Positions 1 through 64,000 of a stretch of DNA of 64,000 nt are shown here, one piece after another; the stretch's first letter is position 1; each line of letters starts with the position of its first letter. The notes under the pieces were generated by a model. The model searched no databases and was not told where the DNA came from. It saw only the letters and a program-made list of their open reading frames with translations. Origin of the DNA: Rhynochetos jubatus (Eukaryota > Chordata > Aves > Eurypygiformes > Rhynochetidae); contig CM050673.1 in NCBI GenBank assembly GCA_027574665.1, positions 8,603,420-8,667,419 of the forward strand, given 5' to 3'. Both the position numbers and the translations under genes were made by a program.

Positions 1-644
1 CTCTTGAGATTCTCCCAGATGTGGGCTGCATTTTGGCTGCCTTTAGGGCTGGAGCTTCTCGTGGTTTGAGGCCTGGCTTGCTCCACCCCCTGCTCTTGAG
101 ATTCTCCCGGATGTGGGCTGCATTTTGGCTGCCTTTTGGGCTGGAGCTTCTCATGGTTTGAGGCCTGCATTGCTCCACCCCCTGCTCTTGAGATTCTCCC
201 GGATGTGGGCTGCATTTTGGCTGCCTTTTGGGCTGGAGCTTCCCGTGGCTTGAGGCCTGGCTTGCTCCACCCCCTGCTCTTGAGATTCTCCCGGATGTGG
301 GCTGCATTTTGGCTGCCTGTTGGGCTGGAGCTTCTTGTGGTTTGAGGCCTGGCTTGCTCCACCCCCTGCTCTTGAGATTCTCCCGGATGTGGGCTGGAGT
401 TTGGGTGATTCTTGGGCTGGATCTTCCCGTGGTTTGAGGCCTGGCTTGCTCCACCCCCTGCTCTTGAGATTCTCCCGGATGTGGTCTGCATTTTGGCTGC
501 CTTTTGGGCTGGAGCTTCTCGTGGTTTGGGGCCTGGCTTGCTCCACCCCCTGCTCCTGAGATTCTCCCGGATGTGGGCTGCATTTTGGCTGATTCTTGGG
601 CTGGAGCTTCTTGTGGTTTGAGGCCTGGCTTGCTCCACCCCCTG
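1..644 (+). repeat. 7-unit block, copy of 3865-4508
   Basis: Units 1-7 match 3865-4508 at an offset of 3,864 bp (42 units). Shared rare features include TTTAGGGCTGG in the first unit, CTCATGG with GCCTGCATTGC in the second, the GGAGTTTGGGTGATTC unit and GATGTGGTCTGC. The match ends at unit 8: 645 onward has CTTCC, whereas 4509 onward has GGAGTTTGGGTG. The window start truncates the block, so its true length is unknown. Confidence 0.8.
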
Positions 645-828
645 CTCTTGAGATTCTCCCGGATGTGGGCTGCATTTTGGCTTCCTTTTGGGCTGGAGCT
701 TCTCGTGGTTTGAGGCCTGGCTTGCTCCACCCCCTGCTCTTGAAATTCTCCTGGAGGTGGGCTGGATTTTGGCTGCCTTTTGGGCTGGAGCTTCTCGTGG
801 TTTGAGGCCTGGCTTGCTCCACCCCCTG

Positions 829-920
829 CTCTTGAGATTCTCCCGGATGTGGGCTGCATTTTGACTTCATTTTGGGCTGGAGCTTCTCGTGGTTTGTGGC
901 CTAGCTTGCTCCACCCCCTG
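829..920 (+). repeat. Variant unit class TTGACTTCATTT + GGCCTAGC (first of about 45)
   Basis: Linked substitutions at unit positions 36, 39 and 41 (TTGACTTCATTT in place of TTGGCTGCCTTT), usually with A69T and G75A (GTTTGTGGCCTAGC), travel together as one haplotype. Further members are near 1,600, 2,890, 3,716, 4,730, 6,384, 7,674, 9,330, 9,882, 11,260, 12,732, 14,110, 15,584, 16,686, 17,238, 18,894, 20,180, 20,732, 21,836, 22,756, 23,860, 25,608, 27,908, 30,574, 31,860, 32,229, 33,516, 34,068, 37,655, 42,254, 43,450, 45,935 and 48,510. None follows 48,567. A sub-form reads GCATGTTTACTTC (for example near 7,850). This class creates both a minus-strand stop (TCA) and an in-frame minus-strand ATG. 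Confidence 0.85.
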
Positions 921-1104
921 CTCTTGAGATTCTCCCGGATGTGGGCTGCATTTTGGCTGCCTGTTGGGCTGGAGCTTCCCGTGGTTTGAGGCCTGGCTTG
1001 CTCCACCCCCTGCTCTTGAGATTCTCCCAGATGTGGGCTGCATTTTGGCTGCCTTTAGGGCTGGAGCTTCTCGTGGTTTGAGGCCTGGCTTGCTCCACCC
1101 CCTG

Positions 1105-1196
1105 CTCTTGAGATTCTCCCGGATGTGGGCTGCATTTTGGCTGCCTTTTGGGCTGGAGCTTCTCGTGGTTTGAGGCCTGGCTTGCTCCACCCCCTG
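1105..1196 (+). repeat. Reference (consensus) 92-bp unit
   Basis: This unit, and the next one at 1197-1288, equals the consensus I derive by eye. Composition is A 7, C 26, G 28, T 31. Landmarks in unit coordinates: CTCTTGAG at 1-8; CCCGG with a CpG at 16-17 (an MspI/HpaII CCGG at 15-18); GATGTGGG at 18-25; three related GGCTG-headed 11-mers at 24-57; CTCGTGG with a second CpG at 60-61; AGGCCT at 69-74; GCTCCACCCCCTG at 80-92. On the plus strand TGA occurs at 5-7 and 67-69. The plus strand contains no TTA, CTA or TCA, so the minus strand has no stop codon in any frame. Confidence 0.95.
1128..1161 (+). repeat. Internal 11-bp subrepeats inside the unit
   Basis: Unit positions 24-34 read GGCTGCATTTT, 35-45 read GGCTGCCTTTT (one mismatch) and 47-57 read GGCTGGAGCTT, with one extra G at 46. 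This suggests that the middle of the 92-mer grew from an 11-bp motif. Variant units with CATTTT in the second copy (for example near 1,968-1,980) make the first two copies identical. Units at 54,824 and 60,424 have lost exactly one 11-mer. Confidence 0.8.
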
Positions 1197-3864
1197 CTCT
1201 TGAGATTCTCCCGGATGTGGGCTGCATTTTGGCTGCCTTTTGGGCTGGAGCTTCTCGTGGTTTGAGGCCTGGCTTGCTCCACCCCCTGCTCTTGAGATTC
1301 TCCCGGAGGTGGGCTGCATTTTGGCTGATTCTTGCGCTGGAGCTTTCCGTGGTTTGAGGCCTGGCTTGCTCCACCCCCTGCTCTTGAGATTCTCCCGGAT
1401 GTGGGCTGCATTTTGGCTGCCTTTTGGGCTGGAGCTTCTCGTGGTTTGAGGCCTGGCTTGCTCCACGCCCTGCTCATGAAATTCTCCCGGAGGTGGGCTG
1501 CATTTTGGCTGCATTTTGGGCTGGAGATTCTCGTGGTTTGAGGCCTGGCTTTCTCGACCCCCTGCTCTTGAGATTCTCCCGGATGTGTGCTGCATTTTGA
1601 CTTCATTTTGGGCTGGAGCTTCTCGTGGTTTGTGGCCTAGCTTGCTCCACCCCCTGCTCTTGAGATTCTCCCGGAGGTGGGCTGCATTTTGGCTGCCTGT
1701 TGGGCTGGAGCTTCCCGTGGTTTGAGGCCTGGCTTGCTCCACCCCCTGCTCTTGAGATTCTCCCGGATGTGGGCTGCATTTTGGCTGCCTTTTGGGCTGG
1801 AGCTTCTCGTGGTTTGAGGCCTGGCTTGCTCCACCCCCTGCTCTTGAGATTCTCCCGGATGTGGGCTGCATTTTGGCTGCCTTTTGGGCTGGAGCTTCTC
1901 GTGGTTTGAGGCCTGGCTTGCTCCACCCCCTGCTCTTGAGATTCTCCCGGATGTGGGCTGCATTTTGGCTGCATTTTGGGCTGGAGCTTCTTGTGGTTTG
2001 GGGCCTGGCTTGCTCCACCCCCTGCTCTTGAGATTCTCCCGGATGTGGGCTGCATTTTGGCTGCCTGTTGGGCTGGAGCTTCTTGTGGTTTGAGGCCTGG
2101 CTTGCTCCACCCCCTGCTCTTGAGATTCTCCCGGAGGTGGGCTGCATTTTGGCTGCCTTTTGGGCTGCAGCTTCTCGTGGTTTGAGGCCTGGCTTGCTCC
2201 ACCCCCTGCTCTTGAAATTCTCCCGGATGTGGGCTGCATTTTGGCTGCCTTTTGGGCTGGAGATTCTCGTGGTTTGAGGCCTGGCTTGCTCCACCCCCTG
2301 CTCTTGAGATTCTCCCGGATGTGGGCTGCATTTTGGCTGCCTTTTGGGCTGGAGCTTCTCGTGGTTTGAGGCCTGGCTTGCTCCACCCCCTGCTCTTGAG
2401 ATTCTCCCAGATGTGGGCTGCATTTTGGCTGCCTTTTGGGCTGGAGCTTCTCGTGGTTTGAGGCCTGGCTTGCTCCACCCCCTGCTCTTGAGATTCTTTG
2501 GGATGTGGGCTGCATTCTGGCTGATTCTTGGGCTGGAGCTTCCCGTGGTTTGAGGCCTGGCTTGCTCCACCCCCTGCTCTTGAGATTCTCCTGGATGTGG
2601 GCTGCATTTTGGCTGCCTTTTGGGCTGGAGCTTCTCGTGGTTTGAGTCCTGGCTTTCTCAACCCCCTGCTCTTGAGATTCTCCCGGATGTGGGCTGCATT
2701 TTGGCTTCCTTTTGGGCTGGAGCTTCTCGTGGTTTGAGGCCTGGCTTGCTCCATCCCCTGCTCTTGAAATTCTCCTGGAGGTGGGCTGGATTTTGGCTGC
2801 CTTTTGGGCTGGAGCTTCTCGTGGTTTGAGGCCTGGCTTGCTCCACCCCCTGCTCTTGAGATTCTCCCGGATGTGGGCTGCATTTTGACTTCATTTTGGG
2901 CTGGAGCTTCTCGTGGTTTGTGGCCTAGCTTGCTCCACCCCCTGCTCTTGAGATTCTCCCGGATGTGGGCTGCATTTTGGCTGCCTGTTGGGCTGGAGCT
3001 TCCTGTGGTTTGAGGCCTGGCTTGCTCCAACCCCTGCTCTTGAGATTCTCCCAGATGTGGGCTGCATTTTGGCTGCCTTTAGGGCTGGAGCTTCTCGTGG
3101 TTTGAGGCCTGGCTTGCTCCACCCCCTGCTCTTGAGATTCTCCCGGATGTGGGCTGCATTTTGGCTGCCTTTTGGGCTGGAGCTTCTCGTGGTTTGAGGC
3201 CTGGCTTGCTCCACCCCCTGCTCTTGAGATTCTCCTGGATGTGGGCTGCATTTTGGCTGCCTTTTGGGCTGGAGCTTCTCGTGGTTTGAGGCCTGGCTTG
3301 CTCCACCCCCTGCTCTTGAGATTCTCCCGGAGGTGGGCTGCATTTTGGCTGATTCTTGGGCTGGAGCTTCCCGTGGTTTGAGGCCTGGCTTGCTCCACCC
3401 CCTGCTCTTGAGATTCTCCCGGAGGTGGGCTGCATTTTGGCTGCCTTTTGGGCTGGAGCTTCTCGAGGTTTGAGGCCTGGCTTGCTCCACCCCCTGCTCT
3501 TGAGATTCTTTGGGATGTGGGCTGCATTTTGGCTTCCTTTTGGGCTGGAGCTTCTCGTGGTTTGAGGCCTGGCTTGCTCCACCCCCTGCTCTTGAAATTC
3601 TCCTGGAGGTGGGCTGCATTTTGGCTGCCTTTCGGGCTGGAGCTTCTCGTGGTTTGAGGCCTGGCTTGCTCCACGCCCTGCTCTTGAGATTCTCCCGGAT
3701 GTGTGCTGCATTTTGACTTCATTTTGGGCTGGAGCTTCTCGTGGTTTGTGGCCTAGCTTGCTCCACCCCCTGCTCTTGAGATTCTCCCGGAGGTGGGCTG
3801 CATTTTGGCTGATTCTTGGGCTGGAGCTTCCCGTGGTTTGAGGCCTGGCTTGCTCCACCCCCTG

Positions 3865-4508
3865 CTCTTGAGATTCTCCCAGATGTGGGCTGCATTTTGG
3901 CTGCCTTTAGGGCTGGAGCTTCTCGTGGTTTGAGGCCTGGCTTGCTCCACCCCCTGCTCTTGAGATTCTCCCGGATGTGGGCTGCATTTTGGCTGCCTTT
4001 TGGGCTGGAGCTTCTCATGGTTTGAGGCCTGCATTGCTCCACCCCCTGCTCTTGAGATTCTCCCGGATGTGGGCTGCATTTTGGCTGCCTTTTGGGCTGG
4101 AGCTTCCCGTGGCTTGAGGCCTGGCTTGCTCCACCCCCTGCTCTTGAGATTCTCCCGGATGTGGGCTGCATTTTGGCTGCCTGTTGGGCTGGAGCTTCTT
4201 GTGGTTTGAGGCCTGGCTTGCTCCACCCCCTGCTCTTGAGATTCTCCCGGATGTGGGCTGGAGTTTGGGTGATTCTTGGGCTGGATCTTCCCGTGGTTTG
4301 AGGCCTGGCTTGCTCCACCCCCTGCTCTTGAGATTCTCCCGGATGTGGTCTGCATTTTGGCTGCCTTTTGGGCTGGAGCTTCTCGTGGTTTGGGGCCTGG
4401 CTTGCTCCACCCCCTGCTCCTGAGATTCTCCCGGATGTGGGCTGCATTTTGGCTGATTCTTGGGCTGGAGCTTCTTGTGGTTTGAGGCCTGGCTTGCTCC
4501 ACCCCCTG
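3865..4508 (+). repeat. 7-unit block, copy of 1-644
   Basis: Partner of 1-644 at an offset of exactly 42 units. The GGAGTTTGGGTGATTC unit is repeated two units later within this copy (near 4,540), suggesting a further small local duplication at its right edge. Confidence 0.8.
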
Positions 4509-5152
4509 CTCTTGAGATTCTCCCGGATGTGGGCTGGAGTTTGGGTGATTCTTGGGCTGGATCTTCCCGTGGTTTGAGGCCTGGCTTGCTCCACCCCCTG
4601 CTCTTGAGATTCTCCCGGATGTGGGCTGCATTTTGGCTGATTCTTGGGCTGGAGCTTCCCGTGGTTTGAGGCCTGGCTTGCTCCACCCCTTGCTCTTGAG
4701 ATTCTCCTGGATGTGGGCTGCATTTTGACTTCATTTTGGGCTGGAGCTTCTCGTGTTTTGTGGCCTAGCTTGCTCCACCCCCTGCTCTTGAGATTCTCCC
4801 AGAGGTGGGCTGCATTTTGGCTGCCTTTTGTGCTGCAGCTTCCAAAGGTTTGAGGCCTGGCTTGCTCCACCCCCTGCTCTTGAGATTCTCCCAGATGTGG
4901 GCTGCATTTTGGCTGCCTTTTGGGCTGGACCTTCTCGTGGTTTGAGGCCTGGCTTGCTCCACCCCCTGCTCTTGAGATTCTCCCGGATGTGGGCTGCATT
5001 TTGGCTGCCTTTTGGGCTGGAGCTTCTCGTGGTTTGAGGCCTGGCTTGCTCCACCCCCTGCTCTTGAGATTCTCCCGGATGTGGGCTGCATTTTGGCTGA
5101 TTCTTGGGCTGGATCTTCCCGTGGTTTGAGGCCTGGCTTGCTCCACCCCCTG

Positions 5153-5243
5153 CTCTTGAGATTCTCCTGGATGTGGGCTGCATTTTGGCTGCCTTTTGGG
5201 CTGGAGATTCTCGTGCTTTGAGGCCTGGCTTGCTCAATCCCTG
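5153..5243 (+). repeat. 91-bp unit class ending CAATCCCTG (10 copies)
   Basis: One C is missing in the C-run (CAATCCCTG), always with GGAGATTCTCGTGC (A at unit position 55, C at 64), so all ten descend from one ancestor unit. The motif starts at 5,232, 10,661, 13,512, 17,742, 21,236, 23,260 (CTATCCCTG), 26,112, 28,411, 34,572 and 37,056. It is an excellent marker for counting block duplications, and is absent before 5.1 kb and after 37.1 kb. Confidence 0.9.
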
Positions 5244-5611
5244 CTCTTGAGATTCTCCCGGATGTGGGCTGCATTTTGGCTGCCTTTTGGGCTGGAGCTT
5301 CTCGTGGTTTGAGGCCTGGCTTGCTCCACCCCCTGCTCTTGAGATTCTCCCGGATGTGGGCTGCATTTTGGCTGCCTTTTGGGCTGGAGCTTCTCGTGGT
5401 TTGAGGCCTGGCTTGCTCCACCCCCTGCTCTTGAGATTCTCCCGGAGGTGGGCTGCATTTTGGCTGCCTTTTGGGCTGGAGCTTCTCGTGGTTTGTGGCC
5501 TAGCTTGCTCCACCCCCTGCTCTTGAGATTCTCCCAGATGTGGGCTGCATTTTGGCTGCCTTTAGGGCTGGAGCTTCTCGTGGTTTGAGGCCTGGCTTGC
5601 TCCACCCCCTG

Positions 5612-5704
5612 CTCTTGAGATTCTCCCCGCATGTGGGCTGCATTTTGGCTGCCTTTTGGGCTGGAGCTTCTCGAGGTTTGAGGCCTGGCTTGCTCCACCC
5701 CCTG
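5612..5704 (+). repeat. 93-bp unit with CTCCCCGCATGTGG
   Basis: One base is gained at the CCCGG site, and a CpG remains but in a changed context. The same unit occurs near 34,966 (surrounding units also match, offset 29,340 bp) and in a related form near 45,543. Confidence 0.8.
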
Positions 5705-6624
5705 CTCTTGAGATTCTCCCGGATGTGGGCTGCATTTTGGCTGCCTTTTGGGCTGGAGCTTCCCGTGGCTTGAGGCCTGGCTTGCTCCACCCCCTGCTCT
5801 TGAGATTCTCCCGGATGTGGGCTGCATTTTGGCTGCCTGTTGGGCTGGAGCTTCTTGTGGTTTGAGGCCTGGCTTGCTCCACCCCCTGCTCTTGAGATTC
5901 TGCCGGATGTGGGCTGGAGTTTGGGTGACTCTTGGGCTGGATCTTCCCGTGGTTTGAGGCCTGGCTTGCTCCACCCCCTGCTCTTGAGATTCTCCCGGAT
6001 GTGGGCTGCATTTTGGCTGCCTTTTGGGCTGGAGCTTCTCGTGGTTTGAGGCCTGGCTTGCTCCACCCCCTGCTCTTGAGATTCTCCCGGATGTGGGCTG
6101 CATTTTGGCTGCCTTTTGGGCTGGAGCTTCTCGTGGTTTGGGGCCTGGCTTGCTCCACCCCCTGCTCCTGAGATTCTCCCGGATGTGGGCTGCATTTTGG
6201 CTGCCTGTTGGGCTGGAGCTTCTTGTGGTTTGAGGCCTGGCTTGCTCCACCCCCTGCTCTTGAGATTCTCCCGGAGGTGGGCTGCATTTTGGCTGATTCT
6301 TGGGCTGGAGCTTCCCGTGGTTTGAGGCCTGGCTTGCTCCACCCCTTACTCTTGAGATTCTCCCGGATGTGGGCTGCATTTTGACTTCATTTTGGGCTGG
6401 AGCTTCTCGTGGTTTGTGGCCTGGCTTGCTCCACCCCCTGCTCTTGAGATTCTCCCGGAGGTGGGCTGCATTTTGGCTGCCTTTTGTGCTGGAGCTTCCA
6501 ATGGTTTGAGGCCTGGCTTTCTCCACCCCCTGCTCTTGAGATTCTCCCGGATGTGGGCTGCATTTTGGCTGCCTTTTGGGCTGGAGCTTCTTGTGGTTTG
6601 AGGCCTGGCTTGCTCAAACCCCTG

Positions 6625-6718
6625 CTCTTGAGATTCTCCCGGATGTGGGCTGCATATTTTGGCTGATTCTTGGGCTGGATCTTCCCGTGGTTTGAGGCCT
6701 GGCTTGCTCCACCCCCTG
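6625..6718 (+). repeat. 94-bp unit with GCATATTTTGG
   Basis: Two bases (AT) are inserted in the GCATTTT run near 6,654. This is the only +2 unit I found in the window, so it is a private mutation, not yet spread. Confidence 0.8.
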
Positions 6719-8006
6719 CTCTTGAGATTCTCCTGGATGTGGGCTGCATTTTGGCTGAATTTTGGGCTGGAGCTTCTCGTGGTTTGAGGCCTGGCTTGCT
6801 CCACCCCCTGCTCTTGAGATTCTCCCGGATGTGGGCTGCATTTTGGCTGCCTTTTGGGCTGGAGCTTCTCGTGGTTTGAGGCCTGGCTTGCTCCACCCCC
6901 TGCTCTTGAGATTCTCCCGGATGTGGGCTGCATTTTGGCTGCCTTTTGGGCTGGAGCTTCTCCTGGTTTGAGGCCTGGCTTGCTCCACCCCCTGCTTTTG
7001 AGATTCTCCCGGAGGTGGGCTGCATTTTGGCTGATTCTTGGGCTGGAACTTCCCGTGGTTTGAGGCCTGGCTTGCTCCACCCCCTGCTCTTGAGATTCTC
7101 CCGGATGTGGGCTGCATTTTGGCTGCTTTTTGGGCTGGAGCTTCTCGTGGTTTGAGGCCTGGCTTGCTCAACCCCCTGCTCTTGAGATTCTCCCGGATGT
7201 GGGCTGCATTTTGGCTTCCTTTTGGGCTGGAGCTTCTCGTGGTTTGAGGCCTGGCTTGCTCCACCCCCTGCTCTTGAGATTCTCCCAGATGTGGGCTGCA
7301 TTTTGGCTGCCTTTTGGGCTGGAGCTTCTCGTGGTTTGAGGCCTGGCTTGCTCCACCCCCTGCTCTTGAGATTCTCCCGGATGTGGGCTGCATTTTGGCT
7401 GCCTTTTGGGCTGGAGCTTCTCGTGGTTTGGGGCCTGGCTTGCTCCACCCCCTGCTCTTGAGATTCTCCCGGATGTGGGCTGCATTTTGGCTGCCTGTTG
7501 GGCTGGAGCTTCTTGTGGTTTGAGGCCTGGCTTGCTCCACCCCCTGCTCTTGAGATTCTCCCGGATGTGGGCTGCATTTTGGCTGATTCTTGGGCTGGAG
7601 CTTCCCGTGGTTTGAGGCCTGGCTTGCTCCACCCCTTGCTCTTGAGATTCTCCCGGATGTGGGCTGCATTTTGACTTCATTTTGGGCTGGAGCTTCTCGT
7701 GGTTTGTGGCCTAGCTTGCTCCACCCCCTGCTCTTGAGATTCTCCCAGAGGTGGGCTGCATTTTGGCTGCCTTTTGTGCTGCAGCTTCCAATGGTTTGAG
7801 GCCTGGCTTGCTCCACCCCCTGCTCTTGAGATTCTCCCAGATGTGGGCTGCATGTTTACTTCATTTTGGGCTGGAGCTTCTCGTGGTTTGTGGCCTAGCT
7901 TGCTCCACCCCCTGCTCTTGAGATTTTCCCGGAGGTGGGCTGCATTTTGGCTGCCTTTTGGGCTGGAGCTTCTCGTGGTTTGAGGCCTGGCTTGCTCCAC
8001 CCCCTG

Positions 8007-8097
8007 CTCTTGAGATTCTCCCGGAGGTGGGCTGCATTTTGGCTGCCTTTGGGCTGGAGCTTCTTGTGGTTTGAGGCCTGGCTTGCTCCACCCCCTG
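8007..8097 (+). repeat. 91-bp unit class with GCCTTTGGGC (5 copies)
   Basis: One T is missing from the TTTT run at unit positions 42-45, with GGAGGTGGG and CTTCTTGTGG. Members are near 8,046, 15,954, 19,264, 30,946 and 32,601. Each lies about three units downstream of the GCATGTTTACTTC unit, so the whole cassette moves as a piece. Confidence 0.85.
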
Positions 8098-9753
8098 CTC
8101 TTGAGATTCTCCCGGATGTGGGCTGCATTTTGGCTGATTCTTGGGCTGGATCTTCCCGTGGTTTGAGGCCTGGCTTGCTCCACCCCCTGCTCTTGAGATT
8201 CTCCTGGATGTGGGCTGCATTTTGGCTGCCTTTTGGGCTGGAGCTTCTCGTGGTTTGAGGCCTGGCTTGCTCAATCCCCTGCTCTTGAGATTCTCCCGGA
8301 TGTGGGCTGCATTTTGGCTGCCTTTTGGGCTGGAGCTTCTCGTGGTTTGAGGCCTGGCTTGCTCCACCCCCTGCTCTTGAGATTCTCCCGGAGGTGGGCT
8401 GCATTTTGGCTGCCTTTTGGGCTGGAGCTTCTTGTGGTTTGAGGCCTGGCTTGCTCCACCCCCTGCTCTTGAAATTCTCCTGGAGGTGGGCTGCATTTTG
8501 GCTGCCTTTTGGGCTGGAGCTTCTCGTGGTTTGAGGCCTGGCTTGCTCCACCCCCTGCTCTTGAAATTCTCCCGGATGTGGGCTGCATTTTGGCTGCCTT
8601 TTGGGCTGGAGATTCTCGTGGTTTGAGGCCTGGCTTGCTCCACCCCCTGCTCTTGAGATTCTCCCGGATGTGGGCTGGATTTTGGCTGCCTTTTGGGCTG
8701 GAGCTTCTCGTGGTTTGAGGCCTGGCTTGCTCCACCCCCTGCTCTTGAGATTCTCCCAGATGTGGGCTGCATTTTGGCTGCCTTTTGGGCTGGAGCTTCT
8801 CGTGGTTTGAGGCCTGGCTTGCTCCACCCCCTGCTCTTGAGATTCTTTGGGATGTGGGCTGCATTCTGGCTGATTCTTGGGCTGGAGCTTCCCGTGGTTT
8901 GAGGCCTGGCTTGCTCCACCCCCTGCTCTTGAGATTCTCCCGGAGGTGGGCTGCATTTTGGCTGATTCTTGGGCTGGAGCTTCCCGTGGTTTGAGGCCTG
9001 GCTTGCTCCACCCCCTGCTCTTGAGATTCTCCCGGAGGTGGGCTGCATTTTGGCTGCCTTTTGGGCTGGAGCTTCTCGTGGTTTGAGTCCTGGCTTTCTC
9101 AACCCCCTGCTCTTGAGATTCTCCCGGATGTGGGCTGCATTTTGGCTTCCTTTTGGGCTGGAGCTTCTCGTGGTTTGAGGCCTGGATTGCTCCACCCCCT
9201 GCTCTTGAGATTCTCAGGGAGGTGGGCTGCATTTTGGCTGCCTTTTGGGCTGGAGCTTCTCGTGGTTTGAGGCCTGGCTTGCTCCACCCCCTGCTCTTGA
9301 GATTCTCCCGGATGTGTGCTGCATTTTGACTTCATTTTGGGCTGGAGCTTCTCGTGGTTTGTGGCCTAGCTTGCTCCACCCCCTGCTCTTGAGATTCTCC
9401 CGGAGGTGGGCTGCATTTTGGCTGCCTGTTGGGCTGGAGCTTCTCGTGGTTTGAGGCCTGGCTTGCTCCACCCCCTGCTCTTGAGATTCTCCCAGATGTG
9501 GGCTGCATTTTGGCTGCCTTTTGGGCTGGAGCTTCTCGTGGTTTGAGGCCTGGCTTGCTCCACCCCCTGCTCTTGAGATTCTCCCGGATGTGGGCTGCAT
9601 TTTGGCTGCCTTTTGGGCTGGAGCTTCTCGTGGTTTGAGGCCTGGCTTGCTCCACCCCCTGCTCTTGAGATTCTCCCGGATGTGGGCTGCATTTTGGCTG
9701 CCTTTTGGGCTGGAGCTTCTCGTGGTTTGGAGCCTGGCTTGCTCCACCCCCTG

Positions 9754-12604
9754 CTCTTGAGATTCTCCCGGATGTGGGCTGCATTTTGGCTGATTCTTGG
9801 GCTGGAGCTTCCCGTGGTTTGAGGCCTGGCTTGCTCCACCCCTTGCTCTTGAGATTCTCCTGGATGTGGGCTGCATTTTGACTTCATTTTGGGCTGGAGC
9901 TTCTCGTGTTTTGTGGCCTAGCTTGCTCCACCCCCTGCTCTTGAGATTCTCCCAGAGGTGGGCTGCATTTTGGCTGCCTTTTGTGCTGCAGCTTCCAAAG
10001 GTTTGAGGCCTGGCTTGCTCCACCCCCTGCTCTTGAGATTCTCCCAGATGTGGGCTGCATTTTGGCTGCCTTTTGGGCTGGAGCTTCTCGTGGTTTGAGG
10101 CCTGGCTTGCTCCACCCCCTGCTCTTGAGATTCTCCCGGATGTGGGCTGCATTTTGGCTGATTCTTGGGCTGGACCTTCTCGTGGTTTGAGGCCTGGCTT
10201 GCTCCACCCCCTGCTCTTGAGATTCTCCCGGATGTGGGCTGCATTTTGGCTGCCTTTTGGGCTGGAGCTTCTCGTGGTTTGAGGCCTGGCTTGCTCCACC
10301 CCCTGCTCTTGAGATTCTCCCGGATGTGGGCTGCATTTTGGCTGATTCTTGGGCTGGATCTTCCCGTGGTTTGAGGCCTGGCTTGCTCCACCCCCTGCTC
10401 TTGAGATTCTCCCGGATGTGGGCTGCATTTTGGCTGCCTTTTGGGCTGGAGCTTCTCGTGGTTTGAGGCCTGGCTTGCTCCACCCCCTGCTCTTGAGATT
10501 CTCCCGGATGTGGGCTGCATTTTGGCTGATTCTTGGGCTGGATCTTCCCGTGGTTTGAGGCCTGGCTTGCTCCACCCCCTGCTCTTGAGATTCTCCTGGA
10601 TGTGGGCTGCATTTTGGCTGCCTTTTGGGCTGGAGATTCTCGTGCTTTGAGGCCTGGCTTGCTCAATCCCTGCTCTTGAGATTCTCCCAGATGTGGGCTG
10701 CATTTTGGCTGCCTTTTGGGCTGGAGCTTCTCGAGGTTTGAGGCCTGGCTTGCTCCACCCCCTGCTCTTGAGATTCTCCCGGATGTGGGCTGCATTTTGG
10801 CTGCCTTTTGGGCTGGAGCTTCTCGTGGTTTGAGGCCTGGCTTGCTCCACCCCCTGCTCTTGAGATTCTCCCGGAGGTGGGCTGCATTTTGGCTGATTCT
10901 TGCGCTGGAGCTTCCCGTGGTTTGAGGCCTGGCTTGCTCCACCCCCTGCTCTTGAGATTCTCCCGGATGTGGGCTGCATTTTGGCTGCCTTTTGGGCTGG
11001 AGCTTCTCGAGGTTTGTGGCCTGGCTTGCTCCACCCCCTGCTCTTGAGATTCTTTGGGATGTGGGCTGCATTTTGGCTTCCTTTTGGGCTGGAGCTTCTC
11101 GTGGTTTGAGGCCTGGCTTGCTCCACCCCCTGCTCTTGAAATTCTCCTGGAGGTGGGCTGGATTTTGGCTGCCTTTCGGGCTGGAGCTTCTCGTGGTTTG
11201 AGGCCTGGCTTGCTCCACCCCCTGCTCTTGAGATTCTCCCGGATGTGTGCTGCATTTTGACTTCATTTTGGGCTGGAGCTTCTCGTGGTTTGTGGCCTAG
11301 CTTGCTCCACCCCCTGCTCTTGAGATTCTCCCGGAGGTGGGCTGCATTTTGGCTGCCTGTTGGGCTGGAGCTTCCCGTGGTTTGAGGCCTGGCTTGCTCC
11401 ACCCCCTGCTCTTGAGATTCTCCCAGATGTGGGCTGCATTTTGGCTGCCTTTAGGGCTGGAGCTTCTCGTGGTTTGAGGCCTGGCTTGCTCCACCCCCTG
11501 CTCTTGAGATTCTCCCGGATGTGGGCTGCATTTTGGCTGCCTTTTGGGCTGGAGCTTCTCGAGGTTTGAGGCCTGGCTTGCTCCACCCCCTGCTCTTGAG
11601 ATTCTCCCGGATGTGGGCTGCATTTTGGCTGCCTTTTGGGCTGGAGCTTCCCGTGGCTTGAGGCCTGGCTTGCTCCACCCCCTGCTCTTGAGATTCTCCC
11701 GGATGTGGGCTGCATTTTGGCTGCCTGTTGGGCTGGAGCTTCTTGTGGTTTGAGGCCTGGCTTGCTCCACCCCCTGCTCTTGAGATTCTCCCGGATGTGG
11801 GCTGGAGTTTGGGTGATTCTTGGGCTGGATCTTCCCGTGGTTTGAGGCCTGGCTTGCTCCACCCCCTGCTCTTGAGATTCTCCCGGATGTGGGCTGCATT
11901 TTGGCTGCCTTTTGGGCTGGAGCTTCTCGTGGTTTGAGGCCTGGCTTGCTCCACCCCCTGCTCTTGAGATTCTCCCGGATGTGGGCTGCATTTTGGCTGC
12001 CTTTTGGGCTGGAGCTTCTCCTGGTTTGAGGCCTGGCTTGCTCCACCCCCTGCTTTTGAGATTCTCCCGGAGGTGGGCTGCATTTTGGCTGATTCTTGGG
12101 CTGGAACTTCCCGTGGTTTGAGGCCTGGCTTGCTCCACCCCCTGCTCTTGAGATTCTCCCGGATGTGGGCTGCATTTTGGCTGCTTTTTGGGCTGGAGCT
12201 TCTCGTGGTTTGAGGCCTGGCTTGCTCAACCCCCTGCTCTTGAGATTCTCCCGGATGTGGGCTGCATTTTGGCTTCCTTTTGGGCTGGAGCTTCTCGTGG
12301 TTTGAGGCCTGGCTTGCTCCACCCCCTGCTCTTGAGATTCTCCCAGATGTGGGCTGCATTTTGGCTGCCTTTTGGGCTGGAGCTTCTCGTGGTTTGAGGC
12401 CTGGCTTGCTCCACCCCCTGCTCTTGAGATTCTCCCGGATGTGGGCTGCACTTTGGCTGCCTTTTGGGCTGGAGCTTCTCGTGGTTTGGGGCCTGGCTTG
12501 CTCCACCCCCTGCTCTTGAGATTCTCCCGGATGTGGGCTGCATTTTGGCTGCCTGTTGGGCTGGAGCTTCTTGTGGTTTGAGGCCTGGCTTGCTCCACCC
12601 CCTG
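9754..12604 (+). repeat. 31-unit higher-order repeat, copy 1 (2,851 bp)
   Basis: Followed directly by a second copy at 12605-15455. The period is 31 x 92 - 1 because each copy holds one 91-bp CAATCCCTG unit (10,661 and 13,512). Long minus-strand frames translate the same in both copies (for example the 460-codon frames ending at 11,266 and 14,117), so the copies are near-identical. Differences I see include GCACTTTGG near 12,450 versus GCATTTTGG near 15,300, and GCTCAACC near 12,226 versus GCTCCACC near 15,077. Confidence 0.85.
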
Positions 12605-15455
12605 CTCTTGAGATTCTCCCGGATGTGGGCTGCATTTTGGCTGATTCTTGGGCTGGAGCTTCCCGTGGTTTGAGGCCTGGCTTGCTCCACCCCTTGCTCT
12701 TGAGATTCTCCTGGATGTGGGCTGCATTTTGACTTCATTTTGGGCTGGAGCTTCTCGTGTTTTGTGGCCTAGCTTGCTCCACCCCCTGCTCTTGAGATTC
12801 TCCCAGAGGTGGGCTGCATTTTGGCTGCCTTTTGTGCTGCAGCTTCCAAAGGTTTGAGGCCTGGCTTGCTCCACCCCCTGCTCTTGAGATTCTCCCAGAT
12901 GTGGGCTGCATTTTGGCTGCCTTTTGGGCTGGAGCTTCTCGTGGTTTGAGGCCTGGCTTGCTCCACCCCCTGCTCTTGAGATTCTCCCGGATGTGGGCTG
13001 CATTTTGGCTGATTCTTGGGCTGGACCTTCTCGTGGTTTGAGGCCTGGCTTGCTCCACCCCCTGCTCTTGAGATTCTCCCGGATGTGGGCTGCATTTTGG
13101 CTGCCTTTTGGGCTGGAGCTTCTCGTGGTTTGAGGCCTGGCTTGCTCCACCCCCTGCTCTTGAGATTCTCCCGGATGTGGGCTGCATTTTGGCTGATTCT
13201 TGGGCTGGATCTTCCCGTGGTTTGAGGCCTGGCTTGCTCCACCCCCTGCTCTTGAGATTCTCCCGGATGTGGGCTGCATTTTGGCTGCCTTTTGGGCTGG
13301 AGCTTCTCGTGGTTTGAGGCCTGGCTTGCTCCACCCCCTGCTCTTGAGATTCTCCCGGATGTGGGCTGCATTTTGGCTGATTCTTGGGCTGGATCTTCCC
13401 GTGGTTTGAGGCCTGGCTTGCTCCACCCCCTGCTCTTGAGATTCTCCTGGATGTGGGCTGCATTTTGGCTGCCTTTTGGGCTGGAGATTCTCGTGCTTTG
13501 AGGCCTGGCTTGCTCAATCCCTGCTCTTGAGATTCTCCCAGATGTGGGCTGCATTTTGGCTGCCTTTTGGGCTGGAGCTTCTCGAGGTTTGAGGCCTGGC
13601 TTGCTCCACCCCCTGCTCTTGAGATTCTCCCGGATGTGGGCTGCATTTTGGCTGCCTTTTGGGCTGGAGCTTCTCGTGGTTTGAGGCCTGGCTTGCTCCA
13701 CCCCCTGCTCTTGAGATTCTCCCGGAGGTGGGCTGCATTTTGGCTGATTCTTGCGCTGGAGCTTCCCGTGGTTTGAGGCCTGGCTTGCTCCACCCCCTGC
13801 TCTTGAGATTCTCCCGGATGTGGGCTGCATTTTGGCTGCCTTTTGGGCTGGAGCTTCTCGAGGTTTGTGGCCTGGCTTGCTCCACCCCCTGCTCTTGAGA
13901 TTCTTTGGGATGTGGGCTGCATTTTGGCTTCCTTTTGGGCTGGAGCTTCTCGTGGTTTGAGGCCTGGCTTGCTCCACCCCCTGCTCTTGAAATTCTCCTG
14001 GAGGTGGGCTGGATTTTGGCTGCCTTTCGGGCTGGAGCTTCTCGTGGTTTGAGGCCTGGCTTGCTCCACCCCCTGCTCTTGAGATTCTCCCGGATGTGTG
14101 CTGCATTTTGACTTCATTTTGGGCTGGAGCTTCTCGTGGTTTGTGGCCTAGCTTGCTCCACCCCCTGCTCTTGAGATTCTCCCGGAGGTGGGCTGCATTT
14201 TGGCTGCCTGTTGGGCTGGAGCTTCCCGTGGTTTGAGGCCTGGCTTGCTCCACCCCCTGCTCTTGAGATTCTCCCAGATGTGGGCTGCATTTTGGCTGCC
14301 TTTAGGGCTGGAGCTTCTCGTGGTTTGAGGCCTGGCTTGCTCCACCCCCTGCTCTTGAGATTCTCCCGGATGTGGGCTGCATTTTGGCTGCCTTTTGGGC
14401 TGGAGCTTCTCGAGGTTTGAGGCCTGGCTTGCTCCACCCCCTGCTCTTGAGATTCTCCCGGATGTGGGCTGCATTTTGGCTGCCTTTTGGGCTGGAGCTT
14501 CCCGTGGCTTGAGGCCTGGCTTGCTCCACCCCCTGCTCTTGAGATTCTCCCGGATGTGGGCTGCATTTTGGCTGCCTGTTGGGCTGGAGCTTCTTGTGGT
14601 TTGAGGCCTGGCTTGCTCCACCCCCTGCTCTTGAGATTCTCCCGGATGTGGGCTGGAGTTTGGGTGATTCTTGGGCTGGATCTTCCCGTGGTTTGAGGCC
14701 TGGCTTGCTCCACCCCCTGCTCTTGAGATTCTCCCGGATGTGGGCTGCATTTTGGCTGCCTTTTGGGCTGGAGCTTCTCGTGGTTTGAGGCCTGGCTTGC
14801 TCCACCCCCTGCTCTTGAGATTCTCCCGGATGTGGGCTGCATTTTGGCTGCCTTTTGGGCTGGAGCTTCTCCTGGTTTGAGGCCTGGCTTGCTCCACCCC
14901 CTGCTTTTGAGATTCTCCCGGAGGTGGGCTGCATTTTGGCTGATTCTTGGGCTGGAACTTCCCGTGGTTTGAGGCCTGGCTTGCTCCACCCCCTGCTCTT
15001 GAGATTCTCCCGGATGTGGGCTGCATTTTGGCTGCTTTTTGGGCTGGAGCTTCTCGTGGTTTGAGGCCTGGCTTGCTCCACCCCCTGCTCTTGAGATTCT
15101 CCCGGATGTGGGCTGCATTTTGGCTTCCTTTTGGGCTGGAGCTTCTCGTGGTTTGAGGCCTGGCTTGCTCCACCCCCTGCTCTTGAGATTCTCCCAGATG
15201 TGGGCTGCATTTTGGCTGCCTTTTGGGCTGGAGCTTCTCGTGGTTTGAGGCCTGGCTTGCTCCACCCCCTGCTCTTGAGATTCTCCCGGATGTGGGCTGC
15301 ATTTTGGCTGCCTTTTGGGCTGGAGCTTCTCGTGGTTTGGGGCCTGGCTTGCTCCACCCCCTGCTCTTGAGATTCTCCCGGATGTGGGCTGCATTTTGGC
15401 TGCCTGTTGGGCTGGAGCTTCTTGTGGTTTGAGGCCTGGCTTGCTCCACCCCCTG
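12605..15455 (+). repeat. 31-unit higher-order repeat, copy 2 (2,851 bp)
   Basis: Tandem copy of 9754-12604. The following unit (15456-15547) again resembles the first unit of each copy, and homology stops within the next unit (CTCCTGGATG in copies 1 and 2, CTCCCGGATG after 15,548). That is the footprint expected of one unequal exchange between sister arrays. Confidence 0.85.
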
Positions 15456-18045
15456 CTCTTGAGATTCTCCCGGATGTGGGCTGCATTTTGGCTGATTCTT
15501 GGGCTGGAGCTTCCCGTGGTTTGAGGCCTGGCTTGCTCCACCCCTTGCTCTTGAGATTCTCCCGGATGTGGGCTGCATTTTGACTTCATTTTGGGCTGGA
15601 GCTTCTCGTGGTTTGAGGCCTAGCTTGCTCCACCCCCTGCTCTTGAGATTCTCCCAGAGGTGGGCTGCATTTTGGCTGCCTTTTGTGCTGCAGCTTCCAA
15701 TGGTTTGAGGCCTGGCTTGCTCCACCCCCTGCTCTTGAGATTCTCCCAGATGTGGGCTGCATGTTTACTTCATTTTGGGCTGGAGCTTCTCGTGGTTTGT
15801 GGCCTAGCTTGCTCCACCCCCTGCTCTTGAGATTTTCCCGGAGGTGGGCTGCATTTTGGCTGCCTTTTGGGCTGGAGCTTCTCGTGGTTTGAGGCCTGGC
15901 TTGCTCCACCCCCTGCTCTTGAGATTCTCCCGGAGGTGGGCTGCATTTTGGCTGCCTTTGGGCTGGAGCTTCTTGTGGTTTGAGGCCTGGCTTGCTCCAC
16001 CCCCTGCTCTTGAGATTCTCCCGGATGTGGGCTGCATTTTGGCTGATTCTTGGGCTGGAGCTTCTCGTGGTTTGAGGCCTGGCTTGCTCCACCCCCTGCT
16101 CTTGAGATTCTCCTGGATGTGGGCTGCATTTTGGCTGCCTTTTGGGCTGGAGCTTCTCGTGGTTTGAGGCCTGGCTTGCTCAATCCCCTGCTCTTGAGAT
16201 TCTCCCGGATGTGGGCTGCATTTTGGCTGCCTTTTGGGCTGGAGCTTCCCGTGGTTTGAGGCCTGGCTTGCTCCACCCCCTGCTCTTGAGATTCTCCCGG
16301 AGGTGGGCTGCATTTTGGCTGATTCTTGGGCTGGAGCTTCTTGTGGTTTGAGGCCTGGCTTGCTCCACCCCCTGCTCTTGAGATTCTCCCGGAGGTGGGC
16401 TGCATTTTGGCTGCCTTTTGGGCTGGAGCTTCTCGTGGTTTGAGTCCTGGCTTTCTCAACCCCCTGCTCTTGAGATTCTCCCGGATGTGGGCTGCATTTT
16501 GGCTTCCTTTTGGGCTGGAGCTTCTCGTGGTTTGAGGCCTGGATTGCTCCACCCCCTGCTCTTGAGATTCTCCCGGAGGTGGGCTGCATTTTGGCTGCCT
16601 TTTGGGCTGGAGCTTCTCGTGGTTTGAGGCCTGTCTTGCTCCACCCCCTGCTCTTGAGATTCTCCCGGATGTGTGCTGCATTTTGACTTCATTTTGGGCT
16701 GGAGCTTCTCGTGGTTTGTGGCCTAGCTTGCTCCACCCCCTGCTCTTGAGATTCTCCCGGAGGTGGGCTGCATTTTGGCTGCCTGTTGGGCTGGAGCTTC
16801 CCGTGGTTTGAGGCCTGGCTTGCTCCACCCCCTGCTCTTGAGATTCTCCCAGATGTGGGCTGCATTTTGGCTGCCTTTTGGGCTGGAGCTTCTCGTGGTT
16901 TGAGGCCTGGCTTGCTCCACCCCCTGCTCTTGAGATTCTCCCGGATGTGGGCTGCATTTTGGCTGCCTTTTGGGCTGGAGCTTCTCGTGGTTTGAGGCCT
17001 GGCTTGCTCCACCCCCTGCTCTTGAGATTCTCCCGGATGTGGGCTGCATTTTGGCTGCCTTTTGGGCTGGAGCTTCTCGTGGTTTGGAGCCTGGCTTGCT
17101 CCACCCCCTGCTCTTGAGATTCTCCCGGATGTGGGCTGCATTTTGGCTGATTCTTGGGCTGGAGCTTCCCGTGGTTTGAGGCCTGGCTTGCTCCACCCCT
17201 TGCTCTTGAGATTCTCCTGGATGTGGGCTGCATTTTGACTTCATTTTGGGCTGGAGCTTCTCGTGTTTTGTGGCCTAGCTTGCTCCACCCCCTGCCCTTG
17301 AGATTCTCCCAGAGGTGGGCTGCATTTTGGCTGCCTTTTGTGCTGCAGCTTCCAAAGGTTTGAGGCCTGGCTTGCTCCACCCCCTGCTCTTGAGATTCTC
17401 CCAGATGTGGGCTGCATTTTGGCTGCCTTTTGGGCTGGAGCTTCTCGTGGTTTGAGGCCTGGCTTGCTCCACCCCCTGCTCTTGAGATTCTCCCGGATGT
17501 GGGCTGCATTTTGGCTGCCTTTTGGGCTGGAGCTTCTCCTGGTTTGAGGCCTGGCTTGCTCCACCCCCTGCTCTTGAGATTCTCCCGGATGTGGGCTGCA
17601 TTTTGGCTGATTCTTGGGCTGGATCTTCCCGTGGTTTGAGGCCTGGCTTGCTCCACCCCCTGCTCTTGAGATTCTCCTGGATGTGGGCTGCATTTTGGCT
17701 GCCTTTTGGGCTGGAGATTCTCGTGCTTTGAGGCCTGGCTTGCTCAATCCCTGCTCTTGAGATTCTCCCAGATGTGGGCTGCATTTTGGCTGCCTTTTGG
17801 GCTGGAGCTTCTCGTGGTTTGAGGCCTGGCTTGCTCCACCCCCTGCTCTTGAGATTCTCCCGGATGTGGGCTGCATTTTGGCTGCCTTTTGGGCTGGAGC
17901 TTCTCGTGGTTTGAGGCCTGGCTTGCTCCACCCCCTGCTCTTGAGATTCTCCCGGAGGTGGGCTGCATTTTGGCTGATTCTTACGCTGGAGCTTCCCGTG
18001 GTTTGAGGCCTGGCTTGCTCCACCCCCTGCTCTTGAGATTCTCCC
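14740..18045 (+). repeat. About 36-unit block, copy 1
   Basis: Matches 18050-21539. The offset is 3,310 bp up to about 16,245 and 3,494 bp after that, so the second copy has gained 184 bp (two units) near 19,555-19,740. Shared rare marks include the GCCTTTGGGC 91-bp unit (15,954 / 19,264), CATGTTTACTTCATT (15,761 / 19,071), TGCCCTTGAG (17,293 / 20,787) and CAATCCCTG (17,742 / 21,236). The ends are placed to within about half a unit. The block overlaps the second 31-unit copy, showing layered duplication events. Confidence 0.8.
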
Positions 18046-18049
18046 GGAG

Positions 18050-21000
18050 GTGGGCTGCATTTTGGCTGCCTTTTGGGCTGGAGCTTCTCGTGGTTTGAGG
18101 CCTGGCTTGCTCCACCCCCTGCTCTTGAGATTCTCCCGGATGTGGGCTGCATTTTGGCTGCCTTTTGGGCTGGAGCTTCTCCTGGTTTGAGGCCTGGCTT
18201 GCTCCACCCCCTGCTTTTGAGATTCTCCCGGAGGTGGGCTGCATTTTGGCTGATTCTTGGGCTGGAACTTCCCGTGGTTTGAGGCCTGGCTTGCTCCACC
18301 CCCTGCTCTTGAGATTCTCCCGGATGTGGGCTGCATTTTGGCTGCTTTTTGGGCTGGAGCTTCTCGTGGTTTGAGGCCTGGCTTGCTCAACCCCCTGCTC
18401 TTGAGATTCTCCCGGATGTGGGCTGCATTTTGGCTTCCTTTTGGGCTGGAGCTTCTCGTGGTTTGAGGCCTGGCTTGCTCCACCCCCTGCTCTTGAGATT
18501 CTCCCAGATGTGGGCTGCATTTTGGCTGCCTTTTGGGCTGGAGCTTCTCGTGGTTTGAGGCCTGGCTTGCTCCACCCCCTGCTCTTGAGATTCTCCCGGA
18601 TGTGGGCTGCATTTTGGCTGCCTTTTGGGCTGGAGCTTCTCGTGGTTTGGGGCCTGGCTTGCTCCACCCCCTGCTCTTGAGATTCTCCCGGATGTGGGCT
18701 GCATTTTGGCTGCCTGTTGGGCTGGAGCTTCTTGTGGTTTGAGGCCTGGCTTGCTCCACCCCCTGCTCTTGAGATTCTCCCGGATGTGGGCTGCATTTTG
18801 GCTGATTCTTGGGCTGGAGCTTCCCGTGGTTTGAGGCCTGGCTTGCTCCACCCCTTGCTCTTGAGATTCTCCCGGATGTGGGCTGCATTTTGACTTCATT
18901 TTGGGCTGGAGCTTCTCGTGGTTTGAGGCCTAGCTTGCTCCACCCCCTGCTCTTGAGATTCTCCCAGAGGTGGGCTGCATTTTGGCTGCCTTTTGTGCTG
19001 CAGCTTCCAATGGTTTGAGGCCTGGCTTGCTCCACCCCCTGCTCTTGAGATTCTCCCAGATGTGGGCTGCATGTTTACTTCATTTTGGGCTGGAGCTTCT
19101 CGTGGTTTGTGGCCTAGCTTGCTCCACCCCCTGCTCTTGAGATTTTCCCGGAGGTGGGCTGCATTTTGGCTGCCTTTTGGGCTGGAGCTTCTCGTGGTTT
19201 GAGGCCTGGCTTGCTCCACCCCCTGCTCTTGAGATTCTCCCGGAGGTGGGCTGCATTTTGGCTGCCTTTGGGCTGGAGCTTCTTGTGGTTTGAGGCCTGG
19301 CTTGCTCCACCCCCTGCTCTTGAGATTCTCCCGGATGTGGGCTGCATTTTGGCTGATTCTTGGGCTGGAGCTTCTCGTGGTTTGAGGCCTGGCTTGCTCC
19401 ACCCCCTGCTCTTGAGATTCTCCTGGATGTGGGCTGCATTTTGGCTGCCTTTTGGGCTGGAGCTTCTCGTGGTTTGAGGCCTGGCTTGCTCAATCCCCTG
19501 CTCTTGAGATTCTCCCGGATGTGGGCTGCATTTTGGCTGCCTTTTGGGCTGGAGCTTCTCGTGGTTTGAGGCCTGGCTTGCTCCACCCCCTGCTCTTGAG
19601 ATTCTCCCGGAGGTGGGCTGCATTTTGGCTGCCTTTTGGGCTGGAGCTTCTTGTGGTTTGAGGCCTGGCTTGCTCCACCCCCTGCTCTTGAAATTCTCCT
19701 GGAGGTGGGCTGCATTTTGGCTGCCTTTTGGGCTGGAGCTTCCCGTGGTTTGAGGCCTGGCTTGCTCCACCCCCTGCTCTTGAGATTCTCCCGGAGGTGG
19801 GCTGCATTTTGGCTGATTCTTGGGCTGGAGCTTCTTGTGGTTTGAGGCCTGGCTTGCTCCACCCCCTGCTCTTGAGATTCTCCCGGAGGTGGGCTGCATT
19901 TTGGCTGCCTTTTGGGCTGGAGCTTCTCGTGGTTTGAGTCCTGGCTTTCTCAACCCCCTGCTCTTGAGATTCTCCCGGATGTGGGCTGCATTTTGGCTTC
20001 CTTTTGGGCTGGAGCTTCTCGTGGTTTGAGGCCTGGATTGCTCCACCCCCTGCTCTTGAGATTCTCCCGGAGGTGGGCTGCATTTTGGCTGCCTTTTGGG
20101 CTGGAGCTTCTCGTGGTTTGAGGCCTGTCTTGCTCCACCCCCTGCTCTTGAGATTCTCCCGGATGTGTGCTGCATTTTGACTTCATTTTGGGCTGGAGCT
20201 TCTCGTGGTTTGTGGCCTAGCTTGCTCCACCCCCTGCTCTTGAGATTCTCCCGGAGGTGGGCTGCATTTTGGCTGCCTGTTGGGCTGGAGCTTCCCGTGG
20301 TTTGAGGCCTGGCTTGCTCCACCCCCTGCTCTTGAGATTCTCCCAGATGTGGGCTGCATTTTGGCTGCCTTTTGGGCTGGAGCTTCTCGTGGTTTGAGGC
20401 CTGGCTTGCTCCACCCCCTGCTCTTGAGATTCTCCCGGATGTGGGCTGCATTTTGGCTGCCTTTTGGGCTGGAGCTTCTCGTGGTTTGAGGCCTGGCTTG
20501 CTCCACCCCCTGCTCTTGAGATTCTCCCGGATGTGGGCTGCATTTTGGCTGCCTTTTGGGCTGGAGCTTCTCGTGGTTTGGAGCCTGGCTTGCTCCACCC
20601 CCTGCTCTTGAGATTCTCCCGGATGTGGGCTGCATTTTGGCTGATTCTTGGGCTGGAGCTTCCCGTGGTTTGAGGCCTGGCTTGCTCCACCCCTTGCTCT
20701 TGAGATTCTCCTGGATGTGGGCTGCATTTTGACTTCATTTTGGGCTGGAGCTTCTCGTGTTTTGTGGCCTAGCTTGCTCCACCCCCTGCCCTTGAGATTC
20801 TCCCAGAGGTGGGCTGCATTTTGGCTGCCTTTTGTGCTGCAGCTTCCAAAGGTTTGAGGCCTGGCTTGCTCCACCCCCTGCTCTTGAGATTCTCCCAGAT
20901 GTGGGCTGCATTTTGGCTGCCTTTTGGGCTGGAGCTTCTCGTGGTTTGAGGCCTGGCTTGCTCCACCCCCTGCTCTTGAGATTCTCCCGGATGTGGGCTG

Positions 21001-21539
21001 CATTTTGGCTGCCTTTTGGGCTGGAGCTTCTCCTGGTTTGAGGCCTGGCTTGCTCCACCCCCTGCTCTTGAGATTCTCCCGGATGTGGGCTGCATTTTGG
21101 CTGATTCTTGGGCTGGATCTTCCCGTGGTTTGAGGCCTGGCTTGCTCCACCCCCTGCTCTTGAGATTCTCCTGGATGTGGGCTGCATTTTGGCTGCCTTT
21201 TGGGCTGGAGATTCTCGTGCTTTGAGGCCTGGCTTGCTCAATCCCTGCTCTTGAGATTCTCCCAGATGTGGGCTGCATTTTGGCTGCCTTTTGGGCTGGA
21301 GCTTCTCGTGGTTTGAGGCCTGGCTTGCTCCACCCCCTGCTCTTGAGATTCTCCCGGATGTGGGCTGCATTTTGGCTGCCTTTTGGGCTGGAGCTTCTCG
21401 TGGTTTGAGGCCTGGCTTGCTCCACCCCCTGCTCTTGAGATTCTCCCGGAGGTGGGCTGCATTTTGGCTGATTCTTGCGCTGGAGCTTCCCGTGGTTTGA
21501 GGCCTGGCTTGCTCCACCCCCTGCTCTTGAGATTCTCCC
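18050..21539 (+). repeat. About 38-unit block, copy 2 with a two-unit gain
   Basis: Tandem partner of 14740-18045. The extra two units include one with TTGAAATTCTCCTGGAGG near 19,690. A single-base difference, GATTCTTACGC near 17,976 versus GATTCTTGCGC near 21,470, lies close to the right end. The left part (about 18.1-20.35 kb) also matches 29.8-32.05 kb at an offset of 11,681 bp. Confidence 0.8.
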
Positions 21540-22580
21540 GGATGTGGGCTGCATTTTGGCTGCCTTTTGGGCTGGAGCTTCTCGAGGTTTGTGGCCTGGC
21601 TTGCTCCACCCCCTGCTCTTGAGATTCTTTGGGATGTGGGCTGCATTTTGGCTTCCTTTTGGGCTGGAGCTTCTCGTGGTTTGAGGCCTGGCTTGCTCCA
21701 CCCCCTGCTCTTGAAATTCTCCTGGAGGTGGGCTGGATTTTGGCTGCCTTTCGGGCTGGAGCTTCTCGTGGTTTGAGGCCTGGCTTGCTCCACCCCCTGC
21801 TCTTGAGATTCTCCCGGATGTGTGCTGCATTTTGACTTCATTTTGGGCTGGAGCTTCTCGTGGTTTGTGGCCTAGCTTGCTCCACCCCCTGCTCTTGAGA
21901 TTCTCCCGGAGGTGGGCTGCATTTTGGCTGCCTGTTGGGCTGGAGCTTCCCGTGGTTTGAGGCCTGGCTTGCTCCACCCCCTGCTCTTGAGATTCTCCCA
22001 GATGTGGGCTGCATTTTGGCTGCCTTTAGGGCTGGAGCTTCTCGTGGTTTGAGGCCTGGCTTGCTCCACCCCCTGCTCTTGAGATTCTCCCGGATGTGGG
22101 CTGCATTTTGGCTGCCTTTTGGGCTGGAGCTTCTCGAGGTTTGAGGCCTGGCTTGCTCCACCCCCTGCTCTTGAGATTCTCCCGGATGTGGGCTGCATTT
22201 TGGCTGCCTTTTGGGCTGGAGCTTCCCGTGGCTTGAGGCCTGGCTTGCTCCACCCCCTGCTCTTGAGATTCTCCCGGATGTGGGCTGCATTTTGGCTGCC
22301 TGTTGGGCTGGAGCTTCTTGTGGTTTGAGGCCTGGCTTGCTCCACCCCCTGCTCTTGAGATTCTCCCGGATGTGGGCTGGAGTTTGGGTGATTCTTGGGC
22401 TGGATCTTCCCGTGGTTTGAGGCCTGGCTTGCTCCACCCCCTGCTCTTGAGATTCTCCCGGATGTGGGCTGCATTTTGGCTGCCTTTTGGGCTGGAGCTT
22501 CTCGTGGTTTGAGGCCTGGCTTGCTCCACCCCCTGCTCTTGAGATTCTCCCGGATGTGGGCTGCATTTTGGCTGCCTTTT
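21240..22580 (+). repeat. Distant copy of about 13,515-14,855
   Basis: Matches the interval about 7,724 bp to the left. It shares the CAATCCCTG unit, GATTCTTGCGC, CTCGAGGTTTGTGG, TTCTTTGGGATG, the GGAGTTTGGGTGATTC unit and their order. One difference is CTCGTGG versus CTCGAGG in the second unit. It ends where a unit gains a base (GTGGTTTTGGGG near 22,597). Confidence 0.7.
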
Positions 22581-23850
22581 GGGCTGGAGCTTCTCGTGGT
22601 TTTGGGGCCTGGCTTGCTCCACCCCCTGCTCCTGAGATTCTCCCGGAGGTGGGCTGCATTTTGGCTGATTCTTGGGCTGGAGCTTCCCGTGGTTTGAGGC
22701 CTGGCTTGCTCCACCCCTTGCTCTTGAGATTCTCCTGGATGTGGGCTGCATTTTGACTTCATTTTGGGCTGGAGCTTCTCGTGTTTTGTGGCCTAGCATG
22801 CTCCACCCCCTGCTCTTGAGATTCTCCCAGAGGTGGGCTGCATTTTGGCTGCCTTTTGTGCTGCAGCTTCCAAAGGTTTGAGGCCTGGCTTGCTCCACCC
22901 CCTGCTCTTGAGATTCTCCCAGATGTGGGCTGCATTTTGGCTGCCTTTTGGGCTGGAGCTTCTCGTGGTTTGAGGCCTGGCTTGCTCCACCCCCTGCTCT
23001 TGAGATTCTCCCGGATGTGGGCTGCATTTTGGCTGCCTTTTGGGCTGGAGCTTCTCCTGGTTTGAGGCCTGGCTTGCTCCACCCCCTGCTCTTGAGATTC
23101 TCCCGGATGTGGGCTGCATTTTGGCTGATTCTTGGGCTGGATCTTCCCGTGGTTTGAGGCCTGGCTTGCTCCACCCCCTGCTCTTGAGATTCTCCTGGAT
23201 GTGGGCTGCATTTTGGCTGCCTTTTGGGCTGGAGATTCTCGTGCTTTGAGGCCTGGCTTGCTCTATCCCTGCTCTTGAGATTCTCCCGGATGTGGGCTGC
23301 ATTTTGGCTGCCTTTTGGGCTGGAGCTTCTCGTGGTTTGAGGCCTGGCTTGCTCCACCCCCTGCTCTTGAGATTCTCCCGGATGTGGGCTGCATTTTGGC
23401 TGCCTTTTGGGCTGGAGCTTCTCGTGGTTTGAGGCCTGGCTTGCTCCACCCCCTGCTCTTGAGATTCTCCCGGAGGTGGGCTGCATTTTGGCTGATTCTT
23501 GCGCTGGAGCTTCCCGTGGTTTGAGGCCTGGCTTGCTCCACCCCCTGCTCTTGAGATTCTCCCGGATGTGGGCTGCATTTTGGCTGCCTTTTGGGCTGGA
23601 GCTTCTCGAGGTTTGAGGCCTGGCTTGCTCCACCCCCTGCTCTTGAGATTCTCCCGGATGTGGGCTGCATTTTGGCTTCCTTTTGGGCTGGAGCTTCTCA
23701 TGGTTTGAGGCCTGGCTTGCTCCACCCCCTGCTCTTGAAATTCTCCTGGAGGTGGGCTGCATTTTGGCTGCCTTTTGGGCTGGAGCTTCTCGTGGTTTGA
23801 GGCCTGGCTTGCTCCACCCCCTGCTCTTGAGATTCTCCCGGATGTGTGCT
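22500..23850 (+). repeat. Block repeated at about 25,350-26,700 (offset 2,852 bp)
   Basis: Both blocks start around the rare 93-bp unit with GTGGTTTTGGGG (22,597 and 25,449). They share GGCCTAGCATGC (near 22,792 and 25,644), CTTCCAAAGG, the short CAATCCCTG-type unit (23,260 reads CTATCCCTG, 26,112 reads CAATCCCTG) and GATTCTTGCGC. The offset is exactly 31 units. The right part (about 22.95-24.3 kb) also matches 36.75-38.1 kb at an offset of 13,796 bp. Confidence 0.75.
22536..22628 (+). repeat. 93-bp unit with GTGGTTTTGGGGCC
   Basis: One T is gained in the TTT run at unit positions 65-67, in a unit with GGGGCC, followed by a CTCCTGAG unit start. Its copy is at 25388-25480, directly left of the 2,299-bp tandem duplication. 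Confidence 0.85.
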
Positions 23851-25480
23851 GCATTTTGACTTCATTTTGGGCTGGAGCTTCTCGTGGTTTGTGGCCTAGC
23901 TTGCTCCACCCCCTGCTCTTGAGATTCTCCCGGAGGTGGGCTGCATTTTGGCTGCCTGTTGGGCTGGAGCTTCTCGTGGTTTGAGGCCTGGCTTGCTCCA
24001 CCCCCTGCTCTTGAGATTCTCCCGGATGTGGGCTGCATTTTGGCTGCCTTTTGGGCTGGAGCTTCTCGAGGTTTGAGGCCTGGCTTGCTCCACCCCCTGC
24101 TCTTGAGATTCTCCCGGATGTGGGCTGCATTTTGGCTGACTTTTGGGCTGGAGCTTCCCGTGGCTTGAGGCCTGGCTTGCTCCACCCCCTGCTCTTGAGA
24201 TTCTCCCGGATGTGGGCTGCATTTTGGCTGCCTGTTGGGCTGGAGCTTCTTGTGGTTTGAGGCCTGGCTTGCTCCACCCCCTGCTCTTGAGATTCTCCCG
24301 GATGTGGGCTGCATTTTGGCTGCCTTTTGGGCTGGAGCTTCTCGTGGTTTGAGGCCTGGCTTGCTCCACCCCCTGCTCTTGAGATTCTCCCGGATGTGGG
24401 CTGCATTTTGGCTGCCTTTTGGGCTGGAGCTTCTCGTGGTTTGGGGCCTGGCTTGCTCCACCCCCTGCTCGTGAGATTCTCCCGGATGTGGGCTGCATTT
24501 TGGCTGCCTGTTGGGCTGGAGCTTCTTGTGGTTTGAGGCCTGGCTTGCTCCACCCCCTGCTCTTGAAATTCTCCTGGAGGTGGGCTGCATTTTGGCTGAT
24601 TCTTGGGCTGGAGCTTCCCGTGGTTTGAGGCCTGGCTTGCTCCACCCCCTGCTCTTGAGATTCTCCCGGATGTGTGCTGCATTTTGACTTCATTTTGGGC
24701 TGGAGCTTCTCGTGGTTTGTGGCCTGGCTTGCTCCACCCCCTGCTCTTGAGATTCTCACGGAGGTGGGCTGCATTTTGGCTGCCTTTTGTGCTGGAGCTT
24801 CCAATGGTTTGAGGCCTGGCTTTCTCCACCCCCTGCTCTTGAGATTCTCCTGGAGGTGGGCTGCATTTTGGCTGCCTTTTGGGCTGGAGCTTCTTGTGGT
24901 TTGAGGCCTGGCTTGCTCCACCCCCTGCTCTTGAGATTCTCCCGGATGTGGGCTGCATTTTGGCTGATTCTTGGGCTGGAGCTTCCCGTGGTTTGAGGCC
25001 TGGCTTGCTCAATCCCCTGCTCTTGAGATTCTCCCGGATGTGGGCTGCATTTTGGCTGCCTTTTGGGCTGGAGCTTCTCGTGGTTTGAGGCCTGGCTTGC
25101 TCCACCCCCTGCTCTTGAGATTCTCCCGGAGGTGGGCTGCATTTTGGCTGCCTGTTGGGCTGGAGCTTCTTGTGGTTTGAGGCCTGGCTTGCTCCACCCC
25201 CTGCTCTTGAGATTCTCCCGGAGGTGGGCTGCATTTTGGCTGATTCTTGGGCTGGAACTTCCCGTGGTTTGAGGCCTGGCTTGCTCCACCCCCTGCTCTT
25301 GAGATTCTCCCGGATGTGGGCTGCATTTTGGCTGCCTTTTGGGCTGGAGCTTCTCGTGGTTTGAGGCCTGGCTTGCTCCACCCCCTGCTCTTGAGATTCT
25401 CCCGGATGTGGGCTGCATTTTGGCTGCCTTTTGGGCTGGAGCTTCTCGTGGTTTTGGGGCCTGGCTTGCTCCACCTCCTG

Positions 25481-27779
25481 CTCCTGAGATTCTCCCGGAT
25501 GTGGGCTGCATTTTGGCTGATTCTTGGGCTGGAGCTTCCCGTGGTTTGAGGCCTGGCTTGCTCCACCCCTTGCTCTTGAGATTCTCCTGGATGTGGGCTG
25601 CATTTTGACTTCATTTTGGGCTGGAGCTTCTCGTGTTTTGTGGCCTAGCATGCTCCACCCCCTGCTCTTGAGATTCTCCCAGAGGTGGGCTGCATTTTGG
25701 CTGCCTTTTGTGCTGCAGCTTCCAAAGGTTTGAGGCCTGGCTTGCTCCACCCCCTGCTCTTGAGATTCTCCCAGATGTGGGCTGCATTTTGGCTGCGTTT
25801 TGGGCTGGAGCTTCTCGTGGTTTGAGGCCTGGCTTGCTCCACCCCCTGCTCTTGAGATTCTCCCGGATGTGGGCTGCATTTTGGCTGCGTTTTGGGCTGG
25901 AGCTTCTCGTGGTTTGAGGCCTGGCTTGCTCCACCCCCTGCTCTTGAGATTCTCCCGGATGTGGGCTGCATTTTGGCTGATTCTTGGGCTGCATCTTCCC
26001 GTGGTTTGAGGCCTGGCTTGCTCCACCCCCTGCTCTTGAGATTCTCCTGGATGTGGGCTGCATTTTGGCTGCCTTTTGGGCTGGAGATTCTCGTGCTTTG
26101 AGGCCTGGCTTGCTCAATCCCTGCTCTTGAGATTCTCCCGGATGTGGGCTGCATTTTGGCTGCCTTTTGGGCTGGAGCTTCTCGTGGTTTGAGGCCTGGC
26201 TTGCTCCACCCCCTGCTCTTGAGATTCTCCCGGATGTGGGCTGCATTTTGGCTGCCTTTTGGGCTGGAGCTTCTCGTGGTTTGAGGCCTGGCTTGCTCCA
26301 CCCCCTGCTCTTGAGATTCTCCCGGAGGTGGGCTGCATTTTGGCTGATTCTTGCGCTGGAGCTTCCCGTGGTTTGAGGCCTGGCTTGCTCCACCCCCTGC
26401 TCTTGAGATTCTCCCGGATGTGGGCTGCATTTTGGCTGCCTTTTGGGCTGGAGCTTCTCGAGGTTTGAGGCCTGGCTTGCTCCACCCCCTGCTCTTGAGA
26501 TTCTCCCGGATGTGGGCTGCATTTTGGCTTCCTTTTGGGCTGGAGCTTCTCATGGTTTGAGGCCTGGCTTGCTCCACCCCCTGCTCTTGAAATTCTCCTG
26601 GAGGTGGGCTGCATTTTGGCTGCCTTTTGGGCTGGAGCTTCTCGTGGTTTGAGGCCTGGCTTGCTCCACCCCCTGCTCTTGAGATTCTCCCGGATGTGGG
26701 CTGGATTTTGGCTGCCTTTCGGGCTGGAGCTTCTCGTGGTTTGTGGCCTAGCTTGCTCCACCCCCTGCTCTTGAGATTCTCCCGGAGGTGGGCTGCATTT
26801 TGGCTGCCTGTTGGGCTGGAGCTTCTCGTGGTTTGAGGCCTGGCTTGCTCCACCCCCTGCTCTTGAGATTCTCCCGGATGTGGGCTGCATTTTGGCTGCC
26901 TGTTGGGCTGGAGCTTCCCGAGGTTTGAGGCCTGGCTTGCTCCACCCCCTGCTCTTGAGATTCTCCCAGATGTGGGCTGCATTTTGGCTGCCTTTAGGGC
27001 TGGAGCTTCTCGTGGTTTGAGGCCTGGCTTGCTCCACCCCCTGCTCTTGAGATTCTCCCGGATGTGGGCTGCATTTTGGCTGCCTTTTGGGCTGGAGCTT
27101 CTCGAGGTTTGAGGCCTGGCTTGCTCCACCCCCTGCTCTTGAGATTCTCCCGGATGTGGGCTGCATTTTGGCTGCCTTTTGGGCTGGAGCTTCCCGTGGC
27201 TTGAGGCCTGGCTTGCTCCACCCCCTGCTCTTGAGATTCTCCCGGATGTGGGCTGCATTTTGGCTGCCTGTTGGGCTGGAGCTTCTCGTGGTTTGAGGCC
27301 TGGCTTGCTCCACCCCCTGCTCTTGAGATTCTCCCGGATGTGGGCTGGAGTTTGGGTGATTCTTGGGCTGGATCTTCCCGTGGTTTGAGGCCTGGCTTGC
27401 TCCACCCCCTGCTCTTGAGATTCTCCCGGATGTGGGCTGCATTTTGGCTGCCTTTTGGGCTGGAGCTTCTCGTGGTTTGAGGCCTGGCTTGCTCCACCCC
27501 CTGCTCTTGAGATTCTCCCGGATGTGGGCTGCATTTTGGCTGCCTTTTGGGCTGGAGCTTCTCCTGGTTTGAGGCCTGGCTTGCTCCACCCCCTGCTTTT
27601 GAGATTCTCCCGGAGGTGGGCTGCATTTTGGCTGATTCTTGGGCTGGAACTTCCCGTGGTTTGAGGCCTGGCTTGCTCCACCCCCTGCTCTTGAGATTCT
27701 CCCGGATGTGGGCTGCATTTTGGCTGCTTTTTGGGCTGGAGCTTCTCGTGGTTTGAGGCCTGGCTTGCTCAACCCCCTG
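25481..27779 (+). repeat. 25-unit higher-order repeat, copy 1 (2,299 bp)
   Basis: Begins with the rare CTCCTGAG unit start and ends with a unit carrying GCTTTTTGGGC and GCTCAACCCC. Directly followed by copy 2 at 27780-30078. The period is 25 x 92 - 1 because of one 91-bp CAATCCCTG unit (26,112 / 28,411). I see only a few substitutions between copies: CCACC versus CAACC near 25,933 / 28,232, and GGAGGTGG versus GGATGTGG near 26,783 / 29,082 and 27,613 / 29,912. Confidence 0.9.
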
Positions 27780-30078
27780 CTCCTGAGATTCTCCCGGATG
27801 TGGGCTGCATTTTGGCTGATTCTTGGGCTGGAGCTTCCCGTGGTTTGAGGCCTGGCTTGCTCCACCCCTTGCTCTTGAGATTCTCCTGGATGTGGGCTGC
27901 ATTTTGACTTCATTTTGGGCTGGAGCTTCTCGTGTTTTGTGGCCTAGCATGCTCCACCCCCTGCTCTTGAGATTCTCCCAGAGGTGGGCTGCATTTTGGC
28001 TGCCTTTTGTGCTGCAGCTTCCAAAGGTTTGAGGCCTGGCTTGCTCCACCCCCTGCTCTTGAGATTCTCCCAGATGTGGGCTGCATTTTGGCTGCGTTTT
28101 GGGCTGGAGCTTCTCGTGGTTTGAGGCCTGGCTTGCTCCACCCCCTGCTCTTGAGATTCTCCCGGATGTGGGCTGCATTTTGGCTGCGTTTTGGGCTGGA
28201 GCTTCTCGTGGTTTGAGGCCTGGCTTGCTCAACCCCCTGCTCTTGAGATTCTCCCGGATGTGGGCTGCATTTTGGCTGATTCTTGGGCTGCATCTTCCCG
28301 TGGTTTGAGGCCTGGCTTGCTCCACCCCCTGCTCTTGAGATTCTCCTGGATGTGGGCTGCATTTTGGCTGCCTTTTGGGCTGGAGATTCTCGTGCTTTGA
28401 GGCCTGGCTTGCTCAATCCCTGCTCTTGAGATTCTCCCGGATGTGGGCTGCATTTTGGCTGCCTTTTGGGCTGGAGCTTCTCGTGGTTTGAGGCCTGGCT
28501 TGCTCCACCCCCTGCTCTTGAGATTCTCCCGGATGTGGGCTGCATTTTGGCTGCCTTTTGGGCTGGAGCTTCTCGTGGTTTGAGGCCTGGCTTGCTCCAC
28601 CCCCTGCTCTTGAGATTCTCCCGGAGGTGGGCTGCATTTTGGCTGATTCTTGCGCTGGAGCTTCCCGTGGTTTGAGGCCTGGCTTGCTCCACCCCCTGCT
28701 CTTGAGATTCTCCCGGATGTGGGCTGCATTTTGGCTGCCTTTTGGGCTGGAGCTTCTCGAGGTTTGAGGCCTGGCTTGCTCCACCCCCTGCTCTTGAGAT
28801 TCTCCCGGATGTGGGCTGCATTTTGGCTTCCTTTTGGGCTGGAGCTTCTCATGGTTTGAGGCCTGGCTTGCTCCACCCCCTGCTCTTGAAATTCTCCTGG
28901 AGGTGGGCTGCATTTTGGCTGCCTTTTGGGCTGGAGCTTCTCGTGGTTTGAGGCCTGGCTTGCTCCACCCCCTGCTCTTGAGATTCTCCCGGATGTGGGC
29001 TGGATTTTGGCTGCCTTTCGGGCTGGAGCTTCTCGTGGTTTGTGGCCTAGCTTGCTCCACCCCCTGCTCTTGAGATTCTCCCGGATGTGGGCTGCATTTT
29101 GGCTGCCTGTTGGGCTGGAGCTTCTCGTGGTTTGAGGCCTGGCTTGCTCCACCCCCTGCTCTTGAGATTCTCCCGGATGTGGGCTGCATTTTGGCTGCCT
29201 GTTGGGCTGGAGCTTCCCGAGGTTTGAGGCCTGGCTTGCTCCACCCCCTGCTCTTGAGATTCTCCCAGATGTGGGCTGCATTTTGGCTGCCTTTAGGGCT
29301 GGAGCTTCTCGTGGTTTGAGGCCTGGCTTGCTCCACCCCCTGCTCTTGAGATTCTCCCGGATGTGGGCTGCATTTTGGCTGCCTTTTGGGCTGGAGCTTC
29401 TCGAGGTTTGAGGCCTGGCTTGCTCCACCCCCTGCTCTTGAGATTCTCCCGGATGTGGGCTGCATTTTGGCTGCCTTTTGGGCTGGAGCTTCCCGTGGCT
29501 TGAGGCCTGGCTTGCTCCACCCCCTGCTCTTGAGATTCTCCCGGATGTGGGCTGCATTTTGGCTGCCTGTTGGGCTGGAGCTTCTCGTGGTTTGAGGCCT
29601 GGCTTGCTCCACCCCCTGCTCTTGAGATTCTCCCGGATGTGGGCTGGAGTTTGGGTGATTCTTGGGCTGGATCTTCCCGTGGTTTGAGGCCTGGCTTGCT
29701 CCACCCCCTGCTCTTGAGATTCTCCCGGATGTGGGCTGCATTTTGGCTGCCTTTTGGGCTGGAGCTTCTCGTGGTTTGAGGCCTGGCTTGCTCCACCCCC
29801 TGCTCTTGAGATTCTCCCGGATGTGGGCTGCATTTTGGCTGCCTTTTGGGCTGGAGCTTCTCCTGGTTTGAGGCCTGGCTTGCTCCACCCCCTGCTTTTG
29901 AGATTCTCCCGGATGTGGGCTGCATTTTGGCTGATTCTTGGGCTGGAACTTCCCGTGGTTTGAGGCCTGGCTTGCTCCACCCCCTGCTCTTGAGATTCTC
30001 CCGGATGTGGGCTGCATTTTGGCTGCTTTTTGGGCTGGAGCTTCTCGTGGTTTGAGGCCTGGCTTGCTCAACCCCCTG
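27780..30078 (+). repeat. 25-unit higher-order repeat, copy 2 (2,299 bp)
   Basis: Tandem copy of 25481-27779, starting with the same CTCCTGAG. After 30,078 the array resumes with CTCTTGAG and CTTCC instead of re-entering the block, so there are exactly two copies. Minus-strand 303-codon frames ending at 26,522 and 28,821 translate identically. Confidence 0.9.
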
Positions 30079-30446
30079 CTCTTGAGATTCTCCCGGATGT
30101 GGGCTGCATTTTGGCTTCCTTTTGGGCTGGAGCTTCTCGTGGTTTGAGGCCTGGCTTGCTCCACCCCCTGCTCTTGAGATTCTCCCAGATGTGGGCTGCA
30201 TTTTGGCTGCCTTTTGGGCTGGAGCTTCTCGTGGTTTGAGGCCTGGCTTGCTCCACCCCCTGCTCTTGAGATTCTCCCGGATGTGGGCTGCATTTTGGCT
30301 GCCTTTTGGGCTGGAGCTTCTCGTGGTTTGGGGCCTGGCTTGCTCCACCCCCTGCTCTTGAGATTCTCCCGGATGTGGGCTGCATTTTGGCTGCCTGTTG
30401 GGCTGGAGCTTCTTGTGGTTTGAGGCCTGGCTTGCTCCACCCCCTG

Positions 30447-32101
30447 CTCTTGAGATTCTCCCGGATGTGGGCTGCATTTTGGCTGATTCTTGGGCTGGAG
30501 CTTCCCGTGGTTTGAGGCCTGGCTTGCTCCACCCCTTGCTCTTGAGATTCTCCCGGATGTGGGCTGCATTTTGACTTCATTTTGGGCTGGAGCTTCTCGT
30601 GGTTTGAGGCCTAGCTTGCTCCACCCCCTGCTCTTGAGATTCTCCCAGAGGTGGGCTGCATTTTGGCTGCCTTTTGTGCTGCAGCTTCCAATGGTTTGAG
30701 GCCTGGCTTGCTCCACCCCCTGCTCTTGAGATTCTCCCAGATGTGGGCTGCATGTTTACTTCATTTTGGGCTGGAGCTTCTCGTGGTTTGTGGCCTAGCT
30801 TGCTCCACCCCCTGCTCTTGAGATTTTCCCGGAGGTGGGCTGCATTTTGGCTGCCTTTTGGGCTGGAGCTTCTCGTGGTTTGAGGCCTGGCTTGCTCCAC
30901 CCCCTGCTCTTGAGATTCTCCCGGAGGTGGGCTGCATTTTGGCTGCCTTTGGGCTGGAGCTTCTTGTGGTTTGAGGCCTGGCTTGCTCCACCCCCTGCTC
31001 TTGAGATTCTCCCGGATGTGGGCTGCATTTTGGCTGATTCTTGGGCTGGATCTTCCCGTGGTTTGAGGCCTGGCTTGCTCCACCCCCTGCTCTTGAGATT
31101 CTCCTGGATGTGGGCTGCATTTTGGCTGCCTTTTGGGCTGGAGCTTCTCGTGGTTTGAGGCCTGGCTTGCTCAATCCCCTGCTCTTGAGATTCTCCCGGA
31201 TGTGGGCTGCATTTTGGCTGCCTTTTGGGCTGGAGCTTCTCGTGGTTTGAGGCCTGGCTTGCTCCACCCCCTGCTCTTGAGATTCTCCCGGAGGTGGGCT
31301 GCATTTTGGCTGCCTTTTGGGCTGGAGCTTCTTGTGGTTTGAGGCCTGGCTTGCTCCACCCCCTGCTCTTGAAATTCTCCTGGAGGTGGGCTGCATTTTG
31401 GCTGCCTTTTGGGCTGGAGCTTCCCGTGGTTTGAGGCCTGGCTTGCTCCACCCCCTGCTCTTGAGATTCTCCCGGAGGTGGGCTGCATTTTGGCTGATTC
31501 TTGGGCTGGAGCTTCCCGTGGTTTGAGGCCTGGCTTGCTCCACCCCCTGCTCTTGAGATTCTCCCGGAGGTGGGCTGCATTTTGGCTGCCTTTTGGGCTG
31601 GAGCTTCTCGTGGTTTGAGTCCTGGCTTTCTCAACCCCCTGCTCTTGAGATTCTCCCGGATGTGGGCTGCATTTTGGCTTCCTTTTGGGCTGGAGCTTCT
31701 CGTGGTTTGAGGCCTGGCTTTCTCAACCCCCTGCTCTTGAGATTCTCCTGGATGTGGGCTGCATTTTGGCTGCCTTTTGGGCTGGAGCTTCTCGTGGTTT
31801 GAGGCCTGTCTTGCTCCACCCCCTGCTCTTGAGATTCTCCCGGATGTGTGCTGCATTTTGACTTCATTTTGGGCTGGAGCTTCTCGTGGTTTGTGGCCTA
31901 GCTTGCTCCACCCCCTGCTCTTGAGATTCTCCCGGAGGTGGGCTGCATTTTGGCTGCCTGTTGGGCTGGAGCTTCCCGTGGTTTGAGGCCTGGCTTGCTC
32001 CACCCCCTGCTCTTGAGATTCTCCCAGATGTGGGCTGCATTTTGGCTGCCTTTTGGGCTGGAGCTTCTCGTGGTTTGAGGCCTGGCTTGCTCCACCCCCT
32101 G
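30447..32101 (+). repeat. 18-unit higher-order repeat, copy 1 (1,655 bp)
   Basis: Directly followed by 32102-33756 at an offset of 18 x 92 - 1, with one 91-bp GCCTTTGGGC unit in each copy. All the long minus-strand frames I compared (for example 30577-31083 with 32232-32738, and 30761-31543 with 32416-33198) translate identically, and I saw no base difference. Both copies also match the earlier block at about 18.8-20.35 kb. Confidence 0.9.
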
Positions 32102-33756
32102 CTCTTGAGATTCTCCCGGATGTGGGCTGCATTTTGGCTGATTCTTGGGCTGGAGCTTCCCGTGGTTTGAGGCCTGGCTTGCTCCACCCCTTGCTCTTGA
32201 GATTCTCCCGGATGTGGGCTGCATTTTGACTTCATTTTGGGCTGGAGCTTCTCGTGGTTTGAGGCCTAGCTTGCTCCACCCCCTGCTCTTGAGATTCTCC
32301 CAGAGGTGGGCTGCATTTTGGCTGCCTTTTGTGCTGCAGCTTCCAATGGTTTGAGGCCTGGCTTGCTCCACCCCCTGCTCTTGAGATTCTCCCAGATGTG
32401 GGCTGCATGTTTACTTCATTTTGGGCTGGAGCTTCTCGTGGTTTGTGGCCTAGCTTGCTCCACCCCCTGCTCTTGAGATTTTCCCGGAGGTGGGCTGCAT
32501 TTTGGCTGCCTTTTGGGCTGGAGCTTCTCGTGGTTTGAGGCCTGGCTTGCTCCACCCCCTGCTCTTGAGATTCTCCCGGAGGTGGGCTGCATTTTGGCTG
32601 CCTTTGGGCTGGAGCTTCTTGTGGTTTGAGGCCTGGCTTGCTCCACCCCCTGCTCTTGAGATTCTCCCGGATGTGGGCTGCATTTTGGCTGATTCTTGGG
32701 CTGGATCTTCCCGTGGTTTGAGGCCTGGCTTGCTCCACCCCCTGCTCTTGAGATTCTCCTGGATGTGGGCTGCATTTTGGCTGCCTTTTGGGCTGGAGCT
32801 TCTCGTGGTTTGAGGCCTGGCTTGCTCAATCCCCTGCTCTTGAGATTCTCCCGGATGTGGGCTGCATTTTGGCTGCCTTTTGGGCTGGAGCTTCTCGTGG
32901 TTTGAGGCCTGGCTTGCTCCACCCCCTGCTCTTGAGATTCTCCCGGAGGTGGGCTGCATTTTGGCTGCCTTTTGGGCTGGAGCTTCTTGTGGTTTGAGGC
33001 CTGGCTTGCTCCACCCCCTGCTCTTGAAATTCTCCTGGAGGTGGGCTGCATTTTGGCTGCCTTTTGGGCTGGAGCTTCCCGTGGTTTGAGGCCTGGCTTG
33101 CTCCACCCCCTGCTCTTGAGATTCTCCCGGAGGTGGGCTGCATTTTGGCTGATTCTTGGGCTGGAGCTTCCCGTGGTTTGAGGCCTGGCTTGCTCCACCC
33201 CCTGCTCTTGAGATTCTCCCGGAGGTGGGCTGCATTTTGGCTGCCTTTTGGGCTGGAGCTTCTCGTGGTTTGAGTCCTGGCTTTCTCAACCCCCTGCTCT
33301 TGAGATTCTCCCGGATGTGGGCTGCATTTTGGCTTCCTTTTGGGCTGGAGCTTCTCGTGGTTTGAGGCCTGGCTTTCTCAACCCCCTGCTCTTGAGATTC
33401 TCCTGGATGTGGGCTGCATTTTGGCTGCCTTTTGGGCTGGAGCTTCTCGTGGTTTGAGGCCTGTCTTGCTCCACCCCCTGCTCTTGAGATTCTCCCGGAT
33501 GTGTGCTGCATTTTGACTTCATTTTGGGCTGGAGCTTCTCGTGGTTTGTGGCCTAGCTTGCTCCACCCCCTGCTCTTGAGATTCTCCCGGAGGTGGGCTG
33601 CATTTTGGCTGCCTGTTGGGCTGGAGCTTCCCGTGGTTTGAGGCCTGGCTTGCTCCACCCCCTGCTCTTGAGATTCTCCCAGATGTGGGCTGCATTTTGG
33701 CTGCCTTTTGGGCTGGAGCTTCTCGTGGTTTGAGGCCTGGCTTGCTCCACCCCCTG
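32102..33756 (+). repeat. 18-unit higher-order repeat, copy 2 (1,655 bp)
   Basis: Tandem copy of 30447-32101 with no difference I could see, so this is the youngest-looking duplication in the window. To its right, 33.7-34.6 kb continues as a copy of about 20.37-21.3 kb (offset 13,336 bp). This shows that the duplication arose inside an older copied segment. Confidence 0.9.
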
Positions 33757-35228
33757 CTCTTGAGATTCTCCCGGATGTGGGCTGCATTTTGGCTGCCTTT
33801 TGGGCTGGAGCTTCTCGTGGTTTGAGGCCTGGCTTGCTCCACCCCCTGCTCTTGAGATTCTCCCGGATGTGGGCTGCATTTTGGCTGCCTTTTGGGCTGG
33901 AGCTTCTCGTGGTTTGGAGCCTGGCTTGCTCCACCCCCTGCTCTTGAGATTCTCCCGGATGTGGGCTGCATTTTGGCTGATTCTTGGGCTGGAGCTTCCC
34001 GTGGTTTGAGGCCTGGCTTGCTCCACCCCTTGCTCTTGAGATTCTCCTGGATGTGGGCTGCATTTTGACTTCATTTTGGGCTGGAGCTTCTCGTGTTTTG
34101 TGGCCTAGCTTGCTCCACCCCCTGCCCTTGAGATTCTCCCAGAGGTGGGCTGCATTTTGGCTGCCTTTTGTGCTGCAGCTTCCAAAGGTTTGAGGCCTGG
34201 CTTGCTCCACCCCCTGCTCTTGAGATTCTCCCAGATGTGGGCTGCATTTTGGCTGCCTTTTGGGCTGGAGCTTCTCGTGGTTTGAGGCCTGGCTTGCTCC
34301 ACCCCCTGCTCTTGAGATTCTCCCGGATGTGGGCTGCATTTTGGCTGCCTTTTGGGCTGGAGCTTCTCGTGGTTTGAGGCCTGGCTTGCTCCACCCCCTG
34401 CTCTTGAGATTCTCCCGGATGTGGGCTGCATTTTGGCTGATTCTTGGGCTGGATCTTCCCGTGGTTTGAGGCCTGGCTTGCTCCACCCCCTGCTCTTGAG
34501 ATTCTCCCGGATGTGGGCTGCATTTTGGCTGCCTTTTGGGCTGGAGATTCTCGTGCTTTGAGGCCTGGCTTGCTCAATCCCTGCTCTTGAGATTCTCCCA
34601 GATGTGGGCTGCATTTTGGCTGCCTTTTGGGCTGGAGCTTCTCGTGGTTTGAGGCCTGGCTTGCTCCACCCCCTGCTCTTGAGATTCTCCCGGATGTGGG
34701 CTGCATTTTGGCTGCCTTTTGGGCTGGAGCTTCTCGTGGTTTGAGGCCTGGCTTGCTCCACCCCCTGCTCTTGAGATTCTCCCGGAGGTGGGCTGCATTT
34801 TGGCTGCCTTTTGGGCTGGAGCTTCTCGTGGTTTGTGGCCTAGCTTGCTCCACCCCCTGCTCTTGAGATTCTCCCAGATGTGGGCTGCATTTTGGCTGCC
34901 TTTAGGGCTGGAGCTTCTCGTGGTTTGAGGCCTGGCTTGCTCCACCCCCTGCTCTTGAGATTCTCCCCGCATGTGGGCTGCATTTTGGCTGCCTTTTGGG
35001 CTGGAGCTTCTTGTGGTTTGAGGCCTGGCTTGCTCCACCCCCTGCTCTTGAGATTCTCTCGGAGGTGGGCTGCATTTTGGCTGATTCTTGGGCTGGATCT
35101 TCCCGTGGTTTGAGGCCTGGCTTGCTCCACCCCCTGCTCTTGAGATTCTCCTGGATGTGGGCTGCATTTTGGCTGATTCTTGCGCTGGAGCTTCCCGTGG
35201 TTTGAGGCCTGGCTTGCTCCACCCCCTG

Positions 35229-36830
35229 CTCTTGAGATTCTCCCGGAGGTGGGCTGCATTTTGGCTGATTCTTGGGCTGGAGCTTCCCGTGGTTTGAGGC
35301 CTGGCTTGCTCCACCCCTTACTCTTGAGATTCTCCCGGATGTGGGCTGCATTTTGACTTCATTTTGGGCTGGAGCTTCTCGTGGTTTGTGGCCTGGCTTG
35401 CTCCACCCCCTGCTCTTGAGATTCTCACGGAGGTGGGCTGCATTTTGGCTGCCTTTTGTGCTGGAGCTTCCAATGGTTTGAGGCCTGGCTTGCTCCACCC
35501 CCTGCTCTTGAGATTCTCCCGGATGTGGGCTGCATTTTGGCTGCCTTTTGGGCTGGAGCTTCTTGTGGTTTGAGGCCTGGCTTGCTCCACCCCCTGCTCT
35601 TGAGATTCTCCCGGATGTGGGCTGCATTTTGGCTGATTCTTGGGCTGGAGCTTCCCGTGGTTTGAGGCCTGGCTTGCTCAATCCCCTGCTCTTGAGATTC
35701 TCCCGGATGTGGGCTGCATTTTGGCTGCCTTTTGGGCTGGAGCTTCTCGTGGTTTGAGGCCTGGCTTGCTCCACCCCCTGCTCTTGAGATTCTCCCGGAG
35801 GTGGGCTGCATTTTGGCTGCCTTTTGGGCTGGAGCTTCTCCTTTTTTGAGGCCTGGCTTGCTCCACCCCCTGCTTTTGAGATTCTCCCGGAGGTGGGCTG
35901 CATTTTGGCTGATTCTTGGGCTGGAACTTCCCGTGGTTTGAGGCCTGGCTTGCTCCACCCCCTGCTCTTGAGATTCTCCCGGAGGTGGGCTGCATTTTGG
36001 CTGCTTTTTGGGCTGGAGCTTCTCGTGGTTTGAGGCCTGGCTTGCTCAACCCCCTGCTCTTGAGATTCTCCCGGATGTGGGCTGCATTTTGGCTTCCTTT
36101 TGGGCTGGAGCTTCTCGTGGTTTGAGGCCTGGCTTGCTCCACCCCCTGCTCTTGAGATTCTCCCAGATGTGGGCTGCATTTCGGCTGCCTTTTGGACTGG
36201 AGCTTCTCGTGGTTTGAGGCCTGGCTTGCTCCACCCCCTGCTCTTGAGATTCTCCCGGATGTGGGCTGCATTTTGGCTGCCTTTTGTGCTGCAGCTTCCA
36301 ATGGTTTGAGGCCTGGCTTGCTCCACCCCATGCTCTTGAGATTCTCCCAGATGTGGGCTGCATGTTTACTTCATTTTGGGCTGGAGCTTCTCGTGGTTTG
36401 TGGCCTAGCTTGCTCCACCCCCTGCCCTTGAGATTTTCCCGGAGGTGGGCTGCATTTTGGCTGCCTTTTGGGCTGGAGCTTCTCGTGGTTTGAGGCCTGG
36501 CTTGCTCCACCCCCTGCTCTTGAGATTCTCCCGGAGGTGGGCTGCATTTTGGCTGCCTTTTGGGCTGGAGCTTCTCGTGGTTTGAGGCCTGGCTTGCTCC
36601 ACCCCCTGCTCTTGAGATTCTCTCGGAGGTGGGCTGCATTTTGGCTGCCTTTTGGGCTGGAGCTTCTCGTGGTTTGAGGCCTGGCTTGCTCCACCCCCTG
36701 CTCTTGAGATTCTCCCGGAGGTGGGCTGCATTTTGGCTGATTCTTGCGCTGGAGCTTCCCGTGGTTTGAGGCCTGGCTTGCTCCACCCCCTGCTCTTGAG
36801 ATTCTCCCGGATGTGGGCTGCATTTTGGCT
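35229..36830 (+). repeat. Block copied at 38448 to about 39957
   Basis: The offset is 3,219 bp up to about 36,190 and 3,127 bp after that, so the right-hand copy lacks one 92-bp unit. Shared rare marks are CACCCCTTACTC, GATTCTCACGGAGG, GTGCTGGAGCTTCCAATGG, GCATGTTTACTTC, GCCCTTGAGATTTTCCC and CTCTCGGAGG. This copy also has CTCCTTTTTTGAGG near 35,838, against CTCCTGGTTTGAGG in the other. Confidence 0.75.
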
Positions 36831-38447
36831 GCGTTTTGGGCTGGAGCTTCTCGTGGTTTGAGGCCTGGCTTGCTCCACCCCCTGCTCTTGAGATTCTCCC
36901 GGATGTGGGCTGCATTTTGGCTGATTCTTGGGCTGGATCTTCCCGTGGTTTGAGGCCTGGCTTGCTCCACCCCCTGCTCTTGAGATTCTCCTGGATGTGG
37001 GCTGCATTTTGGCTGCCTTTTGGGCTGGAGATTCTCGTGCTTTGAGGCCTGGCTTGCTCAATCCCTGCTCTTGAGATTCTCCCGGATGTGGGCTGCATTT
37101 TGGCTGCCTTTTGGGCTGGAGCTTCTCGTGGTTTGAGGCCTGGCTTGCTCCACCCCCTGCTCTTGAGATTCTCCCGGATGTGGGCTGCATTTTGGCTGCC
37201 TTTTGGGCTGGAGCTTCTCGTGGTTTGAGGCCTGGCTTGCTCCACCCCCTGCTCTTGAGATTCTCCCGGAGGTGGGCTGCATTTTGGCTGATTCTTGCGC
37301 TGGAGCTTCCCGTGGTTTGAGGCCTGGCTTGCTCCACCCCCTGCTCTTGAGATTCTCCCGGATGTGGGCTGCATTTTGGCTGCCTTTTGGGCTGGAGCTT
37401 CTCGAGGTTTGAGGCCTGGCTTGCTCCACCCCCTGCTCTTGAGATTCTCCCGGATGTGGGCTGCATTTTGGCTTCCTTTTGGGCTGGAGCTTCTCGTGGT
37501 TTGAGGCCTGGCTTGCTCCACCCCCTGCTCTTGAAATTCTCCTGGAGGTGGGCTGCATTTTGGCTGCCTTTTGGGCTGGAGCTTCTCGTGGTTTGAGGCC
37601 TGGCTTGCTCCACCCCCTGCTCTTGAGATTCTCCCGGATGTGTGCTGCATTTTGACTTCATTTTGGGCTGGAGCTTCTCGTGGTTTGTGGCCTAGCTTGC
37701 TCCACCCCCTGCTCTTGAGATTCTCCCGGAGGTGGGCTGCATTTTGGCTGCCTGTTGGGCTGGAGCTTCTCGTGGTTTGAGGCCTGGCTTGCTCCACCCC
37801 CTGCTCTTGAGATTCTCCCGGATGTGGGCTGCATTTTGGCTGCCTTTTGGGCTGGAGCTTCTCGAGGTTTGAGGCCTGGCTTGCTCCACCCCCTGCTCTT
37901 GAGATTCTCCCGGATGTGGGCTGCATTTTGGCTGACTTTTGGGCTGGAGCTTCCCGTGGCTTGAGGCCTGGCTTGCTCCACCCCCTGCTCTTGAGATTCT
38001 CCCGGATGTGGGCTGCATTTTGGCTGCCTGTTGGGCTGGAGCTTCTTGTGGTTTGAGGCCTGGCTTGCTCCACCACCTGCTCTTGAGATTCTCCCGGATG
38101 TGGGCTGGAGTTTGGGTGATTCTTGGGCTGGATCTTCCCGTGGTTTGAGGCCTGGCTTGCTCCACCCCCTGCTCTTGAGATTCTCCCGGATGTGGGCTGC
38201 ATTTTGGCTGCCTTTTGGGCTGGAGCTTCTCGTGGTTTGAGGCCTGGCTTGCTCCACCCCCTGCTCTTGAGATTCTCCCAGATGTGGGCTGCATTTTGGC
38301 TGCCTTTTGGGCTGGAGCTTCTCGTGGTTTGGGGCCTGGCTTGCTCCACCCCCTGCTCGTGAGATTCTCCCGGATGTGGGCTGCATTTTGGCTGCCTGTT
38401 GGGCTGGAGCTTCTTGTGGTTTGAGGCCTGGCTTGCTCCACCCCCTG

Positions 38448-39957
38448 CTCTTGAGATTCTCCCGGAGGTGGGCTGCATTTTGGCTGATTCTTGGGCTGGA
38501 GCTTCCCGTGGTTTGAGGCCTGGCTTGCTCCACCCCTTACTCTTGAGATTCTCCCGGATGTGGGCTGCATTTTGACTTCATTTTGGGCTGGAGCTTCTCG
38601 TGGTTTGTGGCCTGGCTTGCTCCACCCCCTGCTCTTGAGATTCTCACGGAGGTGGGCTGCATTTTGGCTGCCTTTTGTGCTGGAGCTTCCAATGGTTTGA
38701 GGCCTGGCTTTCTCCACCCCCTGCTCTTGAGATTCTCCCGGATGTGGGCTGCATTTTGGCTGCCTTTTGGGCTGGAGCTTCTTGTGGTTTGAGGCCTGGC
38801 TTGCTCCACCCCCTGCTCTTGAGATTCTCCCGGATGTGGGCTGCATTTTGGCTGATTCTTGGGCTGGAGCTTCCCGTGGTTTGAGGCCTGGCTTGCTCAA
38901 TCCCCTGCTCTTGAGATTCTCCCGGATGTGGGCTGCATTTTGGCTGCCTTTTGGGCTGGAGCTTCTCGTGGTTTGAGGCCTGGCTTGCTCCACCCCCTGC
39001 TCTTGAGATTCTCCCGGAGGTGGGCTGCATTTTGGCTGCCTTTTGGGCTGGAGCTTCTCCTGGTTTGAGGCCTGGCTTGCTCCACCCCCTGCTTTTGAGA
39101 TTCTCCCGGAGGTGGGCTGCATTTTGGCTGATTCTTGGGCTGGAACTTCCCGTGGTTTGAGGCCTGGCTTGCTCCACCCCCTGCTCTTGAGATTCTCCCG
39201 GAGGTGGGCTGCATTTTGGCTGCTTTTTGGGCTGGAGCTTCTCGTGGTTTGAGGCCTGGCTTGCTCAACCCCCTGCTCTTGAGATTCTCCCGGATGTGGG
39301 CTGCATTTTGGCTTCCTTTTGGGCTGGAGCTTCTCGTGGTTTGAGGCCTGGCTTGCTCCACCCCCTGCTCTTGAGATTCTCCCGGATGTGGGCTGCATTT
39401 TGGCTGCCTTTTGTGCTGCAGCTTCCAATGGTTTGAGGCCTGGCTTGCTCCACCCCCTGCTCTTGAGATTCTCCCAGATGTGGGCTGCATGTTTACTTCA
39501 TTTTGGGCTGGAGCTTCTCGTGGTTTGTGGCCTAGCTTGCTCCACCCCCTGCCCTTGAGATTTTCCCGGAGGTGGGCTGCATTTTGGCTGCCTTTTGGGC
39601 TGGAGCTTCTCGTGGTTTGAGGCCTGGCTTGCTCCACCCCCTGCTCTTGAGATTCTCCCGGAGGTGGGCTGCATTTTGGCTGCCTTTTGGGCTGGAACTT
39701 CTCGTGGTTTGAGGCCTGGCTTGCTCCACCCCCTGCTCTTGAGATTCTCTCGGAGGTGGGCTGCATTTTGGCTGCCTTTTGGGCTGGAGCTTCTCGTGGT
39801 TTGAGGCCTGGCTTGCTCCACCCCCTGCTCTTGAGATTCTCCCGGAGGTGGGCTGCATTTTGGCTGATTCTTGCGCTGGAGCTTCCCGTGGTTTGAGGCC
39901 TGGCTTGCTCCACCCCCTGCTCTTGAGATTCTCCCGGATGTGGGCTGCATTTTGGCT
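38448..39957 (+). repeat. Block copied from about 35229-36830
   Basis: Partner of the previous block, one unit shorter. The lost unit lies around 39,400, where the unit with GCTGCAGCTTCCAATGG directly follows one with CTTCCTTTTGGGC. Confidence 0.75.
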
Positions 39958-41391
39958 GCCTTTTGGGCTGGAGCTTCTCGTGGTTTGAGGCCTGGCTTGC
40001 TCCACCCCCTGCTCTTGAGATTCTTTGGGATGTGGGCTGCATTTTGGCTTCCTTTTGGGCTGGAGCTTCTCGTGGTTTGAGGCCTGGCTTGCTCCACCCC
40101 CTGCTCTTGAAATTCTCCTGGAGGTGGGCTGCATTTTGGCTGCCTTTTGGGCTGGAGCTTCTCGTGGTTTGAGGCCTGGCTTGCTCCACCCCCTGCTCTT
40201 GAGATTCTCCCGGATGTGGGCTGCATTTTGGCTGCCTTTTGGGCTGGAGCTTCTCGTGGTTTGAGGCCTGGCTTGCTCCACCCCCTGCTCTTGAAATTCT
40301 CCTGGAGGTGGGCTGCATTTTGGCTGCCTTTTGGGCTGGAGCTTCTCGTGGTTTGAGGCCTGGCTTGCTCCACCCCCTGCTCTTGAGATTCTCCCGGATG
40401 TGGGCTGCATTTTGGCTGCCTTTTGGGCTGGAGCTTCTCGTGGTTTGGGGCCTGGCTTGCTCCACCCAATGCTCTTGAGATTCTCCCGGATGTGGGCTGG
40501 AGTTTGGCTGCATTTTGGGCTGGAGCTTCCCGTGGTTTGAGGCCTGGCTTGCTCCACCCCCTGCTCTTGAGATTCTCCCGGATGTGGGCTGCATTTTGAC
40601 TTCATTTTGGGCTGGAGCTTCTCGTGGTTTGAGGCCTAGCTTGCTCCACCCCCTGCTCTTGAGATTCTCCCGGATGTGGGCTGCATTTTGGCTGCCTTTT
40701 GTGCTGGAGCTTCCCGTGGTTTGAGGCCTGGCTTGCTCCACCCCCTGCTCTTGAGATTCTCCCGGATGTGGGCTGCATTTTGGCTGCATTTAGGGCTGGA
40801 GCTTCTCGTGGTTTGGGGCCTGGCTTGCTCCACCCCCTGCTCTTGAGATTCTCCCGGATGTGGGCTGCATTTTGGCTGCCTTTTGGGCTGGAGCTTCTCG
40901 TGGTTTGAGGCCTGGCTTGCTCCACCCCCTGCTCTTGAGATTCTCCCGGATGTGGGCTGCATTTTGGCTGCCATTTGGGCTGGAGCTTCTCGTGGTTTGG
41001 GGCCTGGCTTGCTCCACCCCCTGCTCCTGAGATTCTCCCGGATGTGGGCTGCATTTTGGCTGCCTGTTGGGCTGGAGCTTCTTGTGGTTTGAGGCCTGGC
41101 TTGCTCCACCCCCTGCTCTTGAGATTCTCCCGGATGTGGGCTGCATTTTGGCTGATTCTTGGGCTGGAGCTTCCCGTGGTTTGAGGCCTGGCTTGCTCCA
41201 CCCCTTGCTCTTGAGATTCTCCCAGATGTGGGCTGCATTTTGACTTCATTTTGGGCTGGAGCTTCTCGTGGTTTGTGGCCTGGCTTGCTCCACCCCCTGC
41301 TCTTGAGATTCTCCCGGAGGTGGGCTGCATTTTGGCTGCCTTTTGTGCTGGAGCTTCCAATGGTTTGAGGCCTGGCTTGCTCCACCCCCTG

Positions 41392-41483
41392 CTCTTGAGA
41401 TTCTCCTGGATGTGGGCTGCATTTTGGCTGCCTTTTGGGCGGGACCTTCTCGTGGTTTGAGGCCTGGCTTGCTCCACCCCCTG
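41392..41483 (+). repeat. Variant unit class GGGCGGGACC (4 copies)
   Basis: GGGCTGGAGC is changed to GGGCGGGACC at unit positions 46-55, always in a unit with CTCCTGGATG or CCCGGATG and followed by a TTCTTTGGGATG unit. Other members are near 44,842, 46,866 and 47,786. The class is restricted to domain 2. Confidence 0.85.
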
Positions 41484-41942
41484 CTCTTGAGATTCTTTGG
41501 GATGTGGGCTGCATTTTGGCTGCCTTTTGTGCTGGAGCTTCTCGTGGTTTGAGGCCTGGCTTGCTCCACCCCCTGCTCTTGAGATTCTTTGGGATGTGGG
41601 CTGCATTTTGGCTGCATTTTGGGCTGGAGCTTCTCGTGGTTTGGGGCCTGGCTTGCTCCACCCCCTGCTCTTGAGATTCTCCCGGATGTGGGCTGCATTT
41701 TGGCTGCCTGTTGGGCTGGAGCTTCTTGTGGTTTGAGGCCTGGCTTGCTCCACCCCCTGCTCTTGAGAATCTCCCGGATGTGGGCTGCATTTTGGCTGCC
41801 TTTTGGGCTGGAGCTTCTCGTGGTTTGAGGCCTGGCTTGCTCCACCCCCTGCTCTTGAGATTCTCCCGGAGGTGGGCTGCATTTTGGCTGATTCTTGGGC
41901 TGGAACTTCCCGTGGTTGAGGCCTGGCTTGCTCCACCCCCTG

Positions 41943-43138
41943 CTCTTGAGATTCTCCCGGAGGTGGGCTGCATTTTGGATGCTTTTTGGGCTGGAGCTTC
42001 TCGTGGTTTGAGGCCTGGCTTGCTCAACCCCCTGCTCTTGAGATTCTCCCGGATGTGGGCTGCATTTTGGCTTCCTTTTGGGCTGGAGCTTCTCGTGGTT
42101 TGAGGCCTGGCTTGCTCCACCCCCTGCTCTTGAAATTCTCCTGGAAGTGGGCTGCATTTTGGCTGCCTTTTGGGCTGGAGCTTCTCGTGGTTTGAGGCCT
42201 GGCTTGCTCCACCCCCTGCTCTTGAGATTCTCCCGGATGTGTGCTGCATTTTGACTTCATTTTGGGCTGGAGCTTCTCGTGGTTTGTGGCCTAGCTTGCT
42301 CCACCCCCTGCTCTTGAGATTCTCCCGGATGTGGTCTGCATTTTGGCTGCCTGTTGGGCTGGAGCTTCCCGTGGTTTGAGGCCTGGCTTGCTCCACCCCC
42401 TGCTCTTGAGATTCTCCCGGATGTGGGCTGGATTTTGGCTGCCTTTTGGACTGGAGCTTCTCGTGGTTTGAGGCCTGGCTTGCTCCACCCCCTGCTCTTG
42501 AGATTCTCCCGGACGTGGGCTGCATTTTGGCTGCCTGTTGGGCTGGAGCTTCTCGTGGTTTGAGGCCTGGCTTGCTCCACCCCTTACTCTTGAGATTCTC
42601 CCGGATGTGGGCTGCATTTTGGCTGCCTTTTGGGCTGGAGCTTCCCGTGGTTTGAGGCCTGGCTTGCTCCACCCCCTGCTCTTGAGATTATCCCGGATGT
42701 GGGCTGCATTTTGACTTCATTTTGGGCTGGAGCTTCTCGTGGTTTGTGGCCTAGCTTGCTCCACCCCCTGCTCTTGAGATTTTCCCGGAGGTGGGCTGCA
42801 TTTTGGCTGCCTTTTGGGCTGGAGCTTCCCGTGGTTTGAGGCCTGGCTTGCTCCACCCCCTGCTCTTGAGATTCTCCCAGATGTGGGCTGCATTTTGGCT
42901 GCCTTTAGGGCTGGAGCTTCTCGTGGTTTGGGGCCTGGCTTGCTCCACCCCCTGCTCTTGAGATTCTCCCGGATGTGGGCTGCATTTTGGCTGCCTGTTG
43001 GGCTGGAGCTTCTTGTGGTTTGAGGCCTGGCTTGCTCCACCCCCTGCTCTTGAGATTCTCCCGGATGTGGGCTGCATTTTGGCTTCATCTTGGGCTGGAT
43101 CTTCCCGTGGTTTGAGGCCTGGCTTGCTCCACCCCCTG
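41943..43138 (+). repeat. 13-unit higher-order repeat, copy 1 (1,196 bp)
   Basis: Exact 13-unit period; copy 2 is 43139-44334. Shared marks are GGATGCTTTTTGGGC, CTCCTGGAAGTGG, GATGTGGTCTGC, CCCGGACGTGGG, CACCCCTTACTC, GAGATTATCCC and CTTCATCTTGGGCTGG. Several substitutions separate the copies, for example GCTGGATTTTGG with TTTTGGACTGG (42,428-42,455) versus GCTGCATTTTGG with TTTTGGGCTGG. This duplication therefore looks older than the 1,655-bp one. Confidence 0.85.
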
Positions 43139-44334
43139 CTCTTGAGATTCTCCCGGAGGTGGGCTGCATTTTGGATGCTTTTTGGGCTGGAGCTTCTCGT
43201 GGTTTGAGGCCTGGCTTGCTCAACCCCCTGCTCTTGAGATTCTCCCGGATGTGGGCTGCATTTTGGCTTCCTTTTGGGCTGGAGCTTCTCGTGGTTTGAG
43301 GCCTGGCTTGCTCCACCCCCTGCTCTTGAAATTCTCCTGGAAGTGGGCTGCATTTTGGCTGCCTTTTGGGCTGGAGCTTCTCGTGGTTTGAGGCCTGGCT
43401 TGCTCCACCCCCTGCTCTTGAGATTCTCCCGGATGTGTGCTGCATTTTGACTTCATTTTGGGCTGGAGCTTCTCGTGGTTTGTGGCCTAGCTTGCTCCAC
43501 CCCCTGCTCTTGAGATTCTCCCGGATGTGGTCTGCATTTTGGCTGCCTGTTGGGCTGGAGCTTCCCGTGGTTTGAGGCCTGGCTTGCTCCACCCCCTGCT
43601 CTTGAGATTCTCCCGGATGTGGGCTGCATTTTGGCTGCCTTTTGGGCTGGAGCTTCTCGTGGTTTGGGGCCTGGCTTGCTCCACCCCCTGCTCTTGAGAT
43701 TCTCCCGGACGTGGGCTGCATTTTGGCTGCCTGTTGGGCTGGAGCTTCTCGTGGTTTGAGGCCTGGCTTGCTCCACCCCTTACTCTTGAGATTCTCCCGG
43801 ATGTGGGCTGCATTTTGGCTGCCTTTTGGGCTGGAGCTTCCCGTGGTTTGAGGCCTGGCTTGCTCCACCCCCTGCTCTTGAGATTATCCCGGATGTGGGC
43901 TGCATTTTGACTTCATTTTGGGCTGGAGCTTCTCGTGGTTTGTGGCCTAGCTTGCTCCACCCCCTGCTCTTGAGATTTTCCCGGAGGTGGGCTGCATTTT
44001 GGCTGCCTTTTGGGCTGGAGCTTCCCGTGGTTTGAGGCCTGGCTTGCTCCACCCCCTGCTCTTGAGATTCTCCCAGATGTGGGCTGCATTTTGGCTGCCT
44101 TTTGGGCTGGAGCTTCTCGTGGTTTGGGGCCTGGCTTGCTCCACCCCCTGCTCTTGAGATTCTCCCGGATGTGGGCTGCATTTTGGCTGCCTGTTGGGCT
44201 GGAGCTTCTTGTGGTTTGAGGCCTGACTTGCTCCACCCCCTGCTCTTGAGATTCTCCCGGATGTGGGCTGCATTTTGGCTTCATCTTGGGCTGGATCTTC
44301 CCGTGGTTTGAGGCCTGGCTTGCTCCACCCCCTG
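43139..44334 (+). repeat. 13-unit higher-order repeat, copy 2 (1,196 bp)
   Basis: Tandem copy of 41943-43138, ending with the same CTTCATCTTGGGCTGG unit. Part of the same unit series recurs at about 45.6-46.35 kb (TTGAAATTCTCC, then TTGACTTCATTT, then GATGTGGTCTGC, CCCGGACGTGGG and CTTCATCTTGGG), a third partial relative. Confidence 0.85.
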
Positions 44335-47300
44335 CTCTTGAGATTCTCCCGGATGTGGGCTGGATTTTGGCTGCCTTTTGGGCTGGAGCTTCTCGTGGTT
44401 TGAGGCCTGGCTTGCTCCACCCCCTGCTCTTGAGATTCTCCCGAATGTGGGCTGCATTTTGGCTGATTCTTGGGCTGGAGCTTCCCGTGGTTTGAGGCCT
44501 GGCTTGCTCCACCCCCTGCTCTTGAGATTCTCCCAGATGTGGGCTGCATTTTGGCTGCCTTTTGGGCTGGAGCTTCTCGTGGTTTGAGGCCTGGCTTGCT
44601 CCACCCCCTGCTCTTGAGATTCTCCCGGATGTGGGCTGCATTTTGGCTGCCTTTTGGGCTGGAGGTTCTCGTGGTTTGTGGCCTAGCTTGCTCCACCCCC
44701 TGCTCTTGAGATTCTCCCGGAGGTGGGCTGCATTTTGGCTGCCTTTTGGGCTGGAGCTTCCAATGGTTTGAGGCCTGCCTTGCTCCACCCCCTGCTCTTG
44801 AGATTCTCCTGGATGTGGGCTGCATTTTGGCTGCCTTTTGGGCGGGACCTTCTCGTGGTTTGAGGCCTGGCTTGCTCCACCCCCTGCTCTTGAGATTCTT
44901 TGGGATGTGGGCTGCATTTTGGCTGCCTTTTGGGCTGGAGCTTCTCGTGGTTTGGGGCCTGGCTTGCTCCACCCCCTGCTCTTGAGATTCTCCCGGATGT
45001 GGGCTGCATTTTGGCTGCCTGTTGGTCTGGAGCTTCTCGTGGTTTGAGGCCTGGCTTGCTCCACCCCCTGCTCTTGAGATTCTCCCGGAGGTGGGCTGCA
45101 TTTTGGCTGATTCTTGGGCTGGAGCTTCTCGTGGTTTGAGGCCTGGCTTGCTCCACCCCCTGCTCTTGAGATTCTCCCGCATGTGGCCTGCATTTTGGCT
45201 GCCTTTTGGGCTGGAGCTTCTCGTGGTTTGAGGCCTGGCTTGCTCCACCCCCTGCTCTTGAGATTCTCCCGGATGTGGGCTGCATTTTGGCTTCCTTTTG
45301 GGCTGGAGCTTCTCGTGGTTTGAGGCCTGGCTTGCTCCACCCCCTGCTCTTGAGATTCTTTGGGATGTGGGCTGCATTTTGGCTGCCTTTTGGGCTGGAG
45401 CTTCTCGTGGTTTGGGGCCTGGCTTGCTCCACCCCCTGCTCTTGAGATTCTCCCGGATGTGGGCTGCATTTTGGCTGCCTTTTGGGCTGGAGCTTCTCGT
45501 GGTTTGAGGCCTGGCTTGCTCCACCCCCTGCTCTTGAGATTCTCCCCGCATGTGGGCTGCATTTTGGCTGATTCTTGGGCTGGAACTTCCCGTGGTTTGA
45601 GGCCTGGCTTGCTCCACCCCCTGCTCTTGAGATTCTCCCGGAGGTGGGCTGCATTTTGGCTGCTTTTTGGGCTGGAGCTTCTCGTGGTTTGAGGCCTGGC
45701 TTGCTCAACCCCCTGCTCTTGAGATTCTCCCGGATGTGGGCTGCATTTTGGCTTCCTTTTGGGCTGGAGCTTCTCGTGGTTTGAGGCCTGGCTTGCTCCA
45801 CCCCCTGCTCTTGAAATTCTCCTGGAGGTGGGCTGCATTTTGGCTGCCTTTTGGGCTGGAGCTTCTCGTGGTTTGAGGCCTGGCTTGCTCCACCCCCTGC
45901 TCTTGAGATTCTCCCGGATGTGTGCTGCATTTTGACTTCATTTTGGGCTGGAGCTTCTCGTGGTTTGTGGCCTAGCTTGCTCCACCCCCTGCTCTTGAGA
46001 TTCTCCCGGATGTGGTCTGCATTTTGGCTGCCTGTTGGGCTGGAGCTTCCCGTGGTTTGAGGCCTGGCTTGCTCCACCCCCTGCTCTTGAGATTCTCCCG
46101 GATGTGGGCTGCATTTTGGCTGCCTTTTGGGCTGGAGCTTCTCGTGGTTTGGGGCCTGGCTTGCTCCACCCCCTGCTCTTGAGATTCTCCCGGACGTGGG
46201 CTGCATTTTGGCTGCCTGTTGGGCTGGAGCTTCTTGTGGTTTGAGGCCTGGCTTGCTCCACCCAATGCTCTTGAGATTCTCCCGGATGTGGGCTGCATTT
46301 TGGCTTCATCTTGGGCTGGATCTTCCCGTGGTTTGAGGCCTGGCTTGCTCCACCCCCTGCTCTTGAGATTCTCCCGGATGTGGGCTGCATTTTGGCTTCC
46401 TTTTGGGCTGGAGCTTCTCGTGGTTTGGGGACTGGCTTGCTCCACCCCCTGCTCTTGAGATTCTCCCGGATGTGGGCTGCATTTTGGTTGCCTGTTGGGC
46501 TGGAGCTTCTTGTGGTTTGAGGCCTGGCTTGCTCCACCCCCTGCTCTTGAGATTCTCCCGGATGTGGGCTGCATTTTGGCTGATTCTTGGGCTGGAGCTT
46601 CCCGTGGTTTGAGGCCTGGCTTGCTCCACCCCCTGCTCTTGAGATTCTCCCAGATGTGGGCTGCATTTTGACTTCATTTTGGGCTGGAGGTTCTCGTGGT
46701 TTGAGGCCTAGCTTGCTCCACCCCCTGCTCTTGAGATTCTCCCGGAGGTGGGCTGCATTTTGGCTGCATTTTGGGCTGGAGCTTCCAATGCTTTGAGGCC
46801 TGGCTTGCTCCACCCCCTGCTCTTGAGATTCTCCCGGATGTGGGCTGCATTTTGGCTGCCTTTTGGGCGGGACCTTCTCGTGGTTTGAGGCCTGGCTTGC
46901 TCCACCCCCTGCTCTTGAGATTCTTTGGGATGTGGGCTGCATTTTGGCTGCCTTTTGGGCTGGAGCTTCTCGTGGTTTGAGGCCTGGCTTGCTCCACCCC
47001 CTGCTCTTGAGATTCTTTGGGATGTGGGCTGCATTTTGGCTGCCTTTTGTGCTGGAGCTTCTCGTGGTTTGTGGCCTGGCTTGCTCCACCCCCTGCTCTT
47101 GAGATTCTCCCGGATGTGGGCTGCATTTTGGCTGCCTGTTGGGCTGGAGCTTCTCCTGGTTTGAGGCCTGGCTTGCTCCACCCCCTGCTCTTGAGATTCT
47201 CCCGGATGTGGGCTGCATTTTGGCTGATTCTTGGGCTGGATCTTCCCGTGGTTTGAGGCCTGGCTTGCTCCATTCCCTGCTCTTGAGATTCTCCTGGATG

Positions 47301-48567
47301 TGGGCTGCATTTTGGCTGAATTTTGGGCTGGAGCTTCTCGTGGTTTGAGGCCTGGCTTGCTCAACCCCCTGCTCTTGAGATTCTCCCGGATGTGGGCTGC
47401 ATTTTGGCTGCCTTTTGGGCTGGAGCTTCTCGTGGTTTGAGGCCTGGCTTGCTCCACCCCCTGCTCTTGAGATTCTCCCGGAGGTGGGCTGCATTTTGGC
47501 TGCCTTTTGGGCTGGAGCTTCTCGTGGTTTGAGGCCTGGCTTGCTCCACCCCCTGCTCTTGAGATTCTCCTGGAGGTGGGCTGCATTTTGGCTGATTCTT
47601 GGGCTGGAGCGTCCCGTGGTTTGAGGCCTGGCTTGCTCCACCCCCTGCTCTTGAGATTCTCCCGGAGGTGGGCTGCATTTTGGCTGCATTTTGGGCTGGA
47701 GCTTCCAATGGTTTGAGGCCTGGCTTGCTCCACCCCCTGCTCTTGAGATTCTCCTGGATGTGGGCTGCATTTTGGCTGCCTTTTGGGCGGGACCTTCTCG
47801 TGGTTTGAGGCCTGGCTTGCTCCACCCCCTGCTCTTGAGATTCTTTGGGATGTGGGCTGCATTTTGGCTGCCTTTTGGGCTGGAGCTTCTCGTGGTTTGA
47901 GGCCTGGCTTGCTCCACCCCCTGCTCTTGAGATTCTTTGGGATGTGGGCTGCATTTTTGCTGCCTTTTGGGCTGGAGCTTCTCGTGGTTTGGGGCCTGGC
48001 TTGCTCCACCCCCTGCTCTTGAGATTCTCCCGGATGTGGGCTGCATTTTGGCAGCCTGTTGGGCTGGAGCTTTTCGTGGTTTGAGGCCTGGCTTGCTCCA
48101 CCCCCTGCTCTTGAGATTCTCCCGGAGGTGGGCTGCATTTTGGCTGCCTTTGCGGCTGGAGCTTCTCGTGGTTTGAGGCCTGGCTTGCTCCACCCCCTGC
48201 TCTTGAGATTCTCCCAGAGGTGGGCTGCATTTTGGCTGATTCTTGGGCTGGAGCTTCCCGTGGTTTGAGGCCTGGCTTGCTCCACCCCCTGCTCTTGAGA
48301 TTCTCCCGGAGGTGGGCTGAATTTTGGCTGCTTTTTGGGCTGGAGCTTCTCGTGGTTTGAGGCCTGGCTTGCTCCACCCCCTGCTCTTGAAATTCTCCCG
48401 GAGGTGGGCTGCATTTTGGCTGCCTTTTGGGCTGGAGCTTCTCGTGGTTTGAGGCCTGGCTTGCTCCACCCCCTGCTCTTGAGATTCTCCCGGATGTGGG
48501 CTGCATTTTGACTTCATTTTGGGCTGGAGCTTCTCGTGGTTTGTGGCCTAGATTACTCCACCCCCTG

Positions 48568-50975
48568 CTCTTGAGATTCTCCCGGAGGTGGGCTGCATTT
48601 TGGCTGCCTTTTGGGCTGGAGCTTCTCGTGGTTTGAGGCCTGGCTTGCTCCACCCCCTGCTCTTGAGATTCTCCCGGATGTGGGCTGCATTTTCGCTGCC
48701 TTTTGGGCTGGAGCTTCTCGTGGTTTGGGGCCTGGCTTGCTCCACCCCCTGCTCTTGAGATTCTCCTGGATGTGGGCTGCATTTTGGCTGCTTGTTGGGC
48801 TGGAGCTTCTTGTGGTTTGAGGCCTGGCTTGCTCCACCCCCTGCTCTTGAGATTCTCCCGGATGTGGGCTGCATTTTGGCTGATTCTTGGGCTGGAGCGT
48901 CCCGTGGTTTGAGGCCTGGCTTGCTCCACCCCCTGCTCTTGAGATTCTCCCGGAGGTGGGCTGCATTTTGGCTGCCTTTTGGGCTGGAGCTTCTCGTGGT
49001 TTGAGGCCTGGCTTGCTCCACCCCCTGCTCTTGAGATTCTCCCGGATGTGGGCTGCATTTTGGCTGATTCTTGGGCTGGAGCTTCCCGTGGTTTGAGGCC
49101 TGGCTTGCTCCACCCCCTGCTCTTGAGATTCTCCCGGAGGTGGGCTGCATTTTGGCTGCCTTTTGGGCTGGAGCTTCTCGTGGTTTGGGGCCTGGCTTGC
49201 TCCACCCCCTGCTCTTGATATTCTCCCGGATGTGGGCTGCATTTTGGCTGCCTTTTGGGCTGGAGCTTCTCGTGGTTTGAGGCCTGGTTTGCTCCACCCC
49301 CTGCTCTTGAGATTCTCCCGGATGTGGGCTGGATTTTGGCTGCCTTTTGGGCTGGAGCTTCTCGTGGTTTGAGGCCTGGCTTGCTCCACCCCCTGCTCTT
49401 GAGATTCTCCTGGAGGTGGGCTGCATTTTGGCTGCATTTTGGGCTGGAGCTTCTTGTGGTTTGAGGCCTGGCTTGCTCCACCCCCTGCTCTTGAGATTCT
49501 CCCGGATGTGGGCTGCATTTTGGCTGCCTTTTGGGCTGGAGCTTCTCGTGGTTTGGGGCCTGGTTTGCTCCACCCCCTGCTCTTGAGATTCTCCCGGATG
49601 TGGGCTGCATTTTGGCTGCCTTTTGGGCTGGAGCTTCTTGTGGTTTGAGGCCTGGCTTGCTCCACCCCCTGCTCTTGAGATTCTCCCGGATGTGGGCTTC
49701 ATTTTGGCTGCCTTTGGGGCTGTAGCTTCTCGTGGTTTGAGGCCTGGCTTGCTCCACCCCCTGCTCTTGAGATTCTCCCGGATGTGGGCTGCATTTTGGC
49801 TGCCTTTTGTGCTGGAGCTTCTCGTGGTTTGAGGCCTGGCTTGCTCCACCCCCTGCTCTTGAGATTCTCCCGGACGTGGGCTGGATTTTGGCTGCGTTTA
49901 GGGCTGGAGCTTCTTGTGGTTTGAGGCCTGGCTTGCTCCACCCCCTGCTCTTGAGATTCTCCCGGATGTGGGCTGCATTTTGGCTGCCTTTTGGGCTGGA
50001 GCTTCTCGTGGTTTGAGGCCTGGCTTGCTCCACCCCCTGCTCTTGAGATTCTCCCGGATGTGGGCTGGATTTTGGCTGCCTTTTGGGCTGGAGCTTCTCG
50101 TGGTTTGGGGCCTGGTTTGCTCCACCCCCTGCTCTTGATATTCTCCCGGATGTGGGCTTCATTTTGGCTGCCTTTGGGGCTGTAGCTTCTCGTGGTTTGA
50201 GGCCTGGCTTGCTCCACCCCCTGCTCTTGAGATTCTCCCGGATGTGGGCTGCATTTTGGCTGCCTTTTGGGCTGGAGCTTCTCATGGTTTGAGGCCTGGC
50301 TTGCTCCACCCCCTGCTCTTGAGATTCTCCCGGATGTGGGCTGCATTTTGGCTGATTCTTGGGCTAGAGATTCCCGTGGTTTGAGGCCTGGCTTGCTCCA
50401 CCCCCTGCTCTTGAGATTCTCCCAGAGGTGGGCTGCATTTTGGCTGCCTTTTGGGCTGGAGCTTCTCGTGGTTTGAGGCCTGGTTTGCTCCACCCCCTGC
50501 TCTTGAGATTCTCCCGGATGTGGGCTGGATTTTGGCTGCCTTTTGGGCTGGAGCTTCTCGTGGTTTGAGGCCTGGCTTGCTCCACCCCCTGCTCTTGAGA
50601 TTCTCCTGGAGTTGGGCTGCATTTTGGCTGCCTTTTGGGCTGGAGCTTCTTGTGGTTTGAGGCCTGGCTTGCTCCACCCCCTGCTCTTGAGATTCTCCCG
50701 GATGTGGGCTGCATTTTGGCTGCCTTTTGGGCTGGAGCTTCTCGTGGTTTGAGGCCTGGCTTGCTCCACCCCCTGCTCTTGAAATTCTCCCGGAGGTGGG
50801 CTGCATTTTGGCTGCCTTTTGGGCTGGAGCTTCTCGTGGTTTGAGGCCTGGCTTGCTCCACCCCCTGCTCTTGAGATTCTCCCGGATGTGGGCTGCATTT
50901 TGGCTGCCTTTTGGGCTGGAGCTTCCCGTGGTTTGGGGCCTGGTTTGCTCCACCCCCTGCTCTTGAGATTCTCCC
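48568..50975 (+). repeat. 29-unit-period duplication, copy 1
   Basis: Matches 51236-53643 at an offset of 2,668 bp (exactly 29 units). About 26 units are shared; roughly 260 bp (50,976-51,235) between the copies is not repeated after 53,643. I noticed one clear difference: GCATTTTGGGC near 49,432 versus GCCTTTTGGGC near 52,100. The left end coincides with the domain 2/3 boundary. Confidence 0.85.
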
Positions 50976-51235
50976 GGAGGTGGGCTGCATTTTGGCTGCC
51001 TGTTGGGCTGGAGCTTCTCGTGGTTTGAGGCCTGGCTTGCTCCACCCCCTGCTCTTGAGATTCTCCCGGAGGTGGGCTGCATTTTGGCTGCCTTTTGGGC
51101 TGGAGCTTCTCGTGGTTTGAGGCCTGGCTTGCTCCACCCCCTGCTCTTGAGATTCTCCCGGATGTGGGCTGCATTTTGGCTGCCTTTTCGGCTGGAGCTT
51201 CTTGTGGTTTGAGGCCTGGCTTGCTCCACCCCCTG

Positions 51236-53643
51236 CTCTTGAGATTCTCCCGGAGGTGGGCTGCATTTTGGCTGCCTTTTGGGCTGGAGCTTCTCGTGGT
51301 TTGAGGCCTGGCTTGCTCCACCCCCTGCTCTTGAGATTCTCCCGGATGTGGGCTGCATTTTCGCTGCCTTTTGGGCTGGAGCTTCTCGTGGTTTGGGGCC
51401 TGGCTTGCTCCACCCCCTGCTCTTGAGATTCTCCTGGATGTGGGCTGCATTTTGGCTGCTTGTTGGGCTGGAGCTTCTTGTGGTTTGAGGCCTGGCTTGC
51501 TCCACCCCCTGCTCTTGAGATTCTCCCGGATGTGGGCTGCATTTTGGCTGATTCTTGGGCTGGAGCGTCCCGTGGTTTGAGGCCTGGCTTGCTCCACCCC
51601 CTGCTCTTGAGATTCTCCCGGAGGTGGGCTGCATTTTGGCTGCCTTTTGGGCTGGAGCTTCTCGTGGTTTGAGGCCTGGCTTGCTCCACCCCCTGCTCTT
51701 GAGATTCTCCCGGATGTGGGCTGCATTTTGGCTGATTCTTGGGCTGGAGCTTCCCGTGGTTTGAGGCCTGGCTTGCTCCACCCCCTGCTCTTGAGATTCT
51801 CCCGGAGGTGGGCTGCATTTTGGCTGCCTTTTGGGCTGGAGCTTCTCGTGGTTTGGGGCCTGGCTTGCTCCACCCCCTGCTCTTGATATTCTCCCGGATG
51901 TGGGCTGCATTTTGGCTGCCTTTTGGGCTGGAGCTTCTCGTGGTTTGAGGCCTGGTTTGCTCCACCCCCTGCTCTTGAGATTCTCCCGGATGTGGGCTGG
52001 ATTTTGGCTGCCTTTTGGGCTGGAGCTTCTCGTGGTTTGAGGCCTGGCTTGCTCCACCCCCTGCTCTTGAGATTCTCCTGGAGGTGGGCTGCATTTTGGC
52101 TGCCTTTTGGGCTGGAGCTTCTTGTGGTTTGAGGCCTGGCTTGCTCCACCCCCTGCTCTTGAGATTCTCCCGGATGTGGGCTGCATTTTGGCTGCCTTTT
52201 GGGCTGGAGCTTCTCGTGGTTTGGGGCCTGGTTTGCTCCACCCCCTGCTCTTGAGATTCTCCCGGATGTGGGCTGCATTTTGGCTGCCTTTTGGGCTGGA
52301 GCTTCTTGTGGTTTGAGGCCTGGCTTGCTCCACCCCCTGCTCTTGAGATTCTCCCGGATGTGGGCTTCATTTTGGCTGCCTTTGGGGCTGTAGCTTCTCG
52401 TGGTTTGAGGCCTGGCTTGCTCCACCCCCTGCTCTTGAGATTCTCCCGGATGTGGGCTGCATTTTGGCTGCCTTTTGTGCTGGAGCTTCTCGTGGTTTGA
52501 GGCCTGGCTTGCTCCACCCCCTGCTCTTGAGATTCTCCCGGACGTGGGCTGGATTTTGGCTGCGTTTAGGGCTGGAGCTTCTTGTGGTTTGAGGCCTGGC
52601 TTGCTCCACCCCCTGCTCTTGAGATTCTCCCGGATGTGGGCTGCATTTTGGCTGCCTTTTGGGCTGGAGCTTCTCGTGGTTTGAGGCCTGGCTTGCTCCA
52701 CCCCCTGCTCTTGAGATTCTCCCGGATGTGGGCTGGATTTTGGCTGCCTTTTGGGCTGGAGCTTCTCGTGGTTTGGGGCCTGGTTTGCTCCACCCCCTGC
52801 TCTTGATATTCTCCCGGATGTGGGCTTCATTTTGGCTGCCTTTGGGGCTGTAGCTTCTCGTGGTTTGAGGCCTGGCTTGCTCCACCCCCTGCTCTTGAGA
52901 TTCTCCCGGATGTGGGCTGCATTTTGGCTGCCTTTTGGGCTGGAGCTTCTCATGGTTTGAGGCCTGGCTTGCTCCACCCCCTGCTCTTGAGATTCTCCCG
53001 GATGTGGGCTGCATTTTGGCTGATTCTTGGGCTAGAGATTCCCGTGGTTTGAGGCCTGGCTTGCTCCACCCCCTGCTCTTGAGATTCTCCCAGAGGTGGG
53101 CTGCATTTTGGCTGCCTTTTGGGCTGGAGCTTCTCGTGGTTTGAGGCCTGGTTTGCTCCACCCCCTGCTCTTGAGATTCTCCCGGATGTGGGCTGGATTT
53201 TGGCTGCCTTTTGGGCTGGAGCTTCTCGTGGTTTGAGGCCTGGCTTGCTCCACCCCCTGCTCTTGAGATTCTCCTGGAGTTGGGCTGCATTTTGGCTGCC
53301 TTTTGGGCTGGAGCTTCTTGTGGTTTGAGGCCTGGCTTGCTCCACCCCCTGCTCTTGAGATTCTCCCGGATGTGGGCTGCATTTTGGCTGCCTTTTGGGC
53401 TGGAGCTTCTCGTGGTTTGAGGCCTGGCTTGCTCCACCCCCTGCTCTTGAAATTCTCCCGGAGGTGGGCTGCATTTTGGCTGCCTTTTGGGCTGGAGCTT
53501 CTCGTGGTTTGAGGCCTGGCTTGCTCCACCCCCTGCTCTTGAGATTCTCCCGGATGTGGGCTGCATTTTGGCTGCCTTTTGGGCTGGAGCTTCCCGTGGT
53601 TTGGGGCCTGGTTTGCTCCACCCCCTGCTCTTGAGATTCTCCC
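51236..53643 (+). repeat. 29-unit-period duplication, copy 2
   Basis: Near-identical partner of 48568-50975, including the unusual units GTTGGGCTGC (50,612 / 53,280), GGGCTAGAGATTCCC (50,363 / 53,031) and CTGTAGCTTC. It diverges at the unit starting 53,628 (CCCAGATG instead of CCCGGAGG). Confidence 0.85.
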
Positions 53644-54271
53644 AGATGTGGGCTGCATTTTGGCTGCCTTTTGGGCTGGAGCTTCTTGTGGTTTGAGGCC
53701 TGGCTTGCTCCACCCCCTGCTCTTGATATTCTCCCGGATGTGGGCTTCATTTTGGCTGCCTTTGGGGCTGTAGCTTCTCGTGGTTTGAGGCCTGGCTTGC
53801 TCCACCCCCTGCTCTTGATATTCTCCCGGATGTGGGCTGCATTTTGGCTTCATTTTGGGCTGGAGCTTCTCGAGGTTTGTGGCCTGGCTTGCTCCACCCC
53901 CTGCTCTTGAGATTCTCACGGATGTGGGCTGCATTTTGGCTGATTCTTGGGCTGGAGCGTCCCGTGGTTTGAGGCCTGGCTTGCTCCACCCCCTGCTCTT
54001 GAGATTCTCCCAGATGTGGGCTGCATTTTGGCTGCGTTTAGGGCTGGAGCTTCTCGTGGTTTGAGGCCTGGCTTGCTCCACCCCCTGCTCTTGAGATTCT
54101 CCCGGATGTGGGCTGCATTTTGGCTGCCTTTTGGGCTGGAGCTTCTCGTGGTTTGAGGCCTGGCTTGCTCCACCCCCTGCTCTTGAGATTCTCCCGGATG
54201 TGGGCTGGATTTTGGCTCCCTTTTGGTCTGGAGCTTCTCGAGGTTTGAGGCCTGGCTTGCTCCACCCCCTG

Positions 54272-54363
54272 CTCTTGAGATTCTCCTGGATGTGGGCTGC
54301 ATTTTGGCTACATTTTAAGCTGGAGCTTCTCATGGTTTGAGGCCTGGCTTGCTCCACCCCCTG
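54272..54363 (+). repeat. Variant unit class ACATTTTAAGCTGG (3 copies)
   Basis: TGCCTTTTGGGCTGG is changed to TACATTTTAAGCTGG, with CTCCTGGATG and CTCATGG. Further copies are at 59504-59595 and 59780-59871, only three units apart, so a three-unit tandem duplication happened in the right-hand copy. Each is followed by a unit starting CTCTTGAGCTTCTCCC. Confidence 0.85.
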
Positions 54364-54823
54364 CTCTTGAGCTTCTCCCAGATGTGGGCTGCATTTTGGC
54401 TGCGTTTAGGGCTGGATCTTATTGTGGTTTGAGGCCTGGCTTGCTCCACCCCCTGCTCTTGAGATTCTCCCGGAGGTGGGCTGCATTTTGCCTGATTCTT
54501 GGGCTGGAGCTTCCCGTGGTTTGAGGTCTGGCTTGCTCCACCCCCTGCTCTTGAGATTCTCCCAGATGTGGGCTGCATTTTGGCTGCCTTTAGGGCTGGA
54601 GCTTCTTGTGGTTTGAGGCCTGGCTTGCTCCACCCCCTGCTCTTGAGATTCTCCCGGAGGTGGGCTGCATTTTGGCTGCCTTTTGGGCTGGAGCTTCTCG
54701 TGGTTTGAGGCCTGGCTTGCTCCACCCCCTGTTCTTGAGATTCTCCCGGAGGTGTGCTGCATTTTGGCTTCATTTTGGGCTGGAGCTTCTCGTGGTTTGT
54801 GGCCTGGCTTGCTCCACCCCCTG

Positions 54824-54904
54824 CTCTTGAGATTCTCCCGGATGTGGGCTGCCTTTTGGGCTGGAGCTTCTCGTGGTTTGAGGCCTGGCTTGCTCCACCC
54901 CCTG
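54824..54904 (+). repeat. 81-bp unit with exact 11-bp loss
   Basis: GGGCTGCCTTTTGGGC follows directly on GATGT: one of the two adjacent GGCTGC(A/C)TTTT 11-mers has been removed. The 11-mers are direct repeats, so slippage or recombination between them explains the loss. The duplicated block carries the same unit at 60424-60504. Confidence 0.9.
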
Positions 54905-56192
54905 CTCTTGAGATTCTCCCGGAGGTGGGCTGCATTTTGGCTCCCTTTTGGGCTGGAGCTTCTCGAGGTTTGAGGCCTGGCTTGCTCCACCCCCTGCTCT
55001 TGAGATTCTTTGGGATGTGGGCTGGATTTTGGCTGCCTTTTGGGGTGGAGCTTCTCATGGTTTGAGGCCTGGCTTGCTCCACCCCCTGCTCTTGAGATTC
55101 TCCCGGAGGTGGGCTGCATTTTGGCTGCCTTTTGGGCTGGAGCTTCTCGTGGTTTGAGGCCTGGCTTGCTCCACCCCCTGCTCTTGAGATTCTCCCGGAT
55201 GTGGGCTGCATTTTGGCTTCATTTTGGGCTGGAGCTTCTCGAGGTTTGTGGCCTGGCTTGCTCCACCCCCTGCTCTTGAGATTCTCCCGGATGTGGGCTG
55301 GATTTTGGCTGCATTTTGGGCTGGAGCTTCTCGTGGTTTGAGGCCTGGCTTGCTCCACCCCCTGCTCTTGAGATTCTCCTGGATGTGGGCTGCATTTTGG
55401 CTGCCTGTTGGGCTGGAGCTTCTCGTGGTTTGAGGCCTGGCTTGCTCCACCCCCTGCTCTCGATATTCTCCCAGATGTGGGCTGCATTTTGGCTTCATTT
55501 TGGGCTGGAGCTTCTCCAGGATTGTGGCCTGGCTTGCTCCACCCCCTGCTCTTGAGATTCTCCCAGATGTGGGCTGCATTTTGGCTGCCTTTTGGGCTGG
55601 AGATTCTCGTGGTTTGAGGCCTGGCTTGCTCCACCCCCTGCTCGTGATATTCTCCCGGATGTGGGCTGCATTTTGGCTGCCTTTTGGGCTGGAGCTTCTC
55701 GTGGTTTGAGGCCTGGCTTGCTCCACCCCCTGCTCTTGAGATTCTCCCGGATGTGGGCTGCATTTTGGCTGCCTTTTGGGCTGGAGCTTCTCGTGGTTTG
55801 AGGCCTGGCTTGCTCCACCCCCTGCTCTTGAGATTCTCCCGGATGTGGGCTGCATTTTGGCTGCCTTTTGGGCTGGAGCTTCTCGTGGTTTGAAGCCTGG
55901 CTTGCTCCACCCCCTGCTCTTGAGATTCTCCCGGATGTGGGCTGCATTTTGGCTGCCTTTTGGGCTGGAGCTTCTCGTGGTTTGGGGCCTGGCTTGCTCC
56001 ACCCCCTGCTCTTGAGATTCTCCCGGATGTGGGCTGCATTTTGGCTGCATTTTGGGCTGGAGCTTCTCGTGGTTTGAGGCCTGGCTTGCTCCACCCCCTG
56101 CTCTTGAGATTCTCCCGGATGTGGGCTGCATTTTGGCTGCATTTTGGGCTGTAGCTTCTCGTGGTTTGAGGCCTGGCTTGCTCCACCCCCTG

Positions 56193-56285
56193 CTCTTGAG
56201 ATTCTCCCGGATGTGGGCTGCGTTTGTGGTTGCATTTTGGGCTGGAAATTTTCGTTGTTTGAGGCCTGGCTTGCTCCACCCCCTG
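56193..56285 (+). repeat. Unusual 93-bp unit with GTTTGTGGTTGCATTTT
   Basis: The most rearranged single unit seen: GCGTTTGTGGTTGC replaces GCATTTTGGCTGC, followed by GGAAATTTTCGTTG in place of GGAGCTTCTCGTGG. It lies in the roughly seven-unit stretch that is present in domain-4 copy 1 and missing from copy 2. Confidence 0.75.
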
Positions 56286-59200
56286 CTCTTGAGATTCTCC
56301 CTGATGTGGTCTGGAGTTTGGCTGCCTTTTGGGCTGGAGCTTCTTGTGGTTTGAGGCCTGGCTTCCTCCACCCCCTGCTCTTGAGATTCTCCCGGATGTG
56401 GGCTGAATTTTGGCTGATTCTTGGGCTGGAACTTCTCGTGGTTTGAGGCCTGGCTTGCTCCACCCCCTGCTCTTGAGATTCTCCCGGATGTGGGCTGCAT
56501 TTTGGCTGCATTTTGGGCTGGAGCTTCTCGTGGTTTGAGGCCTGGCTTGCTCCACCCCCTGCTCTTGAGATTCTCCCGGAGGTGGGCTGCATTTTGGCTG
56601 CCTTTTGGGCTGGAGCTTCTCGTGGTTTGAGGCCTGGCTTGCTCCACCCCCTGCTCTTGAGATTCTCCCGGATGTGGGCTGCATTTTGGCTGATTCTTGG
56701 GCTAGAGCTTCTCGTGGTTTGAGGCCTGGCTTGCTCCACCCCCTGCTCTTGAGATTCTCCCAGAGGTGGGCTGCATTTTGGCTGCCTTTTGGGCTGGAGC
56801 TTCTCGTGGTTTGAGGCCTGGCTTGCTCCACCCCCTGCTCTTGAGATTCTCCCGGATGTGGGCTGCATTTTGGCTGCCTTTTGGGCTGGAGCTTCTCGTG
56901 GTTTGAGGCCTGGCTTGCTCCACCCCCTGCTCTTGAGATTCTCCCGGATGTGGGCTGCATTTTGGCTGCCTGTTGGGCTGGAGCTTCTTGTGGTTTGAGG
57001 CCTGGCTTGCTCCACCCCCTGCTCTTGAGATTCTCCCGGATGTGGGCTGCATTTTGGCTGCCTTTTGGGCTGGAGCTTCTCGTGGTTTGGGGCCTGGCTT
57101 GCTCCACCCCCTGCTCTTGAGATTCTCCCGGAGGTGGGCTGCATTTTGGCTGCCTTTTGGGCTGGAGCTTCTCGTGGTTTGAGGCCTGGCTTGCTCCACC
57201 CCCTGCTCTTGATATTCTCCCGGATGTGGGCTTCATTTTGGCTGCCTTTTGGGCTGGAGCTTCTCGTGGTTTGAGGCCTGGCTTGCTCCACCCCCTGCTC
57301 TTGATATTCTCCTGGATGTGGGCTTCATTTTGGCTGCATTTTGTGCTGGAGCTTCTCGTGGTTTGAGGCCTGGCTTGCTCCACCCCCTGCTCTTGAGATT
57401 CTCCCGGATGTGTGCTGCATGTTGGCTGATTCTTGGGCTGGAGCTTCTCGTGTTTTGAGGCCTGGCTTGCTCCACCCCCTGCTCTTGAGATTCTCCCGGA
57501 TGTGGGCTGCATTTGGCTGCCATTCGGGCTGGAGCTTCTCGTGGTTTGAGGCCTGGCTTGCTCCACCCCCTGCTCTTGAGATTCTCCCGGAGGTGGGCTG
57601 CATTTTGGCTGCCTTTTGGGCTGGAGATTCTCATGGTTTGAGGCCTGGCTTGCTCCACCCCCTGCTCTTGAGATTCTCCCGGATGTTGGCTGGATTTTGG
57701 CTGCCTTTTGGGCTGGAGCTTCTCGTGGTTTGGGGCCTGGCTTGCTCCACCCCCTGCTCTTGAGATTCTCCCGGATGTGGCCTGGATTTTGGCTGCATTT
57801 TGGGCTGGAGCTTCTTGTGGTTTGAGGCCTGGCTTGCTCCACCCCCTGCTCTTGAGATTCTCCCGGATGTGGGCTGCATTTTGGCTGCATTTTGGGCTGG
57901 AGCTTCTCGTGGTTTGAGGCCTGGCTTGCTCCACCCCCTGCTCTTGAGATTCTCCCGGAGGTGGGCTGCATTTTGGCTGATTCTTGGGCTGGAACTTCTC
58001 GTGGTTTGAGGCCTGGCTTGCTCCACCCCCTGCTCTTGAGATTCTCCCGGATGTGGGCTGCATTTTGGCTGCCTTTTGGGCTGGAGCTTCTCGTGGTTTG
58101 AGGCCTGGCTTGCTCCACGCCCTGCTCTTGATATTCTCCCGGATGTGGGCTGAATTTTGGCTGATTCTTGGGCTGGAACTTCTCGTGGTTTGAGGCCTGG
58201 CTTGCTCCACCCCCTGCTCTTGAGATTCTCCCGGATGTGGGCTGCATTTTGGCTGATTCTTGGGCTGGAGCTTCTCGTGGTTTGAGGCCTGGCTTGCTCC
58301 AGCCCCTGCTCTTGAGATTCTCCCGGATGTGGACTGCATTTTGGCTGCCTTTTAGGATGGAGCGTCTCGTGTTTTGAGGCCTGGCTTGCTCCACACCCTG
58401 CTCTTGAGATTCTCCTGCAGGTGGGCTGCATTTGGCTGCCTTTCGGGCTGGAGCTTCTAGTGGTTTGAGGCCTGGCTTGCTCCACCCCCTGCTCTTGAGA
58501 TTCTCCCGGATGTGGGCTGCATTTTGGCTGCCTTTTGGGCTGGAGCTTCTCGTGGTTTGAGGCCTGGCTTGCTCCACCCCCTGCTCTTGAGATTCTCCCG
58601 GATGTGGGCTGCATTTTGGCTGATTCTTGGGCTGGAGCTTCCCGTGGTTTGAGGCCTGGCTTGCTCCACCCCCTGCTCTTGAGATTCTCCTGGATGTGGG
58701 CTGCATTTTGGCTGCCTATTGGGCTGGAGCTTCTCGTGGTTTGAGGCCTGGCTTGCTCCACCCCCTGCCCTTGAGATTCTCCCGCAGGTGGGCTGCATTT
58801 TGGCTGCCTTTTGGGCTGGAGCTTCTCGTGGTTTGAGGCCTGGCTTGCTCCACCCCTTGCTTTTGAGATTCTCCTGGAGGTGGGCTGCATTTTGGCTTCA
58901 TTTTGGGCTGGAGCTTCTCGAGGTTTGTGGCCTGGCTTGCTCCACCCCCTGCTCTTGAGATTCTCCCAGATGTGGGCTGCATTTTGGCTGCCTTTTGGGC
59001 TGGAGCTTCTCGTGGTTTGAGGCCTGGCTTGCTCCACCCCCTGCTCTTGAGATTCTCCCAGATGTGGGCTGCATTTTGGGTACATTTTGGGCTGGAGCTT
59101 CTCATGGTTTGAGGCCTGCCTTGCTCCACCCCCTGCTCTTGAGATTCTCCCGGAGGTGGGCTGCATTTTGGCTGCCTGTTGGGCTGGAGCTTCTCGTGGT

Positions 59201-59963
59201 TTGAGGCCTGGCTTGCTCCACCCCCTGCTCTTGAGATTCTCCCGGATGTGGGCTGCATTTTGGCTGCCTTTTGGGCTGGAGCTTCTTGTGGTTTGAGGCC
59301 TGGCTTGCTCCACCCCCTGCTCTTGAGATTCTCCCGGATGTGGGCTGCATTTTGGCTGCCTTTTGGGCTGGAGCTTCTCGTGGTTTGAGGCCTGGCTTGC
59401 TCCACCCCCTGATCTTGAGATTCTCCCGGAGGTGGGCTGCATTTTGGCTGCCTTTTGGGCTGGAGTTTCTCGTGGTTTGAGGCCTGGCTTGCTCCACCCC
59501 CTGCTCTTGAGATTCTCCTGGATGTGGGCTGCATTTTGGCTACATTTTAAGCTGGAGCTTCTCATGGTTTGAGGCCTGGCTTGCTCCACCCCCTGCTCTT
59601 GAGCTTCTCCCAGATGTGGGCTGGATTTTGGCTGCCTTTTGTGCTGGAGCTTCTCGTGGTTTGAGGCCTGGCTTGCTCCACCCCCTGCTCTTGAGATTCT
59701 CCCGGATGTGGGCTGCATTTTGGCTGCCTTTTGGGCTGGAGCTTCTCGAGGTTTGAGGCCTGGCTTGCTCCACCCCCTGCTCTTGAGATTCTCCTGGATG
59801 TGGGCTGCATTTTGGCTACATTTTAAGCTGGAGCTTCTCATGGTTTGAGGCCTGGCTTGCTCCACCCCCTGCTCTTGAGCTTCTCCCAGATGTGGGCTGG
59901 ATTTTGGCTGCCTTTTGTGCTGGAGCTTCTCGTGGTTTGAGGCCTGGCTTGCTCCACCCCCTG

Positions 59964-62900
59964 CTCTTGAGATTCTCCCAGATGTGGGCTGCATTTTGGC
60001 TGCGTTTAGGGCTGGATCTTCTTGTGGTTTGAGGCCTGGCTTGCTCCACCCCCTGCTCTTGAGATTCTCCCGGAGGTGGGCTGCATTTTGCCTGATTCTT
60101 GGGCTGGAGCTTCCCGTGGTTTGAGGTCTGGCTTGCTCCACCCCCTGCTCTTGAGATTCTCCCAGATGTGGGCTGCATTTTGGCTGCGTTTAGGGCTGGA
60201 GCTTCTTGTGGTTTGAGGCCTGGCTTGCTCCACCCCCTGCTCTTGAGATTCTCCCGGAGGTGGGCTGCATTTTGGCTGCCTTTTGGGCTGGAGCTTCTCG
60301 TGGTTTGAGGCCTGGCTTGCTCCACCCCCTGTTCTTGAGATTCTCCCGGAGGTGTGCTGCATTTTGGCTTCATTTTGGGCTGGAGCTTCTCGTGGTTTGT
60401 GGCCTGGCTTGCTCCACCCCCTGCTCTTGAGATTCTCCCGGATGTGGGCTGCCTTTTGGGCTGGAGCTTCTCGTGGTTTGAGGCCTGGCTTGCTCCACCC
60501 CCTGCTCTTGAGATTCTCCCGGATGTGGGCTGGATTTTGGCTCCCTTTTGGGCTGGAGCTTCTCGAGGTTTGAGGCCTGACTTGCTCCACCCCCTGCTCT
60601 TGAGATTCTTTGGGATGTGGGCTGGATTTTGGCTGCCTTTTGGGGTGGAGCTTCTCATGGTTTGAGGCCTGGCTTGCTCCACCCCCTGCTCTTGAGATTC
60701 TCCCGGAGGTGGGCTGCATTTTGGCTGCCTTTTGGGCTGGAGCTTCTCGTGGTTTGAGGCCTGGCTTGCTCCACCCCCTGCTCTTGAGATTCTCCCGGAT
60801 GTGGGCTGCATTTTGGCTTCATTTTGGGCTGGAGCTTCTCGAGGTTTGTGGCCTGGCTTGCTCCACCCCCTGCTCTTGAGATTCTCCCGGATGTGGGCTG
60901 CATTTTGGCTGCATTTTGGGCTGGAGCTTCTCGTGGTTTGAGGCCTGGCTTGCTCCACCCCCTTGCTCTTGAGATTCTCCTGGATGTGGGCTGCATTTTG
61001 GCTGCCTGTTGGGCTGGAGCTTCTCGTGGTTTGAGGCCTGGCTTGCTCCACCCCCTGCTCTCGATATTCTCCCAGATGTGGGCTGCATTTTGGCTTCATT
61101 TTGGGCTGGAGCTTCTCCAGGATTGTGGCCTGGCTTGCTCCACCCCCTGCTCTTGAGATTCTTCCAGATGTGGGCTGCATTTTGGCTGCCTTTTGGGCTG
61201 GAGATTCTCGTGGTTTGAGGCCTGGCTTGCTCCACCCCCTGCTCTTGAGATTCTCCCGGATGTGGGCTGCATTTTGGCTGCCTTTTGGGCTGGAGCTTCT
61301 CGTGGTTTGAGGCCTGGCTTGCTCCACCCCCTGCTCTTGAGATTCTCCCGGATGTGGGCTGCATTTTGGCTGCCTTTTGGGCTGGAGCTTCTCGTGGTTT
61401 GAGGCCTGGCTTGCTCCACCCCCTGCTCTTGAGATTCTCCCGGATGTGGGCTGCATTTTGGCTGCCTTTTGGGCTGGAGCTTCTCGTGGTTTGAAGCCTG
61501 GCTTGCTCCACCCCCTGCTCTTGAGATTCTCCCGGATGTGGGCTGCATTTTGGCTGCCTTTTGGGCTGGAGCTTCTCGTGGTTTGAAGCCTGGCTTGCTC
61601 CACCCCCTGCTCTTGAGATTCTCCCGGATGTGGGCTGCATTTTGGCTGCCTTTTGGGCTGGAGCTTCTCGTGGTTTGGGGCCTGGCTTGCTCCACCCCCT
61701 GCTCTTGAGATTCTCCCGGATGTGGGCTGCATTTTGGCTGCCTTTTGGGCTGGAGCTTCTCGTGGTTTGAGGCCTGGCTTGCTCCACCCCCTGCTCTTGA
61801 GATTCTCCCGGATGTGGGCTGCATTTTGGCTGCCTGTTGGGCTGGAGCTTCTCGTGGTTTGAGGCCTGGCTTGCTCCACCCCCTGCTCTTGAGATTCTCC
61901 CGGATGTGGGCTGCATTTTGGCTGCCTTTTGTGCTGGAGCTTCTCGTGGTTTGAGGCCTGGCTTGCTCCACCCCCTGCTCTTGAGATTCTCCCGGATGTG
62001 GGCTGCATTTTGGCTGCCTTTTGGGCTGGAGCTTCTCGTGGTTTGGGGCCTGGCTTGCTCCACCCCCTGCTCTTGAGATTCTCCCGGAGGTGGGCTGCAT
62101 TTTGGCTGCCTTTTGGGCTGGAGCTTCTCGTGGTTTGAGGCCTGGCTTGCTCCACCCCCTGCTCTTGAGATTCTCCTGGATGTGGGCTTCATTTTGGCTG
62201 CCTTTTGGGCTGGAGCTTCTCGTGGTTTGAGGCCTGGCTTGCTCCACCCCCTGCTCTTGATATTCTCCCAGATGTGGGCTTCATTTTGGCTGCATTTTGT
62301 GCTGGAGATTCTCGTGGTTTGAGGCCTGGCTTGCTCCACCCCCTGCTCTTGAGATTCTCCCGGATGTGTGCTGCATGTTGGCTGATTCTTGGGCTGGAGC
62401 TTCTCGTGTTTTGAGGCCTGGCTTGCTCCACCCCCTGCTCTTGAGATTCTCCCGGATGTGGGCTGCATTTGGCTGCCATTCGGGCTGGAGCTTCTCGTGG
62501 TTTGAGGCCTGGCTTGCTCCACCCCCTGCTCTTGAGATTCTCCCGGAGGTGGGCTGCATTTTGGCTGCCTTTTGGGCTGGAGATTCTCATGGTTTGAGGC
62601 CTGGCTTGCTCCACCCCCTGCTCTTGAGATTCTCCCGGATGTTGGCTGGATTTTGGCTGCCTTTTGGGCTGGAGCTTCTCGTGGTTTGGGGCCTGGCTTG
62701 CTCCACCCCCTGCTCTTGAGATTCTCCCGGATGTGGCCTGGATTTTGGCTGCATTTTGGGCTGGAGCTTCTCGTGGTTTGAGGCCTGGCTTGCTCCACCC
62801 CCTGCTCTTGAGATTCTCCCGGATGTGGGCTGGATTTTGGCTGCCTTTTGGGCTGGAGCTTCTCGTGGTTTGAGGCCTGGCTTGCTCCACCCCCTGCTCT

Positions 62901-64000
62901 TGAGATTCTCCCGGATGTGGGCTGCATTTTGGCTGATTCTTGGGCTGGAACTTCTCGTGGTTTGAGGCCTGGCTTGCTCCACCCCCTGCTCTTGAGATTC
63001 TCCCGGATGTGGGCTGGATTTTGGCTGCCTTTTGGGCTGGAGCTTCTCGTGGTTTGAGGCCTGGCTTGCTCCACGCCCTGCTCTTGATATTCTCCCGGAT
63101 GTGGGCTGAATTTTGGCTGATTCTTGGGCTGGAACTTCTCGTGGTTTGAGGCCTGGCTTGCTCCACCCCCTGCTCTTGAGATTCTCCCGGATGTGGGCTG
63201 CATTTTGGCTGATTCTTGGGCTGGAGCTTCTCGTGGTTTGAGGCCTGGCTTGCTCCAGCCCCTGCTCTTGAGATTCTCCCGGATGTGGACTGCATTTTGG
63301 CTGCCTTTTAGGATGGAGCGTCTCGTGTTTTGAGGCCTGGCTTGCTCCACACCCTGCTCTTGAGATTCTCCTGCAGGTGGGCTGCATTTGGCTGCCTTTC
63401 GGGCTGGAGCTTCTAGTGGTTTGAGGCCTGGCTTGCTCCACCCCCTGCTCTTGAGATTCTCCCGGAGGTGGGCTGCATTTTGGCTGCCTTTTGGGCTGGA
63501 GCTTCTCGTGGTTTGAGGCCTGGCTTGCTCCACCCCCTGCTCTTGAGATTCTCCCGGATGTGGGCTGCATTTTGGCTGATTCTTGGGCTGGAGCTTCCCG
63601 TGGTTTGAGGCCTGGCTTGCTCCACCCCCTGCTCTTGAGATTCTCCTGGATGTGGGCTGCATTTTGGCTGCCTATTGGGCTGGAGCTTCTCGTGGTTTGA
63701 GGCCTGGCTTGCTCCACCCCCTGCCCTTGAGATTCTCCCGCAGGTGGGCTGCATTTTGGCTGCCTTTTGGGCTGGAGCTTCTCGTGGTTTGAGGCCTGGC
63801 TTGCTCCACCCCTTGCTTTTGAGATTCTCCTGGAGGTGGGCTGCATTTTGGCTTCATTTTGGGCTGGAGCTTCTCGAGGTTTGTGGCCTGGCTTGCTCCA
63901 CCCCCTGCTCTTGAGATTCTCCCAGATGTGGGCTGCATTTTGGCTGCCTTTTGGGCTGGAGCTTCTCGTGGTTTGAGGCCTGGCTTGCTCCACCCCCTGC
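59964..64000 (+). repeat. Large domain-4 block, copy 2 (truncated by window end)
   Basis: Partner of 54364-59044, with several substitutions. It has one tandem single-unit gain: a TTTGAAGCCTGG unit occurs once near 55,891 but twice here, near 61,492 and 61,584. It also has a 93-bp unit with CACCCCCTTGCTC near 60,957. Homology is still continuing at base 64,000. Confidence 0.8.
60424..60504 (+). repeat. 81-bp unit with exact 11-bp loss, second copy
   Basis: Same deletion as at 54824-54904 and in the same context (preceded by a GGAGGTGTGCTGC unit with GGCTTCATTTT). It was inherited through the domain-4 block duplication rather than arising independently. Confidence 0.9.

Follow-up and report, generated by a model that had tools for sequence, protein, structure and literature searches.

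The window, by which we mean the whole stretch of 64,000 nucleotides analysed here, is a genuine satellite array and belongs to a familiar kind. It is probably the interior of a large array in the constitutive heterochromatin of a CpG-methylating animal, where it would turn over block by block and encode no product. This explanation draws on a continuous same-strand array, on shared unit types and multi-unit blocks that are nearly identical (a number of them directly in tandem), on neighbouring units without excess similarity, and on an excess of transitions at CpG.

Organization of the array

Tandem Repeats Finder and wraparound alignment show that the window (1..64000, plus strand) is a tandem array with 696 complete units, each about 92 bp long and all in a single orientation, and one additional base; the array extends past both ends of the window. 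The original prediction of a satellite continuous over 64 kb had named Tandem Repeats Finder as a check, and the program indeed placed the entire window in one row (1-64000, period 92, 696.0 copies, 93% matches, 0% indels); its only two other rows were short period-11 stretches within units (2138-2169 and 55294-55325). Alignment to the 92-bp consensus yielded 666 units of 92 bp, 20 of 91, 7 of 93, 2 of 81 and 1 of 94, a total of 63,999 that with the additional base gives 64,000, so that the predicted arithmetic (696 x 92 - 33 = 63,999) is exact. The most divergent of all 696 units departs from the consensus at only 11 positions, and there is therefore no inverted, foreign or spacer unit, in agreement with the prediction of one orientation lacking transposons, inversions and unique spacers. 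GC content stays between 57.3 and 58.5% across all 16 blocks of 4 kb. In autocorrelation without phase correction, the 92-bp period merely fades with distance, because indels shift the phase.

The 696 units comprise 244 sequence types, with a mean divergence of 3.6% from the consensus and 6.2% between pairs, and 581 of them recur identically at another place in the window when inserted bases are left out of the comparison. Two hallmarks of a satellite are present: a long head-to-tail array of a single unit (696 units, 64 kb), and unit types that are shared and homogenized within it, as is also evident from the block duplications described below. Base changes are absent from 22 of the 92 columns of the alignment, and 20 columns are free of both changes and gaps; variant types number 128 in total. 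By an arithmetic estimate, about 23 empty columns would be expected under a Poisson distribution; selection is therefore not needed to account for the invariant columns, and constraint on them was rejected.

Duplication of multi-unit blocks

Blocks of duplicated units within the array were absent from the original prediction and were found in the follow-up. Near-identical blocks of at least 6 units cover 472 of the 696 units, compared to 0 in each of 10 shuffled unit orders, and the longest run of units with at most one difference reaches 32 (2.9 kb) vs. 3-5 in 20 shuffles of unit order. That run is a tandem duplication at 9754..15547 (end computed from unit starts), in which 32 units are matched 31 units downstream with 2 differences in approximately 2.9 kb. 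Further tandem duplications, all on the plus strand and with approximate ends, involve 25 units at a lag of 25 (25481..30079; 3 differences in approximately 2.3 kb) and 18 units at a lag of 18 (30447..33757; no differences), and a block of 26 units is duplicated at a lag of 29 (48568..53627; 1 difference in approximately 2.4 kb). Directly tandem copies occur at lags of 13, 18, 25 and 31 units, and divergences between blocks are graded from 0 to 0.9%. No regular higher-order repeat was detected across the window: the local lags of 13, 18, 25, 29, 31 and 38 units, and longer ones, have no common period, and a dimeric or higher-order organization of the alpha-satellite type was rejected on these grounds.

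Adjacent units were identical in 9 of 695 cases vs. 10.7 expected, and the mean difference at lag 1, with repeated pairs removed, was slightly above random (5.95 vs. 5.81, sd 0.07, P 0.0145). Since neighbours are no more alike than random pairs, slippage of single units is disfavored as the main process. We simulated duplication with two runs for each block size (a single unit and approximately 2, 4, 8, 15, 25 and 40 units), and single-unit duplication left 456 identical neighbours in both runs, with a ratio of lag-1 to mean difference of 0.34-0.37. Identical neighbours numbered 208-217 with blocks of about 2 units, 47-51 with blocks of 4, and 0-14 with blocks of 8, 15, 25 or 40, the range that contains the observed 9. 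Blocks of 15-40 units placed 552-644 units within duplicated blocks and blocks of 8 placed 403-439, compared to the 472 observed, and at size 8 the longest run (12-13) was too short relative to the observed 32. The observed ratio of 1.045 exceeds that of all eight simulated runs with blocks of at least 8 units (0.985-1.011), and the simulations finished with 201-229 unit types vs. 244 in the window. We infer that the array would grow and shrink through out-of-register (unequal) exchange or break-induced copying, in steps that may span approximately 8-40 units (0.7-3.7 kb) and would be mostly local.

CpG transitions and internal repeats

Transitions occupy 9.4% of cells at the four CpG columns, compared to 1.26% at 12 CHG and 1.21% at 38 CHH sites, making C-to-T change approximately 7-fold higher at CpG than in either other context. 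The usual plant pattern is one of CHG transitions above CHH. Each of the four CpG transitions, which come from two CpG sites, was found on 19-31 unit backgrounds. Some columns outside CpG are more variable still: columns 20, 39, 40, 41, 43, 59 and 69 hold more non-consensus cells than any CpG column, and the change at column 20 is found on 70 unit backgrounds and that at column 59 on 57, more than for any of the CpG transitions. Column 41 alone has 127 C-to-T cells, above any CpG column, linked with changes at columns 40 and 43 as read off the common unit types. The transition excess at these four CpG columns suggests that the host is an animal with CpG methylation, in whose germ line these cytosines would be, or would formerly have been, methylated.

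The unit may also retain traces of its origin. An 81-bp unit at 54824..54904 (plus strand) has an 11-bp deletion between copies of GGCTGC spaced 11 bp apart, which we read as slippage between internal sub-repeats, and a similar 81-bp unit at 60424 lies in a block copied at a lag of 61 units. When the unit is compared with itself, internal shifts by 12, 23 and 46 bp give more matches than shuffles do (P 0.006, 0.004 and 0.003, respectively). However, a gapped half-to-half alignment of the unit was not above chance (P 0.40), and derivation from short ancestral repeats is therefore only suggested. A period of 10.2 bp within the unit was not supported (P 0.60), and one of 11.5 bp, with P 0.045 among 14 periods tested, was judged unconvincing. 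The mouse major satellite is an example of a satellite grown from short ancestral repeats; the internal shifts and the 11-bp loss between internal copies resemble it, whereas the chance-level alignment of the two halves does not.

Comparison with known satellites

The original prediction had called the satellite unrecognised; the unbroken 64-kb array stood, but this label was only weakly tested, against four collections, mostly prokaryotic or viral, in which no match was found. A 1104-base query had no match among plasmids or phages, and an exact 25-mer had none among viral or prokaryote genome contigs, where a eukaryotic satellite is in any case unexpected. The literature search found no paper on a "92-bp satellite" as a phrase. 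Three 12-mers from the unit were also sought on both strands, and no paper had two of them on the same strand; the single paper returned, on worm gene editing by its title, had one 12-mer and its own reverse complement. An ape-genome paper (PMC12058530) contains neither a 92-bp wording nor the words new or novel satellite, and the 92-bp wording in PMC6790999 is an unrelated human Y-chromosome use. By these comparisons the satellite has no name here, which does not imply its absence from print. By length alone, the unit matches the tandem centromeric repeat CentGm-1 / SB92 of soybean, described in PMC11447526 as 90-92 bp; that is a plant repeat, whereas here CHG transitions are no higher than CHH. 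Barley HchH1Sat02-92 (PMC11447152), compared by its description, is likewise a plant satellite, with a 92-bp unit and 46-bp relatives that recall the suggestive 46-bp internal shift seen here. In kind, there is also a likeness to the GC-rich heterochromatic satellites of vertebrates, shared in the long same-strand array, the GC content of 57-58%, the CpG transition excess and the lack of any product found.

Alternative explanations

It seems improbable that the array is an assembly artefact, whether through collapse, through expansion or through the wrong joining of two arrays at approximately 40-42 kb. A lack of low-divergence sharing across approximately 39.6-42.3 kb was absent from the original prediction: no low-divergence pair of 12-unit windows crosses units 430 to 460 (39552..42311, end approximate). 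Many low-divergence blocks are shared within the left part (1..39551) and fewer within the right part (42312..64000); the first 440 units hold 122 unit types and the last 256 hold 143. The frequencies of 15 listed variants differ by a factor of 4 or more between the two sides of unit 440, and some of these variants are missing on one side. This zone and the 18-unit block repeated without a difference are what an artefact has in its favor. However, the excess of between-side over within-side differences per unit pair is only 0.054 at unit 440, below that at units 520 (0.098) and 600 (0.094), and 21 unit types are common to both sides. The count of crossings, 316 at unit 270, also drops little by little to reach 19 at unit 410, and zeros recur at units 510, 530 and 590. 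A simple copy-paste expansion sits poorly with the many unit types and with the graded divergence of the blocks. The pattern near 40-42 kb is a hint that two amplification domains meet there. That the minus strand of the array encodes a repetitive protein or RNA is far less likely still, scarcely to be entertained, despite 55 rows of open frames that reach 400 codons or more (longest 1458), all on that strand, where the consensus has no stops in any of three frames. Few stops are expected there because T is rare on the minus strand; stop-making variants arise at the chance rate (17 of 128 variant types vs. 38 of 276 possible changes), and 70-81 stops occur per frame along the window. Stops are thus not avoided, and minus-strand coding was rejected. 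Pfam returned one match for a 360-residue stretch, 17 residues of Colicin_E5 (E 0.0019; 18.9 bits vs. a curated cut-off of 25), taken as chance. Rfam had no match reaching the gathering score, either in the first 10 kb or in the whole window, and a structured RNA was rejected on this basis.

Somewhat more credible, yet unlikely, is a role as the primary satellite at active centromeres, with the centromeric histone bound to it. Centromere cores have long, uninterrupted same-strand arrays whose recent block amplification is focused on one part, as is the case here, and the soybean repeat indicates that a 92-bp unit can be centromeric. Against this stand the missing regular higher-order repeat and the 6.2% divergence between units. 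The consensus-like unit at 1105..1196 (plus strand), picked out by the original prediction, showed no single-strand folding beyond chance in two registers on two strands (z -0.61, -1.39, 0.44 and -0.16). The unit also lacks a CENP-B-like box, a weak point since many centromeres lack one. Tolerating up to 2 mismatches to the motif, we found 4 sites in 64 kb (696 units); a chance figure of 68, obtained by shuffling the 64 kb, is not an adequate baseline for a sequence made of copies of a single unit. It is similarly doubtful that we have here an undescribed GC-rich, A-poor family serving as the main (peri)centromeric satellite of an animal host, with kilobase block copying in discrete exchange domains and near-absent single-unit slippage.

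Judged from its sequence, the array is most likely non-coding constitutive heterochromatin, pericentromeric, subtelomeric or sex-chromosomal, and would act through bulk chromatin rather than through an encoded product. Satellite arrays vary greatly between species and many are uncatalogued, and the general view of satellites is unchanged by this one. Its length and variety make part of its copying history legible, and it adds a data point on satellite turnover that separates block copying from single-unit slippage.

Extent and internal structure of the array

The satellite array is real and fills the window; it is long, GC-rich and ordinary in kind. Tandem Repeats Finder reported positions 1-64000 as a single array of period 92 with 696 copies at 93% matches, together with two short stretches of period 11 within it. 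Wraparound alignment resolved the window into 696 complete units and a single leftover base; it used 51 single-base indel steps altogether, and the summed unit lengths equal the window length exactly. Therefore, the original prediction of 696 units and its arithmetic (696 x 92 - 33 = 63,999) were correct. Its description of the array as uninterrupted and in one orientation also holds: the most divergent of the 696 units differs from the 92-bp consensus at only 11 positions and 65 units are identical to it, which leaves no room for an insert, inversion or spacer.

The GC content is 57.3-58.5% across 4-kb blocks, and A is scarce on the plus strand (5459 A and 21595 T of 64000). Because T is correspondingly scarce on the minus strand, that strand carries long open frames of up to 1458 codons, and all three of its reading frames lack stops in the consensus. 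Coding on this strand was considered and rejected, as stop-making variants occur at the expected rate (17 of 128 observed types vs. 38 of 276 possible changes); each minus-strand frame contains 70-81 stops. There was no Rfam match, four foldings of one unit showed no excess of structure, and the unit contains no CENP-B-like box. A Pfam search with one 360-aa stretch gave a single below-cut-off match, to 17 residues of Colicin_E5, which we took as chance.

Circular shifts of the unit by 12, 23 and 46 bp gave 38, 39 and 46 matches of 92, above dinucleotide-preserving shuffles (P 0.006, 0.004 and 0.003, respectively; P 0.005 when the maximum is taken over shifts 6-46), but a gapped alignment of one half of the unit to the other was not above chance (P 0.40). 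Two 81-bp units, at 54824-54904 and 60424-60504, share an identical loss of 11 bp between GGCTGC copies lying 11 bp apart. Both belong to a block whose two copies lie 61 units apart, so the loss was probably one event. Derivation of the unit from shorter repeats is suggested.

Neither a 1104-base stretch searched against plasmids and phages nor an exact 25-mer searched against viral contigs and prokaryote genome contigs found a match, although a eukaryotic satellite is not expected in these collections. In a text search of the literature, no two different same-strand 12-mers, of three tested from the unit, were found together. Satellites of 92 bp are reported from soybean (PMC11447526) and barley (PMC11447152), and they resemble the present unit in length.

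Duplicated blocks and turnover

Diagonals of the unit-by-unit distance table revealed 40 near-identical blocks above the score limit, the longest having 2 differences over its 32 units (2.9 kb), and one of 18 units having none. The longest run was 3-5 units in 20 shuffled unit orders, and runs of at least 6 units, absent from each of 10 shuffles, contain 472 of the 696 units. Since block lags vary (13, 18, 25, 29, 31, 38 and longer), there is no fixed higher-order repeat.

Of the 695 pairs of neighbouring units, 9 consist of identical units (10.7 expected), so neighbours are not similar. Simulated single-unit duplication left 456 identical neighbours in both runs, blocks of about 2 left 208-217, blocks of 4 left 47-51, and blocks of 8, 15, 25 or 40 left 0-14; therefore, copying in blocks of about 8 units or more fits best. 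These simulations were simple, and no single block size matched all measures together: blocks of 8 gave a longest run of 12-13 units (vs. 32), blocks of 15-40 placed 552-644 units in blocks (vs. 472), and the runs finished at 201-229 distinct unit types (vs. 244). The observed lag-1 ratio of 1.045 exceeded every simulation run.

Across 1-64000, adjoining units resemble one another slightly less than randomly paired units do. Their mean difference is 6.00 vs. 5.74 (sd 0.06) in shuffles, or 5.95 vs. 5.81 (sd 0.07; P 0.0145) with repeated pairs removed, and columns 59 and 69 of the consensus were the only ones above the printed limit of 0.03.

Among 20 columns with variants at 4% or more, mean r-squared was 0.061 at distances <15 bp, had dropped to 0.006-0.015 at distances of 45-183 bp, and neared the value expected by chance (0.0014) by around 1.9 kb. 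The unit border left no step in this decay, and thus breakpoints of exchange or conversion seem to lie at any position within the unit.

Low-divergence pairs of 12-unit windows (721 pairs with mean difference <2.5, crossings tested every 5 units) cross unit 270 in 316 cases and units 430-460 (39,552 to about 42,311) in none, a pattern that a junction between two amplification domains, or between two assembled pieces, could give. The first 440 units comprise 122 types and the last 256 comprise 143, with 21 common to both, and 15 variants are at least 4-fold more frequent on one side than on the other, which makes the left side look the more recently amplified of the two. Three results argue against a sharp border: the between-side difference exceeds the within-side difference by 0.054, a smaller excess than splits at units 520 and 600 produce (0.098 and 0.094); crossings drop gradually up to unit 425; and zero counts recur at units 510, 530 and 590. 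A misjoin in this zone is conceivable.

CpG variation and maintenance

Units differ from the consensus by a mean of 3.28 positions and from one another by 5.74 (6.2%). Transitions occupy 9.4% of cells at the four CpG columns, which represent only two CpG sites with clonally inherited cells, vs. 1.26% for CHG (12 sites) and 1.21% for CHH (38 sites). At columns 60, 17, 16 and 61 they occur on 30, 29, 31 and 19 distinct unit backgrounds, of which 9, 8, 6 and 2 are also present with the consensus base (mean 1.1 for 44 other transitions). Methylation at CpG but not, as in plants, at CHG would fit this pattern, which makes an animal host the most likely, and probably a vertebrate one.

The small number of CpG sites and the clonal inheritance of cells weaken this argument, as does the fact that seven non-CpG columns (20, 39, 40, 41, 43, 59 and 69) are more variable than any CpG column. 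Column 41 has 127 C-to-T cells, and joint changes at columns 40, 41 and 43 in common unit types look like one linked variant. The column 20 change is found on 70 backgrounds and the column 59 change on 57, more than any of the other 18 changes printed, and CpG does not account for either. The most likely reading is that the array forms constitutive heterochromatin and is maintained through exchange of kilobase-sized blocks.
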